64,000 nucleotides of DNA from Pohlia nutans (Eukaryota; Streptophyta; Bryopsida; Bryales; Mniaceae), in NCBI GenBank assembly GCA_022496805.1, contig CM040094.1, positions 13,973,501 through 14,037,500 on the forward strand, given 5' to 3'. Positions within the stretch are counted from its first letter, which is position 1. The number at the start of each line of letters is the position of its first letter. Under the pieces are notes generated by a model, which saw only the letters and a program-made list of their open reading frames with translations, searched no databases and had not been told where the DNA came from. Position numbers and translations under genes: made by a program. Positions 1 through 64,000 of the stretch are shown piece by piece.

Positions 1-2010
1 AGCCCCTATAACCGTGCATCCCATTTGCTGGTTGGCTTTAGGTGACCCCCAAGCTGACTTGCCGTTCTGGACCACAACTTGTTTTCCTCATCGACCGAGA
101 AGAAGTTAAAAAATGACTTTGAGAACCTCAGAATCGTCAATGCTTATCGTTTTGATTCTTCAAACAATGTCACTTTCCACGACTTTCTTGTGAGTCACTA
201 CAAGTCAACAAAGGCTGTGGGACACCATTGGAGCAAATTTTGAACTAGGTAACCTTCAAGCCGTCGTGAGGCGGCGAGAGGGTTACAATTGGACGTAACC
301 AGCTCTGTTTGCAGATGAAAAATCTTGTAACTACTGTCTTCATGGATGAATCTTTCATGATTATGAACAAATTGTGCTGCTCGTGGATGAAACACTGGAA
401 GGAGAAGCGACGCTTCTGACTGCTGTTGGAGGTGCTCTTCAGTCGGAAAAGACACAACAGACAAATTAAAGTGTTGCTTGTCAGTCAGGGAGGACACAAC
501 AAACAAATAAAACCCGGATTCTCCGTTGGTCAGAAGCGTCGCATTTCCTACTAGTGAAACGAGTCCAAGCAGACACTTGCGCTCAATCAGAGCTGGTTAC
601 GTTCAATCCTGGGCTTCTGTTTTGCAACATCTTCGGTTTGTTGCAATGTCTGCAATCGCCAAATAACCTACTTGAGTTCTAATACCACTTCTGTTAAATT
701 ATGATTCTGATTTTGAGCTATGAATTTCATGGGGTAGGTGATCACCGACTCTCTCTGTATCATGCAATTTTTTTTAAAAATATGTTATGAATTGAAGGGG
801 ATTTACGATCATCAATCCACTTTTGTGCACATTGTATGATTATGCACTTTAACGGAAGCGGTATTTTCTCTTCAGTGGAGCTGGCTGGCTGGCTCTGTGG
901 GAGTTGGTTTGTAATAAAGAGGAGTGGGGTACGTTTGTTTGTAAACTGGGTGGAGGGACAAGAAATTTAAGTGAATGTTGTATCATCTTTAAAAGCTATT
1001 CATGTTTGGTTGATCTGGCATGAGTACAAGGAGCCTGGCACTTATGATGGCACCATAGAAATCTCTCATGGGAAAGACATCCCAGGGGGAGCATATTAAA
1101 GCAAGCAGCAACAGTTATCTTTCTTGCATCCAACTTGCACAATGTTCAAAATGTGCTCCTGAATTTGTAAGGTGTGGACACTCAAAATGGGCATTTCTTT
1201 GTTTTCCTACATAAGAGCATGGCCACCCATGCCCTCCCAGAGTCTCTCACACTCAAGAAGAAGTAGATGAAAAATGCTAAGGGCCCTTCAAAAATACCTC
1301 TTGACTCTCAATCCTAGTGTGTTAGAAATTGGGCCTTCAAATCATTATTTAGTTGACTATATCCTCACATTCTACTTGTGATTGGTCCATTGACTATTTG
1401 ATGCACACTTTTGATAACTTAGGTGAAGGGCATGCAAGGGTGGGGGAGTGTGAGTGCAAGGGCCTTCAAAATGTATATGAATAATTTCATCGAGTGAGTC
1501 CTAGCGTGCATGGGTGGGAATGCTCTAATGATTTAGTGTCTGGAAACTACTTCTCAACATGGACACTGTTGGAGTTTTGGAGATATGGTGTCCTCGTAAA
1601 AAAAAAATTACTATAAATTTTTTAAATAATAGAAAACCTTTTGAATGTGGATGTAGTGTTACAATGACGAATAACAACTTTATAATAAACATGGTATGCT
1701 AACTCATTTCACTCTCATCACCTGAAAGAAACATGGTATTGTTAGTGGAAGTGGGAATGACAAGTAGTAAACTCCTATGTATAGTATTATAAGGACACTA
1801 TTTATTCTCACCTTTGAATAAACTTTGGTAAAAGACATCAATTCTCGTTGAATATTTATTATTAGACTAGTTAAATTTGTATATTTTATTGTTCATAAAT
1901 GAAACAGGATTTCTATTTTGCACTTCAATGTGTATGAAGTTTGTAATATGTAAGTTTGTATTCTCAATACAATATCATTTGAAACAAAGATCTGTCAGAG
2001 ACACAAAAAC

Positions 2011-2072
2011 TCAAGAACAAGAACAAGAGAACAAGAGCAAGAACATGAACAAGGACCCAAGAACAAGAAGTG
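2011..2072. repeat. GAACAA-type low-complexity run
   Basis: Imperfect repeats of AAGAACAAGA-like units run through this stretch. It is a simple purine-rich sequence with no coding signal I can support. Confidence 0.6.
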
Positions 2073-2344
2073 CAATAGTACACAAAAGTGGTTCTCAAGA
2101 AAGTATATTGAACTAAATCGATAGTTGAACAAGATACAAGACAAGGCACACTCAACGTTGCTCCTAAACTTGTGTTGACGAAAGTGAGGAGTCCTTCATC
2201 TCGTCCCCTAGATATACTAGTACTAAGGAAGCTTCTGAAGGGGCTTCCTAGAGACTATGAGAGTGCCTAGGAAGTATCTAGAAATATCCTAAAAGTCAAA
2301 GGACCTGTAGAACTTCTAGAAGTATTCTAAAAGGTTCTATGTCG

Positions 2345-2480
2345 GTGGCAATACCCATCACGAACTAGTTTGGACAATAACTTATCTCTGGACAATTACG
2401 GCAATACCCATCATGAACTAGTCTTGAACAATAACATATTTCTGGCTTCAAGGCCTAGTCTTTGCAATACCCATCTCAAG
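2345..2480. repeat. Short direct repeats (GCAATACCCATC units)
   Basis: The string GGCAATACCCATCA followed by a CGAACTAGT or TGAACTAGT tail occurs near 2348 and 2400, and a third partial GCAATACCCATCTC occurs near 2465. The copies are about 50-65 bp apart. This could be part of a decayed retroelement, but no LTR pair or coding remnant was found. Confidence 0.45.
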
Positions 2481-3926
2481 GTTCTATGTCCGTGACAAGA
2501 CCAACGAATAAATAGCAAAGCATATGTAGCATAAATGCTTCATCTGCTTTGCAATGTTCATAAATAGAAACCCTTGTTCATGTTGGTTGGTCTAAGTATA
2601 ACATTTAATAACCTTCATGCCTATTGCCTTTCCTTCATGCACTCTACTGATCAACTTGAGCCTCCACATGTCCACTCAGTTACTAATGAAGTGTTGTTGG
2701 GTATGGAATATTCTACACCATCTGCTTTAGAGCCAAGGTTGTGACGATACATACTACTAAATGTTATGAGTGAGCCTTTTATCAACCAATCCAAAAAATA
2801 CAAATCTCAACATTCAAAATTCAGTGAAGCAACTTAGCATTATGTTCATCAAACATTTGAGATGCAATAAAACAACTTGGTATTAAGTCTAAACCCTTAA
2901 AGGACATATGCTTTCCCGGTTTCACACCCAAAATCACTTTTAAACTTCATTTTAAGCATGATTCTCTTTTTACTTTATTTTGGTTCTACTCTAAAAATAT
3001 ATATATAGATCCTTCAAAGGTGCTCGGTTTGACATTTTAAATACCCCATATGATGCAACCGAGTAGAAGTTACGAGCAAGATTCTCCCAAAATAATATCA
3101 AGCCCATGGGGCTTGTAAAGTCGTTTAAGGGTTAAGCCTTTGGGATTTCTAATACTTGGGAGACAATGACAGGAGATTCATAAATCTCCACCGTCACATG
3201 CTTTTGTAAGTTGCAGGTATCATAGTACATGAACAAATTTGTTGAATCTTATGTAGCAAGATGTCTAACCACTCACCTTTGACTACAAATGGAGTTGTCT
3301 ATTCTCACTTCTAGTGGTCTACAATGTTCCACTTTGAAACTGCATGAGAAATGTATACACAAGGACAAAAAACTGATCTCAACAAATTTGGCTCTTGGCT
3401 CTTGTACTCAAAGATCTCTCTACAGCTGTATATATCTCCCAAATGTCATACAACTACACATGTTGAAGTGCTTAAAGTAACAAATAGTATCCTCTTCCTT
3501 GATCTCTTTGGCCTCAGCAGTCCAACAAATTAGTTCAGTGCCCACACGGATTGTACCCAATACCTGGTCAAACTAACCCAGATGGTCGACAACGTGCCCA
3601 CTCAGAAGCCTGGCATTGCATTACCAGGACACCTGGCAACTATAAATTCAAGTCAATTAATACAGCACGTCAAATTTTGAAGAGCGATGAATGCTGCCAT
3701 TTATTCCCGAGTAACGAGTGAAATATTTCAATCATTTCCACGTTGGCAATATCACGCATAATGTGAGGTACAACTGACCTCTTGAATGTGAAGCTTCATC
3801 GAGCAAGAAGAATTCTATTCAGAAGACCAATACAAAGAGAATGTAAGAAAACTCTCCGGCTGCACCATGTTTGCTCTGATCTAACAATTAAGTAAAAAAT
3901 TGACAAGAGTGAGAGGGAGTACAAAA

Positions 3927-5382
3927 CTACTTGGCCCGTGGGTGCGAGGCAACGAACTCGATCACATCCCTCGTGGACTTGATTTTGTCAGCCTCCGCAT
4001 CAGGAATCTCCAACGCGAATTCCTCCTCAATTGCCATCACAATCTCCACTTCATCTAAACTGTCAAGCCCTAAATCCTGTTTAAAGCTTGCCGTCTCTGA
4101 CACCTGGTGCAGAAAATTATTCAGTAGTGAAACACCAATCAACTGCAAATTCAGAGAGCTTAGGTAGGGTTCAGATGCTCAGCCAGTGTACATCGCCTTC
4201 ATCAATATATACCTATCGTCAAAGATACGATTTTAGAACAACCGCCAATTAAACTTTAATGCAGGGGGGTGATACAGCAGGGGGTGTCACACCTCTTTCT
4301 TCCCATTCTCAACCTTCAGAAAATGCGTACGTGGCACTTTTTCCTTGAATTTTGAAGGACCATTCTTTGAAGATTGAAAAGTTTCATTCTTGTCCTCCGG
4401 AGGCGAAGAATGGGCATGAAATTAGGGGGTGTCACACCTCTTTCTTCCCATTCTCAATCTTCAAAGAATGGGGACGTGGCACGCTCTCCTTGAATGGCGG
4501 AGGGCACATTCTCTGAAGATTGGAGAATTCCATTCTTCTCCTCCACGGGTGAAGAATGGAGAATGGAGAATGGCCCATGCTAGAGGATGAGTAACCAACT
4601 AACAACCTCTATTCTCCATTCTCAGTCTCCACAAACCTCAAAAGGGGTGTCACACCTTCTCCAAGGAGAAACTATCCTATTGGCTCCTCATTTTCCTCAT
4701 TTTTCATTCTCCGAGGAGGTGTGACAACCCCTATTGAAAAAACCGTGAAGATTGCAAAGCCGTGGAGAAGATTAACAAGCCATGTCCATTCTCATTCTTC
4801 ACACGGCCTCAAGTGGAGTCACACCTTCTTCATGGAGAATGGCCTCCACATTTCTCTCCCAAGGTTCTCAATCTCCAAAAGAATCAAAATTCTCGGAAGA
4901 GGTGAGACAACCCCTACTAAATGACAGTGGAATCCTCTTTCATTCGCCAACAATAAAAAAATTGAACACTTTTGAACCTTCGAAACTTCTGCATAGGGTA
5001 TGCAAATAATGCATTCTTTGGTGCATCGGAACAAGAACAGTATCTTTTGTATATGCACCAAGAACATTGACCAATTCAATAACAGGAACTTTGTTTAAAA
5101 GCCATTTCGGGTGCCCGGCATTGTCCACATTACGAAACCCTAAATGCGCGCAACAGCAAACGGACGTAGTACCTTAGCGGGATCCACCTTGGCGTTACTC
5201 TTGAGCACCGAGAGGACGCGATCCACGACCTGCGAGCGATCGAGGTAGGTCCCCTGTACGTGCGCTTCCCCGGACATGGCTCGAAGCACACCAGCCCATC
5301 CAGGCTGCTGCTGCTGCACTCGCAAGTGCTGCAAAAGAGATCCGTGCAGCGCCCGTAGCGATGATCTCGCAGCAGCCTGCAT
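3927..5382 (-). CDS. Mitochondrial acyl carrier protein, two exons
   Basis: Exon 1 is 5173-5382 and exon 2 is 3927-4103, joined in phase 0 by a GT-AG intron of 1,069 bp; the product is 128 aa. Residues 1 to about 40 are rich in Arg, Ala, Ser and Leu, as expected for a mitochondrial presequence. The C-terminal part is a full acyl carrier domain. The conserved GLDSLD motif carries Ser85, the site for the 4'-phosphopantetheine arm, followed by [10 protein letters not shown] and a typical last helix. ACP of this class holds growing acyl chains in mitochondrial fatty-acid and lipoate synthesis and is also a complex I associated subunit. The start is the first ATG of the frame and gives the expected presequence length. 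The intron is loaded with MITE sequence. Family identity is secure; which paralogue it is cannot be said. Confidence 0.93.
4279..4917. repeat. Composite GGGTGTCACACC MITE cluster in ACP intron
   Basis: Two direct copies of AGGGGGTGTCACACCTC start at 4279 and 4424. An inverted match, GAGGTGTGACAACCCCT, ends at 4732, so 4279-4732 reads as an inverted-repeat element with an internal partial duplication. A smaller related unit runs from about 4808 (GGAGTCACACCTTC) to 4917 (GAGGTGAGACAACCCCT). No coding capacity. Target duplications are not clear, so the superfamily is left open. Confidence 0.7.
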
Positions 5383-6669
5383 CGTAGCGAGCGGCTTTGG
5401 AAAGCTTTGGAGACTTTACAGCAAGCAAGCGGTGCAGCACAACGAACAAAATTTGCGAAAATGGCCCCTCAAAAAACAGAGCCTCGACACAGAAAGGTGA
5501 AACTAGGGTTTGGAGCTCCCCCTCGCGCGGTCATGGGTCCCCTGCTGCGTTCCACGGGGACCCCAAAGGCCGTCACGGTCTCAGGTCCGAAGTTCGCCCC
5601 TTCACTTCTCCTTGGAACAACAATTAACAAAACTCACAAGGGTAAGGTTCTTTAGCCCCTGTTTGCAACACCTTAGAACCTGTGCCATTGTAGCAAATGT
5701 CCAAATCATGGCAAGCCCACATCAGATTTAGGTGAACATTGGGTAGTGAGACATTGTATTCGGAGTCACACCATTTACAGTGCTAGTGTTGAAAAGAGAA
5801 AATTCTATCAACTGGTTGAAAATCCTTATGCTGCCAACTTCAACTTAACCCCTAAACGCCGCTGCGACCAATAAATGGCTTATGACTGAAGTCGACTATC
5901 CAATTCCAACTTATGCGTGGATGATTTTCATTCAATTCTCTATGTGAAGGGCTTTGTTTGGTGATGCCACTCCTTCAAGTTATATTCAAATCATTCGAGC
6001 TAAATTCAAATCATTCAAGCTATTTTTAAATTTTACATGGGGCCCTAGATAGATAGATAGATAGATAGATAGAAAGAAACTCCGGTCCTCTTTCGAATTT
6101 TGTTCCGGAACGACACGCACCTCGGCCAGTGACGGCAAAAGCACGCGCATCCCAACGAAATGTAATGCTCTAAGTGTCGTGAATTTTGGAGATTTTTTGG
6201 TTGCTTAATTTTATGAGTTGATTTTTTTTTTTAACTTTTGATTTGTTTTGAACTAAGATCTAGAAATTTTTGATGGAAATATGCCGCATTAATTAAAGCA
6301 TAGAATTCTCACAAATCATCCCCATTCTATTTGGATCATCTATGCATGAAGCTATCTTGCCATAGAATTTTGTAGTATTTATTTACTTGCATTCATGACG
6401 AATGAGAAAATGGATTTCAATTCTATACATCAAGACAAAAACACCTGGTTAAGAAGTTAGGGGTTAAATGAACTTGCAACATGACTTTGCTAGGACTGGC
6501 TCCATCTAACATCTAGTCCCACCTCACGGTGAAGCACCAAACATCAACACAAACTTGACCAAACATCAACAATTTCAACATGAATGGGTTTCCTATCTTA
6601 TCATGATGATAGACTTCAAGGCATACTAAAAAAAAGGGGAGGTTGGGTGTGCAAACTACTCAGCAAAAC
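5383..6669. other. ACP upstream region and intergenic DNA
   Basis: The first 250 bp upstream of the ACP start are clearly more GC-rich than the surroundings and presumably hold its promoter and 5' leader. A (GATA)n-type microsatellite lies at about 6047-6073. About 6160-6235 is a reverse-complement fragment of the repeat family seen at 43188-43756 (shared string AAAATTAAGCAACCAAAAAA on the minus strand, approximate). No gene recognised. Confidence 0.5.
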
Positions 6670-6672
6670 TAA

Positions 6673-7035
6673 GGGCCGCTTCACACTATGGCCGTCCAAG
6701 TCGAGAGGCCGTGGGATTGAGAGTCCAAACTTTGTTGAGAGTCCAAAGAAATCTACTGAAAATAGCAATAAAATATAGTTTTCATTTTTTATGAAAAGAA
6801 ATCGACGGCCTCTCGGTCATAGTGACGGGTCTTGCAAAATGTAGGACCCAAACTTCCTCTCGAGCGGCCGTCACTTTGGTCAAGAAATGTTGCCATGTAA
6901 GCATTTTGAAGGTCCATGGCCTTTGGACTTTGGCCTCTAGTGTGAAGGGTGGAGAGGCCGAAACCATGGTTTCTTGCAATTTGATTGGTGGAAATCGACG
7001 GCCTCTCGACCTTCGGCCATAGTGTGAAGCGGCCC
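6673..7035. mobile_element. PIF/Harbinger-like MITE, TAA target duplication
   Basis: The ends match as inverted repeats of about 45 bp starting GGGCCGCTTCACACTATGG on each strand. They are flanked by TAA at 6670-6672 and 7036-7038. A 3-bp TWA duplication and a GGGCC start are typical of Tourist/Harbinger elements. The 363-bp body has no transposase frame. It lies upstream of the SLC25 carrier gene. Confidence 0.85.
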
Positions 7036-7741
7036 TAACATTTGGGCACACGCCACATGGGGGGTATGGGAAGGCCACGTGGGGAACAGAAGGGGAACGA
7101 AGATATTTACAAGGGAACGAAGCTCCCCATGATTGCCAAAACGGTCCAAACAGCGCCCTGCGGCGATGTCATTTAGCGTTGTGGGTTCTCTCGTCCTCCA
7201 CGTTACCCCAAGTCGTTGTGGTACCCTTTGCACCCAATCACGCCTTCGTCACCGCTCCTGATTCTCTTGTCCCAACTCCTCTTTCAATTTCTCTGTGTTG
7301 AAGTTTTTCTGCTTTGAACGAGACTGAAAGCTTTCTCCGAGGTACGAGCCTCTCAGCCAAATACATGAAGTGATTTGTGTCCGACTTCTTCTTCTTCTAG
7401 AATTTTTTTTGTTTTTTTGTTGCTGGCTGTGTCGGTGTTTTCTGAATTCTCTGTGCAATTCGTTACAACCATTTACGTCACCCTTTCTCTACAGTGACAA
7501 GAGCTCGATTCCTATCAGTAGAGCCCTTTGTTTCTTAAGAAAGTTTTTAGTCATGGGATCAAAGGTGATAGCAGGTTTCGTTCCGGAATGTTATGGTTGC
7601 CGAAAGACATTTGGCAAGAAGTGAATTTGAGAACAGACTTTGAAGCTCATAGGTCTGTCTTTAGAGCCGTTCAAATGTTTAGGGTTGAGTGGTGCATAAG
7701 CATATGAGAGTTCTCCTTTAAGTATGGCAAAAGCGGGTTAA

Positions 7742-7965
7742 CCCTAGAAGGACCAAGAAGCCCAAATCGGGCCTCATATTTTTTTACAGCAGTTTTGAAT
7801 ATGTCCTTAGTACACTTCCTTTTATTCAAACTTATTTGTCGTTTGAAAAACACATGCAATTTTCTTCACTGATTCCAGTGATATAAAATCCGGTCCTATC
7901 TGAATTATATTTCTCACAATATGGTTGATTGAATTTGTCATCTTAAAACTATGTTCCTTAAAGGG
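7742..7965. mobile_element. TTAA-flanked MITE, family 3, copy 1
   Basis: It is preceded by TTAA (7738-7741) and begins CCCTAGAAGGACC, close to the classic piggyBac terminal start. The right end has decayed to GGGTCAA. Its body matches the copies in the carrier gene introns at 11206 and 11812 (shared string GAATTATATTT near the right end). It lies in the 5' leader or leader intron of the carrier gene. Confidence 0.7.
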
Positions 7966-8101
7966 TCAATGGAGGGGTGAGTGAATTCATACTATTTCGA
8001 ATTAGCGAATAACTATTAAAAAAATTCAAATTTCTTTTTCAGGTTTTGTAACCACAGGTAGGGGTATTGAGATCCCACTGAGATTTTAGGACGTGAGAAC
8101 A

Positions 8102-11100
8102 ATGATGGCGGCTTCAGCTGTTTCGGGTATTTGCAACTTGGCTACACTGAACTTGTCCAATCAGCGAGCCAATGAGATACAACCCAGTCGGATGTTGAAA
8201 CATGGGAGGACATACGAAGTGAGTTCAAAGGATCATGGGATTTGTAGCTGTGGGATGGAGAATGGTGTGTCAACTTCAGGGCAGTCAGTTTTGTTTGCCG
8301 GCAGTCCACACCGAAAGTTGCAGAAAAAGCTCTCTATGAAGAAAACTGGGAAGAAGAAGTCTCGTGCTCGTGCCTTCTCCACAGGAGAGAAATGGGGCAT
8401 GGATGTGGATGGTATTACAGAGAGCACACGAAGGCAGAAGCGGAGGGCAGCTCTTGCGGCATTGGCAGTGGCAGGGTATGTTTCTATAATGCTACCATCC
8501 TCAGATGCATTGGCCGCCGAAATAGATTTTCCTGCGCCCCCAACGACCGTGGAGGCTCTGGAAGCGCAGTTCAAAGGAAGCACACGCATGGAGCTTGAAA
8601 GGGAGATACAAATTCAGCGGAAGGAATGGGAAATGACTAACGTTGCTACTACAACTGCTCCATCACCGACACAAAGCTTGAACATTAAGGTAGAGGATAC
8701 TAACATTGCTTCCATTAAAAATGCACGTGAAATGTTCACACCAATCTTGCACTTTAAAAAAAATTCAAAACTTGCACGATATAGAGGTTAACGATTGCCA
8801 ATCCCCGCCAATTCACATCATAAATTTCAAAAACTGTATGATAAGAGGATTGGCAATCGCTAATTCAATCCAAATTCATAACCATAATTTGTGTCACAAG
8901 TAGTTTTCACAGAAGCAGTGTTTAGTAAAGACCTAATCCCGTTTTCTCTGTTGCCAACCACAACTCATGTCTTATAATACACTTGGTTGGCTTACAATTA
9001 GCAAGTTGGGTGTAAGCATGACACTGATCTTCGAATGGAAATTTTGTTGTCTACTATTCCTTCAACAGTGCTCCACAACCTCCTACTTTGAATGACTGCA
9101 TAAGAAATCATCACACATTAGAGTTCTCCTTTAACTCAATTTTTTTTTTAACCTGTTTCAACTTTCTTATCAATTTTGACAGACTTTGGATTTTATTTTG
9201 AGCTAGCAGATATCTCTATTGAGTGAGAGAGTTTGGCTATTGTGGTACCTAAAGTGATCTCTCTAGAGCTTGTATACTGATATCCCAGTGAAAGCGCACT
9301 TCTACATATTGGCTAAAATGCTTAGAGAGCTTCTTCTATCCTCAACTCAAGAATTTTGGGGTGTTCCAATGGTGCAGGATGTTGAAGAAGAAGATTCTTT
9401 CTATGCCTGGAAACAAGTTCAAAAGGAGATGGGAGTACAAGAAGTTGCGTGTGTTGCATTGGTACAAGATAGTGAAGAGGATTCATTTTATGCATGGAAG
9501 CAAATACAAAAGGAGATGGGATACGAGGCTCCACCGGTAGAAGTAAGGTGCATTTCACCCGCGTTGTTGCAGAGTATGGAAGATGATCCATTCTATGCTT
9601 GGAGACAAATACAAAAGGAGATAGCACCGGTGCCCAAATCGCCGGTGAAGAAGGCTGTCGCTGCATCCGTGGCGGTGGCGGTGGCCGGGTCTGTTGCTGG
9701 GGCCGCGTCTGCGGCTGGCCGTGCGGTGGCGTCATCTGGCGGTACGAGCGCCGTGGCCACGTCCTTGACCGTCTTGCAACATTCTTCACTTCCTGGCTCC
9801 ACTTTGTTGGCTAAAATAGCACAACACTTGGGAGGCGGAGGGGTGGCTGGCGCCATAGGAGCCACGGCTGTCTACCCATTGGACACCATCAAGACTCGAA
9901 TGCAAGCTCAGAGCATGGTATGTGTCACAATACTCTCAACCCTCCACAAAATTCAGAGATCATCTACGGGTAGGTGAATCCGTAGAGAGACTTCACAAAA
10001 TCTTGCAAAGCCACTTTCTTGATTGTTTAGAATTTTCCTAGCTCCCTGTGATAATTCTCTGCAGTGATTGAAATATTTTTTTCACAGTGAAAAGGTGAGT
10101 AGTTTCAACTGCTTTATAATGTTACGCCGCTAATGACACCCTCTTATATGACCCTCTCTAATTGCACATTTCCTGTATCTCCTTAGAATCTGTCATGTTG
10201 TGAACACGCAATAGAGTGCTAATGGGAGCTTATTTGAGTGTTGAACATTCCTTACATATCCCTAGAATTTGTTATGTGGTGTACTCATCTTATTGGACAA
10301 CTTTCACATGTCAAGTTGCGAACATACATTGGAATGCTAATGGGAGCTTAGAGGGACATTTTCATTAGAGAGGGTTGAACATTCCTTGTATATCCTCAGA
10401 ATCCGTCATGTTGTGTACACATGTGATTGGACAACTTCCACATGTCAAGTTATGAACATGTATTAGAGTGGTAATGGGAGCTCGTTTGTCCCCTATAGGC
10501 AGTGTCGTTTGAGAGTTCAATGTACACAATCATGCCGTCATGCATGATCCGTTTTTTGATATTTTTAGAAGGAAATAATATTATCTGTGATAATCTTTTA
10601 TTCTTGGATTGGTGCATGACCGTGTTATCACTTTCAGTCGTGTAGAGTATTCTGTATTTGAAAATCAGCGTACTTTTATGTACTGAGCTTGGCAGAGTGA
10701 AGTGGTATTATCAAATTTATGACTAGGATCTTTCTCTGTTACGTTGCACAGGAAGGTGAGGAACCCCAGTACAAAGATGAAATTGACTGCTTTAAGCAGC
10801 TTGTGACCAAGGAAGGACCAGCATCCCTGTACAGCGGTTTGGTGCCCCAGCTCTTAGGCATAGCCCCAGAGAAGGTATTTTAGTTACTTCTGAAGCTTCT
10901 CTGTCTGTTAGTCAAGGCTTGTCTGCTTTGGGTGTCTGGATGTAGTAGTTATGGTATCATGATGGTGGAAGCTTATGGTATTGACATGAATATTAGAGAG
11001 GGGTTAAGATATTTGTCAATGGCTAACACTGCTGACCTTTTACCTTAGCCAGGCCATGAAACTGACAGTTAATGAGGCGTTGTTGAGTAGTCTCGAGACG

Positions 11101-12537
11101 ATGATGCCTGGCGCACGTGTGTGGGCATTGGAATTCATAGCTGGTGGAGGTGGAGGTGCTTCCCAGGTATAATATAAGCCTTCCACTTTCACACACATTC
11201 TGTTACCCCTAAATGACCAAGAAGTTCCAATTGGGCCTCATGATTTTAATAGCAGTTTTGAATACCGGTAGGTCTTATATAGACTTCCTTTTGTTTTTCT
11301 TTGACTAACACATGCAATGTTCTTCACTGATATAAAATGTGGTCCCATCTGAATTATATTTTTCACCATATGACTGATTGAAGTTGTCATTTTAAAACCA
11401 CGATACTGAAGTGTGAGTGAATGATTTGCTGTAATGTAGGTGGTATTCACGAATCCTATGGAGATTGTGAAAGTTCGACTTCAGACACAGAAAAATGGGG
11501 CTCCGAAGAAGGCGCTGTGGACTATTGTGAAAGAACTCGGAGTGAAAGGGCTGTATGACGGTGCAGGTGTTACGCTAGCCCGTGATGTTCCTAGCTCAGC
11601 TATCTTCTTTGCCGCTTACACTCTACTCCGTGGACTGTACCCGGACCAGAGTTTCCTCGCTGGAGCTCTCGCTGCTATACCGGCCACGGTATTGGTCACT
11701 CCCATGGACATTATCAAAACTCGCCTTCAGGTATGTTTCATTAAACGTCTAAGTCCATCTCTCCAGCTACAGTACCGACTCTCTTGTCAATCTATCTAGT
11801 GCCTCCTGTTCTTTTTAGCATTTTTTAGTAGGTCCTATGTGGAGTTTCTTTTATTTTTTTTATCAACACATGCAATGTCCTTCACTGATTCCGGTGATAT
11901 GAAATTTGATCCCATTTGAATTATATTTTTCACAATATGAGTGGTTGAATTTGTCATTCTAAAACTGTGAATCCTTGGTCCTTTAAGGTTAATGTGCCAT
12001 CAAAACAGCTTGCCATACACTAACTGAACTTTTCTGTTAAATAGTGTACTTGGGTTAACTTTGGGACCACCATCAAAGAGTGGCTTGGGATTTACTTGTT
12101 TCGCTAAATGGTGTTTCAATCTTGTCCATTGAGTGATATACTAATACATGGTGTTCAATTAGCATTAAACCTATGAAATACTGTTGTGTATCATACTATT
12201 TATAAAATAAATTGTGTAGTCTTTGCATCAGGTAATATTACTTTGGGTCGTTTTAGATTGGGATCTTACAGTTTTTTTCAAATAGATTGTTATGTAGAAT
12301 ATTTTCATGATTTCAGTGGTTATTGTGATGAGTGACCAATCACCGATTTGTGTCATACAGAAAGAACCGGAAGCAGGAGTTCAGCAATACACCGATTGGT
12401 GGGAGTGTCTGCAAGATATTGTAAATAAGGAGGGACCCCAGGCTCTTTTCAAAGGGAGTCTTTTACGTGTTCTACGAACAAGCCCTCAGTTCGGCATTAC
12501 CCTGATGATTTATGGAATCTTGTGCGACGGTCCATGA
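8102..12537 (+). CDS. SLC25 carrier, aspartate/glutamate-carrier-like
   Basis: Six exons: 8102-8689, 9378-9917, 10752-10874, 11053-11166, 11440-11730 and 12361-12537. All junctions are GT-AG and in phase 0, giving 610 aa. The C-terminal half (from about residue 340) is a three-repeat mitochondrial carrier with signatures YPLDTIKTR (362-370), TNPMEIVKVR (459-468) and VTPMDIIKTR (541-550). Strings such as AMKLTVNE and SPQFGITLMIY most resemble the Aralar/citrin aspartate-glutamate carriers of the inner membrane, but there are no EF-hands. The N-terminal 340 residues are unusual: a basic Ser-rich targeting region, a hydrophobic stretch ending SSDALAAE near 140-160, then three repeats of (S/P)FYAW(K/R)Q(V/I)QKE at about 203, 232 and 267. 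The hydrophobic stretch with an AxA-like site could be an organelle sorting signal. The exon 1-2 join is inferred from splice sites and phase. The substrate is not determinable from sequence. Confidence 0.85.
10155..10490. repeat. Three imperfect ~130-bp repeats in intron 2
   Basis: A unit containing TGCTAATGGGAGCTTA, TTGAACATTCCTT and ATTGGACAACTT recurs about three times across this part of the second intron of the carrier gene. Copies are imperfect and in direct orientation. No coding signal. Confidence 0.6.
11206..11415. mobile_element. TTAA-type MITE, family 3, copy 2 (intron 4)
   Basis: It starts CCCCTAAATGACCAAGAAG after GTTA, a decayed TTAA, and shares its body with copies 1 and 3, including ACACATGCAATGT and TGAATTATATTTTTCAC. 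It lies wholly within intron 4 of the carrier gene and does not touch splice sites. Confidence 0.65.
11812..11988. mobile_element. TTAA-type MITE, family 3, copy 3 (intron 5)
   Basis: The right end reads CCTTGGTCCTTTAAGG followed by TTAA (11989-11992), the reverse complement of the family start. The left end is worn. The shared body string AACACATGCAATGT is present. It lies within intron 5 of the carrier gene. Confidence 0.6.
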
Positions 12538-13222
12538 ATTCATGAGCCACTCTTTCATTGAAAGTAGTGAATGTTTTCACTCTGCTCATTAATGTAGTGT
12601 AGGGTATACCGTGCCCTGTATATCTACCCGGCAATTGTAATTTAGTTAGTGAGCTCCAAAGGATTCATATCTACCATTGCTTACAGTTGCCTGCAATTAT
12701 TTGAGGCGCTAACTGTGTCTCATGGGAGATAGATTGGCTTTTAGTTTCCCTCCCAAAATTTCACCTAAAAAACGATTCTTTTGATTAGGTAGCGACGGGC
12801 CCTTGAATTGGTCCAGACACTCAATTTTTCTTGTAAAGTAATTATTTTTCCACTTCGGAAATCAATTGTAAATTTCTACTGGAGAATTATCTGGCTAGTA
12901 TTGTATTGCAATCTGGTGAATCAGTCATATTCATAAATGCTTTGTATGAATGTCACTTCTTTCATGTGCAATGAAGTTTTTAGTCTCCTGCAATTCTTCG
13001 GTAAGGGTGTCACATTATGTGATTTGTAGGTTTGTTTCCAAATTGGGTACAACACGATCAGCTTTTGTAAAATCATTTGGTTTTTGATTTTGATCATTTG
13101 ACAATTTGTATTTTTGACAGCTTGGTGCATATTCAAATTTTTGACAATTTCCATCGATAACTTGTCTAAGGTTTACGAAGTCAATTAGTTAAATGGCAAT
13201 TTCACTATGTTTCCTCCGTTAT
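12538..13222. other. 3' flank of carrier gene, intergenic
   Basis: The terminal exon's stop is at 12535-12537. The following sequence is AT-rich and probably includes the 3' UTR. No further gene is supported. Confidence 0.5.
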
Positions 13223-13226
13223 TTAA

Positions 13227-13330
13227 CCCCAAAACCCCACCGAGAAGCCCAAATTGAGCCCAAATTGAGTCTTATATTTTTTGTTAGCCTTTTTGAGTAA
13301 TCTTGTGTGAACTTTTTAAATCAAACAGCA
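13227..13330. mobile_element. Partial family 3 MITE
   Basis: It starts after TTAA (13223-13226) with CCCC and the family string GAGAAGCCCAAATTGAG, and matches the first ~100 bp of the 7742 copy. The right end is missing. Confidence 0.5.
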
Positions 13331-13419
13331 AGGAAAACAAATTGTAGTGACCAAAAATCACAGTGTCGCTGAAAATTAGGGTTTAAGCTGTATGAAAGGG
13401 ACATAGAATTTGTAGACTA

Positions 13420-13824
13420 AGGTAGTGGGACCAATTCCCGACTGTATTTCAGGTTTGCATACTTAGACTTGTGAAAGAAATTTTTTATAATTTTTGGATG
13501 CTCTGCAAAGCTATTGCAAAGGCATCCCCAAAAAAAAACATTTTTTTGAGCATTTCTACAATTTTCTATGATTTTTTAAGTCTGAAAGCTTAGAGTGACC
13601 ATTAACTGCTCATAGAGTCATGGTGTTCATGAGAGGTTGGATTTTGAAAATAGAGTGCTTCTACACCAATCAGAACCAATTAGAAGCTCTTGATTTTTCC
13701 AAGCATGGACGAAATTAGAACACTCTTGGACACTATCTGAAACCATGCTGGCTGGTTTCTGACACCCATCCCCAACCAGTAGGGGTCGGAAATACAACCC
13801 GGTCAAAAATATGACCCTCTACCT
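13420..13824. mobile_element. TA-flanked MITE, copy 1
   Basis: The ends are inverted repeats starting AGGTAGTGGGACCAATTCCC and AGGTAGAGGGTCATATTT, flanked by TA on both sides. That fits a Tc1/mariner-Stowaway type. A second copy in opposite orientation is at 28596-28990 and is highly similar over nearly its full length. Confidence 0.85.
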
Positions 13825-13895
13825 TAACTGGCTTCTGGTTGTTGGCATTGCTTTTGATTATGGTGCTTCATCAAATGTAGATGGCCGGCATTTAA

Positions 13896-14432
13896 CCCTT
13901 TAAGGTCCCAATTCAACAGTGTTTTCAAAGAAACGTTATAAAATGTTAGATGAATACCAAAAATGGAGTTGATGTACAAAGCAAAGTTGTAAATGTCAAC
14001 GTGAAGATCACATCTGTATGGTTGGATTTATCATGTTTTTTATTAAGTATTTTAAATTAATTTTGCTAGGTTTTCTCTTGAAATTCTATTAAAAATCCCG
14101 CATTAACATAAAAAAAATTAAATGTTGTAATGAAATTGGAATAACATGCTCTATGAGATGGTATGGTTTCCATTATTTGATTCTACTTATTTAGGAAAAT
14201 CATGTTTTAGGTCTCACTTTTTGAACTAAGAATGAAACTTGACATAAACCAATTGTGTGATTTTTCCAAAAATCTAATAACATATTTAAAAAATCCAAAC
14301 CGTACAATAGATAATAAACTTGCACAAGAACCAAGAAAATTTTATGTGGATGAAAACTGTCCAATTCGGATGAGAATCGAACAACTTGAATCTGTTCGTC
14401 GTTCAAATATTGGACGCAGGAGCGTCAAAGGG
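13896..14432 (+). mobile_element. piggyBac-like MITE, family 1, copy 1
   Basis: 537 bp between TTAA sites (13892-13895 and 14433-14436). The left end CCCTTTAAGGTCCC and the right-end reverse complement CCCTTTGACGCTCC form imperfect inverted repeats. No transposase. It shares its right TTAA with the next copy. Confidence 0.85.
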
Positions 14433-14436
14433 TTAA

Positions 14437-14976
14437 CCCTTTAATGTCCCAATTCAACATTGTTTTCAAAGATTCATCATAAAATATTTGATGAAAAATA
14501 AAAATAGAGTTGATGTACGAAGAAAAGTTCTAAATGTCAATGTGAAGATAACATATGTACGGTTGGATTCATCATATTTAATATTAACATTTTAAAATAA
14601 ATTTTGCAAGGTTTTCTCTTGAAATTCAATTAAAAATCCAAAAATAACACAAAAAAATAAAAATATATTTTAATGAAATTGGAATAACATGCACTACATG
14701 ATGGTATGGTTTCCATTATTTGATTCTACTTATTGTGGAAAATCATGTTTAAGGTCTCACTTTTTGAACTAAGAATGAAACTTGACATAAATCACTTTTG
14801 TTATTTTTCAAAAATTTACATTATCTTATTTTGAAAATCCATACCTAACAAATGGTAGTCAACTAGCACAAGAGTCAAGAGAATTTTGGATAGATGAAAA
14901 ACATCAAACTATGTGGCGAAGGGACGCTTCAGAAATCATCCATCGTGCAGGATCTGGACGCCAGCGCGTTCAAGGG
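14437..14976 (+). mobile_element. piggyBac-like MITE, family 1, copy 2
   Basis: 540 bp, a direct copy of the preceding element, bounded by TTAA at 14433-14436 and 14977-14980. It starts CCCTTTAATGTCCC and ends in CGCGTTCAAGGG. The two copies form a head-to-tail pair on one shared TTAA. Confidence 0.85.
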
Positions 14977-15290
14977 TTAAGTATTGGCAGCACTCCACGC
15001 ATTGCTTTTGTCTGAGGTTTGTGGCATTGATTAGATTTTTCATTTCAATGTTGGAAGTCATCTACATTCGCATCCTTCTACTGATATGTCTTGATGTTCC
15101 TTTGAGATTCACCTTGAGGGCGCTATATGCAGAAAGTCTTGCAATTTATCTATGCAAATTCTTATCTGTGGTATTCTTGTGTATCTGCAGACAATAATCT
15201 GTATTTAACCAATAAAAAATTGGCGTTGTTGAGCTTGGAACAACAGATCTGGTGAGTTAAAAGGAACTCAAACCATAGCTATTGAGGGGA

Positions 15291-15495
15291 GGGCGAACCA
15301 ATCCCCACACTGGGACCTATCATTTTTCTGGTTTTCTCATTTTGGGGGTCTGGGTGTTTTTTTTGGAAATTTTAATTCTATATTTGGGGTCTGCGACCCC
15401 AAGTTAGTCTAGGAGAACCCATCATGTTCAAAAATAGGGGCAAGCTTTTGTTTTTGTTTTTTATCTTTGGTCCCAATGTGGGGGTTGGTTCTCCC
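15291..15495. mobile_element. MITE with GGGCGAACCAA ends
   Basis: The left end GGGCGAACCAATCCCCACA and the right-end reverse complement GGGAGAACCAACCCCCACA are inverted repeats of about 27 bp. The string TAGCTATTGAGG lies just outside each end, which may be a long target duplication with a few unmatched bases between. Superfamily not assigned. Confidence 0.65.
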
Positions 15496-15689
15496 AATAC
15501 TAGCTATTGAGGGCTTATAATGCAATTCTTTAACTGATCAATTCTCGATCTGTGATATGTACTCTTGTAAGCTCTATAGTCTAGATAAGACTGATGAAAT
15601 TGGGAGTATTGATTGTCCTATAGTGCTCTCATTGGAGGTTGCATCGGACGTAGCCGATGTTTCTACGTGACCATACAATTTTTTTCAGT

Positions 15690-16676
15690 TCCACATTTAA
15701 CGGCATTTATTTCGGCAGAGTGTAAATTTACTCTAGGTCCATGGTATTTCCAAGAGTATTCTTTTTCAAGTGTGGTACCTTCTAACGTGTCACTACACCC
15801 ACTGTGCTCGCAGTTAATACAAAACTTGGAAGTTGTCCATAATATTAAGATGGTCTTTGATGAACCATGTTGGGGAAAAAATGTTGCTTTGATATCAAGA
15901 CCCTATGAAGTTGAAGACCAAACATGTGCGTTTGTTTTCTTTCTTTTTCTTTCTCTGAATTTGAGGATCTGTACGTATAATAACAAGTAGTGGAATACTA
16001 CTATGCTTTCACATAGTGTATGAGAAGTATTATGCACGTGATTCTGGCACATTAGAGTAGATGAAAGAACTAAGCACGAAGCGTCAAGCCATTGAGGAGT
16101 CCATCAATGGAAGTAGTAAAATCACTCCCGCTATTGCCAAAGAGATGGCAGGTGGCATCAAATTAGAAATCATAGCATGGACTTTGGTTGATTTTTAGGA
16201 CAAGCTCAAGAGGCATGTAGTTTATGATTGGAGGGGTTTTTGAGTGGTGTTAATAGTATGATAGGCCTATTATATGTTGAGCTTGAATATGCTATGGATC
16301 TGCAGAATACTACAATGGCTTTTGGTAGATCAATCTTTCAGTCTTCAAAGCTTGTTGGTAAGATTCTCAACTATTATTGAAACTTCCAAGATGCAAGGTA
16401 TGTGCATCCAGTTTTCATCAATCTTTCAGTCTCAAATTGTTTTGCCTATTTCATGGTTTTTGGTCTTTCCTTGTTACATAGTTAGGTCACACAGAAATGA
16501 TGGTGATCTAGGACTCAGAGATAGTCACCTACTGCAAGCCGCTTCTTTAAACGCACCGCGTGGCTTATATGTATATGCGGAAATACAACTACAACAACGA
16601 GTCTTACTATCTAGACACTTTTTGTTTGAACTTGCTTGCCCATGTGACTCACCAATTTTAGACTCACAGGGCATTT
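15690..16676 (+). pseudogene. Possible degenerate exons (BRO1-domain-like?)
   Basis: Three open stretches have acceptor-like starts: one after TTTTTTCAG at about 15690, one at about 16061-16197 containing KRQAIEESINGSSKITPAIA, and one near 16530-16670. The middle stretch reminds me of the C-terminal part of plant BRO1-like endosomal proteins, but I cannot confirm this. No continuous model with consistent phases could be built, and a stop follows soon after the recognisable stretch. A gene relic is the cautious reading. Confidence 0.25.
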
Positions 16677-18414
16677 AATGCATAATCCTCTTGCGTAGAT
16701 TTGAGACTGAGAAGATTTGGAGTTCGTGGGCAAAACAATGGCATTGTTATCTAGATATGATGTAGATTAGACGTACGCTAGGATATAGATTTTATGACAC
16801 GATAACTAAATGTTCACTGTACAGGGTAATGGCATGCTCTGGGTTAAGGAAAGGATTGTCCAAGCCCAATATGTAGCAGACCCCCCACTTTGACCCTCAA
16901 AAACTTAACATCCATGGCCACCTAAGCTCAAGTGTGAATGGAATCCTTTTCTGCATACTCATCATGTACAAGATGCAATTAGTTTTAAACCAACCTTAGT
17001 AGTTTTGCATGTCCAAATCAGTCCTTTTGTGAAGAAAAAGGAAAAACGTTGAAGGGTTAATGAAAAAATTAAACACCTATGTAATAATTAGTACAAGCTC
17101 CAAACACTTGTCCTTATATAGTTCCCTACCCTCTAAGTCATATTGCCTCATAATAACTAATCAAACTCTTGAAGAGTGTTTGCAAAAACAGTAAGCATAA
17201 ACTACACATACAACACAACTGCATCTACATGTCCTTGAATTTTGATGGAACAGTCTGGCGAACTCCAGTACCCCTTGTTGTGCTTCGAGCAGCTTGTACG
17301 GTGCCTGAAATGCTCGTTTTGTTAATGCTAGGAGGGCGTCCGACCCTTTTCTTCAAAGTGAGCTCGGTTAAATGTTCAATTTCAGTCTCCACTGTCTTCT
17401 CAAGTTCTACCATAGGCTTGGCTAAACCGAGAATCTCCTCCATAGTCCTCTTTCAAGTGTGATTATTAGTTTCGACCTCCACTAGAGATACGTTGCGCTT
17501 CCTTCGGACTCTTGTTGTAGGGTCCTTCACAACCTCCACCATTTGGATTTTGCTAGACTAGCCTCCTGCAACTGTATCATTTTATGCAAAGACGTTGTCT
17601 TATGCGCCGATGTAGATACTGAGCGGAATCCTCTTTTTTGAAACTCGTCTGGCCCACACCAGTGGACCTATCCAATGCCTTCCTCATCACTTTCAACACA
17701 CAGTTCTAGACTGGCCAACGTATATATTTCCATGGCCACATTTACAGATGGAACCTTGGCACAGCGTAAAGCTACTGCCTTCAAAATCATAGGATCTGAT
17801 GCATCATCCCAATCGCCATTGACTGAAGGGATCAACGGACTAAACGTTGACTTCTTAGGCAGAGCTTCCCATATATCCAACTACTATTGTCTCACAAATT
17901 GGACAAACAATGCAAACCTTGTATATATACAAAGAAAAAGCAATCGTGGCCACAATCCTGCACAAATACAAATCACAAATATCCACCCTTCCGACGTCAG
18001 GCTAGAATAAAATAAAAATACCTGAACATGATCCATGATTTTCTACATAGCCTATAATAAAATCATGTACCTAATTATGCAATCTGAAGTCATACCTTTT
18101 TTTTAAGAGACTTATGATGTTGGATCTTACCTTTAGCTTCACAGTTGCAGGCTTTTCTTTGTACAAATGACAATTTGAAGGCACAATTTGCTTCACGGGG
18201 GCTTTTTCGAGACCAATTATCAGCACATTGTTAGTTTCACTCGACTGAGATAGTTGAAGTTGAGTCTTGTCTATATCTGAGAGAAGACAATTTGAGTCAT
18301 CAGATCCATTTGAACAACCCCTTAAATTTGCTATGCGTATTGCTGCACATACATAAACAACACCATACAAATTAGAGAATTAAAAACTCCCTTAATCTAT
18401 TTAATCACTCTATT

Positions 18415-18560
18415 ATTCCTGGACTCCTAGACTCCCGGACTCCTTGAATCTTGGACTCCCAAACTCCTAGACTCCTGGACTTTATGCCTCTTGGAGTCTT
18501 GGACCTTCAAACTCTACTCTACGATTCCAAAACTCCAGGACTCCCGGGCTTTTTTCCTCC
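18415..18560. repeat. GACTCC-rich degenerate tandem repeat
   Basis: Units like CCTGGACTCCTAGACTCC recur with variation across about 140 bp. It lies between candidate exons of the minus-strand gene relic. Confidence 0.65.
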
Positions 18561-19172
18561 AGGACCTTAGGCGTACCACACTGAGGGCTTCTTTTAAGAT
18601 TAGATTTCTGGAACTGATTTCCTGGACTGGAATTATAATTGAAAAGTAAAGAAGGCCGGATATGTCCTAAAGTACCATCCGTAGATTCTAGAAATCTAGA
18701 CCACATCGCTACCCATGTCTAGCAAAAAGATCAATGGATTCAACCAATACTATCCACGGATGACACTCCAACCACATAAGTCCGGAAAACCCCCTCGTCC
18801 AAGGACAGACCCTCTGGTCTGGACTTGTGGACCATGTCTCTCACTACATTCCGTTAGTGTACATCACCCTATATCCCTCCATTATTTCCAAATTGATCAT
18901 TTAAAAAGAATGCAACAGACTTCTTCTAGCACATTCTATTACGTCCTTTACAATTGACCCTCTACAAGAGCAATACATTGACCTTCCAGCAAAAACGAAG
19001 CAAAAAGACCAGAGCATAAATAAGATATGTTGAAGAACCACTGGATTTGATTACCTGGTATATGGAACTTCGTTGAAACAACTAAGTTCCTACCGACAAA
19101 TCCTTCTTTCTTCACCAAAATGCTGGTAACTGAAACCGCGTCACGCATGCCTAATGCCATTTTATGTTGTGC

Positions 19173-19210
19173 CAGAAAAGATTTCTCACAGCTGTGAGAA
19201 ATCTTTTCTG
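19173..19210. repeat. Perfect 38-bp palindrome
   Basis: The two 19-base halves are exact reverse complements centred on CAGCTG at 19189-19194; the right half is CTGTGAGAAATCTTTTCTG. It may be a MITE remnant or a recombination scar. Confidence 0.9.
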
Positions 19211-20479
19211 TGAGGCACTTGGATGAAACTTTAGCATGCTCTGCTAATCACCATGGATGATAGCAATGGCCACAACTTAATGGAACGTAGTCCCAATATG
19301 AGTACCAGAGGCAACAAACTGGGCATGCATTCAATGTATGAGTCAGAGTTACTGGAAGCTCAAGGCAGCTTGATATGGGCGTTGGAAGGAAAAAAATCCC
19401 CACCGCCTTTTTGCATTGTTCGAAGCTGCTCATTCATTGATACCAATGGGCCCTCTAAGGCTTGGACCTTCTGTTGACTTTCTTGGGTCTTGGTGGTTGT
19501 AATCTCAAGCTTAGACTCTAGGCTTGCAATGACAGCGTTACAATCGCTGACAACTTGGATAGAACGTTTCCAAGTTCGCTCCTGACAAACTCTGGAGAAA
19601 GAAAGACCCTCGCACTGAGCAACAAGGGCTTTTCTACTCTACCCAATGCTATTGCTGGAAGGTGGAGAGGCGGACCCTAGCAATTCCATTTTTTCTCCAA
19701 TAAAAAGCTCTTCACTCGATATCTTGTACGTCCAATTCATTTTTGCTGTCCTCGGGGAGTGCACTCTATTGTCAAGTTGAACACCACGTGCGATAAAACA
19801 AAATCTACTTTTTACATAAAGGACCACCAAAATGAATCAAAATTTTATCAAATTTTTTTCATGAGTAGATAAAATCACAATCTATTACATAGTAAAAAAT
19901 GGTAACCAAATTTGATGATTTGCTTTTTTCATAAAACATACCGTTTTTAACTAGATTGACGCCGAATTGAACTAAAACAATTACTACAAAAAATGAAAAT
20001 GACGAAAAATTTCAAAAGAATGTACAAAAGATATTATCAATGATTATGTATATGTAGAAAAAATATCATAATTATTAAAACTATCTAAGGCATATAATAT
20101 AGGGTAGCAAATTTTGATCACACGTGGTTATGAAACGTAAAGGGGTGTGATCTCCCCGAGTTGCTGTCGATGACCATCATTTGTTGATCATCACGCCGGA
20201 GTTTGGCTCTTCTAAACTTGTCCTCAAGGTCAGTTCTTAAACTTGTGCTCTCGGCTAAAGAACCACGACATTTCTTTACAAGCTCAGACCTCTCACTAAT
20301 TACACAAGTTATTGCGTCAAATTCATCCTTTAACCAATTTGGATTCACTCCTCCGGCCCGACCCTTTCCACCACCCTTCTTTCCCATTAAACCGGTACCT
20401 TCTTGAACTTCTGACTTGATACTAAGCTTCAAAGAATTCAAGAACCCTGCTTCTTGTTGCTGTAGGGTGCAACACAACG

Positions 20480-22435
20480 TCTTTTGGAGAGGTTGGAGCC
20501 TGGAAGAACTGCCTCCGTTGCCTTTCTTTCACTCTGCTCTTTTGTTCTATGTTCTCTCTTTTTAGCTAATCTCTCTCGATACTCTCTTCTTTCTTGACTA
20601 AATTATGCCCAGTCAACTTTATGACCCTGCGCCATCAAAATCAGACCTCTAGCAAAGTTACAAGTAATCTCTTTATTCAGGACCTCTTCACAATCATAAA
20701 CACGACAGTACAGAGCAGAGATGGCATTATGTTCTTCAGGGGTGGTTTGAGCTTAATTGGTACTTCCAAGCCGACTTCGAAGACTTTTGGCCAAAATATT
20801 GGCACACTACAGAGTCCGACACCTCTTCCCCAATTTCCCCAACAATGACATCCCCCTCCGACAGTCCTTCACATGTAAAGCGCTTCTCCATCTACAAACT
20901 AAACCACTTGATTGTTTCAGAACCATACCACAGACGACAAAGATCAATATAAACACGTAACCCTAAATTTAATAACTGACATAAATAAATGTTTACCTTA
21001 TCTTGCACTTGCACCCAAAAAACACAAAAGCGCAGCTGCTACAGGCCTGACTGCTTAACTCGCGCGCGTGTGAAAGATACAGTAATTGTGAAAGAAAGAA
21101 GAAAATGGACAAAAAGAAGAGCGGAAAGAAAAAAGAGGGGGAAGACAGAAATGGCGGGAGGAAAACACTTCGTCAAGAGTGGGCTATGTCTTCCAAAGAA
21201 TAGTTTGTAATTCCCGCCATGGGCCACTTCGGACCTGGAATTTGCTGATGTGGCATTGTACCTCTGTGTACTAAACCTAAGTATCCCTCATCATGTCCGG
21301 AGGTCCGGGCAGTCTCTTCTGGGATACCCCAATCGTGCCACTTCCCTACACATATTTTGAAATCTAAATGAGAATAAAATTTTCATTGAGTTCATATTGG
21401 TATTCCACTGAGACATTTCATTTGAACCTCATATCTATTGCAGTGCAACTTTTGGCTTGAAATGTACAGATTCTAAATTATTTGTACCCATTTAATTTAA
21501 CATTAAAATAATACTACTCTCATATTGAAACAATCCTGCCCTTGAATACTTTTCAATATTGCAATGAAGAACACTTGCAATACTGCAACAATATCTATTG
21601 CACGCAATATTGCAACAGTACACAAACTATTACGCATTGTTAAGATCTAGGCGCAGTGTTGTTTCAATACTGATACAGACCTATCGCTGTGTCGTGCAGT
21701 CTCCTGATGGATGTGATTAGGTTAGTTCTGAAATCATAGAGTCCTTGGTACTTTTGGAGTTAAGAATGTAGACGAAGTAATTCTAGGCATTTGGTACGAT
21801 TTATTCTTGTGACAACACCTTGGTGTATGTCAATGATGTTTTTGTTTTTCGTATCAAATCTCTATATTTCTTACGTGATGTGCACGATATATAGAGGCAT
21901 CAAACATGACACGTTTATATGGCGTTCAACGGAAAAGAACATGCGGAAGATAAAAACATACGAAAGATAAAACCAATACACATTAAGAACACCCTTTGGT
22001 ATGGAAAAAGATGGTGAATGGAAAGGATCAACATTGTCTACAGTGCACAATTGTGGTATGGCGATCATTGGCAATTACAGCTCGTTAGCATTTAGTTGGT
22101 GATCACAGATCGCTGGCAAGTGGGATCAAATTATATATCAGTTAAGATCGTTAGCGGTTGTTGGCAATCAAGTTCATTGCTTTGATCGTATAAGGGAATG
22201 TGCAGATCACAAATCCTTGTCCGTTTTTGTCATTGAGATTGTCTTCACCACAATTTGTGTTGGAGGTCATCTTTACCACGAGTTGTGGTGTTTTTTTATT
22301 TCATGTGTACATACATAAGTCATTGAGGATTCAATATAAATGCCGTGACTATGTACGACAAATTTAATATGATAAGCGCACTGACTAGTTGAACATGGTG
22401 TATCGTATTTAGATAATTTTTAGTATAATTACGTA
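20480..22435. other. Intergenic, no supported gene
   Basis: Only short frames without domains are seen. Around 21530-21640 there is a stretch rich in CAATATTGCAA-like words. Nothing else is supported. Confidence 0.5.
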
Positions 22436-23213
22436 TAGGGTGATTGCAAGCTACGGTCACCCACATTTTTTGTTGTAGTGTAAGAATTGCTGCACTTTTT
22501 CATTTTTTGAAAAATCACCAATAAATATTGGGATGGAATTTTGTGATGAAACAAATTGCATTGTTTCTAGAATTCTAATGTTAAGATTCCTACCACAATA
22601 AAGTTTGCAAAATTTCAATCTTTCTATCAAAATTAAGAATTTCTACTTGGATTTGGTAACGTGTCGCTTGTCAAAAGTGCACCTAATTTATGGGAAATGC
22701 TAGAAGGGGGTCAAATTTGAACTTCAAAAATTTAGAGCAACATATCACAAGTATGTACAAAGCTACCATATTCTATTATTTTTAGTATTACGCTTACTTA
22801 TTTTTGAATTAATTTTTTTGTGATATTTTTGTTTTTATAGATTTTCGTGCAGTTAAAACTTTGTTTTTGGATTTTATTTTTTTTGGAAATGAAATAATGG
22901 TTCAATTTCAGAGGTGGGATTTGAAATGCATTTTTCATAAAACCTAGCTATGGATGTTATGTAAAAAAGGCTCTATTTACCCTTGCTGGGTAAAAAAACA
23001 AAAAAGGTTGTTGAGTAAAGCCCAAAGTCTTGAAATTAACTTATTAATTGCTAATGTGAAAGTATTAGCATAATCCCTATTTGGGATGGTGAAATTTTTG
23101 ATCTAATTGAAAGTTGAGAGGTGCGCATTACAACGCTAGTGCATAAGTTGCAGGGCCCTTAGCTACACAAGCTGCACTCTCCATTTGGTAGACTGTAGCT
23201 TGCAATCACCCTA
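22436..23213. mobile_element. TA-flanked MITE with TAGGGTGATTGCAAGC ends
   Basis: The left end TAGGGTGATTGCAAGCTACGG and the right-end reverse complement TAGGGTGATTGCAAGCTACAG are near-perfect inverted repeats flanked by TA. It is 778 bp with no coding frame. Confidence 0.8.
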
Positions 23214-23679
23214 TATGGAATCTCTGTATTCTCTGCCTCAGTGCCGCATGAAACTAAGTATAAGCACTCTATGTAACCCTAAACCAAACTAGAATTGGTG
23301 GTATCGCTAGCAATATCACTCTATGCTACAAACCCCCCTTCTCGTAAATGATATTCATCATTAGCATCATTAGGTACAATTCACGCAAGACTTGTCACCG
23401 TGGAATCACCACTCATTTGTCAAAGTGGAAGCCACGTGGACGCCACGTGGACAATGTCTTGGCTCTCACATCGATCAAGACAACATCATTTTGATGATGT
23501 TAACAAATATTCTCATAATATTCTAAGAATATTTTGGACTTGCACCTGCACCATGCAATAGTTGACCCCCTTTCTGTCATGCTTTAGAGTAATTTCTAAC
23601 TTAGCATATTTTATATTTTTGGTTGACAACAGATTCCCTCAAAGTTATCAGACGCATGCATGCATGGAAAGACTCTAAG

Positions 23680-24504
23680 TCCCCTCAAACGTTAATGCAA
23701 CAGGACAAAACATGCCTCCTATTTTGAACATGTAGGGGCCCACCTTAAAAAATAACCACTTCTTCCAAGAGTTTAAAAATTTCCATGAGGATCCTCCTTG
23801 ACCCCCTAATGGACTAAGGGGTGTTGAACTTAGCGCTTGTTTTCTTGACTAGCTCTTGTAGCAAGCTCAATTCCTCATTGTGTGGGGTAATTTTGACAAT
23901 CGACATTGTTGAAATTAAAAAAGAGTTACGTAGCTTTTCTATGAAAAAAAGACCAACAAAATTGCACAATTTTTGAGAAAATGCCACCGTTGAGAAGATT
24001 GACGGAACTTGTTTGGGGTATTTTGTACACATGCTAAAATCAGAATGTTCAAAAGTGCTCCAAAAATTTTGAAATTTTTATTGTGAGTAGAAATCGTCAT
24101 TTTAAACATGTGCAAAAACATTAAAGTAAATTGGAGGTGTGAGGAGGAAGATATGAGGGTCTGAAGTGATGCCTAAAAATCCTTCGTGCACCTAAAAAAA
24201 TCACCAAAAAATCTCACTTGATGAATTTCCAATCAAGAAGTACCTGCAAATTCGGCTCTCAAAAAGAACCAGGGTCTCTGTGTTGTTCATCCTACAATTC
24301 AAAGCCCAAGAATCCAAATTTCCTCACTTTTTTAGTTCCAAAAGCCACTTAGAGGCCTTACGATCCTATAGAGGTTAATTAAATTTGGCCCTAGAATCCA
24401 AATTTGAAAAATAAAATTGTCAAAAAAGACCATATAGTGCCCAAAATGAAAATTACAAAAAATGGGGCCATGGGTGAATAGTGCTTGCATTATCATCCCG
24501 GGGA
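23680..24504. mobile_element. MITE with TCCCC...TTAATGCAA ends
   Basis: The left end has TCCCCTCAAACGTTAATGCAA and the right end has TTGCATTATCATCCCGGGGA, an inverted pair. It is related to the shorter element at 30472-30723, which has the same end words and a similar left interior. No coding capacity. Confidence 0.65.
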
Positions 24505-24516
24505 TTTAACCCTTAA

Positions 24517-25360
24517 CTTCCTGGGCGACCCAAAATGGGTCGCTCTATTTTTAGAACTGAAAATATCTTGAGGAAGGAGTGCCCGAATGATTCAAAATTT
24601 GGGCCAATTTTGTGTAGAATCGAGTTAGCTATCCAATGGTGTAGTCTAATGTGGAGAAATGCACATTGTCAATTTTACAAAAATCCACAAGTGTTAGATG
24701 GTCACAAAACTGAGGAAGAAAAGTCAACAAAAGAGAGTGACGGCGAATGACGAGTTGCCACGTATTCCAATTGAACATGGTGGCTTATGGGTGGGTGTAG
24801 CTACTGAAATGCAAATCTTGCACTTGGATTTCACCTTTTTTCCAAAATTCTTTTCCCTACTATATGTGTTCTTTTGTGTACTTTCAACCTACCGTGTCTG
24901 ATTTTGCAATGGAAGATCAGATTTGTAAGAATTTTGTAAGATTTCTCTCAAAGTCACAAGTGAACTAGTAAAAAGTGGATGTCATGTCAAGGCCTCTTTC
25001 TCACTCATTTTTTATCCTAAAAATACAAAACTTGTTGTCATGCGTAGGGAACTTGATTATCTTCAGAATGACAAGAATGCACCAACTTTCTAAAATTGTA
25101 TGTGCCCAAGAGAGTCGGTCGAAGCTCATTTTCAGCAGTGAGAAAACAATGAATTTCTTGGAGTACCCTTCACTTTTATGTCCCATCCAAGCAACCTATA
25201 ACTTGGATTGACACCAAACTTAGTAAAGATGAAGGTGACTTGCATATCTACAAGATCTTACGGTTGATTTTGTAAAAAAGTGAACTACATAAGTTTGAGT
25301 AGCATGTATCTCTAACTGAAAAAATCAGGGTCCAAAACGCGCTCAAGATGGTTCAGGAAG
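24517..25360. mobile_element. TTAA-flanked MITE with CTTCCTG ends
   Basis: 844 bp between TTAA at 24513-24516 and 25361-25364. The ends are CTTCCTGGGCGACCC and, reverse-complemented, CTTCCTGAACC. A short hairpin, GGGCGACCCAAAATGGGTCGC, lies just inside the left end. Confidence 0.7.
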
Positions 25361-25364
25361 TTAA

Positions 25365-25898
25365 CCCCTTAGTGACGGATCAACCATTTTATGGTCTCTG
25401 CCCTTTTTTTTAAGGGCTGCCAAAAATAGATAAAACAAGTTTATAGAAAATAAAAATATTTTCAAATAGGGAATCAAGTCTACTTTCCAACCCAATTTGA
25501 ATCATGTCAATCCGAGTTAAACTCCACCCGGGAGAAATTTTCAAAGACAAACACTTCTACATTTGTCTAGTGTTAGAAAACTTACTATTTGGGGAAAGTA
25601 ATGATGTTCTCTCCAATTTGCAATTTTTAATTTTAGAATAGAATGTCTAGTTTTAACGAATCATACAAAATTTCAAATTCTAAAAATAAAATTTGTAATT
25701 TTGATAAATATATGAAGTTAAATGCTTCTAAATTCATTATAAGAAAATAAAAAGCTATTTTTTGAAATTTGATTGTATGGATAATTACTAAACATCAAGC
25801 TCCTCATTTTCTCTTTTGGACTAAACTTCATGAAAGTTGAAGAAGTATTTTTTTATAACACATTTATGTTTTGCCCTTACCCCTCCGTCGTTTAGGGG
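25365..25898 (+). mobile_element. piggyBac-like MITE, family 2, copy 1
   Basis: 534 bp between TTAA at 25361-25364 and 25899-25902. The ends are CCCCTTAGTGACGGA and, reverse-complemented, CCCCTAAACGACGGA. A very similar copy lies inside the giant transposon at 40384-40924. The left TTAA is shared with the previous element. Confidence 0.88.
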
Positions 25899-25909
25899 TT
25901 AAGGGTTAA

Positions 25910-26831
25910 AGTCCGGGTGCATGCATGCGGCATTGGTGTATGAGAATGGGCCATCAAGGATCCGTGTGACAAACATTGAAGCTGTCTGCACAAGTTAGGA
26001 TCCCTCTCCCACACTCCCAGTCTCCCACTTGGCCACTGCCTTCCAGGTTTGGTCTGTGGTGAGTGGTAGCCGTAAGGATTAACCCAGTTTAGTTTTAAAT
26101 TTAGGGGTATAAATCAAAGATGGAAACACCCTGGCTCCCAATTTCAGGGACAGCCACTCCGTTGGTTCACCCTTTTAATATTATTTGGGATTTTATTTTA
26201 TGGCATTTGTCTTTTTTTGGAGCCTGTGAGGTCTCGTATTTTATTACGGAGTATATTAATATCATGTACGTTGATTGAGTGCCGTCCGGGCCTGATTTCA
26301 GCATCCATGCAAGCAAAGAAGGTGGGGAATATATGGCTCATTAGCAGAAAAAGGCTTATAGGAATTTCTTTTGCAGCCTTAAAGACCGATGTCACTTTGT
26401 TTTTGTTGAATACCGAAGGCTGCTAACCTTGTGGAAGTATGACGAATGAGTTACAGTGGTGAATTTTATTAAGAGCAAAACAGGTGAAGGTCATACGTTG
26501 TACGTTGAATTTTACTTTGAATCTTCAGCCGTGTACAATATATGACCCTTTTGGGCTTAGAAGGAGACAATTTAGAGTTTAGGGGGTGGATGTCAGGGAC
26601 TACAAAGGTAGTTGGCGGCAGGACACGATGGTGTCATTAGGGCTAATGAAGATCCAGCCAACTTGGCAATCAGGCCACGCATCATGCAAAAGTAGAAAGC
26701 ATCAGGCAATTATTTGAGTTAAATTTTATTTTTTTTCCTTTGTTGCGATTAGTCACATTAATACAAATGTAGCCACCTAGCAAAAATTCGCTCATTTAAC
26801 TTCACTGCTACCAAGGTCCCCGTCTCTAAAT
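25910..26831. other. Intergenic, nothing recognised
   Basis: No domain-bearing frame and no clear repeat structure was found. Confidence 0.5.
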
Positions 26832-27069
26832 CCCTCGGTGGTCTTGAATGCGGGCACTATTCATCCACCCCTTCTTTTTCTATAATTTCCGTTTCGGGCA
26901 CCTTCGGTGTTTTTTTTGCAATTTTTTTGGTAATTTCGGGTCTACGGGTGTAAATTGTTCCAGGGACCTACTTGGTATTAAAAAAAACCATTGACAGAGG
27001 GAGTTATTTTCTAAGGTGGGACCCGAACCGGACAAAAATAGGATGCCCATTCATTCAAGACCACCGGGG
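26832..27069 (+). mobile_element. MITE with CGGTGGTCTTGAATG ends, copy 1
   Basis: It begins CCCTCGGTGGTCTTGAATG and ends CATTCAAGACCACCGGGG, inverted repeats of about 18 bp. Its body matches the copy at 27988-28239, including GCACTATTCATCCACCCC and GAACCGGACAAAAATAGG. Confidence 0.8.
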
Positions 27070-27987
27070 ATTCTTCAGAACTCCTACCAACGTTGCTTTG
27101 GAATCCCGACGCTGTTTCCAATTCTGGAATGACTTCCCAAAGCTCTCCTTTTCTGAACCTTTGTGACTATTTCCATGGCCATTGGGTCATCATTGGTAGC
27201 CATCAGCTACCGACAGGGCAAGCTTTTGGGAGCCTGGGAGCTGACCTCCTGTAACCCCACGGGCAGGTTGGGGAAAATTCCCCCCAACTTTTAAAAAATT
27301 ATATTATAACAAAACATTGTTTTAAGCCCTAGACTTTGTAACTCCTACTAAAATTTATAAGATTCTTTTTGATGCTTGTGGATACTCTTTGTTTTCACAT
27401 TTGAACTCCTAAACCACACACGGGTTAGGACAAAACCTAGATGTGTTATACAGTCAATGTCACTATTGCAACTTTGATGAAGTTTGGTCCAAAAAAGAAA
27501 ATGAGAGCATGATGTTTAGTAATTATTTGTATGGTCAAGCTTTCAACCTTTTTTTTACATACTCATTTAATGAATTTAGAAGCATTCACTATTTAATATT
27601 CACTATAATTACAATGGTTGTTTATTTTCTATGTGTCTTTTCATATGTATAATTTGTTGCAAGTATTCAATCGCATTGGTATGGATGCCTTTTAGTGCTT
27701 TAAATTAACCATTTATTAACTTTGAGGTGTGAATTTTCGTAGAGTATGCATTTGACATTTTTGTATATTGCGCATCTGGTTCCAACAATAACTATTAGTA
27801 AGGGGCTATGATTCATCCTTGGTTTTCTATGTCTTATATTAGTGATGCTAGTTTAATTTCTATGTTGGTAATGATGTTTCGAAAAGAAAATCGTTACAAT
27901 ATGTGAATTAACTGCTTTGCAATTTTGCCTCTTATTTAGCTCTATATTCTCGGTCAATAGAGTCATCTGAAAACCCCATCTCTAAAT
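27070..27987. other. Spacer between two MITE copies
   Basis: AT-rich DNA with no recognisable gene. Confidence 0.5.
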
Positions 27988-28239
27988 CCCCTAGTGGTCT
28001 TGAATGTGGGCACTATTCATCCACCCCTCCTTTATTCTGGAATTTCCATTTTGGGCACCTTTGGTGCTTTTTTCAGCAATTTGTTTTAGTAATCTAGGGC
28101 CAGAGGCTCCAATTTATGCAAGGGAACCTACTTGGAAATAAAAAACCATTGGAGAAGGGGGGTTGTTTTTTAAGGTGGGCCCTGAACCGGACAAAAATAG
28201 GGGGCACTTTTGTCCCCATTCATTCAAGACCACCGGGGG
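27988..28239 (+). mobile_element. MITE with CGGTGGTCTTGAATG ends, copy 2
   Basis: A direct copy of the element at 26832. The right end CATTCAAGACCACCGGGGG is well kept; the left end has CCCCTAGTGGTCTTGAATG. Confidence 0.8.
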
Positions 28240-28595
28240 TTCTAGGGAAATCCATCCAAAAACAAAAGAAGAGTTCAAGAGGAATTTCCTCTCTATATAA
28301 TTACAACTTTTGACAATCGTTGTTCATGAATAGTTCCCATGGTTGAGTCTCTTGGCTTGAGGGAACTTGTGGAAACTCTCCTTTAGCATTGGAGAGATCA
28401 CAAGTTCCACACCCTCATGGCGCCGCATGACCTTGCTTCAAATTATTCTTCAACTCACCAGTCACCATAGATTAGTTTTGCAGTCTTTTTGAACTCAAAA
28501 TGAGTCATGAGTTTAAGATTTCTTTCCACTTTGAGACACACTTTGAGGAAATACCGAAGAAGCACATGATTCTGCCTGCAATGAATCTGGCAGTA

Positions 28596-28990
28596 AGGTA
28601 GAGGGTCATATTTCCGACTGGGTTGTATTTCCGACCCCTACTGGTTGGGGGATGGGTGTCAGAAACCAGCCAGCATGGTTTCAAATAGTGTCCAAGAGTG
28701 TTCTAATTTCGTCCATGCTCGGAAAAATCAAGAGCTCCTGATTGGTGTAGAAGCACTCTATTTTCAGAATCCAACCTCTCATGAAAACCATGACTCTATG
28801 AGCGGTTAATGGTCACTCTAAGCTTTCAGACTTAAAAAATCATAGAAAATTGTAGAAATGCTCAAAAAATGTTTTTTTTTTGAGGATGGCTTTGCAATAG
28901 CTTTGCAGAGCATCCAAAAATTATAAAAAATTCTTTCACAAGTCTAAATATGCAAACCTGAAATTCAGTCGGGAATTGGTCCCACTACCT
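28596..28990 (-). mobile_element. TA-flanked MITE, copy 2 (inverted)
   Basis: Reverse-complement copy of the 13420-13824 element with the same AGGTAG ends and TA flanks. The near identity over about 400 bp suggests recent mobility. Confidence 0.85.
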
Positions 28991-29030
28991 TATATACCGC
29001 GTACACTATTTAGGACGCCCAAAATAAAGC

Positions 29031-29071
29031 AGTCTGTGACTGACTGCAGGCTGTGACTGACTGCAGGCTGT
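29031..29071. repeat. Tandem GCAGGCTGTGACTGACT repeat
   Basis: A 17-bp unit, CTGTGACTGACTGCAGG, is present twice in tandem with a third partial copy. Confidence 0.75.
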
Positions 29072-29333
29072 TGTTTAAGAAGTGCTATAGCAAATCACAG
29101 TGTCTGCCACCAACTACAGCAGTAAAAGCATAATCGGTAAGGATTGTGCTGTAGAATCCCACTTACAGTAAACAACTTACCGGCAGGTTGTATCTCCCCG
29201 ACTAAGCAACCATACACGGACGGACTACACCGTAGTCGCTTTTATAGTAGTTTTGGTAGCACACGGATGTTGAACATTGAATGCTTCCAAGGTTAGAATG
29301 AAGAGACCTTTACGTTCACTTAATTACCATTAA

Positions 29334-29470
29334 CCCTTTAGCGCGTCGGCATCCACATATTGGACGACGAACAGATTGAACATGTTCAAATTTCATCCAT
29401 ATTTGGATGGTTTTCATCCACCAAAATTACTCTTGATTCTTCTGCAAGTTGACTATATTTTGTTACTTTG
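29334..29470 (-). mobile_element. Partial inverted family 1 MITE
   Basis: It follows TTAA at 29330-29333 and matches the reverse complement of the right end of the 13896-14432 element (CCCTTT start, then TTGGACGACGAACAGATT-like sequence and a Cys/His-free interior). The other end was not found. Confidence 0.6.
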
Positions 29471-29479
29471 AGATCTCTT

Positions 29480-30471
29480 TGCTCGTGTATCCGTTGGTTG
29501 AGTTTTTGTTACCATCAAAAAAATCTCTGAGGAGAGGTGCACGGGGTTTGAATTGTTGCATTTGGACCTACGATGTGAAAATTATGGATTTTCAATCAAA
29601 TTTCATCATCATAAATTGAATTAAATTATGAAAATTGAAATTTGAAAGTTTTCGATGTCATTCTTGGCATCATCTGAAAGCTCCTAACAGGTACGGTTGC
29701 ACCAAAGTTGTTTAGTAGCTTTTGGATTTTTGGTGTGAAGGTTGTGGATTTTTAATGGAATTTTGTCATTATAAATTGAATTACATTATGGATAAATTAT
29801 TTGAAAAATAAATTAAAACATTGTAGGAAACGTGGAGAACACAAAGAGCACTAGAGAGCACGAGGGATTCATAGACATGTAGAACACGGGGTATACATGG
29901 GCCAACGACATACTAGTACTATTTAATTTATTTTATATCATAAGAATAAATTCATTCATTTTAAAATGAAAAAAATCAATTAATAATCCATAACTTCTAC
30001 ATTGTAGGTCCAAACGCCACAAAATGATTTTGGTGCACAATTCCTCATCGAGAGCTACCCAGGGTAGTCACTATAAAGAATTTAAATAACCATGAGAGAA
30101 CAAATATAGGGTGTCTATTATTCATTTGAGATAAAATTTATAATTTTTTAGAAGCAATATAGACGAGTATAGAATATATAGTGTTTTTTAACCAATTTGA
30201 GAATATTCATAGAATAGACCATGAATACACTTTAAATGATAGAAGATTCCAATCATTTCATAGCCCCCCATTAAATACCCTCTGTTTGCTCATGTATACC
30301 AAAATTCACACTAAGTGACTTCCCCAAAAGAGCTTAACGACAATACTAAAAATGTAAACAAACAACCTTCTTCAATGTATAGCTAGATAATAAAAAATAA
30401 AAAATAAAAACAAACAAACAAAATATTTCAAAAGGTATCTAATCATACCTTCAAAAATTCCATGGCTCGAA
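29480..30471. other. AT-rich repeat-derived spacer
   Basis: No gene. About 30090-30310 resembles 51570-51790 inside the giant element (shared phrases such as CTCATGTATACCAAAATT), so both are copies of one unnamed repeat. Confidence 0.5.
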
Positions 30472-30723
30472 ATCCCCCTTAGCGTTAATGCAAGATGACA
30501 AAAAATGGTTCCTATTTTGAATCAATTGGGGCTCACTTTTAAAACTAATCCCCTCTTCCAATTGTTCAAAATACCCAAGAGAAATCCTCTTAGATTCTTT
30601 TAGACCGTAGGCTACAATTTTGGAAATTCTTTTGCCAAAAAAGCCCATAAGATGCCTAATTTTTTTTGTTTTTAGAGAATGGCCCGAGGCGAATAGTGAT
30701 TGCATTTACGTCAAGAAGGGGAT
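30472..30723. mobile_element. Short MITE related to 23680-24504
   Basis: It starts ATCCCCCTTAGCGTTAATGCA and ends GCATTTACGTCAAGAAGGGG, imperfect inverted ends matching the larger element's words. About 252 bp. Confidence 0.55.
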
Positions 30724-30841
30724 TTGGAAGGATGCACCTATTTTTGAAACCAAATTTACATCCAAAACGTCCAAAATAGAAAACCCGTGACGATTCCTGC
30801 ATTTTTTGCTGTAGCAAAAAGGAAGCCTGAGTGAGTGGGAT

Positions 30842-31600
30842 CAATGGTGATTTTTCACAAGGTCCCTAACATGTCCAAGGACATGTTCAGAAAAAAAAAA
30901 CATTTTCAGTGGACGGGTTCTAAAAAAATGAACCGGTTTTTGGACGGGTTAAATTCACTTTTGATGGGTTCTAAAAATATAATTTTTTTAATGTAAAATT
31001 TCCCAAAAAAATAAATGGTGCAAATATCAATTACATTATGTCATATATGACATGTGAATGTAAGCATAATGGAGTCAAACCACTAATACCTAATCAAAAT
31101 ACCAATCTTCAAGAGCTCGATTCACGTGCACACAATGATTCATCAACTACAATATTTAGAACCTTTGTAACACAATGTCAAAGATTATAATTGAAGGTAC
31201 ACTTAGAAATTGAATAATTAATATTTTATATAAGCATGTTCAAAATTTTATTAAAAAAAAAAGAACTTACCCTTCAAACAAGTGGATGAATTCTCCTATC
31301 CTTCATGTTTCTCCAAACAAGCATCACTGCATTCCAATTGATGTTTTCAACTGGAATATTTGCACATGAATATATTTTTATATTTTTATATTTAAAAATA
31401 AAAAACAAAAAATTCTAAACATTACGGGACGGGTATTTTCAATTTGCAACCAGTTTTGGGACGGGTTGTTTTTTTTTCAACCTTTCCATGGACGGGTTGA
31501 TTTTAAAATCACCGGTTTTGGGACGGGTTGTAATTTTTTTTGCCTTTCAATTCAAGGTTTTTGGACGTGGACGGGCTAGAACTTTGTGAAAAATCAGCCC
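30842..31600. mobile_element. 759-bp element with 10-bp target duplication
   Basis: Perfect direct repeats TGAGTGGGAT flank it (30832-30841 and 31601-31610). The ends are inverted: TGGTGATTTTTCACAA on the left and, reverse-complemented on the right, GGGCTGATTTTTCACAA. The interior repeats GGACGGGTT many times. The long duplication suggests a Mutator-like non-autonomous element. Confidence 0.75.
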
Positions 31601-31610
31601 TGAGTGGGAT

Positions 31611-31934
31611 CCTAAAGTTACTTCCAATCTTTGTCAACGGGAACGCGAGCCGGTTGAGCGCCGAACGCTTCGATCGACTGTAGCTGCAGGACCACGCGCG
31701 GAGCCCGGCCGACACTCTTGCACAACCAGTCAGTCGGGATTGCAGCTTCATACATGCACGCCCTCCATCGCAGTAACCGCGTCTTTCAGATCGATATATG
31801 CCTGGGCCGCACTGGACATGGTCACGCTAGCTCAAGCGTAGCCTAGCGGGCTAGCTACCTGATCGATCGTCATGACGGATCGAGCAGAGATCTAGTTACA
31901 AAGCGGAGATTGTTGCAGATGGAAACGTTACTAG
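31611..31934. other. GC-rich host DNA left of the giant transposon
   Basis: Base composition is much more GC-rich than either side. It ends in TAG (31932-31934), the left copy of the target duplication. A minus-strand frame at 31612-31751 starts with an Arg/Ser-rich stretch that could be an organelle presequence, but nothing more supports a gene. Confidence 0.5.
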
Positions 31935-31955
31935 CACAGGGAGCTTCTGCAAGAA
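31935..31955 (+). repeat. Left terminal inverted repeat
   Basis: Begins CACAGGGAGCTTCTGCAAG. It pairs with 63855-63876 at 21 positions with one single-base gap. Confidence 0.92.
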
Positions 31956-31965
31956 ACCGACATGA

Positions 31966-32300
31966 AAGCATGTGGGAAATTGGGATTTTCCCCGGTTGTG
32001 ACCTAGCTTCACACTGGAATTATTTTTTCCCAGTAGAAATTCCCCTATGCTGCAAACTTACTTGCGTTCTATGTGCGGTTGTCTCTGGAATTCTATGCGA
32101 TGGAAATCCACTGACTTTTCATACAGGTTTTCCATGTGGGATTCCCACTGTCTTCAAGTTCTCTTTCATTCGAGAAGGTGTTTTTCTTTTTTCAACTTTG
32201 GAAATGGTTCAAATTCCTACACATTCCATATGGGTTTTTCCTAGGAATTGTCATACACTTGTTCAAAACATCTAACATTCCACATGGCTTTTTCCATATA
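31966..32300. repeat. Left subterminal palindrome cluster
   Basis: Degenerate copies of a TTCCC/GGGAA motif occur about every 20-50 bp, e.g. GTGGGAAATTGGGATTTTCC near 31971, TTCCATGTGGGATTCCCA near 32129 and CCATATGGG near 32225. In En/Spm such arrays bind the element-encoded TnpA; a like role here is inference. Confidence 0.75.
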
Positions 32301-32309
32301 TGGACTTTG

Positions 32310-35300
32310 CATGTGATTTACATCCATTATTTATATGTATTGTGTGTATGAATTTCATAATGGTTTCATTGCAAAGTAAATAAATGAGTATAGTGTGTCT
32401 ATACTTTTCAATTTTAGAAGTTTGCACCTTATTAATACTCTGGAAAATGATTTCACATTTCAGTTATGTGTGATTTCAAGGGTTTTTGACATGAGGTGAT
32501 TGAAAGGAGAAACAAAAACTGTAATACTCGTATGAATTTTAAATCCATGAATTTAGTAATAGATTCAAATTTGAAAGTAAACAATAAAATAGTGAAGTAG
32601 TAAGGTCTTCTTTATCATGAAGCAAAACAAAAGCTTTGGAAAAATAGAAAGAACTTGATTTGTTGTATTCATATATATATATTTTTTTGATGATAAATGG
32701 TAATGAGCATATTTCCATGTTGACTTAATTTACTTTAAGTGCAATCACTTTGAAACACAAAATAAGTTTGTAAGAAAAGTAAAGCCAAAATTTTACAGTG
32801 AAAAAGCCTTACTTTGTGAAATTGAAACTTCACGATAATACAATATGTTTTAACTTATAAAATTAAATACAGTATATCAAAAATTACAAGTAAGCATGAA
32901 ATTGTCAAACAATGATGGAAAGTAAGGAATTCGAGGTTTTATTTGTTTTTTCTCCAACTCTTCAATATATGTTGGTTTACACACAATAATGACAATAAAT
33001 TTCAATTTTTTAGACAATCTCTATAAATAGAATTTGACATGTAACTACAGAAAGATCAACAATTGATCGATATATTATTGAGCTCTTTCATTTGTTTTAT
33101 GGACATATGTTCTAATGATGTTTAATCCTTAAAAGACCAAGGCATTGATAAAATAGTGAAACTTCACTTTATGTGCAATATAGCTATGAATATTTTGTTA
33201 AATTCTTTGTGATATATTGCAATAAATAACATTATCATTTTGTATTCATATTGATTAAATTTTCATGTCAAGAAATATCAATTTTGAGGTATATATGCGA
33301 TGCTACGTATGTACAACCATTCAAGAAATGAAAGTCATAATCTATCATGTCCTTTGGAATGAACTTCATATTTTTATAATTTTTTCAAATACTATATGGT
33401 TTAATATTATGAAAACCCTTTAAAAAATACTATATCATTCCATAACATTTTTATATAATTTAAAAGTAGGAACGTCAGTCAATGGTTTAAATTATAATAA
33501 ATGTGTTTTATATTGTAACTTTTACCTATCCAAACGAATCAACAATTTTATAGTTCGTACTTTTTTTTTAACTGTTACCAATATCATTTTTCAATATTTT
33601 TAAAAAAGAAAATTGTAAATAATTATAATAGGAAACATTGTCTATTTTGCAAATCAATTTGAATCATCTCGATCTCACTTAAATTTCACATAGGAGAATA
33701 TTTTAGAATGACACACCTTAACATATTTAGCAAAAGTATTGATGCTCCTACCATCAATATTTTTAAATTTTATAATTTCATAATTATAAATTCAACTCTG
33801 ACACCCAAAACCATTAGGGGTATTTGACAAAACATAGATGTAAATTAATATGTGCCTTCCATATGTTTAATGAAATTTGGTTCAATAAACAGCATGTCTG
33901 GCATCATCTTTACAAAATATATATACACTCAAACTTCCAAAAACACTTTAGAAGTTTTGTACATAGCTTTAAGAGCATTAATCTTTGGAAAAATTTATAA
34001 ATTATTATTTGCATTCTCAGAGTTTAAAATTTATCTTCATTAGTTAAAAGTTAAAACTAGTGTATGTATTGTAAACATCAAAATGCAAAAGAGATGATAA
34101 AGGGAACATCATTACTTTCTCCAAAGAGCAAATTATAGAACACTTAAACAATGTTTAGGTGATCCACTTTGAAAATTTCTCCCAGGTGGATTGAAGTCCG
34201 GTTAACAAAATTCAATTTGCCTTGGAAAGTACACGTCATGTAGTATTTTAAAATATTTTTATTATTTCAAAAACTAGCTTTTTATGTTTTAGCCACCTTA
34301 TTAAGAACGGCCATAGATCACAAAATGGTCGTTTCAATGTGTAGGGGTGAACTAACCATATGTACTAGTCAATTCTAAAAACCAAATTGTAACAGTAGTA
34401 GTTTTTTTAACTTAATTGCTTTTAAATTCATTAAATGAATATACAGAACTAATAATGAATGGAAATTTGATTCTATGGATAAGTTTTTTTGCCTCATTCA
34501 CACGCTTGCTTGCTTTCTTCAAAAACCTACATGAAGATGCATGTCAAGCAATCATCCTCCAAAGAAAAGAAGACAAAATGATAAAAAATTAAGCAAACTA
34601 TGAAAGTAAGAAAGCAAAGAAAAAATAATAAGACACAAGTACAATACAATATGTCAAAGGTATATGAATTATAGCAAAGAAGAGTACACACACATGGTAA
34701 CTACAGAATTTCTAATAAATAGTGAACTAAGTGAAGCTATGGCAAGAAGTAAATTTAGCTCATTTGGACATACCAAGTAATGAAAGTGAATGCATTTGTT
34801 GTAACCAAAAATAGTAGAGGATACCAAATGTGTCTCCTATTGGCTGCGCCTATTACCAACACGTACTCTTTTTTTTCCAATCAACACTTGTTTTCTCTTC
34901 AATTGGCAAGTCGCGTGTATGCAAGAGTTGGAAAATAATTTCCATGATTAATGATCTCTAAATAAAAAATAGGAGTGTGTATTTGGATTCATGTATTTTT
35001 GTTCAATGTACACATTTCCTTTATAATTAAGTCTTCATGAAATTGCATATTGATTTTGCTTTGTTTGTGAATTAGGCTAGTTCAAAATAAGTTATTGCAC
35101 ACTACATCTGTATATATTACAATATTAAGTAAGTATCACTTAGTTCTATTAATAGTATTACAAAGAATATTTGAAGCTCTAACTCTTAATGTTTTTGTTC
35201 TATTATAATACCGTACCTTATAAGTAGCATAAGTTTAATTTGTTTTTTTAAATAGATTATGGATTTGTAAGAAAAATATTAGTAAAAAATAAATAAAATT

Positions 35301-36084
35301 AACAGGAAAAAAAAATCTTGAGGATTATTCGTTGTGTTCAAACTTGAATTCCTAAAAACTTTAAGAAATGTATGGAACGTCGTCAAACTTACTTCAATGG
35401 TACAATATTTGCAATCTTGTTTTTATGAATGCCACAACTTTTCATTGCAATGAAGTGCAAATTGCAACTGTGATAAAGTTTTGTAAAATACAATACCTTT
35501 ACGCTTCTTTGGCAATGATCTATTTCATTCTATTTGTACTAATTGTATACATAACTCTTTAATTATCATACTTTATATATATATATGAATTTTGTAATTT
35601 ATGTTTTTCATAAAATTGTATTCAAGTTACACATGTGACAATGTCATATATAATAGTAGATTGAAAAATTGTCAATGTTTGTGTCATACATTATTCCTAG
35701 TTCAGTGCAGTATTACATGTGTGAAAAAATTAGGAACATGATTTGTATACCACTTTCTTTTCCTTTGCAAGTATTATAATAACATATGCTACTAAGTTCA
35801 AATTGCATACAACATGTACATCAAGAACTCCAAAACATCGATTTCGTAATCAAGTAATTCAAATAACAATAATGAAAACATACTTGAATAAATAAAATAA
35901 GTAACAACGCTGATTTTTATGAACACAAATTCTTACTAATAACATTGCTTGTAACAAAACTTCTATTAGTTATAATTTAGAGTATGTTGCATTGAAACAA
36001 AGACAGTTCATATTGGCGCAAACAAGCAAACATTAACTGGGACAATAACAATGCAGATTTTGGCACTTCTACTGTATTAGCATA
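32310..36084. other. AT-rich non-coding part of the giant element
   Basis: No gene recognised. About 33550-33840 is a worn direct copy, and about 34060-34370 a worn inverted copy, of the 540-bp family 2 MITE (shared phrases around the left-end hairpin and the AGAAATTTTC segment). Confidence 0.5.
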
Positions 36085-38636
36085 TCACCTATCAACAACA
36101 TTCTGTGCACTGAGTTTGATCTCCTGAACTCCTTCTACATCCACTCCTATTAATCGAATGCGACATTGAAGAGCCCATTTCACTATCAAGTCCAATTCTT
36201 CCATCCTTCGCTCCATGCCTTTCTTACCTATAAATTCTTCCTTGGAATAAGTAGGCAGTTGATTGGAAAATGCCTTAACCCCTCTGAGAACTTCATGCAA
36301 CAGCTCACATCCCATCACATGTTTACCAATTATCTTCTTTGAAGTTAAAGTCAATCGTCTGATGTCGAAATCTGCATTCTCAATATCCACTGCACAGCTA
36401 CCAACTTCATAAGACTGGTCCTTGTTAACTTTCTTCTTTGCACTACGAGTGCGTGGTTTGTCCTTTTGTATTTCACGTGCTCCTTTAGATATCGAAGGTG
36501 CACTTGATGTCATCGTCTTTGCATACACATCAAATTCTCCTTTGTCCTCTATTTTCAAAAACAATATTGAAGAGAAGTCAATGAAATATGATGAATGATA
36601 CATTGTGCATATTCAGTGCTAATGTAATTTTAAATTCAAATGTCAAAAGTATGCAAACTTTTTGATTTATTTGAAATACGTAACAGTCAACAACATGAAT
36701 ACTATAATCTCATTGTGAACTGTAAAAGATTTACTGTACCTTCAATTGTTTTGGTTTTCTTTTTCTTCCTTTTCATAGGAGGATCGTCTTCCCTATTGAA
36801 ATCATCACAGTCTTCTTTGCCTCCTTTTATACAAAATATTGAAGATAAGTAATTGAAATATGATGAATGATACTTTGTAAATGTACATAATGTCAAAATG
36901 TATATACAAAAACATAATGAATATAGATTGCAATTGTGTGAATGAATTTGAAAGACCTAACAACAACATCAATATCATCAACTAATTTGGAAATGAAAAA
37001 CGTCTATTGTACCTTGAATTGTCTTGTTTTTCTTCTTTTTCCTCTTTAGAGGAGGATCTTCTTGCCTTTCCAAATCATCACATTCTTCTTCGTCCCCTTC
37101 TTGCAAAAAGAATATTGATAAGTAATTGAAATATGATGAATGATATATTTTCACATATACAGTCAAAATTTATAGCAAGCTATAAAATGAATGTAATCTG
37201 TAATTATTTGTATCAATTTTAAACATCTGACAATAACATCAATAACAGAAACTACCTCTGAAATGTGAAAGATTTATTGTACCTTCAGTTGTCCTCTTTT
37301 GCTTCTCTTTTCTCTTGAAACGGGTATCTTCTTGCCTTTCCAAACCCCCACTCAAGGTATTTCCAGAGCATACATATACTTCACTTGTAGGTGCCTGAAT
37401 TTCATTCTCAGAATCACTTGTACAAGTAGCAGCAACATGAATAGTGCTGTGTGAAGGACGTTCATGATCCGAATTGCCAAAGTTCACAAGTTCTTGAGAA
37501 TTTACAATCTTCTTTTTACTTGTCTTACTCTTACCATGTTTCATCTCCAAAAAGGCTGCATATAGTTCATCAATGCCCCAAGTCATTGAGATCACAGAGT
37601 GCTTATATTGCAAAGCATATGTTTCAAGTTGTCCAATTTTTGTAGCCATGTACGCTTTGACCTCATCACGGAGAGTTGCTTGGTTGCGATAACTGCACTC
37701 TAAAAACTTCTTCCCTTCAGGATGACGTGTAGAATTGAACCACGAACGCAGTTTTCTAAGATTTCTGTTATGTGTAAACCAAGCTTCCTTAAAATACTTC
37801 TTCAGAAATGCTTTTCCATACGCGTCTTCCTTCTCATTTTTTGGGATAGCCCAAGATTTGAAGATGCGTTCATATGTTGGCATTGGAATATCCTCCTACA
37901 TAGACACAACATGTTTCTAAAACATTGGAAACATATAGAAGTTCCAAATACCATATAAATTCAAAATCTTACTTTTACAAAATCAAAATGGTAATGTCAT
38001 AAAATCAAAGGATTTCTGCATTTACATGTAGCAAAATAGATGTGTATGAAAGTAGTATTATGTACCTCGGGAACCTCAACATCCAATGCATGGACAAGAC
38101 TGTGCACTTCATTGTTGACAATGGATGAATCTATTGTATTGGAAATAATAGGTCTCTTCCATGTGCTTTCTGTTGTTGTTGTATTGAAAAAATAAACATA
38201 TCCTACACACATCAATGTTATATTAGTAAAAAAGGTGAATATCACATAATTAGATTGGAGTCTTCGATGATTTTATAATACAGAAACATTGATAAAAATA
38301 GAGACACTACTATAAACTCAATGTTTGTCTTTCATTCTTACAAAGACTTCAAAAATTCCTTTTAGAGAACACATTTGTTGTTTAATTTAACTTTGAAAGT
38401 AAATCAATCTTACCATCTTGCACTCCAGCTTTCCACTGTGCCGGGAAGTCTGTCGGAAGGCTTGGATGAGTCCACTGAGATTCTCTTGTTTGTTGATTGT
38501 AGTAGTATACATCCTTAGTGGATGGATGTGTACCCTCAACCCACCCTTGTGGTAATTCTCCAAGTGGAATGTAAGAGTCATTCATGGTCACTCCTAGGTC
38601 TCTATTGGATCTCACTGGATTACACATTTCTTTCAT
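36085..38636 (-). CDS. Tandem WW-domain protein of the giant transposon
   Basis: Six exons read 38414-38636, 38066-38202, 37283-37895, 37013-37099, 36740-36823 and 36085-36548. All junctions are GT-AG with matching phases, giving 535 aa from this ATG; further 5' exons up to about 39.4 kb are possible. WW1 is GWVEGTHPSTKDVYYYNQQ onward, with the second Trp and THP. WW2 spans the first intron: W-KAGVQDGYVYFFN, ending TWKRP. WW domains bind Pro-rich or phospho-Ser/Thr-Pro peptides. The middle (from EDIPMPTYERIF) is a basic helical region, perhaps DNA-binding. Then come three related K/R-rich segments, each ending near KT(I/T)xG, which look like nuclear signals. The C-terminus is helical with no known domain. 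It is transcribed away from the transposase and is probably an accessory protein; no homologous family is named with confidence beyond WW. Confidence 0.75.
36740..37345 (-). repeat. Tandemly duplicated basic exons
   Basis: The end of exon 3 and all of exons 4 and 5 of the WW gene encode variants of (L/F)xRQEDxxxKRKxKxxKTxx. Exons 4 and 5 are 87 and 84 nt, both multiples of three. The introns between them share AAGTAATTGAAATATGATGAA-like sequence, so exon and intron were duplicated together. Confidence 0.85.
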
Positions 38637-38639
38637 ATG

Positions 38640-39976
38640 TGAGCATCACAAGTTGTAAGGACATAAAACACATTTGATTCACTTGCATCCTCTATTGTTT
38701 TAGAAAGTTTGTAAGTAAAAAACCGAAGGCAAATATAATAAAACATACTGTACTTACATAATTCACACACAGACATGCTTAACAAAGTTCTTGAATTTGA
38801 GATACTTTTGTTCATCACAGGAACACAATTCATGTATTATAATTAATGGTCTAAAGGATACATGCAATAGTATAGGATTTTATGATTTACTGACTCAACA
38901 AACTAACCTTTAGGAGAGAATGAAAGATGTGATGTTGACATATACAAGGTTCATCTTCTTCTTTACACTTGTACTTGATGCCTGATTCAAGAGCCCATCA
39001 TCCAATCAATATCAACTTAGTGCTTCTTTGTGTGCAATCAAGCATAAAACTAACAATAAATGAGATTCACTTCATGATTCAGCAATGAAGATGCAATTCT
39101 AGTTCCTATCAAGTCATTGTAGCAAGACCTTCCTCTGTTACAAGTGAGATGTAGGGAATATGTAAGAAATTCGTGCTGAAGTGAACAATCATTCAACATT
39201 ATTATGAAGTAATGAAAATAGAACTCTCATAAGAACAATGGCATTCATTGTGTAAAAAAATCAAGAACGACAGATTCATCAACAACATGTACAAGGGATT
39301 GCATGCAACTAACCAGCTCAATGGCCCGCATTCGGAGGTTATCACTAATCTTACAAATGATTACAATTGCGAAATCATAGAAACTAGAAGTATCCCGCCT
39401 TCCACAGTCATGTGTTCACTTTAAGCTTGCCTGTAACATACAAGAGCCAAGGTGAGGACATTTATGATTATGACAGCCGTCTGAGCTTCTACACTCTACC
39501 TGTGTCAAGTATACAAATATGATTAAAATACTGACAGTTTAGATATCATTAATACTGAAAACGCAGGCAAGTTTTGTTGAATACTGGGAACATGAACATG
39601 AACCCTTATAAGAGAAGCATATTTTATAAGTTTTTCAATGCCGTTCTCAAAACTTTCCTATCACTGTTGTTTTGAAATTTCAATTGGTACATTATAGCGT
39701 TGTGAATTTGCAGAAAATTGAAGCAAAATTTGTAATTGATTACTGTAATTTGTAAAATAGAGAATTTTTCTAGTCCTGTACAATACGTCATCAAAAATTG
39801 CTTCTGCAATCACTTCTAGATGTTTCCTACATTTGGATGACTAGAAGAACCTAAAAATCTCTATTTAAATAAAAATAAAAATTTAGAATAGCATCAATTT
39901 TACACACTTGAAAAACATTCATAACATCAGTGAACAAAACTTCTTGACATTATGTTTGGTTCAAGTTCACTTCACT
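38640..39976. other. Upstream region of the WW gene
   Basis: Probable promoter and possible 5' leader exons of the minus-strand WW gene. No other gene is supported. Confidence 0.4.
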
Positions 39977-39980
39977 TTAA

Positions 39981-41249
39981 CCCTCGAAGGACATAAATGA
40001 ACCTTGAAGTTTTCATACGATGTTGAATAATGAAATGCTTGTTGTGTACTATTGTTTTATTGATTTTTTTTTTCTATTGTATCACTCATGACAAGAATAG
40101 TATGTATCTACATTTGTAGAATGTAAATTATTTCTATATTTTAAACTCCTAAATGTCAACAACCCTCATGAGATTTGGAGAATTTCAAAGATGAGTTATA
40201 AAATATTAAAATGTAATTAAGAGGGATATTTTGAACTTCTTGTATGAATAAAAAATTTTACATTATGAATTGTAAATTCTATCTATATAGTTACATGGGT
40301 GATTCCTTTCATTAATATTTGTATACAATTTGAAACTAAAATTTTAAAATTCTATTGTGATTTGATTACAAATAAGATATTAACCCCTAAGTGAGGGATT
40401 GACCATTTTTTGGTCGCCGCCCTTTTTTTACTGGCTACCCGAGATGGAAAAAACAGTTTTATAGAAAATGAAAAATATTTTCAAATCGGGAATCAAGTCT
40501 ACTTTCCAACCTAAATTGAATCACGTCGATCCGAGTTAAACCCCACCGAGGAGAAATTTTCAAAGACAAACACTTCTACATTGTCTAGTGTTAGAAAATT
40601 TACTATTTGGGGAAAGGAATGATGTTGTCTCCTTTGAAAAATTTGCTTTTCTAAATTTTAGAATAGAATGTCTAGTTTTCAAGAATCATAACAAATTTCA
40701 AATTCTCAAAATAAAATTCGTAATTTTGATAAATATTTGAAGTTAAATGCTTCTAAATTCATTATGAGAAGATAAAAAGCTATTTTTTTTAATTTGACTG
40801 TATAGATAATTACTAAACATCATGCTCCTCATTTTCTCTTTTGGACCAAACTTCATCAAAGTTGAAGAAGTAATTTTTAATAACACATCTCTGTTTTGCC
40901 CTTACTCCCTCTGGCATTTAGGGGTTAACAATGCATGGATGTAAATCGTTGTAACGGCTTCAAATGTAAACTTTAATTGTACTTAGTTCTAGAGATTGTC
41001 TAGTTTCCAAATGTAATGAGTATATTTTTTGAAGAGCAGTTTTGAAGTAAGATCTTAAAAACTTGCAATCAATGATGACAACATGAAATGAAGCATATTA
41101 TTTTTAAATCATCCCTTTTAAATCAGGTCACAGAATTATAAAAACCAACTTCCTATAAAATATATAGTGCAAAAAGTCCATGACGGTTGAGAAAAAAAAG
41201 TTTGATTATGTACATCATTGAAGAATTGAACGCTTCGGTATGTAGGGGT
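39981..41249. mobile_element. Possible TTAA-flanked MITE carrying a nested MITE
   Basis: TTAA at 39977-39980 is followed by CCCTCGAAGGACAT, and GGGG-TTAA closes it at 41246-41253. The reverse-complemented right end, CCCCTACATACCGAAG, matches only loosely. Without the inner 40384-40924 element and its target duplication it would be about 724 bp. Confidence 0.45.
40384..40924 (+). mobile_element. piggyBac-like MITE, family 2, copy 2
   Basis: 541 bp between TTAA at 40380-40383 and 40925-40928. It starts CCCCTAAGTGAGGGATTGACC and ends CTGGCATTTAGGGG. It closely matches 25365-25898 outside the giant element, so this MITE family moved after, or independently of, the giant element. Confidence 0.88.
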
Positions 41250-41863
41250 TAAGTTCTATCTCAAAAACTATTATTGTCTATATTGTTTAGGAAATTTCTT
41301 TTACAAATTCAATTTGTTCAAGGCATGTTTTACAGTGCAGATCATGTGAATAAGCTATACATAGTAAACATAAAATGGATGGAATGAACATAAAATCTTA
41401 GATATGACTTCAACAAAGTTCATGAAATTTGATACATAGAAACATATAAAGGCAAGTTCTAGAAAATTAGTTTTATACTTAAATTTTCAAATATCATTTT
41501 AAAACTTCATTTATAGAATGTAGAAGCATTTGACGTGGAAAATATTTGAAACTTCTAATCCCATGTGTGATTGAATGAAAACCGTATTTACTATTTTAGA
41601 AATGGAAAAGCTATGATTAAGAAATGAAGGAAATAATATAATACATGTGTTCACATATTTTATTTGATGACACTAGAAAAATATTGGAGTGTTTTTTTTA
41701 TAGAGGAGAGATATCCGTAAAGTCACCTTGCATTTGATGAATCTACAAATTTGATGAATTTGATTGTACATCACAAAGAATGATTATTGTGAAGGGTCAA
41801 AAATAATAGTTTGTATATTTGAGTTATCCGTAAAGTCACCTTGAATTTGATGAATCTATATAG

Positions 41864-42134
41864 AATTTTGCTCTATTATACTTTTATTTGTTCACTCCAA
41901 ATAGTTAAAAGGTGTGGAAAATTTTGGTGGTTTATCATTATTAGGTGTAGAAGAGGTGTGTAAGGGCTTGGTGGTCTTCAAAAGCTTTTTAGCTCCTTTC
42001 TTGATGCTAAAAAACTTTTGAAGACCACCAAACTCTTACACACCTCATACACACTTAATAATGATAAACCACCACGATCTTTCACACCTTTTAACTATTT
42101 GCATTGACCAAATAGAGTATAATAAAGCAAAATT
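41864..42134. repeat. Long hairpin, ~130-nt arms and 12-nt loop
   Basis: The left arm 41864-41993 and right arm 42006-42134 are near-perfect reverse complements (e.g. GGTGGTCTTCAAAAG against CTTTTGAAGACCACC). Upstream, the phrase ATCCGTAAAGTCACCTTG occurs twice (about 41710 and 41825). It could be a foldback MITE or a small-RNA precursor. Confidence 0.88.
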
Positions 42135-43187
42135 TATTGTATTTTCTTCAAAATTTGATGGACTTTACTAATAACTCTATTGTAGTAAGTGCAATTTCAT
42201 TGGAGTGACTTCATTTAAATTGAGATGGAGAATAGAGAAATTGTTATCTAGTATGGACAAGTTATTTTAGATAGTTTATAAAGGAACAACTACCATAGCA
42301 TTTTCAATCCTCAATGTTGGAGGTTAAGGGTTTAGAGTGATTTGGGGATCCTTCTGAAATACAAGCACGGTAAAGTGAACCATTAAAGTGATCCTGGAAG
42401 CCATGTTTAATGGATTGGATAGGAAATTGATGCAAAAAATTGTATTTGGAGAGACATCTGATCACTTTAATTACATTGTTTAAGAAGAACACCAAGTTCA
42501 GTATAATTATTGATCTTTGAAAGTGGGAAAATATGACAATTGGTATGAAATCTGTGTCACTTTTTATAAGGTGGTTTATTCTGACAGGATTTGAAAGTGA
42601 GTGACAGTGATGCGGAATCCAATCAAAAGACAACTTTATGTTTAAAAAATTTATGCGGAGACCTAGATATAACTCTAATCTACATCTTCGACTTGAATTT
42701 TTTATGAAGAGAACACTTGTACATAGGGGAAAGTTTTCTAGAAGGTCAAGTTGGGCTGGTAAATTCAAAACCACTTTTCACTAGTGTAGATATGCTCAAA
42801 ATGAAAAAAAAGAACATCTTTCAGTTTCAAATTTGATACTTCAGGGCCCTGTATTTTTTTCCATTGAGTTTTAAAAAAAAATTCCCCGAATATTTGTGAG
42901 TTGCAGCTCACAAAAACGGGAAGTTATAATTTGACTTGCTGCTGGAATGTAACACTTGTTTGCAAGTAGAGTCTTAGTGCAAAAGAAAGGCGGGAAGATA
43001 TTTGAGTGGCCCACCTTAATTGCGAAAAAATTGCTATTAGTAATCTTGAGAACCTGTCAGAAAGTATATGTATTTTCTTATTTGCGGAAAACTCCAGCCC
43101 ATCAAACCTTCCGCGTGTGTTGCATTTCATCCGTTCAATTGCATTATCCGATCTAGTTTACGTCGTCCATTGCAGCAGTGTCGTTAA

Positions 43188-43756
43188 CCCCTAACTGCCT
43201 AAACGTCCATTTTTTGGACGATGTACAGATTTCATCCATAATTTTTCATCCATCATGCATTTTTTGCAGTGTGAAATTTTTACTGTACATTCTATGGGAA
43301 GTTAACTTCATACATATGTGATCCGATTAGAAAGGAGATGATTTGTGAAATTTTTATGCCTCAATTCATGTTGTAGTGATTCACCTAAAATTTTGAAGAT
43401 TTCAGTGTAAAAGTGCTCAAAAAAAAGTCAACTCATAAAATTAAGCAACCAAAAAATCTCCTAAAATCACTACACTTAGAGTATTACATTTCAACCAATC
43501 ACAAAGAATTTCATTTGTAAATTGTCAGTATCTTATTTGTCATTGAATTACAAAATAGTATTGAATTTCACGTTTCAAATTTTATACAAAATTATTGGTA
43601 ATAGCAATCATAGATCTAACCGTATGGATAGAATCTAAAATTCATAACGTAAAACTTTTATTCATATATCAATTTCAAAATATCCCTCTAGGTTGCATTT
43701 TATAATCCATCTTTGCAAAACTGCCGAATTTGAAGAGGGCTTTAGGCATTTCGGGG
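43188..43756. mobile_element. piggyBac-like MITE, family 4
   Basis: 569 bp between TTAA at 43184-43187 and 43757-43760. The ends are CCCCTAACTGCCTAAA and, reverse-complemented, CCCCGAAATGCCTAAA. A short hairpin, CCATTTTTTGG, lies near the left end. Related sequence is at 51785-52300 and, inverted, at 6160-6235. Confidence 0.85.
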
Positions 43757-44180
43757 TTAACTCTTTCTAGACCTCATCGTGGATTCCTCAACACTGGATA
43801 TCGTTTAGGGTTTCATTTCTTGGCGTTGTGGAGGCAAAGCTTTGCCTTTGGATTCCGTCTGTTGTTGCTAGCTACCCCTTGCTCCTTCATCGTTGCATCT
43901 AGGCGCTCGCCTGTTGTACAAACAAAAAGTAGTCGAAACTGTTGTCGACCGCCGTCTCTTTTCTCCAAGAAGACTTGAATCGTCTCTCACCATCTCCTTG
44001 TACTCACGAGAAGGATGCAAGTAACTGAAAAGCAATCGCCAGCAGCTTCAGTTTCAACTCCATTGCTTGCGATTTTTGGTTCGTCATAAAAACGTAACAC
44101 AAGAGCTTCCATGCCTCTGGCTTTGTGATTGTGTCGACAACATGTGAGCCTAATGTTCCTCGGAGTACTCTATCTCCTGT

Positions 44181-44644
44181 TCATTCGGGTGGAGCTTGAT
44201 TTTGAGGTTTAGGGTTTTCATCGTCTATTTGATGGCACTCATTAGTTTCCTTCATTTCCGTGACCTGTAGATGCAACGATTCTGCCATGTCCAAGTTTCG
44301 CAAAAAACTGTTCAGTTGTGGATTACCTTGGAGGTTTAGCAAAAATCGCAAAGACATGCATGTTCCGCTAGTCATATTGGAAGGAATATTAGCATGCACA
44401 CGGATTGAAGTGATTGTTCCTGACTGAAGCTTTGGTTGTTTTTTAGGGTTTTCGCCGTTATCCACTTCTCCAAGATCTGCTTACCAAGAACATCACTTGC
44501 TCTTCCACCCACACTGGAGTTTGCGTTCCCCTGTGCCTGCGAGTAACCAGTCGGATTGCCAGTGCCACGAGGACTGCTCAACTGCTGCTGACCTGATGAT
44601 ACCGCCACCTCACAACTCATCATCGTTTCAGTGGAGACCGTCAT
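44181..44644 (-). other. Minus-strand open stretch, unrecognised
   Basis: Two overlapping minus-strand frames (44372-44644 starting near MMSCEVAVSSGQQQ, and 44181-44465 ending PQNQAPPE) have non-random, polar, Ser/Gln-rich composition and more GC than neighbours. A GTAAGC donor lies between them after ASDVL. They may be one captured exon pair. I recognise no family. Confidence 0.3.
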
Positions 44645-46428
44645 TCAAAGTTGTTTCCCGGGTTTTACAATAGCGCTCCCGAAACCTCCTCAGATCACGG
44701 CTATGGTGAAGAAGCATCTGGTACTTTCTAAATTTTTTTCCTCTTATGTAATTTGAAACGTAGTAGAAAGAATTATTTGTTTCTGTTTTCGGATTTCTTG
44801 GCTGTCTAGGGTTTCGAGGCACTGAGTTTTAGGGTTATTTTAGAACCAGAACTACAATGGTTCATATCCTCCCTCTCCAAGTTAGCTGGTTGTTCCCGAT
44901 ACCCCTGACCATCCCTCTTTCGACGGCATTTTCTACTTCTCAGACTGAAGCATGGTGATGATATCGACCCCATTTTCACAAAGCCAACTGAATCCGTTTT
45001 TGTATAGCTTATTATTTGTATATCTTCTCCACCTAGTTTTGATCGATGCTAGAATCCGTTCTAGATCTCTCTTTCTAGAGATGACATGGACATGATCGAT
45101 CATGTTGGTCGTGATCCTCGTCTATGGCGTAGAATCTGTATATCACAAAGCCAATTTCGTTACAAGTTATCATCTATTTACAGTATTGTTTCCAGCTAGT
45201 TGTGATCGACCTCTGTATTGATCTCTCTATCTCTGTATATTATATATTTCAGTTCTTTGGTTTGAGATGATCATGATGGGATCGACATCAGAGGGACAAG
45301 TTAAGTATAGGTTACAGTATAGGTTATCATCCATGGTTTTCAGCTAGTTTTCATCGATCACTTCTATATCGATCTCTGTCACAACTTCAAGTAGTGTATA
45401 TCAGTTAGCCTAAGAAGTTAGAAGATTGTTGTATTACTAGAGCTCTGCGAGTCAGAGGATCTATTTTCCTGGAGAGTTTCCTTATTTTCGTTAGTCGTTA
45501 CATACACAGGTGGTTTGGGTTACTTGATCAGTTCAATAATTAATATTTGTGAGTTCGTTCTTGATTCTGTTTTACATATAAGGTCATACTTGTTATATTG
45601 AGACTTTTCACTGTCTCATTTTTATCTTTGATTCAAAGATAAACCGTTTTATCTCTTTACTAGTATTTTTTTACAAATAGGTAACAACACCAACTTTTGG
45701 AATTTCATTATGGAATCTCTATTTAAGCATTATTGTCCTTTGGCATCAATTATTATTTTTAAAATGATTTTTTGAATAAGTAGCATTCCCTCTCAAAATC
45801 CGCGAAGAGTCTCAATATAACAAATATGGCGTTATATCAAGTGTAGTTTGATTTGTTCTTTTATTTATTTATTTATTCATTTTGAGTTATTTATTAAAGG
45901 TCTATTGAATTGATTCAGAAGATCTTCTCAACTGTTATCTGAATGTACAATTCTGTGTTTGTTCTGGGGTTTTTAGGAACCCTTTAACATCAATTAGGTC
46001 ATCTTTTCAGTTGATGTCAATGGCCTCTACTTCAAATCTGCACATGAAGAATAGAAGTCAGGGTTTGCTCAATTACCGGTGCACCATTTCATCAGGCATG
46101 CTTTAACCTTACACCTGCTTGCTTGCTTCTACTATTGCCATGTATGCTAGACTTGCATTGAGTCCACTGATCATGGAATTGATGAATTGTAGCTTTGCTC
46201 ATATCTTGTTGTATCCTTGCAATACTCAGGTTCATTGCAATGCTACTGTCTCACATATGACAGATAGGGAAGTGGTCCTTTGTGCCTGATGAGCCTCGCC
46301 TTCCAATCTCGGCATTGCACTCTTTCCAACCCGCAGTGCGCTCATCTTTACTGCAATTGTGCCGGATTAGCGTTATCGGTCATCGCCTCGTACCCTGCAG
46401 TTCGATGCATTTGTGTTTGTTCAGCGCC

Positions 46429-46473
46429 ATGGCCGCCAAGGTGCCGTTCACCGAGCGATGGATCAAGCCCGAG
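46429..46473 (+). pseudogene. Captured B12D/MLRQ-like first exon (fragment)
   Basis: The ATG at 46429 opens 15 codons reading MAAKVPFTERWIKPE, followed at once by a GTAAAT donor. Plant B12D proteins, small membrane subunits related to the complex I MLRQ/NDUFA4 subunit, start with a short soluble stretch ending RWI(R/K)PEVYP. The match and exon boundary fit. No continuing B12D exon with the membrane helix was found nearby, so only the promoter and first exon seem to be present. It sits 2.1 kb upstream of, and on the same strand as, the dioxygenase gene. Confidence 0.5.
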
Positions 46474-48583
46474 GTAAATCCCGCCGTCTTAAACCGACTT
46501 CTGCAGCCTCTTCTGTTAGGGTTATGGTTTTGGAGTTTCTGATGCCCTTGCGGGGCTCATTTCCACTTTTACAGCAATTGTGAGCTTGCTGCCTGGAGTT
46601 TCGGGGTGCTCGTTTTCTGCCCGTTTCTATGAATTCTTGCTGCAGAGGCTTTGTGGAAGGTACAGACAAGCTGTAGTTTACAACGGATTCATGGACTCAC
46701 AAGGCAAGCATTACAATTTAAGTTTGAATTCATGTAGTACCGATTCATATTGTTTCTTCATTGTTATTGGGAGTGGTAAAGCACATGGTTATCAAAATTA
46801 ATTTGCAATTAAATTCTTCAGTTATTAGTACCGACAGAGCAGTCAGGTTGGTATTAGCTTGCAACTAATTTTTGATAACCCTGGCCTTCATTTCTAACAT
46901 AAATGTGAATACTTATATATGATCCTTCTCAATTTTATTCTTGGTAGTTAATCTGGAAAACCCAAATGTAAGATCATGTTGTGTTTACTAGAAGATCATA
47001 ATAGTCAAAGTTTTAGAAGTTCTTCAAAATTGAGTAATGCACTTTGACCTTGAGGGTATGTATGTTTGTGCATTTGAATTTCATTGGTTACAGTGTGTCA
47101 TCTAAATTTGATTCATTAGTGGGCTATTAAGTACAATTCACAAAGGCTAGAGTTATGGATTACATAACCAGTGATGGCCATGTCGGTAATGGGACAGAAC
47201 ATCGTCTAGGTACTTGCACTTTTTTGAACTCCAATGGTTTTTTACTACAACACTTGCATGTGGGAATTACTTGTGAGTGTCTAGCCATCTAAATTTTAAC
47301 ACATGAAATTGAGAAGAGGATATGGGTTCTAATCATACCATTGAGAGTCTAAAACATAAAATTCTACATTGGCATTATGTATCTTACTGAAGGTGTGTTG
47401 TATCTGTGGTTCAGATTGACGACAACAAGCACTGTCCATTCGGGGAGGTATGTCTGCTCTACATAAAATCGTTCCACTGACTCATTGAAATGAATTCATT
47501 GTGAGTCTCAAATGAATCCGTGGTACTTGTCCAGATTTGTTACTATTTCACGGACTCGTGGGAGCAGTTTCGCCCCTATGTTGAGTTTTGTTTGTCCAAT
47601 TGTTGTAACTGTTTATTTTAAAGGTAGTTGAGAATTAGTATACGTGTTTCCTTGTTTCTGTTTCTGTTGGGAGTATGATAGAGGGATGTTTCAAGTTCAT
47701 GCAAATTTTTGAGCTTGCTTTGCTAGGGTTTTAGCTCTTCCAAGCTGAATTTGTTCATTTCGTTGAAGCACTATATTCTAGTTTCCAACTATTCCGCAGC
47801 TGCCATTGCGAATGCATGTACGACTTGGAATTAATCATGTGTTAGCTGATTATATGGCAATTTCGTCTCTACAGAGTGCAAACAATGATAAAAAATCGGT
47901 TCATAAATTACTCTACAAAACTATGACACATACACAAAGATCATTGAGTGATGTATAGCTGCACGATCAGTTGGTTTTCGATGCAGTCGAGGTTCGTTGC
48001 ATATGTCGGTTTCCATCTGATGTGGTTTCATGCTCGGGGTGTTATCAGGTAATTAATTCTTTATTTTTGCTTTGGAGATTTGGGTTTGCACGTACCATTT
48101 TCAATGTGTTCTCTTTTAAAATGCATGTGCTTCTAGTAATTAGTTAACAAATGATGCAACAGGAAGCGACCATGATCCACCACCGGGGACTTTGGTGCTG
48201 AGTGGTAGGAGATTGGTACGCGAAGGCATCACTAGACAATGATGAATGATAGACTATGTAAATGAACATTGTAGAGTTTGATCTTTATATTTCATGGAAA
48301 TAAATTATGCCTTATATTTGGTTTCCTCATGTAAACACTTTTCATGCCGCAGGTACTCTTTTGAAGACTTGAAGTAATGATTTTAAAGCGTTCAATGTCT
48401 ATGATGTTGAAAACAAATTGAACATCCCAAAACAGTAAGTACTTTCTTGCAATGCAGAACATGTTTAAACTTCTTAATGTGATGGTAATGGTGTAGAACA
48501 TGTTTAAACTTCTTAATGTTTAAACTTAATGTTTTGTAGGTGATTTTGATTGCTGTGAGTACTACCTTGGTAGATTCATCACT

Positions 48584-49868
48584 ATGGGAAAAGGAGGTAA
48601 GCGAAAAAAACCTGTAAGGGATGAGCAAAAGGTATATTTGTGTACCACATGTGGTTTAAACATTAATGGTCCTATTAAGTGGAACATGCATGTTAATGGA
48701 AAAGATCACAAACGAAGAGTTGTCAGGAATGTTATTCAAAACACAATGATGAACATGCATGTGACGCTTGATAAAGATGTACAAGAACTTGGTCAAGTAG
48801 AAAATATTGATGAAATTGAGAGAAGTGAAGATGAGAAACTAATTGAGAACTTCAGATTGCGTGGATACTCCATCCCTAGCAATGTAAAAAGAATTCAACG
48901 TGTGAGTAAGGTGAAAGGTTATACAAAAAAATGTGATTATCAAGAAGTCGTTGAGGATTCGGTTTTGGTTGAGGATGGAGAGGTTGTAGGGTTAATCATT
49001 TTCAATTTTTATGATGAAAAAGTATCAAATGAGTTAGTAGACATAGTACATAAGCTATGTGTAACTGCAAGGTGGGTAGCTCGATCAAAAAAGAAAAAAA
49101 AGGGAGGTCTTATTTTTATGTTTGGTGCCCGCGTTTGCTGTGGTCGTTTAGATAGATATTCTCAATCTCAGAAGGCCCCAGGAGGGGGTTGCATCCCGGG
49201 TTTTATGCCACCAGAGAAGTGGGAGTTAGAGTTTACTTCTGCTTATGTTGCATCCAAATTGTATGGGCATTTGAAGAGCGAAATTCCATCTTTCATGAAT
49301 GAACTTGAAAAAATTGTTCCACCATCTGTAGGAACTTGTGGTGTGCGGGTGGGTAATACCCCATTCACTACAATGGGAACTACATTAAACTATTTTGTGC
49401 AGGAGCATCAAGATACGAAAGATGCAGGAAATACTGTCATTTCTTGGTTTGAGAAAGATTATCAATTGGGTTTTAATAGAACGATTTTTAGATTGCGTGA
49501 TTTTGCCATTTTTTTTAGACCTATCCAGGGAACTATGGCTATATTTGATGGATCCAAAATATGGCATGGCACCAAAAAGAATGATATTCGATATAGTCAA
49601 TTAGGAGTCGTGTTGGCTGTGAAGAAAGTTGTTCTCGAAGCAGGGAAAAACAAAATGGATACGATTGGATTTACACAATCAACACATGGTAAGTTGAATC
49701 AAACTTTGTCCTTTTGTTACTTATTATGATTTGCTAGTTTAGTTTAAGAGAATTGTACATCACGTTATGAACGGTTTTAGAAAGTACGTCTATACAAAAA
49801 ACTTGAATCAATGAAAGAATTCATAGTTGTGACTAATTAATTTTAATTGTTTTCCAGGTGCCTTTTGA
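48584..49868 (+). CDS. U1-zinc-finger + TET/JBP-like 2OG/Fe(II) dioxygenase
   Basis: Exon 1 is 48584-49688 and a tiny exon 2 is 49858-49868, GT-AG, giving 371 aa. Residues 17-45 form a U1/matrin-type zinc finger, C20-x2-C23-x12-H36-x5-H42, after a lysine-rich start. The C-terminal half is a double-stranded beta-helix dioxygenase core. Its HxD iron ligands are H275 and D277 in QEHQDTKDAGNT, the distal histidine is H328 in IFDGSKIWHGT, and the likely 2-oxoglutarate arginine is R336. A conserved GT..N-type strand (TPFTTMGTTLNYF) precedes HxD, as in TET/JBP enzymes, which oxidise 5-methylcytosine or thymine in DNA. All key residues are intact. It lies inside the giant transposon, upstream of the transposase and on the same strand. 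Alternatives are another nucleic-acid dioxygenase such as AlkB-like; the HQD...WHGT pattern and finger favour TET/JBP. Substrate unproven. Confidence 0.8.
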
Positions 49869-49979
49869 GGATTACGGCTTCATGATCAAGGTGTTGAAAG
49901 GTTGACACCTATAGAAGCGCCTCACTCTACAGAGTTTAACATGGACTAAGTTGTATAGCCTTGTAATTCCACAAAGTTC

Positions 49980-50460
49980 AATTTCACAGTTTTTTGGAGG
50001 ACCTGTCTTGTTTCTATAATCTCCTAAATTTGTTTATATGTGTAGTATCAGATGCTTAGATCACTACGAGGAGAACGCATCACTTTTCACTCTTTTTGTG
50101 AGTTAGAAAGCAAACTTTTGCTCACTGTGATGAGTGTTTTCATTGTACGGTTTGTATGAAGCATGTGTTGATTATGGCTTCAAATTGGAGATTAGTATTG
50201 TAGTTTCAAATGTCAAGTGTAATTTCACAGTTTTTTGGAGGACCTATCTTGTTTCTATAATCTCCTAAATTTGTTTATATGTGCAGTATCAGATGCTTAG
50301 ATTACTACGAGGAGAACGCATCACTTTTCACTCTTTTTGTGAGTTAAAAAGCAAGCTTTTGCTCATTGTGATGAGTGTTTTCATTGTACGGTTTGTATGA
50401 AGCATATGTTGATTATGGGTTCAAATTGGAGATTAGTATTGTAGTTTCAACTGTCATCTA
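49980..50460. repeat. Two tandem ~241-bp repeats
   Basis: The string AATTTCACAGTTTTTTGGAGG recurs at 49980 and 50221, and nearly all 241 bp that follow match. It lies in the 3' flank of the dioxygenase gene. Each unit contains ACTACGAGGAGAACGCATCA. Confidence 0.92.
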
Positions 50461-50612
50461 TTTGCATAAATTAGGTGAGTAACATTGAACATTGTTATAT
50501 GCAGTTTAACATAGGCTCCAGTTTAACTTGTACCCCTTACTTTGCAGGTTTTCTCTTTCCAGAGATACAGATTGTAGACCTTGCAAATATGCTACTGCTT
50601 GGATACATGCAA

Positions 50613-50810
50613 TCACTGTTTAGATATGTATCTAAAGGGCATTCTATCATTATGATGTTTGGGGAATCTAAAACTCTATCACTGTTTAGATATGTATCTA
50701 AAGGGCATTCTATCATTATGATGTTTGGGGAATCTAAAACTCTATCACTGTTTAGATATGTATCTAAAGGGCATTCTATCATTATGATGTTTGGGGAATC
50801 TAAAACTCTT
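50613..50810 (+). repeat. Three perfect 66-bp tandem repeats
   Basis: Units start at 50613, 50679 and 50745 and are identical over almost their full length. Because 66 is a multiple of three, the plus frame 50475-50972 stays open and reads SLFRYVSKGHSIIMMFGESK three times. I see no other sign that this frame is a real gene; the openness may follow from the repeat itself. Confidence 0.95.
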
Positions 50811-53330
50811 CACGTATGTACACTCAGTCTCGTCACATTCAGTGCTAACAATAATTTTCTTTGCATACTTTCTATTATGAATTGGATGATTAATAATTCT
50901 TTACATATTAGCAATTCAAGGATTGTAACCTTCGATTTATTTTTGGCTTTGTTTTCTGTTAATCCTCGATGACTATGACTATGTATCACTATGACTATGA
51001 CACCTCTATTCGAACAAATAAAATTTTTATGATCATATGAACCTTTATGAAATCAAAGGTTTGTGAGTGTATTCACATATTAAAGTCTGAAATCATCAAA
51101 AAAATTAAATATCAATCAGTAATTATCATCTAAATGTAAATTCAAAGATAATATGCGACTACAGATTGTCTTAGTTTAATGAATATGGTCATTTTTTATG
51201 AAATGCAATGTGTTGGTGTCTTTCTTTTTTACCATTTAACATTTTAACGAACACATTTCAGTCAATGCAAAATATAATATATGACTAAATGTTGTAGTTT
51301 ATATGCGTAGCTAAAATTCAAAAATCAAAGTATTACATTCAGTTTTTTCAATGAAAATGACTTCTCACATCATTGTGTATATGTAAGGGTTAACTTATAA
51401 TTGCAAAACCAAACCGTTTTTACAGTGATGTACACAATTGAATGAGTTTTTTCCATCCATCATGAACTTCTGGGAAGGAAAAGTATAATACAATTTGTAT
51501 AGTAAGTGAGCTTTAGGCATGTGTGATTTGAAGTAGAAAGGGATGATTTCCTGGGGAAGTCACTGTCAAAATTTTTGAAAACAAATAAAGTGTGTCTTTT
51601 ATTTATTTGAGATAAAAATTGTAAATCTTTAGAAGTAATATATGATGTTTTAATACCAAAATGGGAATATGTTACAAATATTTATTATAATATACCACAA
51701 ATATATCCTACATATACTATAAATAGTACAATATTGCAATTATTTTAGAGCCCCCATTACATACCATTTGTTCGCTCATGTATACCAAAATTTACAGTAA
51801 GTGAATTCTTAGAGAATGATTTGTGAAAAGTGTATGCTTAATTTCAAAGAACATCGTTCTACCAAAAAAATTCTATAGTATTAGTTCAGAACGAATAAAA
51901 AGTGCTAATGAAAAATGTACGGTTTCTACAGTGATGGAAAAAATTGAATGCATTTTTCTCATATGTCAAAGTGGTCATGCACATTTTGTGAAAATTCTTA
52001 AAAAAAAAAAAACTAGGACATTTTATGGATAGTTAGCTTTATGCTTATGTGATCACATTCCAAAGGGGTTGATTTCTAAGAATGTTATGCCTCATTTCAT
52101 ACCACATTGTTCTACCAAGTATTTCTAATAATTTTTTCCACAACAAATCCAAAGCGGTCTTGAAAATATGAACTCATAAACTTAAGCTACAAAAAAACTC
52201 TAAAAATCACTACACCTACATTATTACATTTCAACCCATTACTACAAATTTCATCTATGGATTGTCAATATTTTAATATTCATTATCAAATTCATTTAAC
52301 AACCATCATTGATAGATTTTAAACCTATAATTGAATATGTGCATAGCTAATGTAAAAATAAATATCTTTCTCGTAAGAAGAAAGTTGCAAAAAGTTATAC
52401 ATTTTCATATAAATTCATTGAAAACAAATTTGTGACTTACTTCTGACTAGTAAAAGCTTTACAACTATTGCATGTAAAGAGATACTAAATTGTTATTCTT
52501 CTAGAATTTTGAAGTCAGAGTTAAAGAAAAAAAAGTGTGATCAATTGTACAAATTTGTACTTTGCAAAAGTGAAATGTTGATTTTTCATGAACTTTTAAA
52601 GAGTTTTCACGTGTTCGATGTTTAAAAATCATATAAAAATCACGAGAGACATGTAAACATCCAATTAGACACATGTATAAATAACTGAGAAACAAACATG
52701 CTTCTTTTGAACATGTTTGCAAAAAACTTTCTATAATTACATATAAATTTAGTAAACTAAGGGTTGTTTTCTACTTCACATGACAATTCAAAATTGTACA
52801 ACTATTTGATTGTTAAGGCTTCTAAGTTACATTGAAATTATCTAATGACTACATAATTCTATAAATACAATAACGCATATGTGTACCTTTTGCCTTTATT
52901 AGTGCTTCCAATTGCTAAGTCTTACATGAGCACAACTGCATAAGAGTTTTTAGCGTTGTTAGCACAAACTACTATAAGCAAAATCCAAAACATTCCAAAG
53001 AAATCCTTTGATTTTAATAGAAAATGAAAGTCATAGTAAGAATTGACATGGTAAAAACTAAATCATTATAATATTATTTTCGTCAAAACATATAGTGAGT
53101 GACAGTGCTATAGAAAGTACTTAGATCTTGACCCAAAATGCTTATAAATGCAATAGAATGCTCAATATTTAGAATTTTCTAAATTAACAAAGTACACTAT
53201 AAACTAGAATTCACAAACTTGACAATTGAAAATTCCTATTGATAGATCTTGAATGATCATGAAGATATGATGTTTTGTTAGTACAAAATTTATGGTTTTA
53301 GTAGAGAGGCGATAATATTTTCTTACCGGT
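50811..53330. other. AT-rich non-coding stretch in the giant element
   Basis: No gene. About 51570-51790 resembles 30090-30310 outside the element, and 51785-52300 is a diverged relative of the family 4 MITE at 43188-43756. Confidence 0.5.
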
Positions 53331-53332
53331 AC

Positions 53333-53340
53333 TATATAAA
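53333..53340 (+). promoter_or_regulatory. Candidate TATA box of the transposase gene
   Basis: TATATAAA in the context ACTATATAAAGGGAA. Downstream splice-like signals (donor after ATTCAG at about 53810; a candidate exon 54572-54611 between CAACAG and GTAAGAC; acceptor GGCAG near 55063) could join a leader to the ATG at 55129. Inference only. Confidence 0.4.
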
Positions 53341-55128
53341 GGGAATAGGTTGAGATAGGCAAATAAGTAAAGGGTTTTTATTCCGGCCATGTGGCACGTT
53401 AAGAGGTAGCCATGGGAGAGCCGTGACGGAATATACTGTGCACACAGAATACCTAAGTGACCCGAATCTGTTTTTCTCGAGAATGATCAAGGGTTTCACG
53501 TTTGAACTTATACACGGTACACCCACATTGTACACTAGAATCAATAGCGTTTGATGGAATTGTATATAGAGAGAGTACAAGACAATGTCTATTTTTTTGT
53601 TAGCACGATTTTTGCAAAGTATAGAAACACCGCTTTCTTCCTGTTCTTAGGGTTTTCATTTTCTTTTGAACAACCGACTACTGTGTTCCAAGTGGAACAA
53701 TACTCTTTTCAATATTGTAATTATAGTGTGTTTTCTTCATACTGGTTTTGTATTCTCACTTGAAAGATATTATCAAGTTTGTCAGAAGTTGGAAGTACTG
53801 AGATTCAGGTAACCTTCGAATACTTTGGAATGTGATATGCATAGTGAATGGAAATGTTGTTGTAGTTAAAAAGATTTTGAAGAATATTGGATTCATATTA
53901 CATTGTAGGAAAGAAAGTGAAGAAATTAGAAATACTTAGGAAAAAAGAACATTGATAGGAATTTTTTGTTGAATTGCAAAATCGTTTCCACATGTCCATA
54001 CTATTAAACATAGACTTTAGGATTCATGTAACTTTAAAAAGAATGGTAATTGATCAAATTGTGATATTAATGCTTAGTTTTGGTTTGTGATAATCTGTGA
54101 AATACTAACTACTTTGAAGTTCTTTTTAGCAAGACAATATATTTACAAGTATATGGCCTACTTCTACAAGATGACAGGAAAGGAACTTGAATATTTATTC
54201 CAATTGAAAGTAGCAACTACTACAATCAACATCTCCTGTTGGTGCTATTACTATTCCTATGCTCATATATTTCAAACTTTGCCTTCCACAACTATAAATA
54301 ATAGAACAAAATGTGTATTTTACATGTTTTGCATTTTTCTTATACTTGTGGTTTCTATAGTACATATCAATAATCTTACAATAATAAATGTGCTATATAT
54401 AATATCTTCAGAAGACAATGATACCATTGATAATATGATGTTGTAACTCATAAACAGTAATGAAACTTTTATACAATGAAAATGATAATATTTCTCTTCA
54501 ATGTTGATTGTGTGAAAATGTTGATTTTACTTTTATTTTCGTAACCTTTGGTTTTGTGCTTTTGATTCAACAGGAGTCATTGTAAAAGAAGGACCAAGTG
54601 AGACTTCAAGGTAAGACATTTTGCTATGAACTAAGTGAGAACTTTGTAATTGATGCTAATTCCTTGAAATGTAAAGATCATTTGGAAAAACAAAAAAAAA
54701 TTCTTCATATTTATCTATATTTTGTATGCCATAAGAGGAGTTATCAAAATCTGAAATTAGTGACATGCAATGTATACATTGAAATAGCAAAGATTGTGCA
54801 AACCTAAATTATCCAACTTTGAGTTTTAGTAATTTGTAAACATTTATAGAACCAAAGGTAATGTGTTGTTAATACCTTGAATGACATTTCCTGATATACA
54901 ATATGGAACCTTTTTATGTAATCTAAATTATGACTGTCATTTCTGTTTGTTTATAAATACGAATTCAATTTCTTATATTCTTAAACTAGAATAAATTGAT
55001 AGTACAAGTTTAATGTTTATCACCAAAGTGTCTAACAAGTTTCATAGAATTTGCTTTGGCAGGGTGAATAGTGAAGAAAGGAATTTGAAACCTTTATTTG
55101 GATCCTCAAAACTTTGTAGTTTTAAAAA

Positions 55129-58100
55129 ATGGCTCCAATCCAAACAAAAGTGAAATGCACTTGCGACTATAAATGTAAACATGTCCCTCCCGGCTTCTCA
55201 TGGATTCCATATACAACAAGTTTGTTTCACGAGAAGAAATCTATAGCAGGGCAACGACATCCATCCTTACAAATCACTGGGATTCTTCAAAGAGAAACAG
55301 CTATACAATTTAGACGAAAGTCTCGTTTAGTGCCATGTATATGTGATGTTTGCAAAGGTGGAGTTATGAAGACAGAGAAAACCATGAGAAGACATTTAGC
55401 AATAAGTTCGATGAGGCAGCGTTTGAATGTTAGCATGGAATTTAACCAAAACAATGGAAGAACATCTGAACAACCTTTAAGGATAGGATTTGGTTGGGAT
55501 GAAGAAACATATGGAGAAAGCAAAAACACAATGGACTTTGAAGATGTGAGTACAATAGTTAGGGATGACAATGACAATGGACAACATTGTGAAGAAGTTG
55601 TAGAGGATATGGTCGTTGAACAAAACCAAATCGGATATGAACGAGGAGAAGATTTAAATGATCATGGAGATGAAGCTTTTTTTGTTGGAGGTGACGAATT
55701 ACATGACGATGATCCCGATAACAATGATGAAGTAAACATGACAAGGACTGTAGAACCTGATCAAATGGATATGAATTATATACTTCCCAGAACAGTAAAC
55801 CATGATGATGCATTGATGAATAGTTTGATAGATTTACAATCTATTCTTGACAAACACCATATGCCATTAGACTCCCAGGATGAAATACTGAGAAAGTTCT
55901 TCAAATCAACCAATGAACAATCCATAGTCGACAAAGGGGAAACTATAGATTTTGGTAAATTATCATTGGGACAATTATTGGCATTGAAGGGTCCAAATTG
56001 GAATGGAGATATTAATGGTTTTCAAGTTCCGACATCTTATAAGCAACTCCAACAAATATACAAACACCTTGGAATGGAAGGAACACAGAAATGGAGATTG
56101 TGTACTGGGAAAGAAGGTGAAAGCCATATTCCATATGTAATGGAGCCTCATGAAGAAGATTCATTTGATATCCACTTGAATTGTATATGTTCTCCCAAAT
56201 CGAGAGCAAAGCACAGAAGGGATTGTGTAAATTGCGGGCAAAAGTGCATCATTTGCAAGCAACTAAGGAAAGATGTTCTAGCTTTTGAATACTTACCAGT
56301 GCAAAGTATAGTTCGTATGTTTTGCCGCAGTCGGACTATATGTCACAACTTTCTAACCTTGTGGCGAAATTAGGAGGTGTGGAGAGGTCATCCAAAAGAA
56401 TTTATTTCTGATAGTATCAAAGATTTCTGGGATGGTTCAAAGTTTAGAGAATATCAAGAATTTTGGGATCCAGAGTCTTCATGGGAGGGTCCTCAAGTAT
56501 GTCCAATGCCACATTGTAAAAGGACTTATCGAGCCTTTCCAAATCTGAAGAAGTGTCAGGAATTGATTGAGAATTGGGATGAAGACCATCAACTATATTC
56601 ATTTCCATGTTCTCAATGTGGAACTTTGATAGAAGGACCAAAATGCATCCATCAGGTATGTTTTATATATGAATTTTAGAGTGGTAATGTGCACTTCTGA
56701 GTAATGTTGAGGAACAATTCACTACTTTGTTTGTAGATTTATAGAGCTTATAATGATTGTTGCATAAGTGAAAGGTAAAAAATCCATTTACAGTAATTAA
56801 ATTGAAAAGTTATAATTCATTCATGTTGTTAAAGAAGGTGAAGGGCGTTGATGTACACTTGTACACAATACCAATGTAAAATGTAACAAATGTAACAAAA
56901 GTTTAATTTCCACAATGTATATTCTTTTGTAGGGAGATCCAAGAAATATTGCACTAATGGCTCACTGGGATGGATTTCAAAGTGCTCGCACACGCCAACG
57001 AGAATGTTGGACTTTGGAAATATCGATTTTAAATTGTGGAAAAAGGTTACCTTTTGGGCCAATTCCTGTTCTTTTTATTCCATCAAGTTCCAACAAAATT
57101 ATAAAACAACCTGATATAAAGATTTTATGTTCTTTTTTGGAACCTTTCATAGCAGAATTAGAGAGGCTTTTTATTGAAGGAATGCACATCACATATGCTT
57201 ACCCTGTACATTTAATAAGTGACAAATTATTGCCTACACCTATAGAGGATCCTATTTTGTTAAGAGCAATATTGATGGTGTATAGTGGAGACCATCCTGC
57301 CCAATGTAAAGTAGGTGGATTCAAAAGTGGTGGTTTCATGGCATGTAGAAGACACAACTTATTCCATGTTGAAGAAGGTTTGGTTTCCAAAGCTGCTACG
57401 TTGTACTATGAAAACACAAGAAAACAAATTCGATATCCACCACCTACAAGGACAACTGAGGCTTTGGTAAAGGCAACTTCACAATGGAGAGAAATGCCAA
57501 AAGGTGAAGAACGAAAGAGATTAGCACGTGTAGCTGGTATTTCAGGTTACTCAGAATTGTGGCGTCTTCATCATTTATATGGATTTGATTTGTCACTAGA
57601 CTTGGTTTATGATGCCATGCATGTATTAGCTCTTTGTGTATTCAAAAAGTATGTAGAGCTCTTGAAGAAAAATATGGAAGAATTAGGCAGGTTTGAAGAG
57701 CTTGATAATGCTTTGTTTGCAATAACAAAATGTAGACCTGTAGGACTTGGAGGTCGATGGCCAAGGACATTGAGAAATTTGGGCTTCTATAAGGCTGAAG
57801 AATACCAACTCTTTGTAATGTGGTGTTTACCATACATTCTAGATAAATTAGATTTGGGGAAGAATACAGTTTTAGGATGTTTAGGGATGCTACTTATAGA
57901 AATTGGACGATTGTTCTATTCTCACTCTCGAAGACATGGATGGACTGAGAAGAGTATGGCAGTCGCAAAAATGTTATTAAGTGCTTGGAGGGTACGCATA
58001 GAGGAGAGTTTGGGGCCAAATAATGCTCCTTTGGAACACGTTGCAGGTACTTCTTTTCACTATCTTGATTAAACTTCATTTTTTATTATGTTAAATTTTG

Positions 58101-59442
58101 AAATGCATGCTTTTTTTTTCAGGATAAGTTACTAATAGTTGTGTATATTTGTTCTTTAGGTAGTGGAGAAATGTTTGATGATATTATTAGACATGGATGC
58201 CATGATGTCTTTTGGTGTTATGCCTTTGAGCGGGAAGTTGCTAATTATATGAAGATTCCTACAAACCAAAGATTCAAGGAGTTGACATACATTCGATATT
58301 TTGAAAGAATGTGTTTCACAAGAAGTTATACACTTCAACAAGAAGATTGTGATGGTTTACTGCCTAGTGCAAGAGGACTATTAAAAATTCACAAATACTT
58401 ACAACTACCAAGATCACAGTATAGACCAGATGCTTCAGCGTCTGTAAGTTGTGACGTATGGCACAGGAATTGCACTATTGTGGTCCAATCCCAAGACATG
58501 GCCAGATGTTTATCAAACCTACTTCTCGAAGTATCAAATTGTGTGTGTCTTGAAATGATAGAAAAGAAAGGGATATTGGTAGGAAATAAGCACTTTGACG
58601 GTGTTCAAATGTTGGAAGGTACAAGACAATACTTGGTACAATATTGGCGAGAAGTTGGAGTGCTATGTACTTCAAATGTGGAGCAATTTGATACAAAAAT
58701 TAGAACAATTCGTTTTGTGATTTACAAAGGTAGAGAGTTTAGAGTGGGAAGTTTGGTAGTTGTGAAACCTGATGGAGATGGAGTGCAACACCCGTGGCTG
58801 TGGAAAGCAAAAATTATTAGTTTTTTTATACATGAATTTCAAGGCATTCAACAAGTATTTTTCTCAGCCAAATATTTTGAACAAAGGATGGAAGATGGGA
58901 GATCAATAGTACCTTTGGTCCATAGCATCACTGGAATGCAAATATTGAATTCAAAACCAAGAGAGTTTGCGATCAGGCCAATACAACAGTTGATGTACGA
59001 ATTCATGGCGTTACCGTCACACAATATTCAAGGAAGATTTGCTGTTGCTTATGAATTTGAGGATGAAGGTCCTAGGACCCATTTAATAAACACAGGTGAG
59101 CCTGGTTGTTGTCTCCCTTATCCAGAAATTGGGGACATTATGATGGTACGTGACAATAGCAATGCAGAATCCAGATATTCAGTGGTCCGTAAGGTGCATC
59201 CCAAAGCTATTGTAAACGGTGGAGTTGAAGTTCGTGGTGGATGTTTGGAAGAACAAGATTATCTCGTGGGCAGAGTGGAACTAAGTATTCTTTATTGTGA
59301 ACAATCACACCGTACGTGGTACACAACATCCATAATTGGAGAGGAGACATGCTCATGGCACAAGTTAATCAAAAGAATGTCAAATTTTGAGCCAATAAGA
59401 TATTCGTTGGGTGTGCCTATCCAATGGAAACAAGTATACTAG
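55129..59442 (+). CDS. CACTA Tnp2-like transposase, one in-frame stop
   Basis: Three exons, 55129-56655, 56933-58046 and 58160-59442, with GT-AG joins in matching phase span 1,307 codons. Order: an N-terminal Cys-rich zinc region (KCTCDYKCKH; later CICDVCKGG with a following His); an acidic middle; a second Cys cluster (CVNCGQKCIICKQ); CPMPHC and CSQCG knuckles; then the Tnp2-type core from GDPRNIALMAHWDGFQ. This core includes LRAILMVYSGDHPAQCKVGG (near residue 628) and CRRHN. Next is a DUF4218-like region (EYQLFVMWCLP; GCHDVFWCYAFERE). The C-terminal 250 residues contain FRVGSLVVVKPDGD, which may be a small beta-barrel such as BAH. The product would cut and join the element ends. A TAG at 56371-56373 interrupts the frame, with the same frame resuming at once. 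Between about 56330 and 56396 another frame reads smoothly (SDYMSQLSNLVAKLGG), so two small offsetting indels are possible. Confidence 0.85.
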
Positions 59443-62400
59443 AAAAAGGTATCGTATATACACCATATGCATACTCTATATTTTGCATGATAATTTACTA
59501 TAATTACAAGAAAATATGAAGGAAATGGAATAAGTACTGTCATTTTTATTTTTTAGGAATAGGAATGAAATGGTTGCATTCGCTATGTGGTATTCTTATT
59601 CATAAAGAAAGGAAGTGACTTCAAATTAGATTAGCACCTTTGTTTTATTGTCTAATTATAACATTATGAATGTATAAAATTGTTGAAATGCCACCCATTG
59701 TTTCCGAAGTTTTGGTCAACAAGTATGACGTACTGTGTTTTAGAATGAGATATTGTGATGTTGGTATATAGAACTTGATAGTTTACATAGAAATTGTTAC
59801 GTCATTCTAAACAATATGGATTGTGTGATGCAAACGTGTGTGGTATAGATGTCAAATTGTTCTACTTTTTGTAAGTCGACGTCCACGTGTGAAATCTAAT
59901 TTCATGTCACTTTGTTCGAACATTGCAATCTTACAGATTTTTTATTCAATTGAATTGGATATACTTCGTTTTTAAACATTATGTTGTGCAATAATAGCTT
60001 GAAGTTGTTGAGTTATATTTCTTTAGTTCCCTTTAACAAATACAAACAACTTTGGTGAAGTTTTATATCGCTTTTGTTTGTATGGGAAAAATTTATATTG
60101 TTTTTACAAAGGTTGTTTCATTAACTTTCAAAGAGTGTATGCATCATTGCGAAGGGGATAGGGTATAGAAGAGGATTGGATGTTACAGCAACAACTTTAT
60201 GGCATTATGTTTTAAGGTACACTTCTTGCTTTCAAATGGAAGCTTTTGGGGGTATATTCATAGGTGGTGCTTTTTAATTTCACTGAAAAGGGCATGCTGC
60301 CATCTTTCATTTCTCCATATCATATAGTTACATTTTCAAGAAGCAAGAAGCAAGCAAGATTTGATTGTCACATGCATGATAGGAAACAACTGAGAGGGCA
60401 AGAAATTAAGTATTGTATGTGTAATTAAGGTAGTCCTCATTCAAGCATAGTACAGAGGTTGGTAATCATGATATGAATTCCATAATTTCTTTGGCTTGAG
60501 ATGACTATGTTATATTGATGAACATTTTTGCCGTATGCAAGCTTGACGTGCTTGACCATGAACTATTGTCACTGTAGTAATGTAATACCCAATGAATTAA
60601 ATTATTAAAGAGCCATTTGAAATAATATTTGAGGCATTTAATGTTTTGTGAATTAGTGATCTTGCAGTAGGTACACGTTATGTAGAGTAACATGAATACC
60701 ATCAACTATGGTGCAATTAATTGTTTCTTTGTGTAATAGAACAGAGATGTGGAAAAAGAAATGGAGTTCCAAAAAGGAAGTCAATAGTGAATAGCTGGAA
60801 ATCAAGAAGGATTGTACAGTGATTGTTGTTGAAGACATTGGTTTGTTAGTAAAAAAAACTTGTGTTTATCATGGTGTTTTACGAACTTGATTGTTTACTT
60901 TTGAATTACGTGGTTTGTTAAATAAGGTTTGGACACGATTTGAGATGTCAATTCATGTTTGAATCTTCTTGTACAACCTGTTGGAGCTGCTCACAAAGAA
61001 GAAAGTTTTTTCACAAGTTTGATTGTGAATATCAAAGCATGTATCATGATTATGAAGAATGATTTAAAAGCACAATGTTTGATTGACAGATGTCTTTGTT
61101 TGTGTGCATTATTTGTAGTTGGCAACCCTTTGTAAGAAGGCAAGGGGAATATTGGATAGAATTGGTTGCACAGAGACGAAGGTGGACGACTTACAAGAGA
61201 GCGGAATTCGTTGCTTCTACTAAGCACCTAGAAGATCCAACACTAATCTTGGAGAGCAATGAGAGCGGCAAGCATATACAACAACCATGTATGAGGTTGA
61301 TTTACTGAAGTTTTGATTTGCTTGAAAAGTAAGATTAACTTCATTGTCAATTGCTTAGTTTGGAGTGTTTCTATTTTTGAATTCCAGCTTTGGAAAATAA
61401 AAATTAAGAATTTTTATTAACCTCTCATGAACTTCTTGATTTATGATATAGAATTTTTTTACAGAATTGTAATCATTTTGACATTATGTGATTGATTCAA
61501 ATCAAAAAAAAAAAATCTTGAATTTCTTTCTATTAATTTTATATTTTATAATTTGTTTGTTTTTTGTGATGTGTTCTTATGTCTACTATGTTGTTGCAGT
61601 TGCCTTCCTGTATTACTTCATGCTTTGGACACGCTTGCAAGGTTAGAGGCGAATTCAAGATTACATGAACTTGGCTTTATAGTGTACGTACAACTCTATT
61701 ACAAACCATACTTACAATTGATATCAACATTTTAAAATTTATTAATCTTTATTCTTATTTGAAAAACATAGCAAGTTCATTGGTCTTACCATTCTAGTTT
61801 TTTAATTGAGAAAAGGAATTTCAATATGTGCTGCCTACCATGGTCAGCTGATTACTCAAACAACGCATACTCACTGTATTTTATTATTTATGTTTTTTAT
61901 TGTTTTTTAAATTTGGAATTCAATTGTTGTATGAACTTTGAGTGCATCCAAATACTTCTGCTCCTATTCTATATTTCTTATGAAATAGAGAATATAACTT
62001 TTTGGAAGACGTTCGTTTTTATTGTTTTTGATTGGTTGCTCCTTCTAGAAGGTAGGGACAATAGTATGAATTGTTGTTTGTTGTTCTTTAGTGCACATTT
62101 CAGTTTTCAATTCTCTGCTCATTTATTATAGGATTGAGAATGGTGTATATAATGATCGTTTTTTCCAAAAAAACAAAAACAATCAAACCGCATGCTATCA
62201 TACAGTCTTCAACAAAATTTCATCTTTTACTTGCCTTCTTCAATACAGTTTACACAATATATAGTGATATACATATTAATGCACATACTTTTTGTGTGGT
62301 ATATATTGTAGTTGTGAAATCAACATTGTATAAATACCTTGCATCTTTTGAAGAACTTGGGAATCACTAATTCATAAATTAGAAGTTCAAATCCAATAAC

Positions 62401-62750
62401 AAAGGTATATGACCAAAGTTGTAGGAACCCTCTCATTTTATATGTGAACTATGGATATTCAAAGACTATACTGATTGCACATGATACTATACATTAGGAT
62501 ATAATGTTGTTGTGCTATATTGCTACTTTTGTGAACTCTCTTATGGATAACTACTTTGACATTGTGTTACATATGATGAATTGCAGTTTTCAGAGGAAGT
62601 TCTTGAATTTGCATGTGCCATTTACAAGGCCAACAAATCTAGTTTTTTTCATTTGAAGAAAGGAGGACTATTCTTGTATAATTTGGTGAGTCAATCATTT
62701 AGTACTTTCAATAGTGAGGTGTTTTGTAATATAAGTCTGAAATAGAAATT
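59443..62750. other. 3' flank of transposase with possible small exons
   Basis: Mostly AT-rich. A few exon-like pieces on the plus strand have good splice signals, notably 62587-62685 (33 codons, phase 0, FSEEVLEFACAIYKANKSS, between TTGCAG and GTGAGT) and possible ones near 61120-61290 and 61601-61642. Their frames cannot be joined with confidence. They may belong to a fourth element gene or to another captured fragment. Confidence 0.3.
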
Positions 62751-62779
62751 TATGTTCATATATACAACTTGCACAAGGA

Positions 62780-63854
62780 GAAATAAAAACATTCCCACAT
62801 GGAATTTCATATGGGAAGTGGGAAAAAATTCCCACAATTGTAACTTTCTTGGGATGATTCCAATGTATTTTGATCTAGGAAAGTTACAATTGTATCATGT
62901 TTCCCATATGGGAATCTTGTATTTATCTGCTTGTGAATTGTTGCATACATAATTGATTTGTCATTTTAAGTAATTATACAATAGAATTGCATGGTACAGT
63001 GTGCTTTCATTCCATGAACGATATGAACTGCATGTTCGATTTCAGTGCATTACAATATTGTGGGTTTTGGCAGGAAAAAGTTCTTCCATTGCTAGAGAAG
63101 AAATCCAACATCCCATATATAGTGATGTCGTTGTAAAGTTTGACCTTACAAAATTCCCAAGCACAATAATAGATTGTAGAAATATATGTGAATAGCATAT
63201 GAATTACTTGATATCATACTTTCAAATGTAGTGAAAGTTATTGAATCTCAATTGTAATTCTCTTCCAAGCATATGTCAATTTTGACTTGTGCTAGTATTT
63301 CAAATACCCCATTTGAATACATTATGTGAATGAATTTACAATATTGCAAGTTTAGTGTGGATTGATTACAGTACGTGTCATGTTTCCACAAATTCCTATA
63401 TAGGAAAAACAACAATTTTCCCTCTTGAAAATACTTGTTTGCAATTTCCCACATGGGAATGTTTTTATATTTCCACTGAAAATTTCCCCATCCCTTTCTC
63501 TGTGATTTTCCCTTCTGGGAATGTTTTCATATTTCCACTGAAAATTTCGTCATCCCTTTGTCTGTGATTTTCCCTTATGGGAATGTTTTCATATTTCCAC
63601 TGAAAATTTCGTCATCCCTTTGTCTGTGATTTTCCCTTATGAGAATGTTTCATTATGTACACTCACACTTTTCCCTAATCTTTTCACTTCATTTTGTAAT
63701 TTTCCCACATGGGAAACTTTTAAACTGCACTCACAAATTTCCCTCATGACCATCCGGGAAGTGGGACAAAATTCCCATGATTGTAATCTTCCCGGATGAG
63801 TGTATGAAGGAGCTGCTTTTCATACGGGGAAAGACCCTGTTTTCCCGTAAGGGA
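62780..63854. repeat. Right subterminal palindrome cluster
   Basis: Many copies of TTCCCACATGGGAA-like palindromes, e.g. near 62790, 62902, 63446, 63706 and 63760. The words match those in the left cluster, supporting the element's two ends. Confidence 0.85.
63448..63657. repeat. 62-bp tandem repeats carrying the end motif
   Basis: Units start at 63448, 63510 and 63572, with a partial fourth at 63634. Each begins CCC(N4)GGGAATGTTTT and contains CCACTGAAAATTTC. The array multiplies the subterminal motif. Confidence 0.93.
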
Positions 63855-63876
63855 TTCTTGCAGGAAGCTCCCTGTG
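63855..63876 (-). repeat. Right terminal inverted repeat
   Basis: Read from the end, CACAGGGAGCTTCCTGCAAG onward; pairs with 31935-31955. Confidence 0.92.
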
Positions 63877-64000
63877 TAGTCTGCAGATGCGGAGGAGCAC
63901 CTTGCTAGCACGACCTAAGCCGACAATAGTTTTTATTTTAGTTTCTCTAGCCACGTGAGTAAGACTTTTTCACCATTTAAGTTTACCGAAAGGCTTGGAG
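63877..64000. other. Host DNA right of the giant transposon
   Basis: Starts with TAG, the right copy of the target duplication. It is GC-rich for the first 60 bp, like the left flank at 31611-31934. The predicted empty site reads ...GTTAC-TAG-TCTGCAG.... No gene can be called in 124 bp. Confidence 0.6.

Follow-up and report, generated by a model that had tools for sequence, protein, structure and literature searches.

A 32-kb CACTA/EnSpm-type transposon with a TET/JBP-family gene in the genome of the moss Pohlia nutans

The window analysed here, a stretch of 64,000 nucleotides from the genome of Pohlia nutans, holds genes for a transposase, a WW-domain protein and a TET/JBP-family enzyme between inverted repeats. 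Do these genes belong to a single transposon, and what would a plant transposon gain from an enzyme of this kind? We consider it likely that the locus is a cut-and-paste transposon of the CACTA/EnSpm type, active in recent times in a moss-like plant, with its own TET/CMD1-type DNA-modifying enzyme as the third gene.

Limits of the element, its copies and the empty site

The interval 31935–63876 is a single CACTA/EnSpm-type element, delimited by the following features:

31935..63876, + strand: complete CACTA/EnSpm-type transposon of 31,942 bp (terminal repeats, target-site duplication, eight genomic copies, empty site)
31935..31955, + strand: 5' terminal inverted repeat CACAGGGAGCTTCTGCAAGAA (end comparison)
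63855..63876, − strand: 3' terminal inverted repeat, reading CACAGGGAGCTTCCTGCAAGAA on the minus strand (end comparison)
31932..31934, no strand: left target-site duplication, TAG (sequence read; one TAG at the homeologous empty site)
63877..63879, no strand: right target-site duplication, TAG (evidence as for the left one)
31935..33434, no strand: 5' subterminal zone rich in GGGAAA/TTTCCC, presumed binding sites (k-mer count)
62377..63876, no strand: 3' subterminal zone with the same GGGAAA/TTTCCC motifs and 62-bp direct repeats at 63445–63671

The left terminus at 31935 reads CACAGGGAGCTTC-TGCAAGAA, and the right terminus at 63876 is its counterpart in reverse complement. Compared end to end, the two match at 21/22 positions, with 13 perfect nucleotides followed by a single 1-nt indel. 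GGGAAA/TTTCCC words occur 17 times in the two terminal 1.5-kb zones and 9 times in the 27.9-kb interior, which corresponds to a ~17-fold enrichment. The preliminary description had labelled the element CACTA-like; the label fits the 5'-CAC..GTG-3' termini with inverted repeats, the 3-bp target-site duplication and the Tnp2-like transposase, but in the window and its sister copies the ends read CACAGG instead of CACTA. Other repeats are present inside the element, where 40380–40928 is 88% identical to 25361–25902.

Searches of the host assembly (698 Mb; 697.80 Mb in 332 contigs) located the first 900 nt of the element at eight places, including the window, with 99–100% identity, and the end repeats are therefore not due to chance. 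The sister copies end at the same bases as the window copy, save for chance matches of a few bases, and the aligned pieces of four copies are 99.3–99.7% identical to it. The window and the C17 copy differ by 111 mismatches in 31,947 aligned columns, which makes the movement recent. Both ends could be read in seven copies, and six of these show a 3-bp duplication of their own (TAG, AAT, GGG, AGG, AAG and GAA); the C13 copy has both ends, and its flanks lack a matching 3-bp duplication. The eighth copy, C2a, is rearranged and inverted. The TET gene, transposase exon 2 and WW exon C co-occur in the same eight places of the assembly; their spacing agrees between copies, apart from C2a, which is inverted, and C2b, which is interrupted. 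A search of the assembly with the 5' end of the element found no deletion derivatives carrying that end. The joined flanks of the element match a homeologous site on C9 that holds a single TAG and represents the empty site. A difference of 9 nt adjoins this TAG on its left, so that the left junction does not match base for base. Chromosomes with neighbouring numbers pair up in this assembly, in keeping with Pohlia nutans (PMC9247546).

The imperfect junction and the missing duplication at C13 could be taken to mean that the genes are bracketed by two unrelated repeats and do not form one transposon. We give this reading a negligible probability, since end-to-end copies at unlinked places, most of them with their own duplications, together with the one-TAG empty site, rule out chance bracketing. 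The preliminary description, which had posited one complete element of ~32 kb, is thus borne out by the comparisons that it had called for: further copies, their gene content and the empty site.

Transposase and WW-domain genes

Two genes of the element encode the putative transposition proteins:

55129..59442, + strand: Tnp2/CACTA-type DDE transposase, 1307 codons in three exons (55129–56655, 56933–58046, 58160–59442)
36085..38585, − strand: WW-domain accessory gene, 517 aa, open, in six exons (38585–38414, 38202–38066, 37895–37283, 37096–37013, 36823–36740, 36548–36085)

The transposase gene model agrees with relatives from a fern and a liverwort. The DDE residues are present as D (HWDGFQ), D (GDHPAQ) and E (KAEE), and align with those of 13 relatives, one of which lacks the stretch around the second D. 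The window transposase matches Transposase_21 with an E of 0.0069, below the curated cut-off, and 19 of 33 relatives match at E<=0.01 (best 1.7e-9). The catalytic residues and the matches of the relatives support the earlier reading of a Tnp2-like transposase inside the element. At the position of the C(2)C motif the window protein has CRRH, the four Riccia proteins compared have CRRC, and Adiantum proteins have CRRD, CRRC or otherwise; H(3-4)H has no assignment in the alignment. An in-frame TAG stop at 56371–56373 interrupts the transposase of the window copy, which would therefore depend on its sister copies. The gene is open in two of the five copies examined, C17 and C2a.

The WW accessory gene is transcribed divergently from the transposase, and its model has GT-AG introns that keep the frame. 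The protein, named as a WW protein in the preliminary description, contains two WW domains (E 9.5e-16). Its sequence is similar to the C-terminal portion of transposase gene models from Adiantum, and WW loci lie near transposase loci across the host genome. A WW protein apparently also goes with this transposase lineage in the fern Adiantum.

The TET/JBP-family enzyme

The third gene lies between the other two:

48584..49729, + strand: TET/JBP-family (CMD1-like) enzyme, 381 aa, single exon, with an N-terminal C2H2/U1-like zinc finger

The window protein alone matches Tet_JBP with an E of 3.4e-4 and 20.3 bits, against a curated cut-off of 34.9 bits; all eight aligned relatives match at E<=1 (best 4.2e-8). 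A profile of the eight TETs finds CMD1, the 5mC-modifying enzyme 1 of Chlamydomonas (PMC7854593), as the nearest solved structure by sequence in the PDB (E 4e-9). The other 21 PDB matches cover only the N-terminal finger part, and many of them are RNA-associated or ribosome-assembly proteins. In Pfam, the zf-C2H2_jaz finger is matched by four of the eight members at E<=1 (best 0.01).

As in CMD1, the enzyme has an HxD...H iron triad (H275 in 7/8 aligned TETs, D277 and H328 in 8/8) and counterparts of Asp350, Trp358, Phe371 and Thr399 (D280, W288, F302 and T330, all in 8/8). In CMD1, Trp358 and Thr399 are among the vitamin-C contacts and Asp350 contacts the base (PMC7854593). Other contact columns vary (T267 is T/S, V272 is V/A/I and I286 is I/V), the counterpart of Ser335 is Gly in six of the eight, and Arg244, His249 and Ser414 of CMD1 have no aligned counterparts. 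In TET2, R1896 is the arginine holding the C5-carboxylate of 2-oxoglutarate; across the eight TETs the nearest column is R,R,R,G,N,K,R,G, with an uncertain strand register. The moss enzyme differs from CMD1 in its zinc finger and its distant sequence, of which only profile positions 210–320 align. The description of algal CMD1 consulted in PMC7854593 does not present it as a transposon gene, whereas the moss enzyme is encoded by one. The TET/JBP-like dioxygenase gene named in the preliminary description is retained as to family by the Tet_JBP matches and the triad, and its product looks CMD1-like instead of animal-TET-like. The triad, the cytosine-contacting Asp and the counterpart of Trp358 suggest that it is possibly an ascorbate-using 5mC-modifying enzyme.

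Instead of modifying the element's own 5mC, the enzyme might act throughout the host genome or on another base (thymine, 6mA, RNA). The finger is similar to a class to which dsRNA-binding fingers belong, its RNA-associated PDB matches point the same way, and the fungal CcTET also accepts 6mA (PMC12730594). We regard such targets as unlikely, given the counterpart of Asp350, which contacts N4 of 5mC in CMD1 (PMC7854593), in all eight TETs. A viral origin of the gene was rejected, as two scans of viral contigs contained no relative. An AlphaFold model from four sequences had a mean pLDDT of 34.7 and was left unused.

Proposed role and comparison with known systems

CACTA elements commonly capture host sequence, and the TET gene could be passive cargo with no role in the life cycle of the element. 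Besides the other repeats that the element holds, this would agree with the variation among seven of the eight copies, where 10 nonsynonymous and 3 synonymous singletons make the changes after insertion look neutral. Outside the eight copies, 69 of 72 merged transposase loci have no TET match within 60 kb in locus searches that give lower bounds, and TET is therefore not required by the transposase lineage. We nevertheless consider passive capture improbable. The full 381-codon frame is kept in 8/8 copies and has the family's active-site residues, and between families dN (0.64–1.06) is well below a saturated dS (1.7–3.2; five of six pairs computable). The open frames by themselves mean little, because the TET gene has one third of the length of the transposase. 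Three transposase loci outside the eight copies have a TET within 60 kb, against 0.93 expected by chance. At the C9 locus among them the genes follow the order seen in the element, WW(−)-TET(+)-Tnp(+), with a TET that differs from that of the element, and matches resembling this C9 TET also occur without a transposase at C12, C1 and C4. The C9 and C5 pairings may therefore be coincidental or stem from a dispersed repeat.

The most likely role of the enzyme would be counter-silencing of the transposon. Plants remove 5mC by means of glycosylases and are not known to do so by oxidation; whether land plants have TET-like activity is a matter of dispute. The host has matches to RRM_DME, a domain of plant-type 5mC glycosylases that is, to our knowledge, confined to plants and is present in 0/14 control genomes, the ten named ones being bacteria and archaea; the host is in all likelihood a plant, as had been assumed. 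Its genome also contains C5-methylase-domain matches. We hypothesize that the transposase, together with the WW/basic protein in the role of a TnpA-like second factor, would bind the GGGAAA-rich subterminal zones and the terminal repeats and move the element. The TET-like enzyme, guided to DNA by its own zinc finger or by the accessory protein, would oxidise or otherwise modify 5-methylcytosine on the element. This would block maintenance methylation or feed DME/ROS1-type repair, and the transposon would stay expressed. Copies whose transposase is broken, the window copy among them, could be moved in trans. The transposon may in this way strip off the chemical mark that the host uses to silence it.

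Plant CACTA/EnSpm elements such as En/Spm and Candystripe1 have CAC..GTG ends, a 3-bp target-site duplication, subterminal repeats and a Tnp2-type transposase with a second protein, all of which recur in the moss element. It differs in its CACAG instead of CACTA/CACTG ends, in the WW protein that replaces TnpA, and in the putative DNA-base-modifying enzyme aboard. A soybean CACTA/EnSpm element reportedly reaches 20.5 kb. TET-carrying EnSpm transposons have been published for fungi (Kojima 2025, PMC12730594), and share with the moss element the EnSpm-type transposase, the 5'-CAC..GTG-3' termini, the 3-bp duplication and a TET/JBP gene within a complete element. Their enzymes are of the PU and PE types. 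The moss element differs in its plant host, its 32-kb length, its two-WW partner gene and an enzyme that looks CMD1-like. TET/JBP genes travel with fungal KDZ (Kyakuja-Dileera-Zisupton) transposons as well, as the preliminary description had noted, but not with these alone, EnSpm/CACTA elements being reported as carriers too (PMC12730594). KDZ elements have a different transposase class, and Zisupton an 8-bp duplication (PMC12730594); the Tnp2-like transposase and the 3-bp duplication rule out a KDZ assignment here. AlkB-carrying Ty3/Gypsy elements of Phalaenopsis orchids are likewise large plant transposons with a fixed dioxygenase, proposed to be relevant to host control, but they are retrotransposons with an RNA m6A demethylase and not a DNA-cytosine enzyme (PMC9289625).

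The new kind of transposon proposed earlier is, as a TET–EnSpm combination, known from fungi (PMC12730594), and it is the plant occurrence that appears new. In searches of mainly open-access literature, judged by title and start of abstract, we found no report of a TET-carrying plant transposon or of CMD1-type cargo. The TET–transposon association of fungi is extended to plants by eight intact, near-identical TET/CMD1-like genes on recently moved transposons. With a defined enzyme, host and locus, one can ask whether such plants contain oxidised or glycerylated cytosine, and whether it is made by transposons as a means of escaping silencing. In Chlamydomonas, 5gmC is inversely related to 5mC (PMC12458080). 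We speculate, tentatively and with more doubt than conviction, that the enzyme of this land-plant DNA transposon is of the CMD1 type and would use vitamin C to turn 5mC into 5-glyceryl-methylcytosine or a similar base, and so mask or erase the silencing mark of the host. With many related TET genes in the same genome, perhaps in other transposon lineages too, plant transposons might be in a TET-based arms race like those of fungi, with different chemistry.

The diverged TETs L019–L023 and L031 have none of these transposases within 60 kb in the lower-bound search. A 219-aa ORF at L020 resembles a Plavaka-type N-terminus by eye, and its scanned 206-aa part has no such Pfam match. The distance between the L019 TET and a WW locus is 52 kb.

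Boundaries, copies and empty site of the element

The CACTA/EnSpm-type transposon of Pohlia nutans carries genes of a transposase, a WW protein and an enzyme of the TET/JBP family (TET). Its features are:

31935-63876: complete element, starting with CACAGGGAGCTTCTGCAAGAA and ending with the reverse complement of CACAGGGAGCTTCCTGCAAGAA
48584-49729: TET gene, one exon, 381 residues, open in all eight genomic copies
55129-56655, 56933-58046 and 58160-59442: transposase exons, joined in frame, 1307 codons
minus strand: WW protein gene, six exons, 517 residues, two WW domains

The terminal repeats are identical in 21 of 22 positions, with one 1-nt gap, and the element is flanked on either side by TAG. 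The two terminal 1.5-kb zones contain the motif GGGAAA/TTTCCC 17 times, and the 27.9-kb interior nine times. The G+C content is 33.0% in the element and 36.1% in the window.

The host assembly (697,796,988 bases, 332 contigs) contains the window at C10:13973501-14037500. The first 900 nt of the element match eight places at 99-100%, including the window, and elsewhere only a 35-bp scrap. The same places encode the TET protein (99-100%), transposase exon 2 (96-100%) and exon C of the WW gene (99-100%), and the spacing of the three genes matches in all copies except the two on chromosome 2, C2a and C2b. Beyond the window, four copies were inspected broadly, and three others at their ends. Where aligned, the four show 99.3-99.7% identity to the window. 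The C17 copy is full-length (31,941 bp), with 99.6% identity to the window (111 mismatches in 31,947 columns), and the C6 copy is 32,011 bp long. In copy C2b, about 5.5 kb of inserted sequence interrupts transposase exon 2 (C2:42780643-42787216), and the 5' part of the rearranged copy C2a sits inverted upstream. The flanking 3-bp duplications are TAG (window), AAT (C17), GGG (C6), AGG (C1), AAG (C19) and GAA (C2b). The C13 copy has both ends, flanked by CCT and GCC, and no 3-bp duplication. Thus, six of the seven copies with both ends read have a fitting duplication, the chance of each fit being 1 in 64. The search for other copies that was proposed in the preliminary description was positive.

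The empty site, also sought there, is present on C9. The joined flanks (200 + 121 nt) match C9:14506666-14507001 with 83% identity over query bases 1-298, and with flanks of 250 + 121 nt the alignment extends over 348 bases across the junction, with a single TAG. The C9 site differs from the joined flanks by indels of 4, 9, 21, 9 and 1 nt. One 9-nt indel lies directly left of CTAG; the junction is thus clean on the right side and not base-perfect on the left, and we attribute this indel to the normal divergence of homeologues. C10 probably has C9 as its homeologue: matches to the RRM_DME domain likewise fall in the neighboring pairs C1/C2, C7/C8, C11/C12, C13/C14 and C15/C16.

The element contains an inverted repeat of 109 nt, its arms 12 nt apart (41885-42114), a 241-bp tandem pair (49974-50455) and a perfect 66-bp triplicate (50612-50809). 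The element (40380-40928) and its left flank (25361-25902) have in common a repeat of some 550 bp, with 88% identity. It is also present in the four broadly inspected copies, which indicates that the element had it before spreading. The host gene to the left (8090-9974) includes a mitochondrial-carrier exon (Mito_carr, E 1.4e-9), preceded by an open reading frame whose N-terminus resembles, by eye, an organelle-targeting peptide.

Transposase and WW protein

At E<=0.001, the transposase has 33 relatives, of which the fern Adiantum nelumboides contributes 16 and the liverwort Riccia sorocarpa 12. Transposase_21 is detected in 19 of the 33, and weakly in the window protein (E 0.0069). The D, D and E residues align with 13 relatives, one of which is missing the stretch holding the second D. 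The window copy has a TAG at codon 415. The transposase frame was examined in five copies: C17 and C2a have it open, C6 and the window contain a stop, and in C2b it is interrupted. Exon 2 is stop-free in six of the eight copies, with a TAG in C6 and a split in C2b.

The WW gene is open in the window, C2b and C17, and frameshifted in C6; in C2a it lies outside the fetched stretch. Among the 38 proteins compared, the WW protein resembles the C-terminal part of four Adiantum gene models, P0004 and P0017 at E about 6e-6, and P0008 and P0014 with less similarity. Transposase and WW loci of other families lie within 60 kb of each other in 16 pairs in the host genome, versus 0.30 expected. The pairs take in 14 of the 24 other WW loci and are divergent (11), convergent (4) or on the same strand (1). 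The WW protein is thus a standing partner of this transposase lineage, and probably acts as a TnpA-like factor. Two small WW-gene exons lie within tandem repeats of about 272 bp (36528-37351), which double a KRKKKK-type basic stretch.

Active site and putative role of the TET enzyme

Three relatives of the TET enzyme were identified by single-sequence search of 5.8 billion proteins and five by profile search. Tet_JBP is detected in all eight aligned members at E<=1. The eight-member profile matched 22 PDB sequences, the first being CMD1, the Chlamydomonas 5mC-modifying enzyme (4e-9); the remaining 21 match the N-terminal part only, at E 0.0037 or worse. The CMD1 iron ligands H345/D347/H397 (PMC7854593) align to H275/D277/H328 of the element's enzyme; relative P0002 lacks the first histidine. 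Asp350 of CMD1, which contacts N4 of 5mC and abolishes activity when changed to Asn, and Trp358, which touches vitamin C in the place of a 2-oxoglutarate-binding Arg (PMC7854593), align to D280 and W288, both present in 8/8 members. So are F302 and T330, aligned to Phe371 and Thr399. Thr337 corresponds to T267 (T/S among members), the counterpart of Ser335 is Gly in six of eight members, and Arg244, His249 and Ser414 could not be placed in the alignment. In the place that holds 2-oxoglutarate in TET2, the eight members have no conserved basic residue (R336 column R,R,R,G,N,K,R,G, in uncertain register). Judging from these alignments, we regard the protein as a putative cytosine-modifying enzyme that is closer to CMD1 than it is to TET and may possibly use ascorbate. 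The element makes plant TET/CMD1 activity directly testable.

The host genome encodes RRM_DME, a plant 5mC-glycosylase domain that is not known outside plants. It also has 48 matches to the C5-methylase domain, which is no plant marker, since 10 of 14 control genomes have it too. The 48 matches are scattered over the genome; many start at profile position 48, and some are part of open frames of about 1000 residues, a pattern that would suit a repeated element with a cytosine-methyltransferase-like domain. An inverse relation between 5gmC and 5mC is described for Chlamydomonas, where 5gmC may work against the repression of transposons (PMC12458080), and Kojima argued that the TETs of fungal transposons oppose silencing by methylation (PMC12730594). 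By analogy, counter-silencing would be the most likely role of the element's enzyme. It is possible that the gene is passive cargo, but less likely, because the reading frame is intact in every one of the eight copies and the family preserves the active site.

According to the preliminary description, a plant CACTA element with its own TET/JBP-like enzyme would be a new kind of transposon. The kind is already known, since TET-carrying EnSpm elements with CAC..GTG ends and 3-bp target-site duplications have been published for fungi (PMC12730594). A plant host, a CMD1-like enzyme and a WW partner are not described in the papers found, judging by their titles and the beginnings of their abstracts. 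A precedent for a dioxygenase in a plant transposon is provided by orchid Gypsy elements with AlkB (PMC9289625).

TET loci in the host genome

Merging of 108 rows gave 83 TET-like loci in the host genome, many of which are weak fragments; the expansion is reminiscent of one reported for some mushrooms. Outside the eight copies, three of 72 merged transposase loci have a TET within 60 kb, versus 0.93 expected. All three TETs lie upstream of the transposase on the same strand, on C21 (transposase 88%), C9 (63%) and C5 (fragments to 82%). The C21 locus is closely related to the window's element, but decayed. The C9 locus has the window's order, WW(-)-TET(+)-transposase(+), and separate open pieces of its TET stretch show a finger-like start, IHTDTDD...WF and an LWH motif. 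The C9 and C5 pairings are only suggestive of an old partnership, because similar TET matches without the transposase occur on C12, C1 and C4.

Intact, more distant TETs lie away from this transposase, at L019 (409-residue frame), L022 (405) and L031 (418). Near a broken TET gene, locus L020 contains a 219-residue minus-strand open reading frame with MEKPLNC that by eye looks like the N-terminal end of a Plavaka-type transposase, a likeness without support from Pfam. Between families, dN of TET (0.64-1.06) is lower than dS (1.7-3.2, saturated); for one of six pairs the values could not be computed. Among seven of the family's eight copies, 13 sites vary as singletons, and 10 of these changes are nonsynonymous. 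This is the pattern expected if the copies have drifted since a recent burst from a single source.
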